NCBI GenBank assembly: GCA_017435865.1
Contig: JAFSEF010000058.1
Location: 1 to 51,214, forward strand
DNA: 51,214 nt
DNA from: Clostridia bacterium
Lineage (GTDB): Bacteria > Bacillota > Clostridia > Oscillospirales > Acutalibacteraceae
Direction: 5' to 3'
The notes beneath the pieces are model-generated. The model had not been told where the DNA came from and did not search any database. It saw nothing but the letters and a program-made list of their open reading frames with translations. How positions within the stretch are numbered: position 1 is the stretch's first letter; every line of letters starts with the position of its first letter. A program made the translations under genes and the position numbers. Below, piece after piece: positions 1 to 51,214 of the stretch.

Positions 1-67
1 CCGCTTTCAGCATTTCTTTGATAAACATTTCTTTTTGTTCCATTTTATCGGTTTCCTTCCATGGCAT
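1..67 (-). CDS. IS481-like transposase, N-terminal fragment (runs off the window)
   Basis: Only the first 22 codons lie in the window. The minus-strand ATG at 67 is preceded by an AGGTGG ribosome binding site seven bases upstream, and the peptide begins MPWKETDKMEQKEMF. An MPWK start followed by a short helix is typical of IS481-type transposases and integrase-core proteins that open with a helix-turn-helix. Three copies of a 16-base motif sit just upstream, as expected for the end of an insertion sequence. The catalytic DDE domain would lie to the left of position 1 and cannot be checked, so whether the element is intact is unknown. Confidence 0.6.
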   Translation of the reverse strand, partial: MPWKETDKMEQKEMFIKEMLKA

Positions 68-103
68 AATATCCACCTCTTTCGTATCAATTATACCTGA
101 TGG

Positions 104-167
104 CTTACCGATGTGCTGAACCTGGGCTTACCGATGTGCTGAGCCTCCCGACTTACCGATGTGCTGA
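104..167. repeat. Three direct copies of CTTACCGATGTGCTGA at the IS end
   Basis: The identical 16-mer CTTACCGATGTGCTGA occurs at 104-119, 127-142 and 152-167, with start-to-start spacing of 23 and 25 bases. The copies lie between the transposase start and non-IS sequence, so they are probably transposase-binding or terminal repeats. The exact outer boundary of the element is not defined from this window alone. Confidence 0.7.
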
Positions 168-581
168 ACCCGTACCGCGTTGCCATTGTAGAAGCTAAGA
201 ATTTAAATTTGTGCGCATAATGGCAATTTTGAAATAATTTTTGCACAAATAAATTAAAAAATGAGGCTTTGTATTAAAATCAAATTTATTTATGCTCTAT
301 AATCGGAGCGAACAGCGACCCGATAATTTTGCATTCTGCATTGTGCATTTTGCATTTTTTATATTTATTCTCACATCAACCTGTTCTCCGCATATAGTGT
401 CCTTGGGGACACAATCCGCGGCGGTGCACGGCGGTGCGGTTTTTGTCCGTCCCCGATTGGCCGCTGACATATGGCCGCCGCTGAAAACACTCTGCCGGAC
501 CAACAAGCCCTCTTCGGCAGGGTGCAGACCTTTTTTTTGACAGTCAAAAAAAAATCATAAAACCAAAAGGGAAGTGAACGC
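168..581. other. Gene-free stretch upstream of rarA
   Basis: No convincing gene is present. The stretch holds an AT-rich part with an ATTTGTGC/GCACAAAT inverted repeat (207-214 and 243-250), a TATAAT at 298-303 without a clear -35 partner, four near-tandem TGCATT units (330-360), a perfect GTGTCC-TTGG-GGACAC hairpin (397-412), and a T8GAC/GTCA8 inverted repeat (531-553) just before rarA. The short frames here read like translated TGCATT repeats and have no ribosome binding site. The rarA promoter must lie here but could not be pinned down. Confidence 0.6.
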
Positions 582-1850
582 ATGGCTCAGCCGCTTGCCG
601 AAAGAATCCGACCGCAATCTATTGACGAGGTTGTGGGACAAAAACACCTGATCGCAGAGAATGCACCGCTGTGCAATATCATCCGATCGGGTCATCTGCC
701 GAATATGATTTTCTACGGGCCTTCGGGCACGGGCAAAACCACGGTCGCTCGTATTCTTGCGGCGGCAACCAAGCGCAAACTGCACATTCTCAACGGCACC
801 AACGCATCCATTGCCGATGTGCGTGCCGTCATCGGGGAAGTCAACACCCTTGCCGCACCCAACGGTGTGCTTTTGTATCTCGACGAAATTCAGTATTTCA
901 ACAAAAAGCAACAGCAATCCCTGCTCGAATACATCGAAAACGGAACTGTTACCCTCATTGCCGCCACCACCGAAAATCCGTATTTTTATATCTATCCCGC
1001 TATTCTCAGCCGCAGTACCGTGTTTGAGTTCAAGTTTGTCACACCCGAGGACATTCTGCCCGCATTGGAACGTGCTTTTGCCGTGATGGCGGAAGATTTC
1101 AAAGAGGAATTTGAAATCGAAGACGGGGTGCTCATGCACATTGCCCGCGGTTGCGGCGGTGATGTGCGAAAAGGGGTCAATTCGGTTGAGCTGACCGTTT
1201 TGTCGAGCAATATCCCCGATGTCGGGCAGAAACGCAAAATTCTGCTTGAAACCGCCAAAGCCGTCACGCAGAAAACCGCCCTTCGTTACGACCACGAGGG
1301 GGACGAGCATTACGACTTGCTGTCTGCTTTTCAGAAATCCATGCGCGGCTCCGATCCGAATGCAACACTGCATTATCTTGCCCGCATTTTAGAAGCGGGG
1401 GACATGCCCTCGGCTTGCAGAAGACTTATGGTCTGTGCGGCGGAGGATGTCGGACTTGCCTATCCGATGATCATTCCCATTGTCAAAGCCGCCGTGGACA
1501 TGGCTTTTCAGGTCGGCATGCCCGAAGCACGTATTCCGCTTGCCGATGCCGCCGTGCTGGTAGCAACAAGCCCGAAATCGAATTCCGCATACCTCGGCTA
1601 CGACGCCGCACTGTCTGATTTGCAGGCAGGCAAAGCAGGTCCCGTACCGCGCACCTTGCAGAACAAGCATTTTGACGGCGAAGATGCCGCCGTGAAAGGG
1701 CAGTTTTACAATTATCCGCATGCTTACCCGAATCATTGGTGCAAGCAACAATACCTGCCCGATAACCTCAAAAGTGCCACCTACTATCAGTTCGGCGAAA
1801 ACCGCACCGAGCAGGCAGCAAAGGAATATTGGGATAAAATAAAAAAATAA
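582..1850 (+). CDS. rarA: Replication-associated recombination protein A (MgsA/RarA AAA ATPase)
   Basis: A 422-residue clamp-loader-like AAA+ ATPase that acts at stalled or gapped replication forks, in the usual length range for the family. The N-terminus (PLAERIRPQSIDEVVGQKHL) is the family signature. Walker A GPSGTGKT is at residues 46-53, Walker B YLDE ends at 102, and a sensor-like ATTENP follows. The C-terminal half contains the tetramerisation-type region with CAAEDVGLA and the PKSNSAY motif. The ATG at 582 follows a purine-rich GGGAAGTGAA stretch. The gene appears monocistronic, with a stem-loop terminator at 1868-1898. Confidence 0.95.
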   Translation: MAQPLAERIRPQSIDEVVGQKHLIAENAPLCNIIRSGHLPNMIFYGPSGTGKTTVARILAAATKRKLHILNGTNASIADVRAVIGEVNTLAAPNGVLLYLDEIQYFNKKQQQSLLEYIENGTVTLIAATTENPYFYIYPAILSRSTVFEFKFVTPEDILPALERAFAVMAEDFKEEFEIEDGVLMHIARGCGGDVRKGVNSVELTVLSSNIPDVGQKRKILLETAKAVTQKTALRYDHEGDEHYDLLSAFQKSMRGSDPNATLHYLARILEAGDMPSACRRLMVCAAEDVGLAYPMIIPIVKAAVDMAFQVGMPEARIPLADAAVLVATSPKSNSAYLGYDAALSDLQAGKAGPVPRTLQNKHFDGEDAAVKGQFYNYPHAYPNHWCKQQYLPDNLKSATYYQFGENRTEQAAKEYWDKIKK

Positions 1851-1867
1851 ATATGCGAGAAAGAAAG

Positions 1868-1898
1868 CAAGGTCTGTTCTGTTGCGGATCTTGTTTTT
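1868..1898 (+). terminator. Rho-independent terminator after rarA
   Basis: A nine-pair stem (CAAGGTCTG with CGGATCTTG, two G-U pairs) with an eight-base loop is followed by TTTTT, 17 bases after the rarA stop codon. Confidence 0.7.
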
Positions 1899-1938
1899 CT
1901 TGTTAAAGTAGAAAAAGTGGAAAAAATATGGGTAGTTT

Positions 1939-1956
1939 TTACTTCTATAGAGGTAA
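1939..1956. promoter_or_regulatory. Operator-like dyad before the DUF4143 gene promoter
   Basis: TTACTTCTATAGAGGTAA matches its own reverse complement at 16 of 18 positions and ends six bases before the -35 hexamer of the next promoter. A repressor or activator site is plausible, but no factor can be named. Confidence 0.35.
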
Positions 1957-1962
1957 TAACTC

Positions 1963-1991
1963 TTGACTTTTAAGAAGTTTTTCGATATTAT
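1963..1991 (+). promoter_or_regulatory. Promoter of the DUF4143 ATPase gene
   Basis: TTGACT (1963-1968), a 17-base spacer and TATTAT (1986-1991) form a near-consensus housekeeping promoter. Transcription would begin near 1998, only about 16 bases before the chosen GTG start. This argues against the upstream in-frame TTG at 1963, which is the -35 box itself. Confidence 0.7.
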
Positions 1992-2013
1992 GAGAATGAA
2001 AGAGGTGGTTAAA

Positions 2014-3210
2014 GTGATTATCAGGCCTGATTATATCAATGCAATCGCACCCTTTGAGGATTTACCGCTTGTGAAAATTCTTGCCGGTGTGCGCCGTTCC
2101 GGAAAATCCACACTTTTTGAAATGATTGTGCAGAATCTGAAAGAAAAGGGTATTGCACAGGACAATATTATTGAACGAAGATACAACAGTCCCGAATATG
2201 AAGATTTTTCGGCAAAAGATATGTATGCAGATTTGCAGGTGGCGATACGTGACAAAGGCAGATGTTATCTGTTTTTGGATGAATTGCAGGAAATCAACGG
2301 CTGGGAAAAGGTTGTCAATTCCTTGCTTGAGGGTGCGGATGTTGATATCTATGTCACCGGCTCCAACTCCAAATTGATGTCAGGTGAAATTGCAACGTAT
2401 TTGACGGGGCGGTATGTTCTGATTCCCGTTTACACACTTTCATTCCGCGAATATCTTACATTCAAAAACAAAGATCTTACTTCTGCAAGGGAAGTTTTTG
2501 ATGAATATGTGCAGTACGGAGGTTTTCCCATTGTCGGTATCAGCAATTTCGATACAAGGTCTGCTTATCAGGTCGTGGACGGCATTTATGCTTCGGTTAT
2601 CACAAGAGATATTTCCAAGCGGCACAAAATAAGAAACAAAGAACTGTTTGACCGTGTTGTTCGTTACATTGTTGAAAATGTCGGCAAAACATTTTCCGCG
2701 GCAGCCATTGTAAAATTCCTCAAAAGCGAAAACAGAAGTCTTTCGGTTGAAACCATTTACAACTATCTCAAATGGCTCAGCGAGGCATTTATTATCTATC
2801 CGTGCAAACGGTATGATCTGCAGGGGAAGTCTGTGCTCAAAACGCAGGAAAAATATTATCTTTCTGATATCTCCATTAAATACAGTCAGATGGGTTTTGA
2901 TAGGAAAATGCTGTCTGCCGTGTTTGAAAATATTGTTTTTCTTGAAATGAAACGCAGAGGATATGATGTTTATATCGGCAAAAACGATGCCAAAGAAATT
3001 GATTTTGTCGGGGTGCGCAGGGAAGAAAAAATTTATGTGCAGGTCTGTGTTGAACTGCCGACTTCATCCACACGCGAAACCGATAATCTGATGGAAATCA
3101 AAGACCATTATCATAAATATGTCGTTTGCAGGGATCCGCTTGCGATCGGGAATGAAAACGGAATCGCCATTATGCATATCGCCGATTTCCTTCTGCAGGA
3201 AAACTGGTAA
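2014..3210 (+). CDS. ATP-binding protein, AAA_14 ATPase with C-terminal DUF4143
   Basis: A 398-residue protein of the widespread AAA_14/DUF4143 family, whose physiological role is not established. Walker A GVRRSGKST lies at about residues 25-33 and Walker B FLDELQE at about 87-93. The C-terminal half holds a winged-helix-like stretch and an EIDFVGV...YVQVC strand pair resembling the PD-(D/E)xK fold described for DUF4143. The GTG at 2014 was chosen because AGAGGTGG (2001-2008) sits five bases upstream and the promoter lies just before it. The frame stays open back to TTG 1963, but that start precedes the predicted transcription start. These genes are often accessory, and its isolation with its own promoter, possible operator and terminator fits a mobile single-gene unit. 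Confidence 0.85.
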   Translation: MIIRPDYINAIAPFEDLPLVKILAGVRRSGKSTLFEMIVQNLKEKGIAQDNIIERRYNSPEYEDFSAKDMYADLQVAIRDKGRCYLFLDELQEINGWEKVVNSLLEGADVDIYVTGSNSKLMSGEIATYLTGRYVLIPVYTLSFREYLTFKNKDLTSAREVFDEYVQYGGFPIVGISNFDTRSAYQVVDGIYASVITRDISKRHKIRNKELFDRVVRYIVENVGKTFSAAAIVKFLKSENRSLSVETIYNYLKWLSEAFIIYPCKRYDLQGKSVLKTQEKYYLSDISIKYSQMGFDRKMLSAVFENIVFLEMKRRGYDVYIGKNDAKEIDFVGVRREEKIYVQVCVELPTSSTRETDNLMEIKDHYHKYVVCRDPLAIGNENGIAIMHIADFLLQENW

Positions 3211-3225
3211 AACCGACCAAAATAA

Positions 3226-3262
3226 AAACCGTACCGGATTATTCCGATACGGTTTCGTTTTT
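3226..3262. terminator. Bidirectional terminator between convergent units
   Basis: A 13-pair stem, AAACCGTACCGGA with TCCGATACGGTTT and loop TTAT, has T-rich flanks on both sides. The single imperfect pair is C-A on the plus strand but G-U on the minus strand, so the hairpin is slightly better as the terminator of the khpA operon. Confidence 0.85.
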
Positions 3263-3271
3263 GTTCGAAAA

Positions 3272-3505
3272 TCAGTCGATTTCGACCTGAATTTTCATGT
3301 TGCGGCGAACTGCGGTGGAGCGCATAACGGTGCGGATTGCCTTTGCAATGCAACCCTGCTTGCCGATGACTCTGCCCATGTCGTCTTCTGCAACGTGAAG
3401 ATGGAACACGACAACGCCTTCTTCGTTGATTTCGTCTTCGGTCACAACAACCGATTCGGGAGCTTCAACGAGGCCCTGTGCGATGGTGGTGAGCAATTCT
3501 TTCAT
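3272..3505 (-). CDS. khpA: KH-domain RNA-binding protein KhpA (YlqC family)
   Basis: A 77-residue single KH domain, the usual size for KhpA, a small RNA chaperone-like protein that partners KhpB in Gram-positive bacteria and affects cell envelope and division genes. The RNA-binding GxxG loop is GKQG at residues 48-51, preceded by DDMGRVI. The start follows a GGAAGGAT ribosome binding site. It lies 25 bases after rpsP in the same direction, the conserved rpsP-khpA order of Firmicutes. The common downstream partners rimM and trmD are not here; the operon ends at the terminator at 3226-3262. Confidence 0.93.
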   Translation of the reverse strand: MKELLTTIAQGLVEAPESVVVTEDEINEEGVVVFHLHVAEDDMGRVIGKQGCIAKAIRTVMRSTAVRRNMKIQVEID

Positions 3506-3530
3506 GCTTTGTTATCCTTCCGAGTTGGGA

Positions 3531-3776
3531 TTAGTCGATAACGCCGTTCTTCTTGAGCAGGCCCTTGACGGTGTCGGTGGGCTGTGCGCCGTTGGCGATC
3601 CACTGCTTTGCCTTGTCAGCGTCGATCTTAACGGTTGCGGGTTCGGTCATGGGGTTGTAGTAGCCGATTTCTTCGATGAATCTGCCGTCACGGGGATAAC
3701 GGGAATCTGCAACAACAACACGATAGAAGGGAGCTTTCTTTGCGCCCATGCGACGAAGTCTGATTTTTACTGCCAT
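3531..3776 (-). CDS. rpsP: 30S ribosomal protein S16
   Basis: An 81-residue protein matching bacterial S16 throughout: the N-terminus [20 protein letters not shown], then the [19 protein letters not shown] block. S16 binds 16S rRNA early in 30S assembly. A strong GGAGGT site precedes the ATG. The 69-base gap after ffh contains a small AATGC-AAAA-GCATT hairpin and a possible extra promoter on the minus strand (TTGAAT, 16 bases, TATTAT, at 3795-3822), which could let this ribosomal gene be expressed more strongly than ffh. Confidence 0.97.
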
Positions 3777-3845
3777 TTTATGGTACCTCCAAAAATAATA
3801 TAAACAAATTTTATTTATTCAAATGCTTTTGCATTCAAACCTTGA

Positions 3846-5231
3846 TTAAAAACCGCCCATCGGGGGCATACCGGGCATTCCGCCGCCGGGCATCCCACCG
3901 GGTATTCCGCCGGGGAACATACGCTTCATTTTTTTCTTTGCGCCCTTGCCGTTCATCTGTTTGAACAACTTCTGCATCTGCTTGTATTGCGACAGAAGAC
4001 GGTTCACATCTTCCACCTGCATGCCGCAACCTGCTGCGATTCTGCGTTTGCGGGAAGCGTTGATGATGTCGGGCTTTCTGCGTTCCTGGGGAGTCATGGA
4101 ACGGATGATGGCAAGCGTTTTGTCGATGCCGCTTTCGTCCACATCCTGATCTTTGAGTTTTTTGCCGACCCCGGGGATCATGGACAGCAGATCTTTCATC
4201 GAACCCATTTTGCGAAGCTCAAGCATCTGATCCATCAGATCGTTGAGGTCGAATTTATTCTGCATGAGCTTCTTTTCAAGTTCTTCTGCTTTCTTTTCGT
4301 CGAGTGCGGTTTCTGCCTTTTCGATAAGGGACAGCACGTCGCCCATGCCGAGGATTCGGCTTGCCATACGGTCGGGGTGGAAAACATCAAGGTCGTCGAG
4401 CTTTTCGCCCACACCTGCAAACTTGATGGGCTTGCCTGTGACAGCTCTTGCAGAAAGTGCCGCACCGCCGCGGGTGTCACCGTCGAGCTTGGTCAGCACA
4501 AGACCGTCAATGCCGAGTGCTTCGTTGAAGGTGGAAGCAACGTTGACGGCATCCTGACCGAGCATGGAGTCGATAACGAGCAGGATTTCGTGGGGCTTGA
4601 CTTCTGCTTTGATGTTTTTCAGTTCCGTCATCAGCGTTTCGTCAATGTGCAGACGACCTGCCGTGTCGAGGAATACATAGTCATAACCATGGTCTTTTGC
4701 GAGCTTCACGGCTTCCTTTGCAATGGTCACGGGGTTTTCCTTGCCCATCTCGAAAACCGGAACACCGACCTGCTCGCCGACGACCTGCAACTGCTTGATA
4801 GCAGCGGGTCTGTAGATGTCACAGGCGACAAGCAGAGGACGGTGGCCCTGCTTTTTGAGGAACTTTGCGATCTTTGCGCAGTGGGTGGTTTTACCCGAGC
4901 CTTGCAGACCGCAGAGCATGACGATTGTGGGGGGATGGGATGCACTTGCAAGTCTTGCCTGCGTGCCGCCCATGAGCGCGGTGAGTTCTTCGTTGACGAT
5001 CTTAATGACCATCTGTGCGGGTGTCAGACTTTCCATAACACGCGCACCGATCGCCTTTTCGGTTACCTTTGCGGTAAAGTCCTTGGCGACCTTGTAGCTG
5101 ACGTCGGCTTCAAGCAGTGCCAGACGCACTTCACGCATCGCGTCCTTGACGTCGGATTCTGTCAGCGCACCTTTGCTTTTGAGTTTTTTAAACGCGGACT
5201 CGAGTTTGTCGGAAAGACCTTCAAAAGCCAT
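3846..5231 (-). CDS. ffh: Signal recognition particle protein Ffh (SRP54)
   Basis: A 461-residue SRP GTPase that binds 4.5S/6S RNA and signal sequences and delivers ribosomes to FtsY at the membrane. An N domain (residues 1-90) precedes the G domain with GLQGSGKTT at about 108-116, DTAGRL at 189-194 and TKLDGD at 247-252. The C-terminal methionine-rich M domain ends in a Gly-Met-Pro tail. The ATG at 5231 was chosen because GGAG lies six bases upstream and the protein then begins MAFEGLSDKL, the family start. The frame continues upstream to 5282, but those 17 residues are unlike Ffh. It sits between ylxM and rpsP, and YlxM is thought to modulate SRP in Gram-positives. Confidence 0.96.
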   Translation of the reverse strand: MAFEGLSDKLESAFKKLKSKGALTESDVKDAMREVRLALLEADVSYKVAKDFTAKVTEKAIGARVMESLTPAQMVIKIVNEELTALMGGTQARLASASHPPTIVMLCGLQGSGKTTHCAKIAKFLKKQGHRPLLVACDIYRPAAIKQLQVVGEQVGVPVFEMGKENPVTIAKEAVKLAKDHGYDYVFLDTAGRLHIDETLMTELKNIKAEVKPHEILLVIDSMLGQDAVNVASTFNEALGIDGLVLTKLDGDTRGGAALSARAVTGKPIKFAGVGEKLDDLDVFHPDRMASRILGMGDVLSLIEKAETALDEKKAEELEKKLMQNKFDLNDLMDQMLELRKMGSMKDLLSMIPGVGKKLKDQDVDESGIDKTLAIIRSMTPQERRKPDIINASRKRRIAAGCGMQVEDVNRLLSQYKQMQKLFKQMNGKGAKKKMKRMFPGGIPGGMPGGGMPGMPPMGGF

Positions 5232-5312
5232 ATGGTTCTCCGTTTCTGCCGCTGCATGTATTGCAAAACGAGGAACAGCCACAACGGCTTGGCGGTTCTC
5301 TGCAACGCCGTC

Positions 5313-5675
5313 TTACTCGGACAGGGACATTGCTATGGACTGAATGCGGACGGTCAGATCGTTGATTTCACGCGAAAGTCCGCAGGAAAGATTCTCTTTG
5401 TTGATGGCATCGGCACATTCGATGATTTCCGTGAGTCCTGCCTGCATGCTCTGAAAACGGCTGACAAGCCCCAAACGCTCTTCCATTTCCGTCAACTGCA
5501 CTTCGGCGCGCTTGATGGCATCGCGCACACCCTGGCGGGTGATGCCGACATTCTGTGCGATTTCGGCAAGGGAGAGATCATCGTTGTAATAATAATCCAC
5601 AAATTCGCGCTGCTTGGGGGTCAGCATATCGCCGTAGAAGTCAAGCAGCAGGATGAGGTCAAGATTTTTGGCCAC
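5313..5675 (-). CDS. ylxM: YlxM/UPF0122 family helix-turn-helix SRP-associated protein
   Basis: A 120-residue protein with a sigma-70 region 4-like helix-turn-helix (LTPKQREFVDYYYNDDLS, then AEIAQNVGITRQGVRDAIKRA). YlxM proteins are encoded immediately upstream of ffh in Firmicutes and bind SRP components. The start codon is GTG at 5675 with AAGGAG eight bases upstream. The gene follows a perfect consensus promoter (5721-5749) and is the first gene of the ylxM-ffh-rpsP-khpA unit. The C-terminal half is a helical segment of lower conservation. Confidence 0.92.
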   Translation of the reverse strand: MAKNLDLILLLDFYGDMLTPKQREFVDYYYNDDLSLAEIAQNVGITRQGVRDAIKRAEVQLTEMEERLGLVSRFQSMQAGLTEIIECADAINKENLSCGLSREINDLTVRIQSIAMSLSE

Positions 5676-5692
5676 AATAAACGCTCCTTCGG

Positions 5693-5803
5693 TGTAAAGA
5701 TGTGAAACTTTACAGGGGGCATTATAGTATAAAAAAAGCGCCTTGTCAAGAGGAAATTTGACAAAGCGGAAAAATTCACAAATGTAAAGGGAATAACTTT
5801 ACA
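5693..5803. promoter_or_regulatory. Two TGTAAAG-N7/8-CTTTACA dyads flanking the ylxM promoter
   Basis: TGTAAAG...CTTTACA occurs at 5693-5714 (8-base spacer, at the predicted transcription start) and at 5783-5803 (7-base spacer, upstream of the -35). Arms are identical in both copies. The upstream copy also lies just beyond the end of the sialidase-like gene and could double as a weak hairpin for it. The regulator is unknown. Confidence 0.45.
5721..5749 (-). promoter_or_regulatory. Perfect consensus promoter of the ylxM-ffh operon
   Basis: On the minus strand TTGACA (5749-5744), exactly 17 bases, then TATAAT (5726-5721). It is an exact match to the housekeeping consensus, expected to be very strong unless repressed. 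Confidence 0.88.
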
Positions 5804-5824
5804 ACATGCCGTTTTCAAGGTATG

Positions 5825-7174
5825 TTACTTGGTTTTTGCAAAGTATTTTTCAACCAGCGCATCGGTGTCCTTGAGGTTCAGGCGCTTGGAGCAGATGTAG
5901 GTTTTCAGGCTCTTGCCGTCTGCTGTTTTTACATCAGGGCTGAATTTGCCGTAGCCTGTGATCAAAACGGTGTCGTCGGGCAACACCACATTGCCGCAAT
6001 AGCCCGTGTCGGAACCTGCATAATAGGAAGGCTTTTTTTGATTGTCAAGGTAAATATGCGCCAGTTTGATGCGGTATTCACCCTCGGTTCCGTTTTTGAG
6101 GTCCTCGTATGTGCCGACCCATGCAACAAGTCCTTCGCTGATCCAGCCGCGGCTGCGGTCAATTTTCTTTGCGTGCAGTTGCGCTTTTTTGCCGCGTTCA
6201 ATGGAACGGAAGGTGATCACAAGTCTGCCGTCGGCGGTGTATTCCGCTTTGTGCCGTTCACCGTTGAGTGCGGCGGGTGCTGTGCGGGGCATTGTCCAGG
6301 TTTTGCCCTCGTCCGCAGAAAAAGACACCATGGTGTTGATGTTTTTGGCGTTGCTTCTTGTGATCAGGCAGAGTTCATTACCCTGTCCCTTGTCGGAACG
6401 GATAACTTCGATTTCACAAAGACAGGCTTCTGCTTCAATTTTACGGTAGTCGGCAAGGTATTTTTCGGGTGTGCTCCACTGCATATTGCCGTTTTCGTCA
6501 AAGGAAAGAATAGATTTGTAGTTGTAAAATTCGCTGTCGTGGAAAAATCCCATCCATTTATCGACAAATTCGCCGTTTTCTTTCAGCCTCGTCAGGCTTG
6601 CCATGGCAACAATGGGAATCACGGAGAACTCGTCTTCAAAACTGAAAAACCGTTGAAATTCAGACCATGTCTGCCCTTCGTCTGTTGAAATCGAGCATTC
6701 AAATCCGCCGGGCGTTTCCATGTCCGGCCATTTGGAGTTTGCGGAAATGAGAATCAGCTTGTCGGGTGTGCCGTCGGAAAATTGCAGGCGGTACACGGTG
6801 GGGGTTTCAAGGGAATTTTCCCAGCTTGCGGGGGTGTCTGCAAGGGTTTCGGTCCAACTTTTGCCGCTGTCGGTGCTTAATTTGTTGAGGATTGCACCCT
6901 TGCCGTGACCTTTGGGGTACACAGTGAGAATATCTCCGTTTTTCAGCAAAATGCTGTCGGGATGTGCCATGTAGTCGTAAGTGGCATCCACAACAGGCAG
7001 GTCATAGAGATATTCAAATTCCGTGCCGATGAGTTCGTCGGGCAGTTCGCTTAAATCAAGTTCGGGGATGGTGTAGTTCTCGCCCGTGAATTCGGAGGGA
7101 CCGAATTTGAGAAAGCCAAGGGTAATAACCAAGGCAACCGCAACAAGCACGGCAATGATGATGGCATATTTCAT
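5825..7174 (-). CDS. Membrane-anchored sialidase-fold (BNR/Asp-box) protein
   Basis: A 449-residue protein. Residues 2-22 form one hydrophobic segment without a lipobox, so it is probably an N-terminally anchored extracytoplasmic protein or one with an uncleaved signal. Three Asp-box motifs characteristic of six-bladed sialidase propellers are visible at residues about 100-107 (STDSGKSW), 163-170 (STDEGQTW) and 286-293 (SADEGKTW). Arginines in ITRSN (273) and TFRS (323) could belong to a substrate-binding triad, but the classic N-terminal RIP arginine motif appears replaced by HPDS near residue 71. A catalytic role on sialic acid is therefore uncertain; a glycan-binding or other exo-glycosidase role is possible. 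It follows its own promoter (7211-7240). Confidence 0.7.
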   Translation of the reverse strand: MKYAIIIAVLVAVALVITLGFLKFGPSEFTGENYTIPELDLSELPDELIGTEFEYLYDLPVVDATYDYMAHPDSILLKNGDILTVYPKGHGKGAILNKLSTDSGKSWTETLADTPASWENSLETPTVYRLQFSDGTPDKLILISANSKWPDMETPGGFECSISTDEGQTWSEFQRFFSFEDEFSVIPIVAMASLTRLKENGEFVDKWMGFFHDSEFYNYKSILSFDENGNMQWSTPEKYLADYRKIEAEACLCEIEVIRSDKGQGNELCLITRSNAKNINTMVSFSADEGKTWTMPRTAPAALNGERHKAEYTADGRLVITFRSIERGKKAQLHAKKIDRSRGWISEGLVAWVGTYEDLKNGTEGEYRIKLAHIYLDNQKKPSYYAGSDTGYCGNVVLPDDTVLITGYGKFSPDVKTADGKSLKTYICSKRLNLKDTDALVEKYFAKTK

Positions 7175-7210
7175 TTTTTTTCACACCTGCAATTCTTTTT
7201 TGATGTTTAC

Positions 7211-7240
7211 ATAATAGCACAGAAACGAAAACAAAAGCAA
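7211..7240 (-). promoter_or_regulatory. Probable promoter of the sialidase-fold gene
   Basis: Minus strand TTGCTT (7240-7235), 18-base spacer, TATTAT (7216-7211) with an extended TGC just before the -10. The position about 40 bases upstream of the start codon fits. Confidence 0.5.
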
Positions 7241-7248
7241 GGAAATAA

Positions 7249-7344
7249 ATTGTTTGCGGAGGGTGTTATATTGACATTATCGAGAAAGGCTCACCGGTTG
7301 AAACGGAAATTGCACAGACAGGTGTTGTGATTTATGAAAAGTAA
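7249..7344 (+). pseudogene. C-terminal remnant of a MntA-type minimal nucleotidyltransferase
   Basis: The plus-strand frame 7249-7344 encodes IDIIEKGSPVETEIAQTGV then VIYEK and a stop. This reads like the last strand and helix of minimal nucleotidyltransferase antitoxins (MntA family), which commonly end in GVVIYEK. The frame is closed upstream by a stop at 7246, and the N-terminal GSxxxG and DxD catalytic parts are missing, so this is a truncated relic. It is immediately followed by a HEPN-like relic in the order normal for the two-gene MntA/HepT toxin-antitoxin pair. The match is from memory of the family, not a search. Confidence 0.55.
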
Positions 7345-7419
7345 AGAAATTATTTGCAAAATGATCTGCCTGCATTGAAAGAAAAATTGAATAAAATTGT
7401 AAAAAAAGGAAAGAGCTGA
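7345..7419 (+). pseudogene. C-terminal remnant of a HepT-type HEPN (DUF86) protein
   Basis: Directly after the nucleotidyltransferase stop, the same frame reads NYLQNDLPALKEKLNKIV and ends at 7419. The NDLPALKEKI-type tail is typical of HEPN/DUF86 RNases (HepT), whose RxxxxH active site would have lain upstream and is absent. With the preceding relic this suggests an internally deleted mntA-hepT operon. The stop codon lies inside the terminator stem that follows. Confidence 0.55.
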
Positions 7420-7448
7420 TTTGGCTAAACCGAATCAGCTCATTTTTT
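7413..7448. terminator. Strong bidirectional terminator
   Basis: A 12-pair stem (GAGCTGATTTGG with CCGAATCAGCTC, one T-G pair) and loop CTAAA is followed by ATTTTTTT on the plus strand and by a T-rich run on the minus strand. It ends the minus-strand operon whose last gene stops at 7451 and once ended the relic toxin-antitoxin pair. Confidence 0.85.
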
Positions 7449-7450
7449 TG

Positions 7451-8047
7451 TTACATAATGATATCTCCGTTGCTGTCGAGGAATTTTACAGTGATAATTT
7501 CTTCAGTTCCCTCGTCATTGTAGAGGTTTTTATATTCGTATTTGTAAATAAACGGAATGTTATCCACCTGAACTGTTATTTCGTCCGATGTGCCGTCATT
7601 GAAAACGATGGAAACACAATCGGGATTGTTGACGAGATACACAATTCCGTGGCTGTAGTGGTCGTATGCAATGTCATTTTCACAGACGAATAATTGGGGG
7701 GCATGACGGAATTTATATTTGTTTTCTCCGACTTCGGTGAATCGCATCGGCTGATAGCGGTTTTCTCCTTGGTTGTCCACCGCCGTAAACCAGAACATGT
7801 GCTCATTTTCGCCGATTTCACAACTGCCGCAGAGTGACAGGGATGAATCGTCTGCGATCGGGATGTGGCATTCCTTTTCGGCTTTTTTCAGAATTTCCTC
7901 TGTTGTACGAAGTGTGTCGAAATGACCGTACAAAAACACGGCCGCAAGGCACAAAACAAGTGCAGTCAGCATAATAAGCAAGGCTTTGCTGCTGTATTTC
8001 ATGCCGGAATCGGTTTTTGAAGATTCTTTTGACGGAGCGTGTGCCAT
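7451..8047 (-). CDS. Small membrane-anchored protein, unknown function
   Basis: A 198-residue protein I do not recognise. A polar Ser/Lys-rich N-terminus precedes one transmembrane segment at about residues 22-42 (KALLIMLTALVLCLAAVFLY), and the remaining 155 residues are hydrophilic, with strand-like sequence and two cysteines in LCGSC. The likely topology is N-in with an extracytoplasmic C-terminal domain. The ATG at 8047 was chosen because GGAGGT sits six bases upstream; a TTG at 8065 would overlap that site. It starts 21 bases after mutS2 ends, so it is probably the last gene of the same transcript, ended by the strong terminator at 7413-7448. Confidence 0.75.
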   Translation of the reverse strand: MAHAPSKESSKTDSGMKYSSKALLIMLTALVLCLAAVFLYGHFDTLRTTEEILKKAEKECHIPIADDSSLSLCGSCEIGENEHMFWFTAVDNQGENRYQPMRFTEVGENKYKFRHAPQLFVCENDIAYDHYSHGIVYLVNNPDCVSIVFNDGTSDEITVQVDNIPFIYKYEYKNLYNDEGTEEIITVKFLDSNGDIIM

Positions 8048-8068
8048 TGTGATACCTCCCTGCAAAAA

Positions 8069-10468
8069 TTATTTCAGAGTGACGATTGTCACACCGTTTT
8101 CACCTTCGCCGTACAGTCCCGGGCGGTGGGTTTTTACAAATTTATTATTTTTGAGGTGGTGCTGCACCGCTTCGCGAAGCACACCCGTGCCTTTGCCGTG
8201 AATGACGGTGAATTCCTGCAGACCCGACAACAGCATACTGTCAATGAACGCATCGAGGGTGAACAGGGCTTCTTCCTTGTTCATGCCGCGCAGGTCCACA
8301 CGGTTTTCGGCACTGGCGGTAAGGCGGGATTCACTTCTTGCCACGGTGGGTGCAGAAACGGTCTTTTTCTTTTCTTTTTTCTTGTCGAGCAGACGAAGAC
8401 GGTTGATCTGCACTCGCATTTTGACGGAACCGGCCAGCACTTCGACATTGCCTTTACGGTCGGCGGGGGACATCACATCCGCTTCTCTGCCGATGTCGGC
8501 AATCAGCACACGGTCACCGGTAACAAGCGGACGGGGCAGGACATAGTCTTCGTCCTCATAAAGGGAAGTGACCACGGGATTGACCGCACTATCGAGGTTG
8601 GAAAGGTCTTTTTTCATTGCCGAGCGAGCCTTGGCGGCAAGGTCTGCGGCATCCTTTGTCGTCTTCATGTCCTTGCGGAAGCGCTCGACTTCCATAAGCA
8701 GTGCATTGGCTTCGCGGCGGGCATTTTCGGTGATTCGCAAGGCTTCCGTTTGTGCTTTTTCATATTCGCGTTTTCGCAGGTCTTCGGCTTCGGCAAGTTT
8801 TTTCTGTGCTTCTGCGAGTGCCTTTTCGGCTTCGGCGCGTTTGACGGAGACCTCGTCGCGTTCTTCTTCCATTTTCAGGCGGCTTTCTTCGAGCGAATCC
8901 ACCACATCTTCAAATTTCAGATCATCGGCTTCCACCAATTCCTTTGCACGAAGAATCACATCCATATCCATGCCCAGTCGTTCAGTGATGGCAAACGCAT
9001 TACTGCGACCTGGGACTCCGATCAGCAGTCTGTAGGTCGGGCGAAGCGACTGCACATCGAATTCGCAACTGCCGTTTTCCACTCTTGCTGTTTGCAAGGC
9101 ATAGGCTTTGAGTTCGGCATAGTGCGTGGTGGCGGCAATTTTACTGCCGTTGAGGTGCAGTCTTTCAAGGATTGCCATGGCGAGGGCGGCACCCTCAACG
9201 GGGTCGGTGCCCGCGCCGAGTTCGTCAATCAGGACAAGGCTGTCGGTGTCGCTCTCTTTGATGATGTTGATAATATTGATCATGTGCGAGGAGAACGTGG
9301 ACAGCGATTGCTCAATGCTCTGTTCGTCTCCGATATCCGCAAACACCTTGCGGTAGATGCAGATTTTTGTTTCATCCGCACACGGTACCATCAGACCGCA
9401 GGCAGCCATCAAAGTCAATAATCCCAGTGTTTTGATGGAAACGGTCTTGCCGCCCGTGTTCGGGCCTGTGATCATCAGAGTGTCAAATCGGTCGCCGAGG
9501 GAAATGTCCACGGGTACGACCGTTTTTTTATTGAGCAGCGGGTGTCTTGCCTTGTTGAGAACGGTGATTCCGTCTTCGTTGAGGGCGGGTACGCTTGCGT
9601 TCATGTCATAGGCAAGCCTTGCTTTTGCAAAAATGAGGTTGAGTTCCACAAGACACTCGTAACTGTGCTTGACGGTGTCTGCCACTTCGCCCGCCTGTGC
9701 AGATAATTCGGAAAGAATGCGGTCAATTTCTTCGCGTTCTTTTCCTTGCAGAACACGGATTTCATTATTGGCTTCCACGACTGCCATCGGTTCAATGAAC
9801 ACGGTGGAACCGCTGCCCGATGTGTCATGCACAAGACCCGGCACATTGCCGCGGAACTCGTTTTTGACGGGCACGACGAATCTGCCGTTGCGTTGGGTGA
9901 TGATGGCATCTTGCAAATACTGCTTGTAGTGTGCGGAATGCACCATGCCGTCTAATTTGTCGCGGATATGCTGTGCCTGTTGGCGCATCTTGCGGCGGAT
10001 ATCCGCAAGTGCAGGGGAGGCGCGGTCGCTCATTTCTTCTTCGCTGACGATGGAAGTGACAATGGTTTCTTCCAGAAGCCTCTGGGGCATGAGCGCACCG
10101 AACAAGATGTCAAGACAACTGTCAGCACCCGGTTGACGGAACCGCCATTCCGACACGGAACGGATCACACGCAGGTCTTCTGCAATGTCGAGCAGTTCTT
10201 TCATGGTCAGTGCACCGCCCGCACTTGCGCGGAACAGTGCGTTGTTCACATTTTTCATACTGCCGAAGGACGGACCGCCGAATTTGGCAAGCAGTAAATA
10301 AGCCGCTTCGGTCTGATTCAGCAGCGCCTGTGCTTCAACAAGGGTTGTGCAGGGCAGAATGCGCTCTGCTTCCCATTTTGCGTCCTCGCAGGTGGTAAGC
10401 TCTGCCAGTCTGTGCAGAACCTTGTCCAGCTCAAGAACTTTATAGTGTCTGTTTTCACTTGCTTTCAT
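8069..10468 (-). CDS. mutS2: Endonuclease MutS2
   Basis: A 799-residue MutS2 protein, full family length. Residues 1-320 contain the core/lever region, GPNTGGKT (Walker A) is at 335-342 and LVLIDELGAGTDP (Walker B) follows. A charged coiled-coil insert rich in Glu, Lys and Ala lies around residues 515-620, and the C-terminal Smr nuclease domain begins with VDLRGMNKEEA and contains VIHGKGTGVLREA. MutS2 limits homologous recombination and acts on collided ribosomes in Gram-positive bacteria. The ATG at 10468 lacks a strong ribosome binding site, and galK ends 34 bases upstream, so translational coupling within the operon is likely. All expected motifs are intact. Confidence 0.96.
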   Translation of the reverse strand: MKASENRHYKVLELDKVLHRLAELTTCEDAKWEAERILPCTTLVEAQALLNQTEAAYLLLAKFGGPSFGSMKNVNNALFRASAGGALTMKELLDIAEDLRVIRSVSEWRFRQPGADSCLDILFGALMPQRLLEETIVTSIVSEEEMSDRASPALADIRRKMRQQAQHIRDKLDGMVHSAHYKQYLQDAIITQRNGRFVVPVKNEFRGNVPGLVHDTSGSGSTVFIEPMAVVEANNEIRVLQGKEREEIDRILSELSAQAGEVADTVKHSYECLVELNLIFAKARLAYDMNASVPALNEDGITVLNKARHPLLNKKTVVPVDISLGDRFDTLMITGPNTGGKTVSIKTLGLLTLMAACGLMVPCADETKICIYRKVFADIGDEQSIEQSLSTFSSHMINIINIIKESDTDSLVLIDELGAGTDPVEGAALAMAILERLHLNGSKIAATTHYAELKAYALQTARVENGSCEFDVQSLRPTYRLLIGVPGRSNAFAITERLGMDMDVILRAKELVEADDLKFEDVVDSLEESRLKMEEERDEVSVKRAEAEKALAEAQKKLAEAEDLRKREYEKAQTEALRITENARREANALLMEVERFRKDMKTTKDAADLAAKARSAMKKDLSNLDSAVNPVVTSLYEDEDYVLPRPLVTGDRVLIADIGREADVMSPADRKGNVEVLAGSVKMRVQINRLRLLDKKKEKKKTVSAPTVARSESRLTASAENRVDLRGMNKEEALFTLDAFIDSMLLSGLQEFTVIHGKGTGVLREAVQHHLKNNKFVKTHRPGLYGEGENGVTIVTLK

Positions 10469-10502
10469 GGTAAATGACGCGAAAAATTTCGCCTTTCGTT
10501 AA

Positions 10503-11789
10503 TTACTTAACTTCCGTACCGCCGACACTGCGGATGGAAAGAACATAGCAAGCACCTTCACCGAATACGGATTCAAGGGTTGCAATGTATGTATCGAGCA
10601 AATCTTCGGGTACGAAAGCCTGGATGGTTCCCGCAAAACCGCCGCCGTGAACGCGCCATGCGCCTCTGCCGTTGAGGACACTGTCGCTCAGAGCGAGTGC
10701 GAGGGATACGGGCTGACCTGCATCCTTGATTTTAACAAAAACATTCTGGTTATACATGTAAGAGGAGTTGCCGCTTTCAATGACGAGCTTCTTGAAGCTT
10801 TCGAAATCGCCTGCTTTGAGGGCTTCGGCTTCTTTTTCAACTCTGCGGTTGTCGTTATAGAAATGTATGGCGCGAAGGCAAGCGCGTTCACCGCATTTTT
10901 CGCGCACAAGAGCCATGTTTGCCATCACTTCCGCTTCATCGGTTTCACGCAGGCAGGACTTGCCGAACACAGCGGCAACGGATTCCATTTCCTTGCGGAT
11001 GGCGGCGTATTCGTCCGTCAGGTCAGCGTGGCTTGCACGGGTGTCCGTAATAACAAGCGCATGGCCGCAGGATGTAAAGTCGAATGTAACGGGGGTGATG
11101 ACGGGTTTTTCGGTGTCGGCAAAGTCGATCTGCACGAAGCCACCGACAGAGCAAGCCATCTGATCCATCAGTCCGCAGGGTTTGCCGAAGAATACGTTTT
11201 CGGCATACTGTGCGATCTTTGCGATTTCGACAGCGGAGATAGCACCGTCGTTGTAAAGATAATTGAAAATGGTGCCCACAAGCACTTCAAAAGCTGCGGA
11301 TGAGGACAAACCCGAACCTGCAATGACTCTGTTGGTGGTCACGCAGTCAAAACCGCCGACTTTGTAGCCGAGCTGTACGAAACGGGCGGCAACACCGCGG
11401 ATGAGTGCGGCGGAATGGTCCTTTTCTTCCGCAACGGGAGTCAAAACGGCAAGATCAACCACATCTTCCTTGGGGTATTCCACGCTTTTCAGGCGGACAA
11501 TATTTTCGTCATTTGCCGCAACGCAGGCAATGGCATCCAGGTTGATGCCTGCGGCAAGAACACAGCCCTTGTTGTGGTCGGTATGGTTGCCGCAGACTTC
11601 GGTTCTGCCGGGGGCAGAGAAGAAACGGATATCGTTCTTTTCGCCGTAAACAGAAGCAAAACTGTCGGTCAGCGAAGCATATCTTGTGCGCTGAAGACAC
11701 AGATCCTTTTCGCCGTAAAGGGCGGTCAGTGCGGCATCAAAACCGCCGTCGGCAATGGTCTTTTTCATTTCACAAAGCGTTTTCATCAT
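10503..11789 (-). CDS. galK: Galactokinase
   Basis: A GHMP-family kinase of about 428 residues that phosphorylates galactose to galactose-1-phosphate, first step of the Leloir pathway. The galactokinase signature GRTEVCGNHTDHNKG is near residue 60, the glycine-rich ATP loop GSGLSSSAAFE in the middle, and the third motif HGGGFAGT near the C-terminus. Three in-frame ATG codons lie at 11795, 11789 and 11786; the first overlaps the AAAGGA ribosome binding site, so 11789 or 11786 is the real start. No galT or galE is adjacent. It sits between a VTT membrane protein and mutS2 in an apparently co-directional operon of unrelated functions. Confidence 0.93.
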   Translation of the reverse strand: MMKTLCEMKKTIADGGFDAALTALYGEKDLCLQRTRYASLTDSFASVYGEKNDIRFFSAPGRTEVCGNHTDHNKGCVLAAGINLDAIACVAANDENIVRLKSVEYPKEDVVDLAVLTPVAEEKDHSAALIRGVAARFVQLGYKVGGFDCVTTNRVIAGSGLSSSAAFEVLVGTIFNYLYNDGAISAVEIAKIAQYAENVFFGKPCGLMDQMACSVGGFVQIDFADTEKPVITPVTFDFTSCGHALVITDTRASHADLTDEYAAIRKEMESVAAVFGKSCLRETDEAEVMANMALVREKCGERACLRAIHFYNDNRRVEKEAEALKAGDFESFKKLVIESGNSSYMYNQNVFVKIKDAGQPVSLALALSDSVLNGRGAWRVHGGGFAGTIQAFVPEDLLDTYIATLESVFGEGACYVLSIRSVGGTEVK

Positions 11790-11830
11790 AAACATCCTTT
11801 CGGTCGGGAAATTATATTAAAAGTAAAAAA

Positions 11831-12625
11831 TTATGCTTGATTTTCGTGGTCTGTCGGTTTGAATCCGGCAGGCGGGACTTTCTTTTTGGTGATAAACTCC
11901 TGCAGGTGCACGCTGAGTGCAATAATGGCATGGAATCCCAACAGGGAAATGCCGGAAAGCGTCAGCAACACAATGATGGGCGCAAGGAACGACGGGGACA
12001 ATGGGTCGGTCACACTGCGGCCGATAAAGCTGTACATCAGCATGCGCGGTGCAATGCCCGCAAGTGAAATCAGAAAATATTTTTTAACAGGGAATTCTAA
12101 TGACCCGTAGATCTGGCTGACGGAATTCGGCGGCACACCGGGGAACAAGCGGAATAAAAACAGCAAAACGGAGTTGCTTAAGCCGTTTTTTTCTAAAATA
12201 ACATCAAAAATGGGGTATTTGCGCAACAGTTTCAGTGTGTAGCCTTCGCCCATTTCTTTGCCGGTATAGAAACGGATCCCCATTCCCAGTGCCATACCGC
12301 CCATATTGATCAAAAAAGCAATCCAAGACGGGAAAACTACTCCGCTGATCACAAGAATAACACTCAACGGATAAAACGGCAGAATACACCGAACGAGGAA
12401 CAGCAGAAACAGCACAATCACAATCATCCATTTGTCTTCCAGCGTGGTGATCTGATATTCAAAATCATCAAGATACGTCAGCCATTGTGCATATTTTGCC
12501 TGCACAGGCTCAAGGTGCATCAGAAAAGAGATAATAAGCAACACAGCCGCTACAACGAGCAGCGTAATGCCGTATGCTTTTGTGATTTGTCTTGCCCGTT
12601 GTTCAAGGCTGTACTTTTTCTTCAA
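11831..12625 (-). CDS. TVP38/TMEM64 (VTT domain, DedA-like) membrane protein
   Basis: A 264-residue integral membrane protein with about five to six hydrophobic helices. The VTT/SNARE-associated signature is clear: the PFYPLSVILVISGVVF block, a Gly-rich reentrant region (MGGMALGMGIRFYTG), and FRLFPGVPPNSVSQIYGSL. Members of this superfamily are implicated in lipid scrambling or undecaprenyl-phosphate transport, but substrates of bacterial TVP38 proteins are mostly unproven. The start is a TTG at 12625 with GGTGA just upstream, and no alternative early ATG exists. The promoter at 12642-12670 gives a leader of only about ten bases. It heads the transcript toward galK and mutS2. Confidence 0.9.
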   Translation of the reverse strand: MKKKYSLEQRARQITKAYGITLLVVAAVLLIISFLMHLEPVQAKYAQWLTYLDDFEYQITTLEDKWMIVIVLFLLFLVRCILPFYPLSVILVISGVVFPSWIAFLINMGGMALGMGIRFYTGKEMGEGYTLKLLRKYPIFDVILEKNGLSNSVLLFLFRLFPGVPPNSVSQIYGSLEFPVKKYFLISLAGIAPRMLMYSFIGRSVTDPLSPSFLAPIIVLLTLSGISLLGFHAIIALSVHLQEFITKKKVPPAGFKPTDHENQA

Positions 12626-12641
12626 AAAATCACCAACTTAT

Positions 12642-12670
12642 ATTATATATTATTTTCACAAGCAGGTCAA
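12642..12670 (-). promoter_or_regulatory. Promoter of the VTT-galK-mutS2 operon
   Basis: Minus strand TTGACC (12670-12665), 17-base spacer, TATAAT (12647-12642), ideally placed for the TTG start at 12625. Confidence 0.75.
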
Positions 12671-12729
12671 TCATTTTTAAAAATCTTTCCATTCAGCAAA
12701 AAACACTTTCTATTGCAGGAAAAATATGG

Positions 12730-12735
12730 TATAAT
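12730..12735 (+). promoter_or_regulatory. Extended -10 promoter of the hydroxyacid dehydrogenase gene
   Basis: TATAAT preceded by TGG (extended -10) with only a weak -35 (TTTCTA, 17 bases upstream). AAGGAGG and the ATG follow about 20-25 bases downstream. Confidence 0.55.
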
Positions 12736-12761
12736 AATATGTTAGAAAAGGAGGAAGACGA

Positions 12762-13718
12762 ATGAAAGCAGTAATTCTCGACGGTTTTTGTGAAAACCCG
12801 GGTGATCTTTCCTGGGATGCCGCAAAGGAACTTTGCGATTTTACTATTTATGACCGCACCGCACCCGAAGATGTGCTGTCCCGTGCCGCAGGTGCCGAAA
12901 TCGTTGTGGTCAATAAGGTGGCACTGACACGTGAAATCATTGAACAGTTGCCTGATCTTCGCTTTGTTGCCATTCTTGCAACGGGGTATAATATTATTGA
13001 TACCGAATGTTGTGCCGAACGCGGCATTCCCGTTGCCAATATTCCCGCTTATTCAACAGACAGTGTGGCGCAGTATGTTTTCAGCTTTATTCTTGCGCAC
13101 GCTTCGCGTGTTGCCGAACACTCTGCCGCCGTGCATGACGGTGCATGGACTGCATGCCCCGATTTTACCTTCCGTGTGGCACCGATCTGCGAAATCGCAG
13201 GCAAGACCCTCGGCATTGTCGGCTACGGTAAGATCGGTCAGAAAGTTGCCGCCATCGGCAGGGCTTTCGGTATGAATATTCTTGCAAATACGGCGCATCC
13301 CGAAAAATATGCGGGTGAGGATGTCAGCTTTGTTGACCTTGACACCCTTGCAGGTGAAAGTGATTTTATTTCCTTACATTGCCCGCTGACAAAGGATACA
13401 AACTGCCTTGTGAATGCAGAATTTTTGGGCAAAATGAAAGAAAACGCATTTCTGGCCAATACTTCCAGAGGACCCGTTGTGGATGAACAGGCACTGGCAG
13501 ATGCACTTAATAATGGCAGCATTGCAGGTGCCGGGGTTGATGTGCTTTCCACCGAGCCGCCTAAGGCGGAAAACCCTTTGCTGTCGGCCAAAAACTGCTT
13601 TATCACACCGCACATTGCGTGGGCTCCGCTGGAAACAAGACAGCGCCTGATGGATATTTTTGTTGAAAATATCCGTGCATTCATAAACGGCAGTCCGATA
13701 AATGTTGTAAATATGTAA
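12762..13718 (+). CDS. NAD-dependent D-2-hydroxyacid dehydrogenase (glycerate dehydrogenase-like)
   Basis: A 318-residue enzyme of the D-isomer 2-hydroxyacid dehydrogenase family, which interconverts 2-oxoacids and D-2-hydroxyacids using NAD(P)H. The Rossmann nucleotide-binding loop GYGKIGQ is at residues 154-160. The catalytic triad is present: Arg236 in NTSRG, Glu265 in LSTEPP and His284 in TPHIAW. The N-terminal TGYNIID and PAYSTDSVAQ motifs resemble hydroxypyruvate/glycerate dehydrogenases (HprA type), but the exact substrate cannot be read from sequence. A strong AGGAGG site precedes the ATG. It lies directly upstream of gap, but gap has its own promoter. Confidence 0.9.
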   Translation: MKAVILDGFCENPGDLSWDAAKELCDFTIYDRTAPEDVLSRAAGAEIVVVNKVALTREIIEQLPDLRFVAILATGYNIIDTECCAERGIPVANIPAYSTDSVAQYVFSFILAHASRVAEHSAAVHDGAWTACPDFTFRVAPICEIAGKTLGIVGYGKIGQKVAAIGRAFGMNILANTAHPEKYAGEDVSFVDLDTLAGESDFISLHCPLTKDTNCLVNAEFLGKMKENAFLANTSRGPVVDEQALADALNNGSIAGAGVDVLSTEPPKAENPLLSAKNCFITPHIAWAPLETRQRLMDIFVENIRAFINGSPINVVNM

Positions 13719-13754
13719 AAGAATATATTTGCATTTTCTGAATTTTTATCCGAT

Positions 13755-13774
13755 TTTGACAAACTTTTGTCAAA
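13755..13774. promoter_or_regulatory. Inverted repeat upstream of gap
   Basis: TTTGACAAA, two bases, TTTGTCAAA: perfect nine-base arms. The half-site geometry (TTGACAA-N4-TTGTCAA) is like that of a Rex-type operator, although the letters differ from the usual TTGTTAA-N4-TTAACAA. It could alternatively be a weak terminator for the dehydrogenase gene. Confidence 0.4.
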
Positions 13775-13798
13775 CACCGTCTTTTTCAATAAAAACAC

Positions 13799-13826
13799 TT
13801 GCAAAAATTTTTGCAGAATGTATAAT
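13799..13826 (+). promoter_or_regulatory. gap promoter with an embedded 16-base palindrome
   Basis: TTGCAA (13799-13804), 16-base spacer, TATAAT (13821-13826). TGCAAAAATTTTTGCA at 13800-13815 is a perfect palindrome covering the -35 and most of the spacer, a position where a bound protein would block or remodel polymerase. Confidence 0.65.
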
Positions 13827-13872
13827 AGATTACGGTTAAATTTTTAAATTAAACAATTGGAGGAATTTTAAA

Positions 13873-14889
13873 ATGGCAGTTAAAGTAGCAATCAATGGTT
13901 TCGGCAGAATCGGCCGTCTTGCATTCCGTCAGATGTTTGGTGCAGAAGGTTACGAAGTTGTCGCTATCAACGACCTTACCAAGCCCTCTATGCTTGCACA
14001 CCTTCTGAAGTATGACACCGCACAGGGTCGTTACGACGGTCACTGCGTCTGTGCAGACGACGAAGCCGGCACCATCACTGTAGACGGCAAGACCATCAAA
14101 ATCTACGCAATGGCAAACGCAGCTGAACTTCCCTGGGGCGAAATCGGTGTTGACGTTGTTCTTGAATGCACAGGTTTCTACTGCTCCAAAGATAAGAGCA
14201 TGGCTCACATCAACGCAGGCGCAAAGAAGGTTGTTATCTCTGCTCCCGCAGGCAATGACCTCAAGACCATCGTTTTCTCCGTAAACGAAAACACTCTTAC
14301 TGCTGATGATCAGATCATCTCCGCAGCTTCCTGCACCACCAACTGTCTTGCTCCCATGGCAAAGGCTCTCAACGATTACGCAGAAATCCAGAGTGGTATC
14401 ATGACCACCGTTCATGCTTACACCGGCGATCAGATGATTCTCGACGGCCCCCACAGAAAGGGTGACCTTCGCCGTGCTCGTGCTGGCGCACAGAACATCG
14501 TTCCCAACTCCACCGGCGCTGCAAAGGCTATCGGCCTTGTAATTCCCGAACTCAACGGCAAACTCATCGGTTCCGCACAGCGTGTTCCCACCTGCACCGG
14601 TTCCACCACCATTCTTGTTGCTGTTGTGAAGGGCAAGGATATCACCAAGGAAGGCATCAACGCTGCTATGAAGGCTGCTGCTTCCGAATCCTTCGGCTAC
14701 AACGAAGATCAGATCGTTTCTTCCGACGTTATCGGCATCCGCTTCGGCTCTCTGTTCGATGCTACCCAGACCATGGTCGCTAAGATCGATGACGATACCT
14801 ATCAGGTACAGGTTGTTTCCTGGTACGACAACGAAAATTCCTACACCAGCCAGATGGTCCGCACCATCAAGTACTTCGCAGAACTGTAA
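13873..14889 (+). CDS. gap: Glyceraldehyde-3-phosphate dehydrogenase, type I
   Basis: A 338-residue glycolytic enzyme that oxidises glyceraldehyde-3-phosphate to 1,3-bisphosphoglycerate with NAD. The Rossmann motif NGFGRIGR is at the N-terminus, the catalytic Cys154 is in ASCTTNC, and the activating His181 is in [23 protein letters not shown]-type phosphate-binding residues and the C-terminal SWYDNE motif are present. GGAGG lies nine bases before the ATG. Codon use is strongly optimised, as expected for a highly expressed enzyme. It is monocistronic: its own promoter with two dyads precedes it and a clean terminator follows (14918-14946). No pgk or tpi is adjacent. Confidence 0.97.
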
Positions 14890-14917
14890 GTATTTGACCG
14901 CAAAAGCGAATAATAAG

Positions 14918-14946
14918 CCGCTGTCCGAAAGGACGGCGGTTTTTTT
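14918..14946 (+). terminator. gap terminator
   Basis: Stem CCGCTGTCC with GGACGGCGG (one T-G pair), loop GAAA, followed by seven T residues. Confidence 0.9.
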
Positions 14947-14974
14947 GAATTGGTGTAAAGTATAATCAGACAGA

Positions 14975-15165
14975 TAAATTATGTTTTAGCGTTCTTTGGG
15001 TTGTTCGATCGTAGGGAACGCATACCATGCGTTCCGCTGTAAATTTGACGATGAGAACACATGAAAAACAACAGAAAGTCGCTTCAAACCGTCAATTTGC
15101 TCGGAACGGATGCTATCCGTTCCCTACGGATGACATATCCGACTTTGGCTATAAACCATAATTTA
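14975..15165. mobile_element. MITE-like 191-base palindromic element
   Basis: The intergenic stretch folds back on itself. The outer arms are TAAATTATGTTTTAGC (from 14975) and GCTATAAACCATAATTTA (ending 15165). The inner arms are 15010-15050 and 15090-15128, which begin CGTAGGGAACG and end CGTTCCCTACG and match imperfectly over about 39 bases. Each inner arm is itself a small hairpin (GGAACGCATACCATGCGTTCC; GGAACGGATGCTATCCGTTCC). There is no coding capacity. The structure suggests a non-autonomous miniature element or interspersed palindromic repeat. Target duplications are not obvious. Confidence 0.55.
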
Positions 15166-15173
15166 CCACACAA

Positions 15174-15206
15174 AAAAAGGATTGCATTTTGTTTGCAATC
15201 CTTTTT
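15174..15206. terminator. Terminator downstream of the MgtC-like gene
   Basis: An AAAAAGGATTGCA/TGCAATCCTTTTT stem around a seven-base loop, with A and T tracts that allow termination in either direction; 18 bases after the minus-strand stop at 15224. Confidence 0.85.
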
Positions 15207-15223
15207 ATCATCTGTTCTTTTTT

Positions 15224-15937
15224 TTACACACTGATTGAAAATTCTTTGATGCCGTCGATGTCGTGCATCATGGTCAGCACCGATTCAAGCGACATCTGTT
15301 TTGCAATTTTGATGGTCATGGCAACATAAACGGATTTGTCGGATTTTTGTTTGGTTTCAATGGAAATGACTTTGATGTGGTTTGTAACCAGAAAATCTTT
15401 CACTTTTGCAAGCACTTCATGGTCAACCGCCGTGAAAGTGATGATGTTGTTTTCCATGGTTTCCGAAACGGGCAGGAATTTGTGAAGAATAATCTGCACA
15501 AGCAGCAACAGCAGCGTGGCAATGATGCCCAAAGTGTACATGCCCGCACCGATGCAGATGCTGATGCCTGCGCAAGCCCAGATCCCCGCTGCGGTGGTTA
15601 AGCCTTTGATGGTGCCGCCGCGCACGAAGATAACCCCTGCACCGAGGAAACCGACACCCGTCATAATGTTGGAAGCCACGCGGGAGATGTCTGCCTGTAT
15701 TTTGTAATCGGCATACATCTGTACCACATCGGTAAAACCATATTTGGAAACGATCATCACCAGAGCCGAGCCGAGAGCAAGGATAATGTGGGTGCGAAGG
15801 CCTGCTTCTTTCTGGCGAAGGCTTCTTTCGTAGCCGATCACGGCGCCGCAAAGCCCTGCAACCACAAGACGAAGCACCAGTTCCCACCATTCACCGGTGT
15901 GCATATGGAATGAATCTACAATTTGCGTGATATCCAT
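15224..15937 (-). CDS. MgtC/SapB family membrane protein
   Basis: A 237-residue protein with four to five hydrophobic helices followed by a soluble ACT-like C-terminal domain of about 80 residues (from NNIITFTAVDHE onward). The MgtC core is well conserved: GAVIGYERSLRQKEAGLRTH, LGSALVMI, then GVGFLGAGVIFVRGGTIKGL and TTAAGIWACAGI. MgtC proteins are linked to magnesium starvation and inhibition of ATP synthase in Salmonella, while SapB-type members in commensals have undefined roles. GGAGG lies before the ATG. Its promoter faces that of the Lgt-like gene with the -35 boxes only five bases apart. Confidence 0.92.
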   Translation of the reverse strand: MDITQIVDSFHMHTGEWWELVLRLVVAGLCGAVIGYERSLRQKEAGLRTHIILALGSALVMIVSKYGFTDVVQMYADYKIQADISRVASNIMTGVGFLGAGVIFVRGGTIKGLTTAAGIWACAGISICIGAGMYTLGIIATLLLLLVQIILHKFLPVSETMENNIITFTAVDHEVLAKVKDFLVTNHIKVISIETKQKSDKSVYVAMTIKIAKQMSLESVLTMMHDIDGIKEFSISV

Positions 15938-15968
15938 TTATTTTCCTCCGCAAACATATTTATATTTT

Positions 15969-15997
15969 ATCTTATCATATTTTATTCATCTTGTCAA
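15969..15997 (-). promoter_or_regulatory. Promoter of the MgtC-like gene
   Basis: Minus strand TTGACA (15997-15992), 17-base spacer, TAAGAT (15974-15969). Confidence 0.65.
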
Positions 15998-16002
15998 ATC
16001 GG

Positions 16003-16030
16003 TTGACAATAAAAAAATTTTCTATACAAT
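16003..16030 (+). promoter_or_regulatory. Promoter of the Lgt-like gene
   Basis: TTGACA (16003-16008), 16-base spacer, TACAAT (16025-16030). Only five bases separate its -35 from the divergent -35 of the MgtC-like gene. Confidence 0.6.
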
Positions 16031-16059
16031 ATAATTATAATTATTTTTCCGGAGATAGT

Positions 16060-16773
16060 ATGGACAAATATCTGTTGTTTTATTATGCCTGTATCGGTAT
16101 GGGCTTTCTGCTTGGCACCGTTTATCTGTTCTGTGTGCGCAAAAAATACGGAATCTCTGTCAAGGAAACCCTGCAGATGTCGTTTTTCGGGCTTTGTGCT
16201 TCGCTTGTCGGTGCGATGCTGATGGCGCATCTGTATAATGCGATTATCCTTGTTGTAAGTGACGGACAAATGTATGCGGCCAGTCGGTTCCGTCTGTTCG
16301 GTGTTTTGTTGTTTTCTCCTCTGATCGTGAAAGGTGCTTACGCACTTGCAAAAATCAATTCCGATCTGCAGCTGGATCTGTATGCCGCCGGCACGGTTCT
16401 TGCGCTCGGAATGGCAAAAATCGGCTGCTTCGGCTATGGCTGTTGCTACGGAATCGCATCCGAAAACGGCATCCTGAACCGCCTGACGGGCACGACCGTT
16501 GTGCCGGTGCAGCTCATCGAAGCGGCATTCTGCGTTGTTCTTGCGGCTGTGCTGATGTTCCTTGTTCACCGCAAAAAATGCGTCGGGCTTATTTTTCCCA
16601 TTGCGCAGATTGCCTATTCCGTCCCGCGGTTTTTTCTTGAATTTCTGCGACATTACGATTATGCAGTGGAAGGGGATATCTTTCTGCACTTGTCTGTATG
16701 GCAGTGGTTTGCGGTTCTGACTACCCTTATCGGTATTCTCTGGCTGGCGGTTGCAAGAAGAAAACGCGCCTGA
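16060..16773 (+). CDS. Divergent prolipoprotein diacylglyceryl transferase (Lgt) family membrane protein
   Basis: A 237-residue protein with about seven hydrophobic helices. The motif KIGCFGYGCCYG matches the conserved Lgt segment (R-x-GNF/CF...GCCYG), and the C-terminal PRFFLEFLRHYD plus LSVWQW resemble the Lgt end region. The HGGL motif of true Lgt appears replaced by RLFGVLLFSP, so lipoprotein diacylglyceryl transfer is uncertain and it may act on a different lipid or acceptor. ATG 16060 has GGAG eight bases upstream; the frame is open back to 15991, but that lies upstream of the predicted transcription start. It is divergent from the MgtC-like gene and ends at a bidirectional terminator. 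Confidence 0.78.
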   Translation: MDKYLLFYYACIGMGFLLGTVYLFCVRKKYGISVKETLQMSFFGLCASLVGAMLMAHLYNAIILVVSDGQMYAASRFRLFGVLLFSPLIVKGAYALAKINSDLQLDLYAAGTVLALGMAKIGCFGYGCCYGIASENGILNRLTGTTVVPVQLIEAAFCVVLAAVLMFLVHRKKCVGLIFPIAQIAYSVPRFFLEFLRHYDYAVEGDIFLHLSVWQWFAVLTTLIGILWLAVARRKRA

Positions 16774-16778
16774 CAGTA

Positions 16779-16798
16779 CATTACATTATAATATATAT
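16779..16798. repeat. Left copy of a 20-base direct repeat flanking the GT-C-like gene
   Basis: CATTACATTATAATATATAT here matches CATTACATTATAACATATAT at 18752-18771 in 19 of 20 positions, in the same orientation. Together they bracket the GT-C-like gene with its promoter and terminator. Low complexity makes chance similarity possible. Confidence 0.45.
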
Positions 16799-16802
16799 AC
16801 TT

Positions 16803-16840
16803 ATAGCCTCTCCGTTTTTTATTTGGAGAGGCTATTGTTT
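16803..16840. terminator. Bidirectional terminator between convergent genes
   Basis: An 11-pair perfect stem ATAGCCTCTCC/GGAGAGGCTAT with an 11-base T-rich loop, followed by TGTTTT. It serves the Lgt-like gene (+) and the GT-C-like gene (-). Confidence 0.85.
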
Positions 16841-18675
16841 TATTCAATGACCGTCAGCAGAATCCCGCGCGAGAGTTTTTCTTCTTTGCAATTGAACATT
16901 TCTTTCATAACAGTGGCTTTGTCTTCTGCCATTTTAAAGCTGACGCCATAATTGAAATGCGGCAATACCGCGCTAATATAAATGTATTTGGGTTTTTTTT
17001 CGGGATTCAGTTCGTAATATGCTTCCAACCTTTCCGGCTCAAAGCTTAATTGCCATGCGGAATACGTGCCGAACGGACGGTCGACATACAGATACAACCA
17101 AGTCATTTCTGCAAGGAGCAGAATAGGTTCATCATCGTTGCTATATGTTTTTATTTTGTCGAGATCGCTCATGCTCAATTCAAAAGTGCCGTAATACTTG
17201 TTGTTAATATACAGATTTTCATACGGGCCTGTTTCAATTTGCTTAAACTCTGTTTTGTCGAATGGTATTGAAGAAATAAGACGTACGGTGTTATATGTTA
17301 ACTGTATGCAGCATCCCAGACAAAGAAGAATACAGCCTGTTTTTTGCAGCACAGGGCGGATTTTTTCTTTTTCATCTTTTAATTCGCAGAATAGATCTTT
17401 CACAAAGAAAACACCCGCAATGTTGCCGATTGCAAATACCCAACCGATTGCCCACAGCAGCAGATTGGATGCCAAAAACTGTGCAAGGGCGGCGATTGCG
17501 CATGGCAACCAAAAGCAGTAAAATCTTTTCTTGTTCTTGTTTGCTGTCAGAATATAACTAACGGCAGAGAGTAAAAGGAGTGGAAGAGAATAAAAGTAAA
17601 TGCTTCCTTCGTTGTTTGCCGATGCAGTTGTTATGCCTGCGATATAAAAAATCCCCAATGCAAGGCTCAGGCAAATATAAATAATTTTGTGTGAGATCAC
17701 TTTGCGCTTCTTGTCAAGTGCCAATGCAACAAAAAGCACAATCGGCAAAAAGAAAAGACCAAAACTGATGGTATTGAACGCAGAGGCTGCATTTTTTAGT
17801 TTTTTCCAAAATTCAATCAAGGGGGAGTTGAAATAATTGTGCTCGGAATCTGTGAGCAGGTGTTTAAAATTCTGTACAAATCCTGATAACGTGCCACCGG
17901 TTGCAAAAAAGAAAATAAGACAGCAGACAGCGATTAAGCAAATGCCGGCAAGGAATAAAAGAAATGCCTTTTTATTGAAAAAGATATCGTTTTCGGCTGT
18001 TTTTTGCGGAAGTTTTCGCAGTTTTTTGTTTTGTTTTTTGCGTTCTTTGTTGGAAAGAATAATGTTCTGTTTATGAAAACGGCTGTTTTTGTAAGCAAAA
18101 AACAGGCACAGTGTAATATACAAAAGAAAAACACCGCAGAAGATCGGATTGCATACACAGGCACAGGCATAACAAGCGCCTGTAAGAATGAAAAAAATGT
18201 TTTTTGGTTTTCTGCAAATGGTCAACAGTAGCAGACAGGTTGTCAATAAGAACAATGCGAACAGGGAATTGTAATTCAGCGACATAATGCCCATCGGACT
18301 TTGCGAATAAAAAAGCAGGGCTGCAAGCATTGCCCACCAGCCGTGTTTGCGGAAAAATGTATAAAGGCCGATGGCTGAACCAAAGTGAACGCAGAGATAT
18401 AAGCATCGCAAAAACAGAACGATACCGTTTGTTGAACCCCTGATTGCAAGCCATAGTTTTACGGGAAGATACAAAAACAGTGCCGAAAATTGAGACAAAT
18501 GCCATTCGTCTGTCACCAGGCTGTCTCCGTTTATGAGGCGCAAGGCAATGGTTGGATAAAATGATTCATCGACAATATTTGGTGCGTTTTGCAATCTAAA
18601 TATTAAAAATACCGTACACACGCACAAGGACAGAATGAAAAACATGTCGCAAAAACGCATCTTTTTGGTGTTCAT
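16840..18675 (-). CDS. Multi-spanning membrane protein, GT-C glycosyltransferase-like
   Basis: A 611-residue protein with about 11-12 hydrophobic helices and a C-terminal soluble part of roughly 140 residues. The first extracytoplasmic loop after helix 1 has an acidic ...NIVDESFYPTIAL motif and the segment HLSQFSALFLYLPVKLW, as in PMT/ArnT-like GT-C enzymes that use polyprenyl-linked sugars; the Asp-Glu pair would be the catalytic acid. A basic Lys/Arg-rich cytoplasmic loop (NKERKKQNKKLRKLPQK) splits the helices. The ATG at 18675 was chosen because GGGAGAAG sits five bases upstream; the ATG at 18690 overlaps that site. It is divergent from the giant secreted protein gene, so a role in modifying surface glycans or proteins is possible but unproven. 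A lower-GC, lysine-rich composition contrasts with its neighbours. Confidence 0.65.
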   Translation of the reverse strand: MNTKKMRFCDMFFILSLCVCTVFLIFRLQNAPNIVDESFYPTIALRLINGDSLVTDEWHLSQFSALFLYLPVKLWLAIRGSTNGIVLFLRCLYLCVHFGSAIGLYTFFRKHGWWAMLAALLFYSQSPMGIMSLNYNSLFALFLLTTCLLLLTICRKPKNIFFILTGACYACACVCNPIFCGVFLLYITLCLFFAYKNSRFHKQNIILSNKERKKQNKKLRKLPQKTAENDIFFNKKAFLLFLAGICLIAVCCLIFFFATGGTLSGFVQNFKHLLTDSEHNYFNSPLIEFWKKLKNAASAFNTISFGLFFLPIVLFVALALDKKRKVISHKIIYICLSLALGIFYIAGITTASANNEGSIYFYSLPLLLLSAVSYILTANKNKKRFYCFWLPCAIAALAQFLASNLLLWAIGWVFAIGNIAGVFFVKDLFCELKDEKEKIRPVLQKTGCILLCLGCCIQLTYNTVRLISSIPFDKTEFKQIETGPYENLYINNKYYGTFELSMSDLDKIKTYSNDDEPILLLAEMTWLYLYVDRPFGTYSAWQLSFEPERLEAYYELNPEKKPKYIYISAVLPHFNYGVSFKMAEDKATVMKEMFNCKEEKLSRGILLTVIE

Positions 18676-18707
18676 GTATGCTTCTCCCATAAAAACAATC
18701 TGTTTAT

Positions 18708-18736
18708 ACTATACTATAAGTTTATATTTCTGTCAA
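18708..18736 (-). promoter_or_regulatory. Promoter of the GT-C-like gene
   Basis: Minus strand TTGACA (18736-18731), 17-base spacer, TATAGT (18713-18708), about 35 bases before the start codon. Confidence 0.75.
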
Positions 18737-18751
18737 TAAAGTTATTATTTG

Positions 18752-18771
18752 CATTACATTATAACATATAT
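18752..18771. repeat. Right copy of the 20-base direct repeat
   Basis: CATTACATTATAACATATAT, 19 of 20 identical to 16779-16798, located just beyond the promoter of the GT-C-like gene. Confidence 0.45.
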
Positions 18772-19018
18772 GGTTTTGAAAGAATCGTTGTTTTACCTTG
18801 CAGATGGTACCCAAATAAATTTCGGGCAACAAATCTGAATAAATGTATTTATCTGCTGCCGGTAAAATTATTCCGCAATGCCGTGTTTTTTCGTTGCTTG
18901 TGGTTATATTCAGTTACCTGCACACCATGTTGTGCTTGCTTCTTTTTGTGTTTTTGTCAATTGTGGATTTGCACAAAACAAGTATATATATTTGTGCAAT
19001 CTTTTTGCTGAAAACAAC
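18772..19018. other. Intergenic region upstream of the giant gene
   Basis: No gene is seen. An inverted repeat at 18825-18834/18851-18860 (GGCAACAAAT with ATCTGCTGCC) pairs fully on the minus strand with two G-U pairs. A second one, TTGCACAAA (18969-18977) and TTTGTGCAA (18991-18999), lies about 20 bases before the giant gene's -35 box and is followed by a short T-run. The second is a candidate regulator site or a terminator for readthrough. Confidence 0.5.
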
Positions 19019-19047
19019 TTGAAAACTTGACGATGATGGTGTATAAT
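19019..19047 (+). promoter_or_regulatory. Promoter of the giant protein gene
   Basis: TTGAAA (19019-19024), 17-base spacer, TATAAT (19042-19047). Transcription would start near 19054, giving a leader of about 96 bases to the preferred ATG. The in-frame start at 19027 lies inside this promoter and is therefore excluded. Confidence 0.72.
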
Positions 19048-19149
19048 GTCTATCGTATGATAGTATCTAAAGGTGTAATTATGTCCAATATCCGACATTT
19101 TGCACCTGCAGATCATCTTCAATTTCAAGTCAGAAAAGGAGAAATGACT

Positions 19150-21838
19150 ATGAAACGAGTTCTCAGAAACACTCTTTGCGTGTTCCTGGCAATCATCATG
19201 GCTTTCAGCAGCTTCCAGATGAGTGCCGGTAATATTGCAGAGAAACTCGGCCTGCGCATCAGTGCGGAAGCAGCAGCTGCTGTTGATTCCGATGAACTGA
19301 AAAACGTATGGTTGAATGGTAAACATCTGGTAAGTGGTAACCAGACTGTAAATGAATTCTTGGCAAGTCTTACCGCCACATCTAATAAGCTTGAAGTTGC
19401 TGAACTTTCCGGGCTTTCCGGTCGTGACATGTGGACGGCATATTACATTCTCAATTATATTGCCGAGGATTACTATTTTTTGAATGGAACTAACAAAACG
19501 GGTTCTTCTTCGTTCACTACGGATTCAGCTGCCGAAAATCTTGTCAACGTTCTTGGTGCAGATTATCGGACGGCTATTTTGAATCTTGTCTCTCCGGCAG
19601 GTACGGATGCTGTTGAGTATCTCGGCAGAAAAAAGGTTACAATCCAACGTACAGGGCAGGCTCCGGGCCAAGCAAATACAATAGATATGTCGACAACTTA
19701 TGCAACGAATGCGGCTGATGCGGATGCATATAACAATGTTCAAACTTTCTCTAAAGAAATTAGATTGAACACAACTGTTGCGAATTTCATCAGTTCGTAT
19801 GAAGATTATAAGGACTTGAACACATATCCTATTTGGACATCTGTGACGGCAACATTGGTGAATGCGCAGAAGTCCTCCGATTCTGGGGTATCATATACCG
19901 AGACGCAAGCTAGCAAAGCTTCTAGCTGCGAAAGTCCTGGTGATTTGCCGGCATTGGGTACTTACACGCGCACAATGGAACGTTGGCACGAACTGCAGCA
20001 TTTTGAAATTGGTGCCAATCGCCCGAGTACTACAGTTACTGATACGGATGGAACACAACTTGGCATTAATGAGGCCATTCTGTCATACGGTGACTTTGTT
20101 ACCGGTGGTGCTTTCAATACGCATTGGAGCGCATGGGCTGCAAGTGATGACGACAGCTACATTTATGATATGGACGCCACAGATCGCGATAATTTGATTG
20201 CAGCTTATGAAACGAAGCACAATAATTATAAGACTGTTGTCGGCGCTGGTGTTCCTGTCAATGTCCTCGGAACGATCTTTACTGCTTACAATTCCACCAT
20301 TGGTGGCGATGGTAAGGACCCCGCAGGCAACACAACCGCTTATGCATCTTACAATGCTTTCTATGACAAGTTGGTTGCTGTTGCAAACGTTTCGCAGTAC
20401 AAGGACATGGCAGACTGGTTCATGGGTACTCTTGCAGTAGACGGTCTGTATGTTTATAATTATGACACTGACTACATCAACAGCTTTGCTACTGATTCCA
20501 ATGCCACAGTGAAAGCTGAATATGATGCCATTGAAAAAATCTACAACATCAGCACAGGTTATCTTGCTGCTTTCAATGAGCTTACAGAGACTGAAAAGAA
20601 GAACCTGATCAGTGTTCTGGAAGCAAGTTTCGGAATTAATTATAATTCCCAAGTTGCTGACCGTATGGCACAGTTGCAGCTTTATAAGGATTATTATGAA
20701 CTGTATGCTGCATACGAATATGTTAATTTCCGTATGAAAAACGGTACTTCTTCCGTTTATACGAAAGAAGATTACAAAAACGGTGACGGCACAACCATCG
20801 GCTTGCAGCAGTATTCAAGCTACGAGCATAAAGAGAATGCTGTCTCGGATGAAATTCTTGCCGATGCTCCCGCAGACATGCGTGCAAAACTTGCCGTCAT
20901 TAAGAATTACGAAGATTCTGCGGCATTTGCAGCATTGTTCGGCGATGGTTTCGATTTTGCCACGCTTGATAACTTTGTAAAAGCACTCGATCATGAACGT
21001 TCTTACCGTGGTATCGATTACAATTATAAGAATTCTGCGGCATTTGCCTGGTTCGAAGCAAACAAGAATGAAACCTGGCTTACCAAGGACCTCATTGTTC
21101 TTCTTTCCACTTACGGAACTGCTGCTTCCTATGCCAAAGATTGGAAAGAAAGCAAAACGGCTGCCGCCAACGGTACTTCAGGGTATGAAGCTCTGACTCC
21201 GACTGAAATTGATCAGATTTTCGGCGCAACCTACGAACAGGATCCCGTTGATGCAACCGTAAAAGAAATTGACGATGCTATCTATCAGGTTATCTTTAAC
21301 CAGCTGTTGCACTTGCTGGGTGTTGCCGGCTATGACGTAACGGTTGGCGGCGTGACGGTTACTCTCGGTGCTGATGTTGCCAACATGAACGGTGATGTTA
21401 AAGCCGACAAGATTCGCTCTGTTAACGCAAGAACTGCAAGGCTCCTTAATGAATTGCTGGATGACATTGATCACGCTCTGTATTATTGGTATACGGGTGC
21501 GGATGTCTATGTCCGCAGCAGCAACAATTATGTTTCCTTTGCTTCTTCCGGCTACACGGCATATCCTGTCAGTTCGCAGGCAAATCTGCTGACTGATACC
21601 CGCAAAAACAACCTGATAACCATGTATTCGCTGCTTGATGATTGCAAGGCGGCTTATGATGCCTATGGTAAAGACCTGGTTGCTACATTGAAGGGCAAAC
21701 TGGACTTTGACGACGGTAACGGTGACAACATCGGCGGCGATGGCTATTATACCATCCGTCATGCCCAGGCATATTCTGATATTGCCCGTGAAGGCTCTAA
21801 TTTCAGCTCCACGCTCCCGGCGGAAGAAGACGACTATG
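19150..21838 (+). other. Signal peptide and unique N-terminal region of the giant protein
   Basis: After the signal peptide (about residues 1-42) comes a non-repetitive, Ala/Asp/Asn/Tyr-rich, probably helical region up to about residue 896, with many KDYYELYAAYEYV-like stretches. It contains codons TTA, CTA and TCA (for example TCA in GVSY near 19890), unlike the 3' part of the gene. No known binding domain was recognised. Confidence 0.6.
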
Positions 21839-24800
21839 TTCTGTCTGTTCACCGCGTTGAGCACATGCTGGAAAAACTCGATGATTTCCTTACTTCTTCT
21901 GACTTTATCAATCTTATTGCTCCCGATTCCGGCGCTGCAAACCTGACTGCATGGTTGCAGAATCTGATCGGCGATCTGGTATTCTCCGATGAAATGATCA
22001 ACACCATTGTTGGTCTTCTGTTCCCGATGCTGACAGACCTTCTGGAAGGCCTGTTGAAAGAGGAGCTCAAAACAATTCCGTTGGATATTAAAGACGGCGC
22101 TCTTGAATTGCAAACCACGATTCATCTTTACCTTGACGGCGAAACGAAGAACGACAGGTATACTCCTGTTTCTTTGCCGGATGCTTTTAAACAGATTGGT
22201 CTTCCGCTGTATCCCTTGCATCTGGCTGAGACGCTGACATCAAAAAATGAAACAAAGTATTCTACACTCATCAAACTTTTGAATCAGTGCGGCAGATATT
22301 GGAACAGTTCTGTGATCGATTTGAATGGCGACGGTTCCGTTTCCTCCAAAGAACTCGGTTATCTTGGTGTTGAATGGGGTCTGGATGACATCACCAATCC
22401 CGAACAGCGCTTTAATGCTTTCCTTTCTGTTATCGGTGATATTTTCAGCGGTATTATTCCGCTGTTGCAATGCCTTTTCTGCAATTTAACATACACCAAG
22501 ACAGTTAATAATCTCGCATATGCGCATGCGCCAGAAGTTTACCTCAAATATAGTGTTACATTGTCTACCGATCAGCCATTGGCTCTCTTCCTTGAAGAAG
22601 GTACCCTTTCGATCAAGGGTTTGGACCTTTATAACAACCTTTGGCTGTCTCTGTTTGAAACCCTGTTCTTCAACGACTATATCTCTTCCCCCTATTATGT
22701 ATCCGATTTTAATGTAACGACGGAAAAACCGTTCTCTTCCTCCTTCGGTAACTCCGCTAATGGCACCGATTCCTATCAGTTTGCTAAATGTCTGTTCATG
22801 CCCGTGTATGCAACAATCGTTAAGGTTTCGCAGGCTCCGTTGAATACGGTTCTTAACCTGCTTCCCAACATCATGTTTATTCTGGCATCCGACTGGATTC
22901 AGCCGCACATCACCCGTCTGAAACTCTATTTGAGTGTTTATGATGTGGACGGTGCTATTGATACAAGCAATTCCGGTGCATTGGGTGACTTTGCTTCTAT
23001 TTTCCAGGGCATCATCTGGGGCTTTATCGAATTCAATGATATCGAAATCGACCTCGGCGGGATGCTTAACCTCGAAGAATTGATCGGCGCTCCATTGAAT
23101 GATCTTGATGGCATACTCAGGGCTTTCCTTGATCCGGAAATTGCAAGCCTTCTTCCCGAAATTAATGAACTTGAAATTGCAACGCTGGGTACTTTTGGAG
23201 AACATTACAGCCCTGCAAGAACATTTAATCCTCTCGGCGGCGATCCCGGCATGTATTATGCTGTTGATGCCGATATCGCAGACGTATTCTATTATCTGAT
23301 TCAGTTTGTACTTAACTTTGCCTCCGCAAACGGCGGCGCAAACCTGGAAAACCTTCTTGGGCTGGATCTTGGTTCCATCAAGGTTGATATGATCGGCCTT
23401 GACCTTAAGAAGTTGCTCACCACCCTGAATCCTGCTCAGGTTATTGCTGCATTGGTAGAACTTTTCTGCCCGAATACCACCAATAAGACCAACTCCAACG
23501 ATCGAGATCTGGCCGGCATCGGTGAGTATAAGGACGGCACTTCTCCCTATGCTCTGACCAATTGGGACTGGTTCTATCCCACCGAAAATTCTATCTTCTT
23601 CAAGACAGTACAGGATATTTCTGCTGCTGAATTTGTTTACCTTGACAATGAAAACAACTGGACTCTTGACAAGGCTGAATTCTTCTACAACAATGCAATC
23701 GGTCTCGTGGATGCCATCCTCGGCCTTGTGCTTACCGATGAAGATTCTCAGGCTTACAAAGATTTCCATGTTGTCGGCGGCGGTTCCTCTGCAAACTACC
23801 TGCGCAATATGATTGAACAGTTGTTCTCTTCTGACGGCGCATGGAATGTTGTGGAATTGATGGCTTATACCCTTGGTTCGGTCTTGGGCTCCCTGCCTGC
23901 ACCTGTTCTTAATATTTTCAAAGACAACTTCGGTATCAATGTTAACAGATGGTTCGAAACCTACGGTTATATGTTCTACGGTGAATACTTCGAAGAAGAC
24001 GGTTACTACCAGCCCTTCGATGTGGCAAACGGACTTACCGAAGGCACCACCCATCTGACCAAAGTTGCACATGACATCGTCCCGCAGTACGAATGTATCT
24101 TCTGCGTAGATAATGATGTTTTCAAAGAAAATGCCGATGGCACCGAAACTCTTGTGAAGGCCGGTATTCGTGACGAAAACGGCGAACTCCGTGGCAACAA
24201 TTATCCGCTTTCCGGCAATCTGCTTGAATACTATGATGTCGATTTTGACTATCAGGCAGACACTTCCAATTACAAGAATTTCAGATGCCATAACTGCGGC
24301 AATCAGCTTATCATCAGCTACGGCACCGATGAACTCACAAATGAGATCACCATCCCCGCAAACTCTGTCGGTGAAAAAGACTATACGATGACAGTAACTG
24401 ATGCAGAAGGCAATCCTATGCTGAATGCTGACGGCACGGAAGTTACCAAAGTAATCGGCCGTACCTACTACACTTATGACGGTACCTGGACAACAATTGA
24501 CAATGGTAACGAAGTCAAGTTCTACATTCCTGATAACAAATTCTATCAGGGTGCTAACGGCGACTATTATCTTCCTGATTCGCAGTGGGAAGACCAGTTC
24601 AAACGCGTTAAGATCATCCGTAAGGCTTTGCCTGCAGCACAGGCCGAAGCTGAAGAAATCGAACGTGCATACAACAGATTTGAATATGAGGTATGGTTTG
24701 ATTGGAATGGCGACGGCAACTTTGATCCTGATGCCATTATCAACACTTACGACCGCGAGATTTTCGTTGCGTACACCATGTACATGATGGAAGACCTTGC

Positions 24801-27800
24801 TCCTCTGTTTAACCTCCTTCTTTTGGGCGAAGATGCTGTTCTGTTTGACGGCGCATTCACACTGGTCGGCTTCAATGCCTACGACTCGGTGCTGCTTCCT
24901 CTTTGGGAACTGCTTGAAATCTGTTCTGACGAAATGACCGAACTGACAGGCCAAACAGCAGCACTCAGTGCAGATGGTTACCTGGAATATATCCGTTCCA
25001 ATTCCAATGCGTCCGACCCGACATATGACGAAGAAACAGGCTATTCCAATGCTGGTGCAGTTGCCGGTATTACCTATCTGACTGAGCAGCTCTTCACATG
25101 GATCGACTGGGTTCTTACCAATGATGAAGGCGGTAAGAACATGGTTCAGAAGATCTTTGACCTTCTGCCCAACCTCTTCTATGGTCTGCAGTCTAACCTG
25201 CTTTCCAATGCAATCTTCAACCTCATCCACTTTGCAATTGTGCTTGTGGATATCATCCGTCCCATTTTCGACCTGGATCTGAATGCCCTGCTGCGGAATC
25301 TCCTGTTTGATCTGCTGGTTGAATATAATGATGACCTCAATGAAAATCTGACCGATCCCGATTGCGGTTGTGAAGTAATTGCAGTACCCACATTGGAAGA
25401 TGCTCCCGATCAGGAAACTGAACCTGAAGCTTATGATAAATGGCTTGCAGAAGATTATGAACAGTATGTTGCTGCTCTTGAAGTCTACGAAGCCTACAAG
25501 GCTCAGCATTCTTACGGTGGAGCGCACTACAAGGCTAACAAAGATAAAAACCCGACCACTCCTGCAGCTGTAGCAATTCTTGACGTTGAAAACCTGACCC
25601 TTCAGGCTATTCTGCAGATTGTGCAGAATCTGTTCGGCTTCAAGTTCTCGCCCATCCACTATGCCCTGGAAGGTATCGCTCTGACTGCTGAACGCGATGC
25701 TGACAAGGACGGCGAAATGGAATACTATGGTATTGAATCGTATGTTTCCCTTTCCAACTATTCCTGGACGGATATTGACAACAATGGCAAGAAAGATGAT
25801 GCTGTTACAGACGCTACCGGCACAGTATTGAGATCTACTGATTCCATGCCCGTTGCAACCAGACTGAACTACTACGGTCCCGACTCTGTAACCCTGCTTG
25901 TTTCGATCCTGCTTGACCTTCTGCACATCGATGCTAACCGCACTGCACTTGACAGACTTCTGTTCAGTGACGGTTCACTTGGTGACGGCTTCACTTCCGA
26001 AGGTCTGTTCTCGGCACTCGACACACTGTTCACTGAAGTTGAATTTGACTACAGCAGAGAACCCAACTGGGACTATCTTGCAGAAGACTTTGTTGCTGAC
26101 TGGAACGGTGACGGAGAAGATGAAAAGTGGGAAGGCACCGCAGCCCAGATGCAGTGGCTGTATGCTGATACAACGGATCTTTCCATGTATCATTCCATCT
26201 ACTATCTCTCCTATGTAACCGACTGGACCTACGAAACGGCTGACGGCATCTATGACAGCTTTGATGCTATCCTCAACATGGTTGCAGGTCTGATCGAAAT
26301 CGACGGCAAAACCTATGAAAATCTTCCGGATCTTCTGAACGGGCTGCTGAATGATATGCTGTTCACCGATGAAATGGCTGGCACCATTGTTGACCTGCTC
26401 GGCACAGTTCTTAACCTGCTTCCTCCCGTTGTATTCCAGCTGGTTGACACAATTTTTGATACCAACATTGCTGATGACATTGTGTCCGATACAAAATCTC
26501 CGGACGATCAGCTTGGCGATGATATTCTTGAAACCCGCGAAAAAGACGAAAACGGCAATCCTGTATACGGTTGGTACAAGTATTTTGACCACATCGTAAC
26601 CGCCATTGACGATGCAGGTGTCAGAACATACGAATTTGTTGTAGGTTCTGAATATGCAACCGAAGAAACCGTTATTGAAAAACAGCCTGTTGTGGATGAC
26701 GCAACCGGCGAAGCCGTTCTTGACGGTGAAGACAACCCCGTTATGAAGGATGTTGAAGTTAAGGTTGTAACTTATGACTTCGGCATTGACGATTTTGATG
26801 ATCCTGCTGAAAAACAGGAAGCATTCTTCCAGTTCATTACTGATCTGTTGCAGCCCGCAGCATATCTGCTCGGTTGGATCTTTATTGGTGCTGACTATCG
26901 CTTCTTCTTCACCATGGGCGAAGGCATCAAGTATCAGCAGATTCAGGGCGACGGCGGTAAGACCTATTACGACATCGTATTCGATAAAGGCGGCGACCTT
27001 GACGGTGACGGTGATGACCCGAACGACTTCGGCGATGATTCCATCATCCTCAACGGCGGTATGGGCTACCAGTATGGTCTTGTGCCGATCTTCGAAGCAT
27101 TCGGTCTGGAATGCTTGCCGGCACAAAACTTCTATACCTTTGATGAACAAGGCAATGTTGCCGATATCAAGGTGCATGATTTCCTTGCACACTTTGTTGA
27201 CATTCTGCAGCAGCTGATCAATGCAATTCTCTATCCGACTGTTGATGACATGTTCTACATGGCAGAAGGTGATACCACCGTCAACACCATTGACTGGCTG
27301 ATCGATAAACTGCCCAACCTGATTTACTTCATCAACTGCAACGGTCTGTCTGTTGCTGTTAACAACATTCTTGCAAACTTTGCAAACTTCCTTAACATTC
27401 TCAATTCCGTTTTGGAAGAATCAATCGATATCAATGCTTTGATTGCAAGCGTTGGTCTTGATATGAACAACATCAACCTTGGCTCTATCTTCAAGATTCT
27501 TGAAAGCGTTCTTGGTATTCATGTCAATGATTCCATGCTCCACTTCCTTGAAACTCTGTATATCGGTGAAATTAAGCCTTATCAGTCCGCAAACCAGCGT
27601 CCTGCATACAGAATGGCTTGCACCGATAAGGAAGACCAGGCTGACGTTATCACCATCCTTATCAGCCTTCTTCTTGATGTCCTTATGGATCAGGGCTCTT
27701 ATGCGCAGGATACCTATAAAGTACAGGTTTCCCACGATGACGGCACTTATGATGAAGAAAACGGAATCATGATTCCGCCTGCAGATGGTTGGGAAGATGT

Positions 27801-30800
27801 AACCACTACCGAAACCTACAGCGGCGCCGAATGGAAACTGTCGCAGAACGACGGTATCTATACCCTTACCAAACCGCAGTATAACGAAGACGGTTCTGTT
27901 AAGAAGGACGACGCAGGCAATGTTATCAACGATACTCTTGTCATTGATTCTGCTGACTACCTGAATCTCAATCTCACTGATGAAGTTGTGACCTATCATG
28001 TCATTTCTTATGACAATGCAGGTGTAACCGAAAAAGTCAGCTTCGATGCCTCCGAATGGAAATATGAAGTGGCAGACGGCGTTTACACACTGACCAAGAC
28101 CACAACCGATGCTGACGGCAACGAAACCACCGAAACCGTTACCTATAAAGCAACTGATTATGAAGATCTTGATTACGAAAGTGTGGAAGTAACATATTAC
28201 CACTTCACTTCCGTTAACACCAAGATCGGTGTCTTTAACCAGGACAAAGACGGTACAACTGTTACGGAAGATGCACCGTGGCCGACCGGCGACTGGTATC
28301 GCTATGTTTATGAATCCACCGAAATTATCAACTACAACAACCTCAGCGCGATTGACCGCCTGATTGGTGTTGAAGAAGGCAAGCCCGGCCTTGTTGAAAA
28401 CATCATCGCTCTGCTTGATACCAAGTTCACAGACTATAAGAATGTTGACTGGTATTACTTCGACAAGAATGTTGAACTTCTTCCCGGTAATGTCACCAAT
28501 GAAGGCGACATCATCTACACAGATGATAAGAACGGTGACAAAGTTGGCGTTCGTGACATCAACTACCTGACCTATGGCAACGACTGGACCTATGAAACAG
28601 CCGCTTACCTTGCCTATGGTATTGAAGAACTTGTTTCCACTATCCTTTCCATGACCGGTGCAGAAGAAACAGACATTGCTGCTCTTCTCGGCGGCATGCT
28701 CGATATCTATAACGGCGCAACGCTTGAATCCATCCGTTCTCTTGTTGCAGACCTTATGGAATCTCTTGACGAAGTTATTTTCAACCTCGTTGATGCTCTT
28801 CTCGGTGTATCTATCTCCGAATGGAACGACTACCGTTTTGCTTCTCTTGAAGATGTTGCAATCGTAACAGAAAAGATCGGTGAAGACGGAAATCCCGTTC
28901 TTGATAAAAACGGTAATCCTGTAACCGAAATCACAGGTTATTATCCCGCATTCACCTATACCTATAATACCTATATCGAAAACGGCTACGTCCTCGATGA
29001 AAACGGCAATACCTACATGAATGACAACGGTACACCCGATGACATGAGCGACGACTATCCGATCTTCCAGTTCAAGGCAACCAAACACGTTGTTGAAATC
29101 ACTGAAGAAGAACTGTTTGCACGTGATGATGCAGGTAACTTCACACGTCTTGTCTGGGACGACGCTGCAAAACTGTACTATTTCACCGTTGATTATCATC
29201 ATGATGATGTAACGGATGAAATTGAAGGTACTGTTACCAACGGCGAAGTAGAAACCAATGCCAAGTTCTACTTGGTACGTCCCGATGACGAAACCACAAC
29301 CAATATCGCAGAAGACAGAGATGACTTCGTAAACGGCTTGTCCAAGCTTGTCGGCTCTATCTCCAGAGTTATCGGCTGGCTCCTGTTCGGTCAGGAATAC
29401 GAATTCTTCGTAGGCCAAGACAACTACTACTACGATGAATACACCACCACCGATGGCGGCGCTACATGGTCTGCAACCGGCAATACCCTTGCAGGTGACA
29501 CCGTTGTAACCGCAACCATCGACGGCACAACCAAAACCGATATGGCATACCGTCTGTACGGTAAGGAATACACTGATGGCAACACCAAGTATGTTGTCAA
29601 CGCTGATGTTCTTCTGCGAATCAACGGCGGTCTCGGCTACAGCACCGGTCTTGTTCTTCTTCTTGAAGCACTCGGCTGTGAAAACCTGCACTCCGTTGAA
29701 TACTACACCGATAAGGAAACCGGTGACATCAATGTTAAGCAGGCTATTACGGATCTTCTGAATTCCGTATTTGTCAGACTTGACGAAATTCTTGCAGATC
29801 CCATCAACGTTGCTCTTGACGAAGTGCTCCCGAACCTTATTTACTTCATCAACTCCAACGGTCTTGGCACTGCTATCAACAACATTGCTGGCTTTGCTCT
29901 CAACATCCTCGATGCAATTGCTGAATCCGGCATCCTTGAAGAACCCATTGATGTCAGCAGCCTCATCCTCGGCTTGTTCGAAGATATTCTTGTTGACAAG
30001 AACTATAAGTTCGATATCGCTCAGCTTAAGCTCAAAGACATCTTTGCACTTGCTGAAGCCATCACCGGCATGAAGATCAACGAAGTTGTCGGCTCCAAGC
30101 TTGACTACTTCTATCTTGGCCATATTGAACAGTACATTTCCGCCGGCGGCGAATACAACGAAAACGGCGAATTTGAAAACTATCTTGCATACAAGATGGT
30201 GCTTGACACCCAGGATGGCAAGCCGCTGTATGATGCAGAAGGCAACCTGCTTCCGAGTGAAGACCGCGCTGCTCTGATCACCATCATCATCAGCTTCCTG
30301 CTTGATGTTATGGAATATCAGGTCGACGGCCAGTATGTCAATGCAAACGCACTTGACAGCCTGCTCAATCTTGAGCCCGGCGCACTTGCCGGCATTGTTA
30401 AGATCGTCAAGGGCGAATATGTAAATGCCCAGAAGGCTCCGATCGACTGGTTCTATTTCGATAAGACTGTTGATCTTAACAACCTTCCCACAACTGACGA
30501 AGGCGCAACTGATATCGCTCTTACATACAGAGCTGACCATACCATCAATTACCTCAACTATCCCAACTGGTGGAATGAACGCTTCGTAGATACCCTCGAC
30601 AGCAACCTGAACAACATTGTTGATGCTGTTCTTGCTATGACTGCTTCCGAAGGTGAAGAACCGCAGACTCTTGATGATCTGCTTGGCGGTCTTCTCAACG
30701 GTCTTCTGACTGCTGAAACCGCACAGTCCCTGTTTGATACCCTTTCGGGTCTTCTCGGCAACCTCGATAAGGCCATCACGGATCTGCTCGATGCACTTCT

Positions 30801-33800
30801 TGAAATCGACCTGTCCGTATGGGACGGTATCGCATTTGCCGACATGGTAACCGATGCTGAAGGTGTCACTGCATGGACCACCACCTATGATACCTACACC
30901 GACACTACCACTGATAAAGACGGCAACACCATCTTTGACGAAGCCACCAAGACCACCGTTGAACTCGCAGTCAAGAACACCGATGTTCAGATTGCAACTG
31001 ACGAAAACGGCCTTGATTACTTCTTCTATACCGTACCGTTCTCCGTTCTCAACGAAGACGGTAAAATAGTCGAAAATACAACCGAATACAAGTACTACGT
31101 GGTTAACAATTACAGCACCCGTGATTTTGCAAATGCACTCAGTGTTGTTCTTTCTCCCGCATTCCCGCTGCTTGACTGGTTGCTGTTCGGCTCCTCCTTC
31201 GAATTCTTCCATCCCAGCGCAGATGATAACGGCACGCTGTCCCTCATCAATCTCAAGGGCGGTCACGGCTATAAGTTCGGTCTTGTGCCGATCTTCGAAG
31301 CACTCGGTGTTCCCGCAACCAGTCTGCCCGATGTAACGCGTGATGGCGTTCAGTACAAGAGTGAAGATCTCTTTGCTGATATCATTGCTGCTGTTCTTGA
31401 CTATGTGCTGTGGCTGCTCAAGACTGACGCTGACGGCACCACCCCGATCGATAAGGTTCTCGGCGTTCTGCTCAACCTCATCTACTTCATCAACGCAAAC
31501 GGTCTTGCCGCTTCTGTACAGAACCTTGTCGGCGGTTTGCTGAACATTCTTGATGCTGTCAACGGCACAGGTCTGATCGAAGACGACATCTCCCTTGAAG
31601 GTCTGCTCGGCAGCCTGCTCGAGGATACTCTTCCCGAAGGCTTCTCACTCTTCGATGACAAGGGCAACATCGTTCTTGATCTCATGGCAATCTTCACGCT
31701 GGTTGAAGGCTTTGTTGATCTTGAAATCACCGATGTATTCAAGAATGCCGACGGCACGCTTGCTCCCGAAAAACTTGACAACTTCTTTGTTGGTAAGATG
31801 AAGGCCTTCACCTCCTCCAACGGTGACCTTGCATTCAAGATGGTTTACGGCGCTGACTATGCACAGTCCAAGGGCGACTTCCTGACCATCATCATCAACA
31901 TGCTCCTTGAAGTTGTTGCTTACACCGATCCTGCAAACGGTATCGACAACGCAGCTGCTCTTGACACAATGCTCGAGACAGAAGGCCTTGTAAGCGGCAT
32001 CGTTAAACTGCTCACCACCACGTTGGATATTGAATATTCCGATATCAACTGGAACTACATGGGCGGTACTGTTGAAGAAACAGAAATCAACGGCGAAAAA
32101 GTTGTAAGCAACATCAGCCTTGCTTCTCTCAACCGTTATGTCACTTACCTGTCCTACAGCAACGACTGGAGCGAAGGTCTTGCCGAAACTCTCGGCTATG
32201 AACTGAACACCATCATCTCCGCTGTGATGAGCCTCATCAACGGCGAAGAAGATGTAAACCTTGTTGACATGCTTCTCGGCAAAGGCTTCACCCTTTATAA
32301 GGAAGAATACCTTGAATCCATCTCTGTCATGCTCACCGAACTGCTGTTCGAAGTAGAACCCATCTGGGTCAACCTTGTCGGCAGCCTCGTACAGGCAGAA
32401 CTTGAAGCACAGAAGGTTGATAAGTACACCCTTCTCAAGTTCAACACCGAAAAGAACGATTGGGAAGAAACCGACGAATATGTCCTTGATCTCGGTCAGG
32501 ATCTCGGCTTTGAACCCAACCAATCCTTCGTTGAAGGTGAAGGCGAAGAAGCTGTCACCTACAAGTATCGCAAGGATGCAAAACAGGTCACTGTTTCCAA
32601 GCTCGGTCAGTACACCGAATTCAAAGAAGATGATCCCGCAACCACCGATGTCAACGAAGCAAAGGTAAGCTTTGTCAATGCACTTTGCGAAATCCTTGCT
32701 CCGCTGAATCCGATTCTCTCCTGGCTGTTCTTCGGCGAAGACATTGCATTCTTCACCGATAACGCAACCGGTGAAAAGGATCTCATCAAGCTGCCCGGCG
32801 CAAACGGCTACAGCGAAGGCTTCGTACTTCTCTTCGAAGCACTCGGTTGCCACGTTCCGGGTAAGGACGGTCTGAACACTGCCGAAACCTATTACAATGC
32901 TGAAACCAAGAAGTATGACAGCATTGCAGCTCTCAGAGATATTCTGTTGGCAGTTGCTGACCGCATCGATGAACTGCTTGCAGATCCCATCAATGGAATC
33001 ATTGATCTCATTCCCGAACTGCTGTACTTCATCAATGCAAACGGCTTGTCCGTTGTTATCAACAATGCTCTTGCATCTGTTCTTGCACTTCTTGAAGAAG
33101 TCAACAAGCTGGATCTCGGCTTCAGCCTCGATGTCAAGCAGATCGTCAATGACCTTGTCAACGATCTCCTTGGCGAAGATGTTGATACATTCAATATTGA
33201 TGATGTCAACATCGGTGTTGTCATTTCCATCGTTGAAGGCTGGATTGGTCTTGACCTGCACACCTTCCTGAACGATGACGACCGCGATGGTTTCGCAGAA
33301 GTCACCGACAGAATGGATGGCATCGAAATCCTCTCCAAGTTCTACATCGGCGACATCGTCCGTTACGAATCCGGCTCCGGTAAGCCCGCATTCAAGATGG
33401 TCTTTGAAGCCAAGACCGATTACATCACAACCCGCACAGAAGACCGTGGCGACATGCTCACCATCCTTCTGTCTTACCTGCTCGAAGCAGCTACCTATAA
33501 GTACAACTACACCGATGAAAACGGCAAGACTGCAACCTTCTCCAATGCGGCAGTTCTTGACGAAATGCTCGGCACCGACGGCATGGTCTCCATGATCGTT
33601 GACCTGCTCATCAGCCTCGGCATCATTGACATCAGCTACCTTACTGTTGATTGGGCTTATGCCGGTGTCAAGGTTACCGACGATACCATCGATGCTATCA
33701 ATGCAAACCTGAAACCCGGTGAAGAACCGTACGAAGTCGGCGAAATCAAGCTCAACGACCGCTTTATCAACTACCTGTCTTACAAGAATGACTGGAACAA

Positions 33801-36800
33801 GGATATTGCAACTACGCTGAACAATGAACTTCCCGCACTTGTTGACACCATCATCGGTATGGTTTCCGATTATGATTCTCTCGGCGAAATGCTTTCCGGC
33901 AGCTTCACGCTGTACACTGCAGAATATCTTGAAGCAATCATCGGCCTGATCGAACAGCTTTATGATCTTGTCAATGCACAGCTTATTGAACTGATCGACC
34001 TCATGCTCGATCTTGACCTGTCCAGACTCAACGGCATTCACTTCATTGATGAAGCTGACCTGTATGTTGACGGCAAGGCTGTTTACAACGGCACCGAAGT
34101 CACCGTTCAGGAAGGCACCAAGATGAATATGGATTGCTTCGACTACACCCTTGTTGAAGAATCCTATGAAATCCACAAGCTCAATGCAGAAACCAACGAG
34201 TTTGAAGCAACCGGCGAATTTGTTGTCGGTACTTACACGCAGGCTGCAAACGGTGCAGAATTTGTTGACGAAACCGACGAAACCGTCAAGTACGTTTACA
34301 AAGAAAACGTCAACACCACCTACACTGTCTACATTGTTGATGCAGACAATGCAGAAACACCTGATGTTAATGAAGCAAAGAATGACTTCATCACAGGTAT
34401 TTCCTACATCCTCGGCGCTTTGAAGAGCCTGTTTGCATTCCTGTTCTTCGGCGACGACATCTCCTTCTTCAACAAGTTCGGTTATGTTGACGGCAAGCCC
34501 GTTGATACCATCCGTCTTGCAGGTGCAGACGGCTACAGCAAGGGTCTTGCACTTCTTCTTGAAGCACTCGGCTGTACCGACCCGAACGTTGAAGTAAAAA
34601 CAGAAACAACCGGTATGATGAAGAAAGACATCTACCTCATGGAAGACGGTACCTACAATGTCGATTACTTCATCAATGACCTCGCAACTTCGTTGCTCAA
34701 CAGAGTAGACGAAATCCTTGCAAATCCTGTTGAAGAAGTATTCAACCTTCTTCCCGAACTGCTGTACTTCATCAATGCAAACGGTCTGTCCGTTGCTGTT
34801 ATCAACCTTCTCGGTGCTGTTTACGGTGTCCTTGAATATGTTGACAAGGCAGGCATTGTTGATATGTCCCTTGATATCAATGCTCTTGTCGGCGGCCTCA
34901 TCGGCATCGAAGGCATCAACATTGAACAGCTTGACCTCACAGCAGTATTCCAGATTGTAGAACAGTTTGTTGACCTTGAAATCACCAACGTCCTCAATGC
35001 AAAGGACGAAGAAGGCCTTGATTACAACAAACTTGAACAGTTCTATGTCGGCAGAATCTACGCTTACGACTCCGCATCCTGCGATGCCGAAAAGGGCGAA
35101 ACCGCATACAAGATGGCATACACCACAACGGAAGGCAAGGGCGACATGATCACCATCCTTGTCAGCTTCCTGCTTGAAGTTGCTATCTACAACGGCTATC
35201 AGGATGTTTACACCCTTGAATCCTTCGACGGCACGAACTGGGTAGCAGTTACCGAAGAAGTTGACGGCGTTGAAGAACCCGTCACCATCACCGGCTACTG
35301 GACCAAGGTTCTTGACAGCGAAACCGTATACATCAACGGCGCTTCCGCTGCAACCGCAACAGAAGGTGCTCTGAGATATGTATGGACCGAGGAAGTTCCT
35401 GTTAACAACGTTGCTGTTCTTGAAGATATGCTCAAGACCGACGGTATGGTACAGAAGATTGTCAACCTTCTGACCCAGAAGGGCGTGGTCATTGATTATC
35501 TGCCCATCAACTGGAACTACATGGGTGCTGAAATGGATGAGAACGGCAACATCGACCTCGACACAGTACCGAAGTTCGAAATGAACTATCTGTTGTACGA
35601 AAACGATTGGCAGTATGCAACTCCGGCAGCACTCATGGGCGGTTTGGATAAGATCATTTCCACCGTTCTGACTCTCACCGGCGCTGAATTCTCCAGCGTT
35701 TCCGAGCTCATTGCAAACTCCTTCACAATCTACAACGCATCTCTGCTTGAAACCATCGCTGAAGCTCTGCAGGGTCTGCTGTCCTCGCTTGATGCAATCC
35801 TTGTTGATCTCATCGACATGATCCTCGGCACCGACATCTCCAGATTCAACGGTCTTGGTTTCATCGATTATGCAAAGGTCTTCAAAAACGGCAATTATGA
35901 ATTTGCAGGCGAAACCGTAAGCATAATTGATAATTACGATGACAGCGGTCTTTCCGCGTTCAACGTTTCGCTGGCTGTTTATGCCGTTAATGCTTATGAT
36001 GAAGCAACCGGCACATGGGTCCGCACGGATGACACCATCCTTCATGACGAATACATCGAATACTTCGGCGATGATAAGAATGATAAGTACACCGAACTGT
36101 TTACCACGGTCGACAGAACTTACCTCATCATCGGCGAAGGCGAAGCTGCAAAGACTGACTTTGTCTATGGTTTGAGCTACATCCTCAAATCCATCGCTTC
36201 CGTATTTGCATGGTTGCTGTTTGATGACGAAATCGCATTCTTCCACAAGAACGGAACCGATTCCGACGGCGACGGTGTCACCGATGATATACTTTTCATC
36301 AACGGTGCAGACGGTTACAGCAAGGGTCTTGTCCTTCTTCTTGAAGCACTCGGCTGCAAGATGAAGCCCAAGAGTGAATATGCTGTCAAGGATGAAAACG
36401 GCGCAGTTGTTTCCTATGACTGTGAAGCATTCATTGATGATCTGGCTCTCGCACTGTTCAACAGAGTAGATGCAATCCTGGCAGATCCCATCAACCAGGT
36501 CATTGCACTTCTTCCGAACCTTATCTACTTCATCAATGCAGAAGGTCTGTCTGTTGCTCTCATCAACATGCTGCAGGCTGTTTACCACCTGCTTGACGAC
36601 ATCAACGATCTTGGCGTTGACCTCGATATCAACGAACTGATTGCCGGTCTGTTCACAGAAGAAGGCAAGGAAGCTCCCGATATCGATATCGAACACATCG
36701 ACCTGCTTATGGTCTTCGAAGTCGTTGAATACTTCACCGGCCTCGAAATCACCGAAATCTTCGAAGTAACCGACGAAGACGGCAACGTAAGCAGCAAGAT

Positions 36801-39800
36801 CGACAGATTCTACATCGGTGAAATCGTAAAGAACACCGAATCCGCTTATGACGGCGCTTCCTACTACATGCAGTTCGCCACAAAGACAACGGATGAAAAC
36901 GGCAAGGTTTCTCAGTATGCAGAAGATGCAGCAGATATGCTGACCATCCTTCTCAGCTTCCTGCTTGAAATCGTCCTCTACAAGAACGGCGACGTCAATA
37001 ACGCTGCAGCGCTTGACAATCTGCTTGGTCTGGAAGACTTCTCCATCGGCACAGTTGTTGAACTGCTCAGAGATGCAGGTCTCACAATCAGCGGTTACCT
37101 TAACTTCGAATGGAACTACATGAACGGTACCGAAACCACGGATGCTGACGGCAACCTCATCGGTATCACCCTTCCCACCACCGCATTCAAGAACTACCTG
37201 ACCTACAACAACAACTGGGATGAAGACACTGCAGAATCTCTGATTCTCGGTCTGCCCGAAATCCTTGCTGATGTGCTTCACATTATTGACAGCGACGTTA
37301 CCATCGACGCTGCAAATGCAACCATTAACGATGTACTGAAGGCACTTGACGTTGAACTTACTCTTGACTTCTTCACCTACGACAACCTGATGATGATCAA
37401 GGAAGCTATTGCAGGTCTCCTCGGCAGCATTTCCGATTACATGGAAATCATCACCGCTGTCGACGATATCCTTCGTCTTGACCTTGGTGCATATGCAAAC
37501 ATGACCTTCACTGAATATGAAAACAGTGATCCCGCTAAGTTCGCTGACGGTCTGTGGACCATCATCGCTCCCATCGAAGGCATCCTCGACTGGTTGCTGT
37601 TCGGCGATTCCTACGCATTCTTCTTCCAGAATCAGGATATCGACGGCAACGGCACCATTGATGACCTCATCGAACTTGCAGGTGCAAACGGTTACGAAGA
37701 AGGCCTTGTTTACCTCCTTGAAATGCTCCTCGGTGAATATGTCTTTGACGAAAACGGCAACAACCGCCTTGCAGTTGTAAGAGAAAACGGTGTTGTCAAC
37801 ACTGAAAAGACCATGAAGGCAGTCATTACAACAGCTCTTGACTTTGTAAACGGCCTGCTTGATATGAAGCTTGCAGACGGTATCGACTTCATCTTCAACC
37901 TTATCACCGAACTTCTCTACTTCATCAATGCAAACGGCGTTTCCGTTGCACTTCTTAACACTCTTGCAGTGGCTTACAACCTTGTCGGTCTGCTGAATAA
38001 GAGCGGTCTGTTCGAGCTGGATCTCAACGCTCTGCTCACCGGTCTGCTCGGCTACCCGATCGACATCGAAAACACTGATCTCAGATACCTCATCGGCCTT
38101 GTTGAAAACTTCACCGGCTTTGCAATTGCTGACATCTTCAACTATGAAGAAGACGGTGTCATCAAGAACAAGCTTGATTCCTTCTACATGGGCGAAATCG
38201 TATCCTACACCACCGCTTCCGGCGAAACCGCATTCCGCATGCAGTTCGCTGACGGCGCAACCGAGTATGGTGCAGGTGTTGCCGAAGATAAGGCAGACTT
38301 CATCACCATCCTCGTCAGCTTCCTTCTTGAAACCATCCTTTATGAAGGTAGCCAGGAAATCTACACTGTCTACGAAAAGGACGGCGACAACTGGACCGCA
38401 ACTGACAAGACAGCAGTCGGCTACTACAAACAGGCAGTCCACGGCAACGAAATCATTGTCGGTGATTACATGTTCAAGTACACCAAGACTGTAACTGTCA
38501 GCAACGCAGCTGTGCTTAACGATCTGATCGGCAGCGAAGACCTTGACCTTTCTAAGATCGTCGCTCTGCTCAATAAGTTCGGCATGAAGCTCGATGTCAG
38601 AGATTACATCCAGTTTGATTGGAACTACATGGGTGGCGAAGAAACCAGAGATGAAGACGGCAATCTTGTCAACATTTCTCTTCCCACCACCGCATTCAAG
38701 AACTACCTGACCTATAAGAACAACTGGTCTGAAGATGTTGCAGAAGGCCTTGACGCAGCTCTTATCGATATCGTCATTATGGTTCTCAATAATGAAAAGA
38801 TCACCAAGACAACAACCGTCAACCAGCTCATTGCAACGCTCACCGAAAGCAACTTCTCGCTGTACACTGCCGAAAACCTCAACATGATCAAGAATGCCCT
38901 CATCAACCTGCTTGAAGGTCTGGATGATTACATGGGTCTGGTCACCAAGGTTGACGGTATCCTCGGTCTTGACCTGAGCAAGTACAATCTTGAAGAAATG
39001 CCCGACTACACCTTCACGGGTGCATCCGAAACTTCCTTCATCAACGGCCTTGTTGACATCCTTGCTCCTCTGGAAGGTCTGCTGAGCTTCCTGCTGTTCG
39101 GCGGCAGCTACGCATTCTTCCATGACAATGCAACCGGCGAAGAAGACCTGCTGAAACTGACAGGTGCAGAAGGCTACAAGTACGGTCTCGGCGTTCTTCT
39201 TGAAGTACTCGGCATTGCTGCTCCCAATGTAGATGGCATCGAAGACTTCAGAGGCAAGATGCGTGCAATCCTCACCGCACTGGCAGGATTCATCAACACC
39301 ATCCTCAACAAGCCGCTTGCCAGCGATCCTCAGACCGGCACGGTCGGCGCTGTGGATTACATCCTCGGCCTGATCCCGAACCTCATCTACTTCATCAATG
39401 CAAACGGTCTTTCCGTTGCAGTGCTCAACCTGCTCGCAGCAGCATACAAACTTGTCAATGCTCTCAACGAAAGCGGACTTCTTACCCTCAACCTGAACGA
39501 ACTGCTTGCAGACCTTCTGTTCAAGGATGAAAACAAGACTGCTCCCTATATCGACATTGAAAAGATCGACCTTGTCATGATCTTCGAAATCGTTGAATAC
39601 TTCGTTGACTTCAAGATCATTGATGTTGTTACCAAGAACAAGCTTGATAAGTTCTACATCGGCCAGCTCACCAAGTATGATTCTGTTGCCGGTTGGGATG
39701 CTTACAGAATGTCCTTCGCAGATACTTACACCGATTACGGTGTCGGTGCTGTTGAAGACAGAGCAGACTTCATCACCATCCTGCTGAGCTTCGCACTCGA

Positions 39801-42800
39801 AGTTCTCATGTATGGCGATAACCCGAAGGTTCTTGACGAAATGATCGGCAGTGAAGATATCTCCATTGCCGGCATCGTGAATATGCTCACCACCCTCGGT
39901 GTACCGGGCTACCTCGGCTACAGCTGGAACTACATGGGCGGTACTGCAATCCTCGATGAAAACAGCAAGCTGATTGATATCGAGCTTCCCACCACCGCAT
40001 TCAAGAACTACCTGACTTATGAAAACGATTGGAACGAAGACACGGCAGAAGCCCTCTTCGTTGGCTTGGCAGACATTCTTGTTGATGTATTTGCTCTTCT
40101 CGGCAAAGAAGGCATCACCAAAGAAACCACTGTCGAACAGCTTATCGTTTCTCTTACCGGCAGCGGTCTTGAAATCTTCACCGCAGCCAACCTGAACAGC
40201 ATCAAGACCATGCTCACCGACCTGCTCGGCAGCCTCGATGCCTACATCGTTCAGCTCATCTCTTCTGTGGATGATCTGCTTGGTCTTGACATCGCCGCAT
40301 ACCAGACGATGCCTGACTTCGAATATACAGGCAACGATATCGACCTGTTTGTTGACGGCCTCGTAACCCTGCTTGCTCCTCTTTCGGGTCTGCTCGGCTG
40401 GCTGTTGTTCGGCGATAACTACGCATTCTTCCATCATAGCAATACCGATGAAAACAAGGACGGCGTTGCTGATAACCTCATTGAACTGCCCGGCGCAGAA
40501 GGCTACAAGTACGGTCTCGGCGTTCTCCTTGAAGCCATCACCGGCAAGACTGCACCGACCGTTGACGGTCTTGCAGACAACACTGCAAAACTTGATGCAG
40601 TTCTCTCCTATGTCGGCGCATTCGTGAAGGATGTTATGGCAATGAACCTTGAAGATGCAATTGACTTCATCTTCAACCTTATTGCAGAACTCCTGTACTT
40701 CATCAATGCAAACGGTCTGTCCGTTGCAGTTCTCAACCTGCTTGCAGGTGCATACTCGCTGGTAGACACCCTCAACAAGAAAGGCTATGTAGACCTTGAT
40801 CTTAATGCACTGCTCGGCGACGTGCTGTTCACGGATGAAAACAAGACAGCTCCGGACTTCGCAATTGAAAAGATCGACCTTCTTATGGTCTTCGAAATTG
40901 TTGAATACTTCACCGGTCTTGAGTTCACAAATATTGTCGGCAACAAGAAACTCCAGAAGTTCTACATCGGCGACATCACAGCTTATGACTCCGTTGCAGG
41001 CTACACTGCATTCAGAATGGCTCTTGCAGAGGGCGAAACCACTTACGGTGCAGGTGTTGCAGAAGACAAGGCTGACCTGATCACCATCATCCTCAGCTTT
41101 GTAATTGAAGCACTGCTTTATGACGTCAATGCCGCAGCAATTGACAACATGATCAACAGCGACGACTTCTCTGTTGAAACCATCGTTGCATTGATTGCAA
41201 AACTCGGCATCCCCGTAGACTACAGATACTACAAGTGGAACTACATGGGCGGTAAGCAGGTCACCATGGACGGCTACATCTATTCGATTGAACTGCCGAC
41301 CGAAGGCTTCAAGAACTACCTGACCTATGCAAACAACTGGACTGAAGAAGCTGCTGAAGGCCTTATGGCTGAACTGCCCGGCTTGCTCGTATCCTTGCTT
41401 GGCGGCGAAGACTTTGACGGAACCATCGCAAGCTTGCTTGGTGACTTCGAACTCTTCACAGCAGAAAACCTCAACAGCATCAGAACTGCTCTTGTTGACC
41501 TGCTCGGCAACCTGGATGACTACATGAAGCTCATCTCCAAGGTTGACGGTATCCTCAATGTTGACCTGAGCCTGTATGATGAAATTGAACCGTTCGTCTT
41601 CAACGAAAATGAAAGTGCTTCCGCACAGTTCGTAGACGGCCTCGTTGAACTTCTTGTTCCGATTTCCGGCCTGCTCGACTTCATTCTGTTCGGCGACGAC
41701 TATGAATTCTTCTATTACAACAAGACATATTATGAAGGCAGACCTGAACTCAGAGATCTGATCACAATTGCCGGTGCAGAAGGCTACAAGTACGGCCTTG
41801 CCGTTCTTCTTGAAGCTCTCGGCGTTGATGCTCCCAACGTGGATGGTCTTGCCACCACTGCAGAAAAACTTGATGCGATCCTCTCCGCAGTGGCAAAATT
41901 TGTCGATGATGTACTCAATATGCAGCTTGCAGATGCAATTAACTTCGCTCTTGATCTTGTTGCAAACCTGCTGTACTTCATCAATGCAAACGGTATCTCC
42001 GTTGCAGTTATCAACCTTCTCGGTTGTGCATACAACGCAGTTGAAGATCTCAACGATAGCAAACTTCTTGAACTCAATCTGAACGAACTGCTTGCCGGTC
42101 TGCTGTTCACAGATGAAAATAAGAAAGCTCCCGAATTCGACATCGAAAAGATCGATCTTCTTATGATCATCAACGTTGTTGAATACTTCACCGGTCTTAA
42201 AATTACTGACTGGATGTCCGAATACAAGCTCAAGAACTTCTACATGGGCGAAATCAATTCTTACGACTCCGTAGCCGGCTACAAGGGCTTCAGAATGACC
42301 CTTGCAACTCCGGACGGCATCGCAGATTACAAGAAGACTCACGTAGAAGACCAGGCTGACCTTGTTACCATCATCCTCAGCTTCGCTCTTGAACTTCTGC
42401 TCTACCCGGGCAACGCTGCAGTCCTTGACGAAATGCTTGGTCTCGACGGCATCTCCATTGATGGCATCGTTAAGCTTGTCAAGAAGCTCGGCGTCAACAT
42501 CAACTACCAGACTTACAGCTGGGACTACATGGTCGGCGATAAGATCGGCGATTATGCAGACGGCGAATCCATCTATGAAGATGATCTGCTGGTTGACATC
42601 AAGCTTCCCACCGAAGGCTTCAAGAACTACCTGACCTACGAAAACAACTGGGATGAAGACACTGCAGAAGCTCTTATGCAGAACCTGCCCACTCTTCTTG
42701 TTGACATTCTTGCTCTCACCGGCACAGAAGGCATCACTGCTGATTCCACTGTCAACGATCTCATCGTTCTGCTTGTAGGCGGCGGCCTTGATATCTTCAC

Positions 42801-45800
42801 CGCAGACAACCTCAACAGCATCAAGACTGCTCTTGTTGATCTTCTTGCAAACCTTGAAGATTACATGGATCTTATCCTTGCTGTTGACGGCATCCTCGGT
42901 GTTGACCTCGGCGCTTATGCAACCATGGCTGAATTCAGCTACGAAGGCGACAACATCGATCTCTTCATCGATGGCCTCGTAACCCTGCTGACTCCCATCT
43001 CGGGCCTGCTTGGCTGGTTGCTGTTCGGCGACTCCTACGCATTCTTCCATTACAACGAAACCGATGCAGACGGTGACGGTGTTGCAGACGATCTGCTTGT
43101 ACTGCCCGGCTCCGAAGGTTATAAGTACGGTCTCGGCGTTCTCCTCGAAGCTCTTACCGGCAAAACGGCTCCGTCCGTTGACGGTATGAGCAATGTGGAA
43201 GCACTCGATGCAGTTCTTACCTATGTCGGTCAGTTCATCAACGAGGTATTCAATATGAAGCTTGGCGAAGCCATCGACTTCGTACTCAACCTTGTAAACG
43301 AACTGCTGTACTTCATCAATGCAAACGGTCTCTCCGTAATGCTCCTTAACCTTCTTGCTTCCGCTTACTCCCTGGTTGAAAAGCTGAACAGCGAAGGCAT
43401 CCTCGATCTCAACCTCAACGAACTGCTCGGCGGACTCCTGTTCACCGACGAAACCAAGGAAGCTCCTGACTTCCGCATCGAAAACACCAACCTGTTGGTT
43501 GTCTTCGAAATCGTTGAATACTTCACCGGCCTCGAATTTACCGAAGTTGTCGGTGCAGCCAAGATCGAAAACTTCTACATGGGTGTCATTGAAGCTTATG
43601 ATTCCGTTGCCGGCTATAAGGCATTCAGAATGACCTTCGGTGCCGAAGACGAAAACGGTAACCTTCCCACCTATGCAGATAACCTCATTGAAGACAAGGC
43701 TGACCTTGTAACCATCCTGCTCAGCTTTGTACTTGAAGTTCTCTTCTATGCAGATGAAACAACCAACAACGCAGCTGTTCTCAACAGCATGCTTGGTCTG
43801 GAAGGCATCTCGCTGGTTGACATCGTTGCTCTTGTCAAGGCTCTTGGTATCAATACGCCGAATTACCTGTATTACAACTGGAACTACATGCACGGCGAAG
43901 TTGAAACCGAAGTTGTCAACGGCAAGGAAGTAATCAAGTCCATCAACATTTCCGATCGCGAATTCAAGAACTACCTGACCTATCAGAATAACTGGGATGA
44001 AGCCACCGCAGAAACCCTCATGGCTAAGCTTCCCAACCTGCTTGTTCAGATTCTCGGCATGACCGGCACTGAAGTTGCTGCAGACGCAACGCTCAACGAC
44101 ATCATTGCCACCTTCAGCGGCAGCGGCTTGTCCCTGTTCACTGCTGATAACCTCAACATGATCAAGAATGCTCTTATCAATCTTCTTGCAGGTCTTGATG
44201 ATTACATGACCATCATTACCTCCGTTGACGGTATCCTCGGCCTTGACCTCGGCGCTTACACCGCAGAAAACATGCCCGATTATACCTTCTCCGGCTCCGA
44301 TGCTGATGCATTCGTAGCAGGTCTGGTTGATATCCTCGAACCCATTTCCGGTCTGCTTGAATGGCTCCTGTTCGGCGGAAGCTACGCATTCTTCCACGAC
44401 AGCGCAACCGGCGAAGAAGATCTCCTTGTTCTTCCCGGCTCCGAAGGCTACAAGTACGGTCTCGGCGTTCTTCTTGAAGCACTCGGCATTGTCGCTCCCG
44501 ATGTTGACGACATGGCCACCTTCGAAGAAAAGATGACCGCAATCCTCGGCGCAGTTGCAGATTTCGTTGAAGAAGTTCTTGCAATGAACATTGAACAGGC
44601 AATCGACTTCGTTCTGAACCTGCTCACCAACCTCATCTACTTCATCAACGCAAACGGTCTGTCCGTAGCAATTCTTAACCTGCTCGCATCTGTATACGAT
44701 CTTGTTAAGGAACTCAACGCTGACGGTGTTATCAATCTCAATCTCAACGAACTGCTCAGCGGTCTGCTGTTCACAGATGAAGAAAAGACTGCTCCTTACA
44801 TCAACATTGAAGAAATCGATCTTCTCATGGTATTCAATGTTGTTGAATACTTCCTCGATGTTGAAATCACATCCTGGATGTCCGTTGTTGATAAGGAAAC
44901 CGGCAAGATCGTTGACGGTTACAAGCTCGATAACTTCTACATGGGCAACATCACTGCTTATGATTCCGTAGCAGGCTACAAGGGCTTCAAGATGAGCCTC
45001 CTGAAGCCGGACGGCGAAGCAGGCGACTATGCAAAGACACTTGTAGAAGACCAGGCTGACCTTGTTACCATCATCCTCAGCTTCGCTCTTGAACTTCTGC
45101 TCTATCCGAAGAACGCTGAAGCAATCGATGCTCTCATCGGCAGCGAAGACTTCTCCATCGCAGGTATCGTTGATTTGGTAAGAGGTCTGGGCGATCTCAC
45201 CCACACCACCATCACGTTCAACTGGAACTACTTCAACGGTCCGGAAGGCACCATCGTTAAGGACGGTAAGGAATACATCACTTACACACCCGCTGATGAC
45301 AAGTCCTACCGCGAATTCAAGAACTACCTGACCTACGGCAACAGCTGGAGCGAAACCACTGCTGAACTGCTTGATACTTCCTTGATCAGCATCGTAGAAA
45401 TGGTTCTTGATATGACCGGTGTTGAAATCAACAAGATCGGCGACCTTCTCGGTGATGACTTCACCCTCTACAAGGCAGAATACATCAACACCATCAAGGA
45501 TGCACTCGTTGGCCTGCTGACCGACCTGTCCGACTACATGGATCTCATCTCCACTGTTGACGGTATCCTCGGCGTTGACCTCGCTGCTTATGATAAGATG
45601 ACCGAACCCTTCGAATTCGAAGACGGCGACAGCGCAGCATTCATTAACTACCTGTACGAAGTGCTGCAGCCTGTTGAAGGCCTGCTTGCATGGCTGCTGT
45701 TCGGCGAATCTTACGGATTCTTCTACTACAACCAGCTCAAGGAAGGCAAACCGGTCGAAATGATCGTTCTTGCCGGTGCAGACGGCTACACCAACGGTCT

Positions 45801-48800
45801 TGCACTCATCCTCGAAGCACTCGGTGTGAAGGCTGCTGATATCAGCGAGCTTGAAACCACCGAAGAAAAGTTCAAGGCAATCCTCACCTCTGTTGTTGTC
45901 TTCATCGATGAAATTCTCAACGGATCTCTTGAAGAAGTCATCGACAAGGCTCTTGCCCTGATCGTAAATCTCCTGTACTTCATCAATGCAAACGGTCTGT
46001 CTGCAGCACTCATCAACTTCCTTGCTGCTGCATACAACATCGTCAACCTGCTCAACTCCAGCGGTCTTGTCGATCTTGACCTCAACGAACTGCTCAGCGG
46101 TCTGTTTGAAGACAAGGACGGCGACGGTGAACCCGATGTCAAACTTGACATTGAAAACACCAACCTGCTGACTCTGGTTGAAGTTCTCGAATACTTCCTC
46201 GGTATGGAAATCACCGATATCTTCGAATATATTGATCCGAAGACCGGCGAAACCCAGAGCAAGATCAGAAACTTCTACATGGGCCATGTTGAACAGTATG
46301 ACTCTGTTGGTGATGCTCCTGCATTCAAGATGCTTCTCGGCAAGGCAGACGGCAAAGCCGGTGACTATGCACAGACTCTTGTTGAAGACAGAGCAGACTT
46401 CATCACCATCCTTCTCAGCTTCCTGCTTGAAGTTGTTCTGTACGATACCAACGCACTGGCACTCGATAACCTGCTTGGTACCGACGGCATGGTCGCCATG
46501 ATCGTAGCCCTCGTTGAATCCCTCGGCAACTTCGATATCGAATATGTCGACTTCAACTGGAACTACATGCATGACACCAGCGAAAATAAGGATGCAGGTT
46601 ATGTGGATAACAGCGAGCCGAAGGACGGCATCTATGATGAAATCCTTCTGCCCGACCGCTACATCAACTACTTCAACACTTATACCCAGAACATGTGGAC
46701 TGAGCAGAAAGCACAGTTCCTTGCAAGCAACATCGATTCCATCGTTGCTGACATTATGAAGCTCGTCAACGGCGAAGATGCAGGCGATGTTGATCTCATC
46801 GGTATGCTCCTCGGTGAAGACTTCACCATCTATAAGGCTGAATACCTTGAATCCATCACCACTGCAATCCCCGGCCTGCTTGAAAGCCTTGATAAGAGCC
46901 TTGTAGACATCATCGGCATGGTGCTCGGCGTAGACCTTACCGGCTATGCAAACATGCACTTCGTCGGCATGTCCAAGGATGAAGCAAACGAAAAGTACGA
47001 CGATTCCGATGAATTCGGTCTTTACTACACGGAAGGCGATGCGAAGTACTACATCATCCGTGATGAATTTGCAGAAGCAGACTTCATCAACGGCTTGTGC
47101 GCAATCGTCAAACCGATCGAAAACGTTCTCAGCTGGCTGTTGTTCGGCGGAAGCTATTCCTTCTTCCATCACAACAACACAGATGAAAACGGCGACGGCG
47201 TTGCAGATGACCTTCTGGTTATCGCAGGTGCCGACGGTTACTCCAACGGTCTTGCACTTCTTCTTGAAGCACTCGGCGTCAAGGCTCCGCGTGTCGCTTA
47301 CGACAACAAGGGCAACATTGATGCAACCGCAACGCTCCATGCACTTCTTACTGCTCTGGCAGCAAGAATCAGCGAACTGTTGGCTGACCCGATCGACAAT
47401 ATCGTTGCTCTGCTTCCGAACCTTCTGTACTTCATCAACTCCAACGGTCTGTCCGTTGCAATTCTGAACACCCTTGCATCTGTTTACAACGCACTTGCAG
47501 TGGTTCAGGAAAATGGTCCCGCACTCGGTATCGATGAAGAAACCCTTGCAACTCTCGACCTCAACAAGCTCATCGGCAGCCTGCTTGATGATACCGGACT
47601 TGAGATCGACCTTGAAAATACTGACCTTGTTGCAGTATTCAATATCGTTGAAGCTCTCACCGGTCTTGAAATCACTGATGTTGTCGGCTACCTGAAGATC
47701 GACAGATTCTACCTTGGTCAGATTAAGGCTTACGACACCGTAAGCGACTTCGAAGCATTCAGAATGAGCTACTCTGCAGACGAAGATGCCGGCGATATGC
47801 TCACCATCCTGCTCAGCTTCCTGATTGAAGTTCTGCTGTATGGCGACAACGCTAAGGTGCTCGATGACATGGTCGGTACCGACGGCATGATCACAGCAAT
47901 CGTCAACTACCTTGTATCCGATGCAGTCATCACCTATTCGATGATCAACTGGAACTACATGGAAGGCACGGTTGTAACCGAAGAAAACATTGATGAACTC
48001 AATGCCGGCCTTGCCGAAGACGACAAGTTTGAACTTGGCGATATCAAGCTGCCTGCAGACCGCTTCATCCACTACCTCGAATACGGCAACAACTGGACCG
48101 AAGAAACCTCTGAATACATCTTCGAAAACATCGATGCAATCGTTGAAATGGTATTCGGCATCATCAATTCCGATGCGGAAGATCAGCAGACTCTCAGCGA
48201 TCTGATTCTCGGCTTCTTCAACCCGGACGAAGATCTGTACACAGCAGCAATGCTGGATGACCTCGCAGTCATGCTTGCAGACCTCATCGGCCAGCTTGGT
48301 GAATCTCTTGTCGATCTCATCGGCATCCTGCTCGGTGTTGACCTGTCTTCCTTCTCGAAGATGCGTTACGCTGATTACGATGCAAGCGCAAGCTATCAGA
48401 CCGACAGAGCTCACGACCTGTATTACACCGAAGCAAACGGTGTCAAGACCTATGCAATTGCAGACAGAACCGACTTTGTTGATGCTATCTGCATGATGCT
48501 CGAACCCACCTACGAAATCCTTGACTGGCTCCTGTTCGGCGGCGAAATCGCATTCTTCGTCGACAGCAAGGATGCTGATAAGGGTCAGGATGACCTCATC
48601 AGCCTTGTCGGTGCAGAAGGCTTCATGGCAGGCCTTGTACCGGTACTCGAAATCCTCTTCGTTGACATGGGCACTGTAAGCTCCGACGTAAACGGCGAGT
48701 TCAACACCGCTGTTGTTCTGCCGCAGCTGCTCACCGCACTGATGAACAGAATCGACGAAATCATTGCAGACCCGATCGACGAAGTACTCAACATCATCCC

Positions 48801-50943
48801 GAACCTGCTGTACAACATCAACGCCGGCACCATCTCCGCACTGCTCAAGAACCTGCTTGGTTCTGTCTACGGCTTGCTTGGTGCAATCGGTCAGGATCTC
48901 TCTGTTGACGGTCTGATCGCCGATCTGATTGGTATCGAAAACGAATACTTCAGCATCGAAAACTTCAGCCTGCAGGATGTCTTCTATCTGATTGAACACT
49001 TCACCGGCCTTAACATCAGTGCAGCAGTCTATGACGAGTCACATCCTGTTGAAATCGATGACTTCTATCTTGGTATCATCGAAAAGTACACTTCCGCTAA
49101 CACCTCCACCGCCTACAGAATGGTATTCCCGGCAACCAGCACCGACTACGAAGTCGGCGGTGCAGTGCCTGAAGACCGTGCAGACCTGCTTGCAATCATC
49201 GTTGGTCTCCTTGTTGACGTAATCAACTTCGAAGGCAACCGTGAAGCAATCAATGAACTGATCGGCGAAGGTGCTTGGGAAGCAATCTATGCAGTCCTTC
49301 ATCTTGAAGAGTTCGAAATGCAGCAGTTCGATTGGCTGTATTGGGAATATGCCGATACGGGACTTATCTTCGCTCCTGCTAAGAACTCGCTCCTGTTCGA
49401 AACTGCATACGGTAAGTACTTCACAAAGGAAATGGCAAACGACATCGTAACCCACTTCGATGAATTTGTTGACACATGGATCCGCTTGTTGGGTATTGAA
49501 AGCCTGATCGACGGCATGACCTTCGACAGCCTTGAAGAACTCCTCAACGAACTGCTCAACGAATATCTGTACACTGCAGACATCGGCAACTCCATCCTCG
49601 ATGCACTTGTCGGCCTGCTTGACAGCATCAAAGATATCGATCCCGACGGTTACATCCTCGGCCTCGTCAAAGAACTTCTTGGTGTAGACCTTACTCAGCT
49701 TGGAAACATCAGAATTGTTTCCACTGCAGAAGAAGCTGCTCAGTATAACGGCTCCAGCTACACGGTTTACACCGTAGAAAAGGGCGACACCGAAAGCTTC
49801 ATCAATGCTCTTTCCGGCATTCTTGAACCTCTCACTCCGTTGCTTGCATGGTTGCTGTGCAACGAACCGCTGTCCTTCTTCTATGACCACGAAGGTTACG
49901 ATGCAATCACCCTTCTTGGTGGTGAAGGTTATGCCTACGCTCTGATCCCGCTGCTCGAAGCTCTCGGTTGCCCGGCTGACAGTATCCTGACTCCCGAAGA
50001 GTACTACGCAGCAGCTGAAGCTGATCCCGCAAACATGATCGGCAATATCCTCAGACCGATCGCTGCAAGACTTTCTGACTTCGCAGCAGATCCGGCTATG
50101 GAACTGCTTGAACTCCTGCCCGCATTGATCTACTTCATCAACTCCAACGGTGTTGATACTGTAGTCAAGAACCTGCTGCACGGTGTATTCGGTGTTCTGG
50201 ATGCACTCCAGCCGTTGCTTGGTGATGTCAATGCTTATGAACTTGTCGGTATCCCGGATCTCGGAACACTCGACTTCGCAGGCATTCTTGAACTTGCTCT
50301 CAGCAGTGTTGAAGAAGACCTCGGCATGAGCATCGCAAGACCTGCATACAATGCAATTCTTGAGTTCACGCATGGTGAAATCGTTTCCTTCCAGTCTAAG
50401 AACGGTCAGATCGCTTATACTATGAAGTATAACGACGAATCCGCAGACAGAGGCGACATGATCACCGTCCTTCTCCGCTTCGTTCTCACCTTCGCAACGC
50501 TTGGCGACAACATCACTGCCATCAAGCTGATGCTGAAGGATTCCGTAAATGAAGACGCATTCAAGTTCATCTGTGCTCTCCTTGACAACCTTAAGGATAT
50601 GGGATCCACTGCAGACGGTATTGATAAGATGCTGTATACCATCTACTACATCTTCTACGCTCTGTACCATGCAGGTAAGGAAACCCTGAACTGGCTGGAT
50701 GACACCAATGACAACTTCCTGTTCCTGTGCGATCTGTTCAAGAACAGTAAGGACGATACCCTCAGCGGTCTTTGGAACGACCTCAACGGCTTCGTCGAAA
50801 AGAATGAAATTGAAGATATCGTTAACCCCGATCCGATGGATCCGAATCCCGGTATCGCCGGTAATGGTCAGATCTCCTTCTGGCAGAAGATCATTGAATT
50901 CTTCCAGAAGATCGCCGACTGGTTCAAGAACCTGTTCAGCTAA
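19150..50943 (+). CDS. Giant secreted repeat protein, about 10,597 residues
   Basis: One uninterrupted frame of 31.8 kb; I do not recognise the family. A basic MKRVLRN and hydrophobic core (LCVFLAIIMAFSSF) form a signal peptide, probably cleaved near SAEA. Residues to about 900 are unique. Two diverged units follow, then from residue 2307 sixteen recognisable tandem units of 428-794 residues sharing ordered blocks: WNYM, FKNYLTY, LFTADNLNSIK, a WLLFG hydrophobic helix, EGYKYGL, YFINANG, FTGLEIT, FYMGxI and ITILLSFLLE. DxDxDG calcium-type loops recur. The end is a Pro/Asp linker and an aromatic amphipathic tail, with no LPXTG or late transmembrane anchor. AAAAGGAG is eight bases before ATG 19150; a second start at 19081 with AAAGGTG is possible. 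The protein is Leu/Asp/Glu-rich, poor in Cys, and strongly codon-optimised in its 3' two thirds. Promoter and terminator are its own. A structural or adhesive surface role is inference. Confidence 0.93.
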   Translation: MKRVLRNTLCVFLAIIMAFSSFQMSAGNIAEKLGLRISAEAAAAVDSDELKNVWLNGKHLVSGNQTVNEFLASLTATSNKLEVAELSGLSGRDMWTAYYILNYIAEDYYFLNGTNKTGSSSFTTDSAAENLVNVLGADYRTAILNLVSPAGTDAVEYLGRKKVTIQRTGQAPGQANTIDMSTTYATNAADADAYNNVQTFSKEIRLNTTVANFISSYEDYKDLNTYPIWTSVTATLVNAQKSSDSGVSYTETQASKASSCESPGDLPALGTYTRTMERWHELQHFEIGANRPSTTVTDTDGTQLGINEAILSYGDFVTGGAFNTHWSAWAASDDDSYIYDMDATDRDNLIAAYETKHNNYKTVVGAGVPVNVLGTIFTAYNSTIGGDGKDPAGNTTAYASYNAFYDKLVAVANVSQYKDMADWFMGTLAVDGLYVYNYDTDYINSFATDSNATVKAEYDAIEKIYNISTGYLAAFNELTETEKKNLISVLEASFGINYNSQVADRMAQLQLYKDYYELYAAYEYVNFRMKNGTSSVYTKEDYKNGDGTTIGLQQYSSYEHKENAVSDEILADAPADMRAKLAVIKNYEDSAAFAALFGDGFDFATLDNFVKALDHERSYRGIDYNYKNSAAFAWFEANKNETWLTKDLIVLLSTYGTAASYAKDWKESKTAAANGTSGYEALTPTEIDQIFGATYEQDPVDATVKEIDDAIYQVIFNQLLHLLGVAGYDVTVGGVTVTLGADVANMNGDVKADKIRSVNARTARLLNELLDDIDHALYYWYTGADVYVRSSNNYVSFASSGYTAYPVSSQANLLTDTRKNNLITMYSLLDDCKAAYDAYGKDLVATLKGKLDFDDGNGDNIGGDGYYTIRHAQAYSDIAREGSNFSSTLPAEEDDYVLSVHRVEHMLEKLDDFLTSSDFINLIAPDSGAANLTAWLQNLIGDLVFSDEMINTIVGLLFPMLTDLLEGLLKEELKTIPLDIKDGALELQTTIHLYLDGETKNDRYTPVSLPDAFKQIGLPLYPLHLAETLTSKNETKYSTLIKLLNQCGRYWNSSVIDLNGDGSVSSKELGYLGVEWGLDDITNPEQRFNAFLSVIGDIFSGIIPLLQCLFCNLTYTKTVNNLAYAHAPEVYLKYSVTLSTDQPLALFLEEGTLSIKGLDLYNNLWLSLFETLFFNDYISSPYYVSDFNVTTEKPFSSSFGNSANGTDSYQFAKCLFMPVYATIVKVSQAPLNTVLNLLPNIMFILASDWIQPHITRLKLYLSVYDVDGAIDTSNSGALGDFASIFQGIIWGFIEFNDIEIDLGGMLNLEELIGAPLNDLDGILRAFLDPEIASLLPEINELEIATLGTFGEHYSPARTFNPLGGDPGMYYAVDADIADVFYYLIQFVLNFASANGGANLENLLGLDLGSIKVDMIGLDLKKLLTTLNPAQVIAALVELFCPNTTNKTNSNDRDLAGIGEYKDGTSPYALTNWDWFYPTENSIFFKTVQDISAAEFVYLDNENNWTLDKAEFFYNNAIGLVDAILGLVLTDEDSQAYKDFHVVGGGSSANYLRNMIEQLFSSDGAWNVVELMAYTLGSVLGSLPAPVLNIFKDNFGINVNRWFETYGYMFYGEYFEEDGYYQPFDVANGLTEGTTHLTKVAHDIVPQYECIFCVDNDVFKENADGTETLVKAGIRDENGELRGNNYPLSGNLLEYYDVDFDYQADTSNYKNFRCHNCGNQLIISYGTDELTNEITIPANSVGEKDYTMTVTDAEGNPMLNADGTEVTKVIGRTYYTYDGTWTTIDNGNEVKFYIPDNKFYQGANGDYYLPDSQWEDQFKRVKIIRKALPAAQAEAEEIERAYNRFEYEVWFDWNGDGNFDPDAIINTYDREIFVAYTMYMMEDLAPLFNLLLLGEDAVLFDGAFTLVGFNAYDSVLLPLWELLEICSDEMTELTGQTAALSADGYLEYIRSNSNASDPTYDEETGYSNAGAVAGITYLTEQLFTWIDWVLTNDEGGKNMVQKIFDLLPNLFYGLQSNLLSNAIFNLIHFAIVLVDIIRPIFDLDLNALLRNLLFDLLVEYNDDLNENLTDPDCGCEVIAVPTLEDAPDQETEPEAYDKWLAEDYEQYVAALEVYEAYKAQHSYGGAHYKANKDKNPTTPAAVAILDVENLTLQAILQIVQNLFGFKFSPIHYALEGIALTAERDADKDGEMEYYGIESYVSLSNYSWTDIDNNGKKDDAVTDATGTVLRSTDSMPVATRLNYYGPDSVTLLVSILLDLLHIDANRTALDRLLFSDGSLGDGFTSEGLFSALDTLFTEVEFDYSREPNWDYLAEDFVADWNGDGEDEKWEGTAAQMQWLYADTTDLSMYHSIYYLSYVTDWTYETADGIYDSFDAILNMVAGLIEIDGKTYENLPDLLNGLLNDMLFTDEMAGTIVDLLGTVLNLLPPVVFQLVDTIFDTNIADDIVSDTKSPDDQLGDDILETREKDENGNPVYGWYKYFDHIVTAIDDAGVRTYEFVVGSEYATEETVIEKQPVVDDATGEAVLDGEDNPVMKDVEVKVVTYDFGIDDFDDPAEKQEAFFQFITDLLQPAAYLLGWIFIGADYRFFFTMGEGIKYQQIQGDGGKTYYDIVFDKGGDLDGDGDDPNDFGDDSIILNGGMGYQYGLVPIFEAFGLECLPAQNFYTFDEQGNVADIKVHDFLAHFVDILQQLINAILYPTVDDMFYMAEGDTTVNTIDWLIDKLPNLIYFINCNGLSVAVNNILANFANFLNILNSVLEESIDINALIASVGLDMNNINLGSIFKILESVLGIHVNDSMLHFLETLYIGEIKPYQSANQRPAYRMACTDKEDQADVITILISLLLDVLMDQGSYAQDTYKVQVSHDDGTYDEENGIMIPPADGWEDVTTTETYSGAEWKLSQNDGIYTLTKPQYNEDGSVKKDDAGNVINDTLVIDSADYLNLNLTDEVVTYHVISYDNAGVTEKVSFDASEWKYEVADGVYTLTKTTTDADGNETTETVTYKATDYEDLDYESVEVTYYHFTSVNTKIGVFNQDKDGTTVTEDAPWPTGDWYRYVYESTEIINYNNLSAIDRLIGVEEGKPGLVENIIALLDTKFTDYKNVDWYYFDKNVELLPGNVTNEGDIIYTDDKNGDKVGVRDINYLTYGNDWTYETAAYLAYGIEELVSTILSMTGAEETDIAALLGGMLDIYNGATLESIRSLVADLMESLDEVIFNLVDALLGVSISEWNDYRFASLEDVAIVTEKIGEDGNPVLDKNGNPVTEITGYYPAFTYTYNTYIENGYVLDENGNTYMNDNGTPDDMSDDYPIFQFKATKHVVEITEEELFARDDAGNFTRLVWDDAAKLYYFTVDYHHDDVTDEIEGTVTNGEVETNAKFYLVRPDDETTTNIAEDRDDFVNGLSKLVGSISRVIGWLLFGQEYEFFVGQDNYYYDEYTTTDGGATWSATGNTLAGDTVVTATIDGTTKTDMAYRLYGKEYTDGNTKYVVNADVLLRINGGLGYSTGLVLLLEALGCENLHSVEYYTDKETGDINVKQAITDLLNSVFVRLDEILADPINVALDEVLPNLIYFINSNGLGTAINNIAGFALNILDAIAESGILEEPIDVSSLILGLFEDILVDKNYKFDIAQLKLKDIFALAEAITGMKINEVVGSKLDYFYLGHIEQYISAGGEYNENGEFENYLAYKMVLDTQDGKPLYDAEGNLLPSEDRAALITIIISFLLDVMEYQVDGQYVNANALDSLLNLEPGALAGIVKIVKGEYVNAQKAPIDWFYFDKTVDLNNLPTTDEGATDIALTYRADHTINYLNYPNWWNERFVDTLDSNLNNIVDAVLAMTASEGEEPQTLDDLLGGLLNGLLTAETAQSLFDTLSGLLGNLDKAITDLLDALLEIDLSVWDGIAFADMVTDAEGVTAWTTTYDTYTDTTTDKDGNTIFDEATKTTVELAVKNTDVQIATDENGLDYFFYTVPFSVLNEDGKIVENTTEYKYYVVNNYSTRDFANALSVVLSPAFPLLDWLLFGSSFEFFHPSADDNGTLSLINLKGGHGYKFGLVPIFEALGVPATSLPDVTRDGVQYKSEDLFADIIAAVLDYVLWLLKTDADGTTPIDKVLGVLLNLIYFINANGLAASVQNLVGGLLNILDAVNGTGLIEDDISLEGLLGSLLEDTLPEGFSLFDDKGNIVLDLMAIFTLVEGFVDLEITDVFKNADGTLAPEKLDNFFVGKMKAFTSSNGDLAFKMVYGADYAQSKGDFLTIIINMLLEVVAYTDPANGIDNAAALDTMLETEGLVSGIVKLLTTTLDIEYSDINWNYMGGTVEETEINGEKVVSNISLASLNRYVTYLSYSNDWSEGLAETLGYELNTIISAVMSLINGEEDVNLVDMLLGKGFTLYKEEYLESISVMLTELLFEVEPIWVNLVGSLVQAELEAQKVDKYTLLKFNTEKNDWEETDEYVLDLGQDLGFEPNQSFVEGEGEEAVTYKYRKDAKQVTVSKLGQYTEFKEDDPATTDVNEAKVSFVNALCEILAPLNPILSWLFFGEDIAFFTDNATGEKDLIKLPGANGYSEGFVLLFEALGCHVPGKDGLNTAETYYNAETKKYDSIAALRDILLAVADRIDELLADPINGIIDLIPELLYFINANGLSVVINNALASVLALLEEVNKLDLGFSLDVKQIVNDLVNDLLGEDVDTFNIDDVNIGVVISIVEGWIGLDLHTFLNDDDRDGFAEVTDRMDGIEILSKFYIGDIVRYESGSGKPAFKMVFEAKTDYITTRTEDRGDMLTILLSYLLEAATYKYNYTDENGKTATFSNAAVLDEMLGTDGMVSMIVDLLISLGIIDISYLTVDWAYAGVKVTDDTIDAINANLKPGEEPYEVGEIKLNDRFINYLSYKNDWNKDIATTLNNELPALVDTIIGMVSDYDSLGEMLSGSFTLYTAEYLEAIIGLIEQLYDLVNAQLIELIDLMLDLDLSRLNGIHFIDEADLYVDGKAVYNGTEVTVQEGTKMNMDCFDYTLVEESYEIHKLNAETNEFEATGEFVVGTYTQAANGAEFVDETDETVKYVYKENVNTTYTVYIVDADNAETPDVNEAKNDFITGISYILGALKSLFAFLFFGDDISFFNKFGYVDGKPVDTIRLAGADGYSKGLALLLEALGCTDPNVEVKTETTGMMKKDIYLMEDGTYNVDYFINDLATSLLNRVDEILANPVEEVFNLLPELLYFINANGLSVAVINLLGAVYGVLEYVDKAGIVDMSLDINALVGGLIGIEGINIEQLDLTAVFQIVEQFVDLEITNVLNAKDEEGLDYNKLEQFYVGRIYAYDSASCDAEKGETAYKMAYTTTEGKGDMITILVSFLLEVAIYNGYQDVYTLESFDGTNWVAVTEEVDGVEEPVTITGYWTKVLDSETVYINGASAATATEGALRYVWTEEVPVNNVAVLEDMLKTDGMVQKIVNLLTQKGVVIDYLPINWNYMGAEMDENGNIDLDTVPKFEMNYLLYENDWQYATPAALMGGLDKIISTVLTLTGAEFSSVSELIANSFTIYNASLLETIAEALQGLLSSLDAILVDLIDMILGTDISRFNGLGFIDYAKVFKNGNYEFAGETVSIIDNYDDSGLSAFNVSLAVYAVNAYDEATGTWVRTDDTILHDEYIEYFGDDKNDKYTELFTTVDRTYLIIGEGEAAKTDFVYGLSYILKSIASVFAWLLFDDEIAFFHKNGTDSDGDGVTDDILFINGADGYSKGLVLLLEALGCKMKPKSEYAVKDENGAVVSYDCEAFIDDLALALFNRVDAILADPINQVIALLPNLIYFINAEGLSVALINMLQAVYHLLDDINDLGVDLDINELIAGLFTEEGKEAPDIDIEHIDLLMVFEVVEYFTGLEITEIFEVTDEDGNVSSKIDRFYIGEIVKNTESAYDGASYYMQFATKTTDENGKVSQYAEDAADMLTILLSFLLEIVLYKNGDVNNAAALDNLLGLEDFSIGTVVELLRDAGLTISGYLNFEWNYMNGTETTDADGNLIGITLPTTAFKNYLTYNNNWDEDTAESLILGLPEILADVLHIIDSDVTIDAANATINDVLKALDVELTLDFFTYDNLMMIKEAIAGLLGSISDYMEIITAVDDILRLDLGAYANMTFTEYENSDPAKFADGLWTIIAPIEGILDWLLFGDSYAFFFQNQDIDGNGTIDDLIELAGANGYEEGLVYLLEMLLGEYVFDENGNNRLAVVRENGVVNTEKTMKAVITTALDFVNGLLDMKLADGIDFIFNLITELLYFINANGVSVALLNTLAVAYNLVGLLNKSGLFELDLNALLTGLLGYPIDIENTDLRYLIGLVENFTGFAIADIFNYEEDGVIKNKLDSFYMGEIVSYTTASGETAFRMQFADGATEYGAGVAEDKADFITILVSFLLETILYEGSQEIYTVYEKDGDNWTATDKTAVGYYKQAVHGNEIIVGDYMFKYTKTVTVSNAAVLNDLIGSEDLDLSKIVALLNKFGMKLDVRDYIQFDWNYMGGEETRDEDGNLVNISLPTTAFKNYLTYKNNWSEDVAEGLDAALIDIVIMVLNNEKITKTTTVNQLIATLTESNFSLYTAENLNMIKNALINLLEGLDDYMGLVTKVDGILGLDLSKYNLEEMPDYTFTGASETSFINGLVDILAPLEGLLSFLLFGGSYAFFHDNATGEEDLLKLTGAEGYKYGLGVLLEVLGIAAPNVDGIEDFRGKMRAILTALAGFINTILNKPLASDPQTGTVGAVDYILGLIPNLIYFINANGLSVAVLNLLAAAYKLVNALNESGLLTLNLNELLADLLFKDENKTAPYIDIEKIDLVMIFEIVEYFVDFKIIDVVTKNKLDKFYIGQLTKYDSVAGWDAYRMSFADTYTDYGVGAVEDRADFITILLSFALEVLMYGDNPKVLDEMIGSEDISIAGIVNMLTTLGVPGYLGYSWNYMGGTAILDENSKLIDIELPTTAFKNYLTYENDWNEDTAEALFVGLADILVDVFALLGKEGITKETTVEQLIVSLTGSGLEIFTAANLNSIKTMLTDLLGSLDAYIVQLISSVDDLLGLDIAAYQTMPDFEYTGNDIDLFVDGLVTLLAPLSGLLGWLLFGDNYAFFHHSNTDENKDGVADNLIELPGAEGYKYGLGVLLEAITGKTAPTVDGLADNTAKLDAVLSYVGAFVKDVMAMNLEDAIDFIFNLIAELLYFINANGLSVAVLNLLAGAYSLVDTLNKKGYVDLDLNALLGDVLFTDENKTAPDFAIEKIDLLMVFEIVEYFTGLEFTNIVGNKKLQKFYIGDITAYDSVAGYTAFRMALAEGETTYGAGVAEDKADLITIILSFVIEALLYDVNAAAIDNMINSDDFSVETIVALIAKLGIPVDYRYYKWNYMGGKQVTMDGYIYSIELPTEGFKNYLTYANNWTEEAAEGLMAELPGLLVSLLGGEDFDGTIASLLGDFELFTAENLNSIRTALVDLLGNLDDYMKLISKVDGILNVDLSLYDEIEPFVFNENESASAQFVDGLVELLVPISGLLDFILFGDDYEFFYYNKTYYEGRPELRDLITIAGAEGYKYGLAVLLEALGVDAPNVDGLATTAEKLDAILSAVAKFVDDVLNMQLADAINFALDLVANLLYFINANGISVAVINLLGCAYNAVEDLNDSKLLELNLNELLAGLLFTDENKKAPEFDIEKIDLLMIINVVEYFTGLKITDWMSEYKLKNFYMGEINSYDSVAGYKGFRMTLATPDGIADYKKTHVEDQADLVTIILSFALELLLYPGNAAVLDEMLGLDGISIDGIVKLVKKLGVNINYQTYSWDYMVGDKIGDYADGESIYEDDLLVDIKLPTEGFKNYLTYENNWDEDTAEALMQNLPTLLVDILALTGTEGITADSTVNDLIVLLVGGGLDIFTADNLNSIKTALVDLLANLEDYMDLILAVDGILGVDLGAYATMAEFSYEGDNIDLFIDGLVTLLTPISGLLGWLLFGDSYAFFHYNETDADGDGVADDLLVLPGSEGYKYGLGVLLEALTGKTAPSVDGMSNVEALDAVLTYVGQFINEVFNMKLGEAIDFVLNLVNELLYFINANGLSVMLLNLLASAYSLVEKLNSEGILDLNLNELLGGLLFTDETKEAPDFRIENTNLLVVFEIVEYFTGLEFTEVVGAAKIENFYMGVIEAYDSVAGYKAFRMTFGAEDENGNLPTYADNLIEDKADLVTILLSFVLEVLFYADETTNNAAVLNSMLGLEGISLVDIVALVKALGINTPNYLYYNWNYMHGEVETEVVNGKEVIKSINISDREFKNYLTYQNNWDEATAETLMAKLPNLLVQILGMTGTEVAADATLNDIIATFSGSGLSLFTADNLNMIKNALINLLAGLDDYMTIITSVDGILGLDLGAYTAENMPDYTFSGSDADAFVAGLVDILEPISGLLEWLLFGGSYAFFHDSATGEEDLLVLPGSEGYKYGLGVLLEALGIVAPDVDDMATFEEKMTAILGAVADFVEEVLAMNIEQAIDFVLNLLTNLIYFINANGLSVAILNLLASVYDLVKELNADGVINLNLNELLSGLLFTDEEKTAPYINIEEIDLLMVFNVVEYFLDVEITSWMSVVDKETGKIVDGYKLDNFYMGNITAYDSVAGYKGFKMSLLKPDGEAGDYAKTLVEDQADLVTIILSFALELLLYPKNAEAIDALIGSEDFSIAGIVDLVRGLGDLTHTTITFNWNYFNGPEGTIVKDGKEYITYTPADDKSYREFKNYLTYGNSWSETTAELLDTSLISIVEMVLDMTGVEINKIGDLLGDDFTLYKAEYINTIKDALVGLLTDLSDYMDLISTVDGILGVDLAAYDKMTEPFEFEDGDSAAFINYLYEVLQPVEGLLAWLLFGESYGFFYYNQLKEGKPVEMIVLAGADGYTNGLALILEALGVKAADISELETTEEKFKAILTSVVVFIDEILNGSLEEVIDKALALIVNLLYFINANGLSAALINFLAAAYNIVNLLNSSGLVDLDLNELLSGLFEDKDGDGEPDVKLDIENTNLLTLVEVLEYFLGMEITDIFEYIDPKTGETQSKIRNFYMGHVEQYDSVGDAPAFKMLLGKADGKAGDYAQTLVEDRADFITILLSFLLEVVLYDTNALALDNLLGTDGMVAMIVALVESLGNFDIEYVDFNWNYMHDTSENKDAGYVDNSEPKDGIYDEILLPDRYINYFNTYTQNMWTEQKAQFLASNIDSIVADIMKLVNGEDAGDVDLIGMLLGEDFTIYKAEYLESITTAIPGLLESLDKSLVDIIGMVLGVDLTGYANMHFVGMSKDEANEKYDDSDEFGLYYTEGDAKYYIIRDEFAEADFINGLCAIVKPIENVLSWLLFGGSYSFFHHNNTDENGDGVADDLLVIAGADGYSNGLALLLEALGVKAPRVAYDNKGNIDATATLHALLTALAARISELLADPIDNIVALLPNLLYFINSNGLSVAILNTLASVYNALAVVQENGPALGIDEETLATLDLNKLIGSLLDDTGLEIDLENTDLVAVFNIVEALTGLEITDVVGYLKIDRFYLGQIKAYDTVSDFEAFRMSYSADEDAGDMLTILLSFLIEVLLYGDNAKVLDDMVGTDGMITAIVNYLVSDAVITYSMINWNYMEGTVVTEENIDELNAGLAEDDKFELGDIKLPADRFIHYLEYGNNWTEETSEYIFENIDAIVEMVFGIINSDAEDQQTLSDLILGFFNPDEDLYTAAMLDDLAVMLADLIGQLGESLVDLIGILLGVDLSSFSKMRYADYDASASYQTDRAHDLYYTEANGVKTYAIADRTDFVDAICMMLEPTYEILDWLLFGGEIAFFVDSKDADKGQDDLISLVGAEGFMAGLVPVLEILFVDMGTVSSDVNGEFNTAVVLPQLLTALMNRIDEIIADPIDEVLNIIPNLLYNINAGTISALLKNLLGSVYGLLGAIGQDLSVDGLIADLIGIENEYFSIENFSLQDVFYLIEHFTGLNISAAVYDESHPVEIDDFYLGIIEKYTSANTSTAYRMVFPATSTDYEVGGAVPEDRADLLAIIVGLLVDVINFEGNREAINELIGEGAWEAIYAVLHLEEFEMQQFDWLYWEYADTGLIFAPAKNSLLFETAYGKYFTKEMANDIVTHFDEFVDTWIRLLGIESLIDGMTFDSLEELLNELLNEYLYTADIGNSILDALVGLLDSIKDIDPDGYILGLVKELLGVDLTQLGNIRIVSTAEEAAQYNGSSYTVYTVEKGDTESFINALSGILEPLTPLLAWLLCNEPLSFFYDHEGYDAITLLGGEGYAYALIPLLEALGCPADSILTPEEYYAAAEADPANMIGNILRPIAARLSDFAADPAMELLELLPALIYFINSNGVDTVVKNLLHGVFGVLDALQPLLGDVNAYELVGIPDLGTLDFAGILELALSSVEEDLGMSIARPAYNAILEFTHGEIVSFQSKNGQIAYTMKYNDESADRGDMITVLLRFVLTFATLGDNITAIKLMLKDSVNEDAFKFICALLDNLKDMGSTADGIDKMLYTIYYIFYALYHAGKETLNWLDDTNDNFLFLCDLFKNSKDDTLSGLWNDLNGFVEKNEIEDIVNPDPMDPNPGIAGNGQISFWQKIIEFFQKIADWFKNLFS
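21839..26067 (+). repeat. Diverged repeat units of the giant protein
   Basis: Recognisable but degraded block order: LVFSDEMINTIVGLL (near 21975), LPNIMFILASDW (near 22860), NWDWFYPTEN (near 23563), FNLLLLGEDAVLF (near 24808), LPNLFYGLQSNLLSNAIFNLI (near 25165) and VTLLVSILLDLLH (near 25890) correspond to blocks of the clear units downstream. A dockerin/EF-hand-like DLNGDGSVSSKEL begins at residue 1057 and two CxxC pairs lie at residues 1649/1652 and 1713/1716. Confidence 0.55.
26068..50691 (+). repeat. Sixteen tandem repeat units inside the giant gene
   Basis: Taking the Trp of the W-N/D/Y-Y-M motif as unit start, units begin at 26068, 28450, 30448, 32050, 33652, 35512, 37111, 38620, 39925, 41236, 42520, 43879, 45223, 46558, 47950 and 49333. 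All intervals are multiples of three. Lengths fall from 794 and 666 residues in the first two to 428-464 in the last eight. In the unit at 41236 the blocks lie at about: FKNYLTY 41308, LFTAENLNSI 41452, hydrophobic FILFG helix 41629-41712, EGYKYGL 41780, YFINANG 41974, LLFTDENK 42100, NFYMG 42235, TIILSFALE 42367. The matching Tyr of YF/YNIN lies at 27325, 29842, 31483, 33025, 34765, 36526, 37918, 39388, 40696, 41974, 43309, 44638, 45976, 47428, 48811 and 50131. Confidence 0.88.
27715..28215 (+). repeat. Internal 75-residue duplication in a variable loop of unit 1
   Basis: Within the first clear unit, two consecutive strand-rich segments share EWKLSQNDGIYTLTK and EWKYEVADGVYTLTK. Their Trp codons lie 225 bases apart (27832 and 28057), so this is a tandem duplication of 75 residues inserted after the ITILISLLLDV helix. 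Confidence 0.7.
50824..50943 (+). other. C-terminal Pro/Asp linker and aromatic amphipathic tail of the giant protein
   Basis: NPDPMDPNPG (residues 10559-10568) is followed by a Gly-rich stretch and a final helix-like segment with Trp, Phe and Lys at regular spacing (SFWQKIIEFF, ADWFKNLFS). There is no sortase motif. A similar aromatic tail occurs, from memory, on other large surface proteins of gut Clostridia, so it may be a sorting or membrane-association signal; this is inference. Confidence 0.55.
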
Positions 50944-50983
50944 ATCGTTTACGAAAAGTGAACAAGCAAACTAAATAGCGCAG

Positions 50984-51017
50984 CCGCCCCGATTCCGAAA
51001 GGAACCGGGGCGGTTTT
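50984..51017 (+). terminator. Terminator of the giant gene
   Basis: A 13-position stem CCGCCCCGATTCC with GGAACCGGGGCGG (one mismatch), loop GAAA, then TTTT, 41 bases after the stop codon. Confidence 0.88.
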
Positions 51018-51214
51018 GCATGTTGTATAAAAAAGGGGGAAGCGTGTGATGTAAATTGCGGTTTGTCGGGGAGTTTGATTTGCAGGAATTTTGGTTGATT
51101 GTCAATTATTAAAAGTTTTGGTCAAGTTTTTTCAAAAACTTGCGGGGTCAAGGGGCAGCGCCCTTGCCGCTCGTCGCAACGAGCGGAATTCCTTATGCGT
51201 CAGAAAGCGCAGGA
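51018..51214. repeat. Gene-free right edge with a three-hairpin dispersed repeat
   Basis: No gene is seen up to the window end. From about 51111 the sequence forms three consecutive hairpins: CAAGTTTTT/AAAAACTTG (51123-51142), CAAGGG/CCCTTG (51149-51166) and the perfect CCGCTCGT/ACGAGCGG with loop CGCA (51167-51186). The AAAAGTTTTGGTCAAG...GCGGGGTCAAGGGGC layout is one I know as a common intergenic repeat in genomes of gut Clostridia. It is AT-rich and featureless between 51018 and 51110. Confidence 0.6.

Follow-up and report, generated by a model that had tools for sequence, protein, structure and literature searches.

The window analysed here, a stretch of 51,214 nucleotides, is contig C38 of an assembly of 3.1 Mb in 133 contigs that is 84.8% complete. 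Positions 19027–50943 of its forward strand form one uninterrupted open frame, for which the ATG at 19150 is the likely start. The encoded protein, referred to below as the giant protein, has 10,597 residues and a mass of 1.17 MDa; its gene contains no internal stop and no N. The protein is acidic, with 1741 D+E against 560 K+R, a net charge of −1181 and a pI of 4.05. The features of the locus are as follows.

19019..19047, + strand: promoter-like site TTGAAA-17-TATAAT, 11 of 12 consensus positions matched (a consensus match only)
19135..19141, + strand: ribosome binding site AAAGGAG, ending 8 nt upstream of ATG 19150, the usual spacing
19150..50943, + strand: giant gene, 10,597 codons plus stop
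19150..19284, + strand: signal peptide region read by eye (MKR..., hydrophobic core, AEAAA)
19282..21759, + strand: N-terminal region, residues 45–870, the most diverged part, matched only in two orthologues
21871..23364, + strand: strongly diverged repeat, residues 908–1405 (E 1.7e-11, wider profile)
24691..26088, + strand: diverged repeat, residues 1848–2313 (E 2.2e-31, wider profile)
26191..27696, + strand: repeat, residues 2348–2849 (E 1.8e-81, wider profile)
28549..49383, + strand: 14 full tandem repeats, residues 3134–10078 (both profiles)
36259..47211, + strand: five calcium-loop motifs (residues 5704, 6163, 7100, 7972 and 9345), lying in the loop flanked by the AFF and LIxLxGA motifs
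49405..50598, + strand: last repeat, residues 10086–10483, a separate lineage of C-cap type (tree and wider profile)
50854..50940, + strand: C-terminal amphipathic tail IAGNGQISFWQKIIEFFQKIADWFKNLFS (tail search of the own genome, hydrophobic moment)
50978..51019, + strand: terminator-like hairpin with a TTTT run (−31 kcal/mol, z −5.56)

The unbroken frame, the ribosome binding site, the promoter match and the hairpin agree with an earlier note, made from the letters of this DNA, which described a single intact gene with signal peptide, promoter, ribosome binding site and terminator. Promoter-like sites number 5 in the stretch against 2.8 in shuffles. A simple terminator scan does not list the hairpin and gives a different site at 51167, we think because the T-run of the hairpin is short. 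The signal peptide reaches a KD peak of 1.84 at residue 4. The same note spoke of very hydrophobic helices, which holds in part: the giant protein has 37 KD-19 peaks above 1.6, counting the signal peptide, but its overall hydropathy is ordinary (GRAVY 0.06) and its highest peak, at 2.0, is not extreme.

Two other frames in the window deserve mention. An antisense frame of 5,784 residues (31645–48999, − strand) was considered as a gene and rejected, as it goes with the codon bias of the sense strand, in which TTA (1), CTA (0) and TCA (10) are nearly absent across the whole giant gene. Divergent from the giant gene lies a 616-residue multi-membrane protein (16840–18690, − strand) that resembles a GT-C glycosyltransferase by eye and gave no Pfam match; its copies beside the orthologues on contig C21 and in assembly G014, both described below, are 63% identical, below the other neighbours compared.

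A first profile, built from 14 units, delimits 14 full repeats of 435–662 residues each between residues 3134 and 10078, with pairwise identities of 29–62%, and finds further matches at residues 10087–10479 (E 8.5e-55), 2349–2847 (E 6.8e-60) and 1496–2067 (E 2.6e-20). A wider profile of 91 units finds 16 strong repeats, with weaker matches at residues 908–1405 (E 1.7e-11), 1495–1612, 1848–2313 and 3058–3109, in line with the earlier description of sixteen tandem units plus diverged ones. Residues from about 871 to 1609 align to the paralogues C51 and C103, and residues 45–870 match, besides themselves, only C21 and G014c33 in a set of 23 sequences, several of them truncated at contig edges. 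The motifs LLYFINANGLSVAVxNLLA and WLLFGxSYAFF recur through the repeats. Helix-like periodicity is dominant in the 91 units and strand-like stretches are few, which supports the helical units proposed earlier, although the propensity and hydrophobic-moment analysis is crude and the evidence weak. Calcium-loop motifs occur 11 times in the whole protein against a mean of 0.55 and a maximum of 3 in 200 shuffles, and these loops are candidates for calcium binding. A duplication within the repeat was rejected, since pairwise hhalign comparison of four segments gave a top probability of 2%. If some 17 globular modules of more than 400 residues measure 4–6 nm each, the array would be about 70–100 nm long; the earlier figure of hundreds of nanometres is thus unsupported.

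None of the libraries searched places the repeat in a known family, as the earlier note had supposed when it recognised no named domain. Pfam gives nothing over cut-off for the whole giant protein, and for the 91 units it gives 24 families at E up to 0.1, each on at most 2 members; weak single matches such as DUF2992 and EF-hand_5 lie under the cut-offs and were rejected. NCBIfam gives nothing over cut-off for residues 1–5000, 5001–8000 and 8001–10597, so that neither library holds a strong match to a characterised family. Searches against PDB sequence profiles reach best E values of 1 (A1), 0.043 (A3, an alignment of two repeats at window positions 41287–43974 with 103 relatives) and 0.069 (A4), each over a short stretch of about 70–85 residues, and a known fold by sequence profile was rejected. 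Phage origin was likewise rejected: PHROGs gives 0 families for two stretches of the window and for P0003, a two-repeat relative, and viral contigs hold 0 relatives among 89 pattern matches. No paper on the repeat family was found in the open-access library searched.

The gene was compared with its counterparts in the assemblies G021 (JAFQCH01, goat caecum) and G014 (SVOJ01). The giant protein is identical in G021, and the DNA is 100% identical over 34,881 bp and 99.99% over 16,334 bp; identity this high may mean that the two assemblies come from the same samples, and G021 is therefore not a fully independent check. More weight falls on G014 (C33), whose co-linear orthologue is a frame of 10,516 codons that is 76.8% identical. 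Over 10,374 codon pairs this comparison gives dN 0.141, dS 0.525 and a dN/dS of about 0.27, a ratio that indicates purifying selection on the giant gene. Along the gene, going from 5′ to 3′, dS declines from 1.8 to 0.13, and dN/dS ranges from 0.18 to 0.40; this N-to-C divergence gradient, which is mostly one of dS, may reflect recombination, for example in the 3′ part, rather than an exposed tip.

The own assembly holds a second copy of the locus, in which C21:1-38000 and C36 (L091, L092, L097) correspond to window positions 3846–50943. The giant gene is 62–72% identical in this copy and 11 neighbours are 63–99.7% identical with their order kept; C21 and C36 share a 505-bp overlap that is 95.6% identical. 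Two copies of the locus in one bin indicate that the bin is probably a mix of two related species. In a tree of 173 rows all 16 window repeats group with the position-matched repeats of G014, and 14 of the 16 also group with those of C21/C36, where repeats 3 and 5 of C36 could belong to either of two positions. This position-matched grouping indicates that the order of the array has been kept, and identities of 29–62% between units point to old duplications, not an assembly loop. An assembly artefact, a frameshifted pseudogene or a chance frame might be suspected from the probably mixed bin with its two locus copies and from an identical G021 copy that may share samples with the window. Nevertheless, with a co-linear G014 orthologue, unit identities of 62% at most, a dN/dS of about 0.27 and 56 matches in the own genome of which none has an internal stop, such an origin is scarcely credible. 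The assembly loop specifically was rejected given the old repeats and the co-linear orthologue; neither the unit divergence nor the G021 and G014 copies show a sign of one, and no stops break the array.

The repeat module defines a gene family whose members carry from 2 to about 17 repeats and which, by sequence matches in the genome samples searched, is confined to one bacterial family. Seven contigs of the own genome have matches, in frames of 10,643, 6,139, 4,516, 3,323, 3,171, 1,666 and 918 codons, the second and third of which are one locus split over two contigs. Beside the 1,666-residue relative, a frame at L096:3-2264 (− strand) ends in a C-terminus that looks Dockerin-like by eye (DFNGDGKVKADDARRILR). 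Among 59 genomes of relatives, 30 carry the repeats, including all 26 of the genus (own genome counted). A sample of the bacterial family has repeats in 31 of 200 genomes and 19 of 135 genera, a sample of the order in 9 of 395 genomes, all within the same bacterial family, and a sample of the phylum in 1 of 398, the own genome. Completeness of 90% or more was required in the order and phylum samples, to which the own genome was added. Since all three are samples from larger groups, in which at most 4 candidates per genome (order, phylum) or at most 9 (family) were scored, absence there is no proof. Public genome contigs add 35 loci, many of them from ruminant gut, with titles naming Clostridia, Clostridiales, Eubacteriales, Oscillospiraceae, Ruminococcaceae or Ruminococcus. 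Other open frames longer than 7,000 codons occur in G004, G007, G024, G028 (9,406) and G221.

The last repeats of the proteins compared form one clade with full support that takes in 22 of 23 labelled rows, the exception being C21, whose end is a contig edge. A separate last-repeat type hints that adjacent repeats pack together, which is the case in other repeat proteins that have caps. Of the first repeats, 12 of 23 rows form a clade on long branches, with a tool warning on the meeting of such branches, and the window's own first repeat falls outside it; an N-cap type is only suggested by these sequences.

The giant protein does not have a sortase-type LPXTG-like C-terminus and ends instead in an amphipathic helix. 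A search of the own genome with this tail gives 15 matches at E up to 10, of which 13 end no more than 11 residues short of their frame's C-terminus and 2 are not C-terminal; past the best five or so the matches are individually weak (E 0.005 to 0.6 at C-termini). Four of the 13 C-terminal matches are on members of the repeat family. The other nine carriers are L134, L136–L141, L143 and L144, eight of which were scanned: three have no Pfam domain, and the five with domains carry CHAP, calcineurin-like phosphoesterase (Metallophos), BspA LRR (LRR_5), Big_2 and CotH. The hydrophobic moment of the window tail is 0.66, a value equalled by none of 2000 shuffles. For 17 hand-picked tails the moment is reached by 0 to 3.6% of shuffles; 13 of these are from the own genome (12 of the 13 C-terminal matches, L139 being left out, plus the own protein C114) and four from elsewhere. 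Short relatives read by eye show other end signals: lipobox-like starts in L204 and L197; NPGTG/NPATG, a hydrophobic stretch and a basic end in L195 and L202; and transmembrane ends in several of L146–L157. Together, the tail and these lipobox-like, NPxTG-like and transmembrane signals place the repeat module outside the membrane. Judging from its sequence, the window protein is probably held at the cell by its C-terminal amphipathic helix, although the tail could instead serve protein docking. In these uncultured gut Clostridia the recurring tail may act more generally to retain proteins at the surface.

The shortest relative in the own genome, P0003, has 918 residues with a signal peptide, two repeats and a C-terminal transmembrane segment, read by eye. 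Its gene lies directly upstream of one for a 924-residue protein with ABC_tran (E 1.2e-33) and FtsX (E 7.5e-18) Pfam domains (L095:4977-10505), a neighbour that pertains to this relative and not to the window gene. The pairing recurs at 11 of 13 loci, namely the own one and 10 of 12 fetched (L146–L154 and L156), with ABC proteins of about 920 residues; L155 has no ABC match, and L157 is cut by a contig end, the ABC gene of its genome following a partner fragment on a different contig. The best NCBIfam model for the ABC protein is MacB (E 6.7e-85), at 285.6 bits against an equivalog cut-off of 966, and the FtsE and LolD models also match the ATPase part. The partner gives no Pfam match over cut-off and thus has no MacA/HlyD domain. 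When a tight ABC orthologue is taken as one scoring above 1000 bits, a line drawn after the scores were seen, 12 of the 200 family genomes have one, and repeats are present in 12 of these 12 against 31 of 200 overall (p 2e-11, kinship ignored). The seven ABC matches that score next come from genomes without the repeat family, and 19 of the 31 repeat-bearing genomes lack a tight ABC. Twelve ABC homologues from repeat-less genomes show, by eye, no upstream partner of the two-repeat type. The own genome and G014 each have the giant gene and the ABC pair on separate contigs. The ABC operon, the distinct last repeat, the calcium loops, the short relatives and the common tail all go beyond what a reading of the single window gives.

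We assign a probability of about one half to the reading that the giant protein forms a cell-surface array, mostly helical and tethered at its C-terminus. The protein would be exported by way of its signal peptide, and its amphipathic helix would then sit in the outer face of the cytoplasmic membrane, as the C-terminal helix of E. coli PBP5 does, keeping the last repeat beside the membrane. Some 16–18 mainly helical repeats, several with calcium loops, would extend away from the membrane and end in an exposed tip formed by the variable N-terminal region. The most likely job of such an array would be contact with another cell, plant fibre, mucus or a hydrophobic compound; alternatively, it might be a surface scaffold that holds a binding tip clear of the wall.

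The ABC operon allows the same family to be read differently. The repeats might bind hydrophobic ligands, in which case the giant protein would store, soak up or pass on lipids or other greasy compounds at the cell surface, and the MacB/FtsX-like ABC protein, together with the two-repeat relative, would load or unload it. The position of that transmembrane relative directly before ABC_tran and FtsX domains in the own genome and 10 of 12 homologues, the presence of repeats in every genome with a tight ABC, and the 37 hydrophobic peaks are in its favour, but an ordinary GRAVY, the 19 repeat-bearing genomes without a tight ABC and the separate contigs of giant gene and ABC pair in the own genome and G014 leave it rather doubtful; the hydrophobic-groove carrier proposed in the earlier note is likewise not supported. 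A stronger form is a long shot: here the repeats would be a new class of hydrophobic-molecule-binding module, made either two at a time, as the partner of a MacB/FtsX-like ABC protein, or strung into 1-MDa surface chains, and would relay or store lipids outside the cell, retained there by an amphipathic tail in use across the exported proteins of the genome. The ABC operon, with MacB as the best model and FtsE and LolD on the ATPase part, also fits a role in envelope mechanics, and the tail is carried by a CHAP protein as well: in the manner of the extracellular proteins that partner FtsX-type ABC proteins, the family would control wall hydrolases or the integrity of the wall, and the giants would be wall-spanning tethers. 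However, no hydrolase domain is found in the window protein, the 91 units, P0003, P0004, L196 or L204, and a repeat number that varies from 2 to about 17 does not fit easily with a fixed wall-spanning role, making this account quite improbable.

As a tethered surface array the giant protein can be set beside several known systems. Ebh of Staphylococcus aureus, described as a wall-associated protein of 1.1 megadaltons, is similar in mass to the 1.17 MDa found here; both have a repeat array and, as proposed here, a surface location, and the megadalton size and signal peptide typical of Ebh are also present, the latter by eye. The repeats of Ebh are FIVAR/GA-type helical modules of about 126 residues. 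The modules here are several times longer, and neither the whole protein nor the 91 units give a Pfam match to FIVAR or GA repeats. Giant1–5 of Apilactobacillus kunkeei are reported to be giant extracellular proteins of 3,000–8,000 residues that occur several to a genome and have a history of recombination (PMC12863079), and the present family, as read here, resembles them in all three respects. An N-terminal beta-solenoid is predicted there for Giant1–4 (PMC12863079), whereas the giant protein has no Pfam match over cut-off. A survey of huge proteins of more than 5,000 residues covers the same size class, and the words Clostridia, Oscillospir-, Ruminococc- and Bacillota are absent from its main text (PMC11573180). 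The C-terminal amphipathic helix of E. coli PBP5 (DacA) is a proven membrane tether (PMC2909392), and the present tail is like it in being a short helix, predicted to be amphipathic, at the end of an exported protein; unlike the PBP5 anchor, it recurs in a single genome at the ends of numerous unrelated proteins. The neighbour of the two-repeat relative resembles MacB/FtsX-type ABC proteins in its ABC_tran and FtsX permease domains, but differs from MacB in its score (285.6 of 966 bits), its length (924 residues against 648 in the model) and a partner without a MacA/HlyD domain. Giant bacterial surface proteins are already known; what is new is a large module outside every library searched, and a gene family whose members have 2 to about 17 repeats and varied end signals, with a conserved ABC neighbour among the short ones. 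These short members bring the module within reach of ordinary expression and structural studies.
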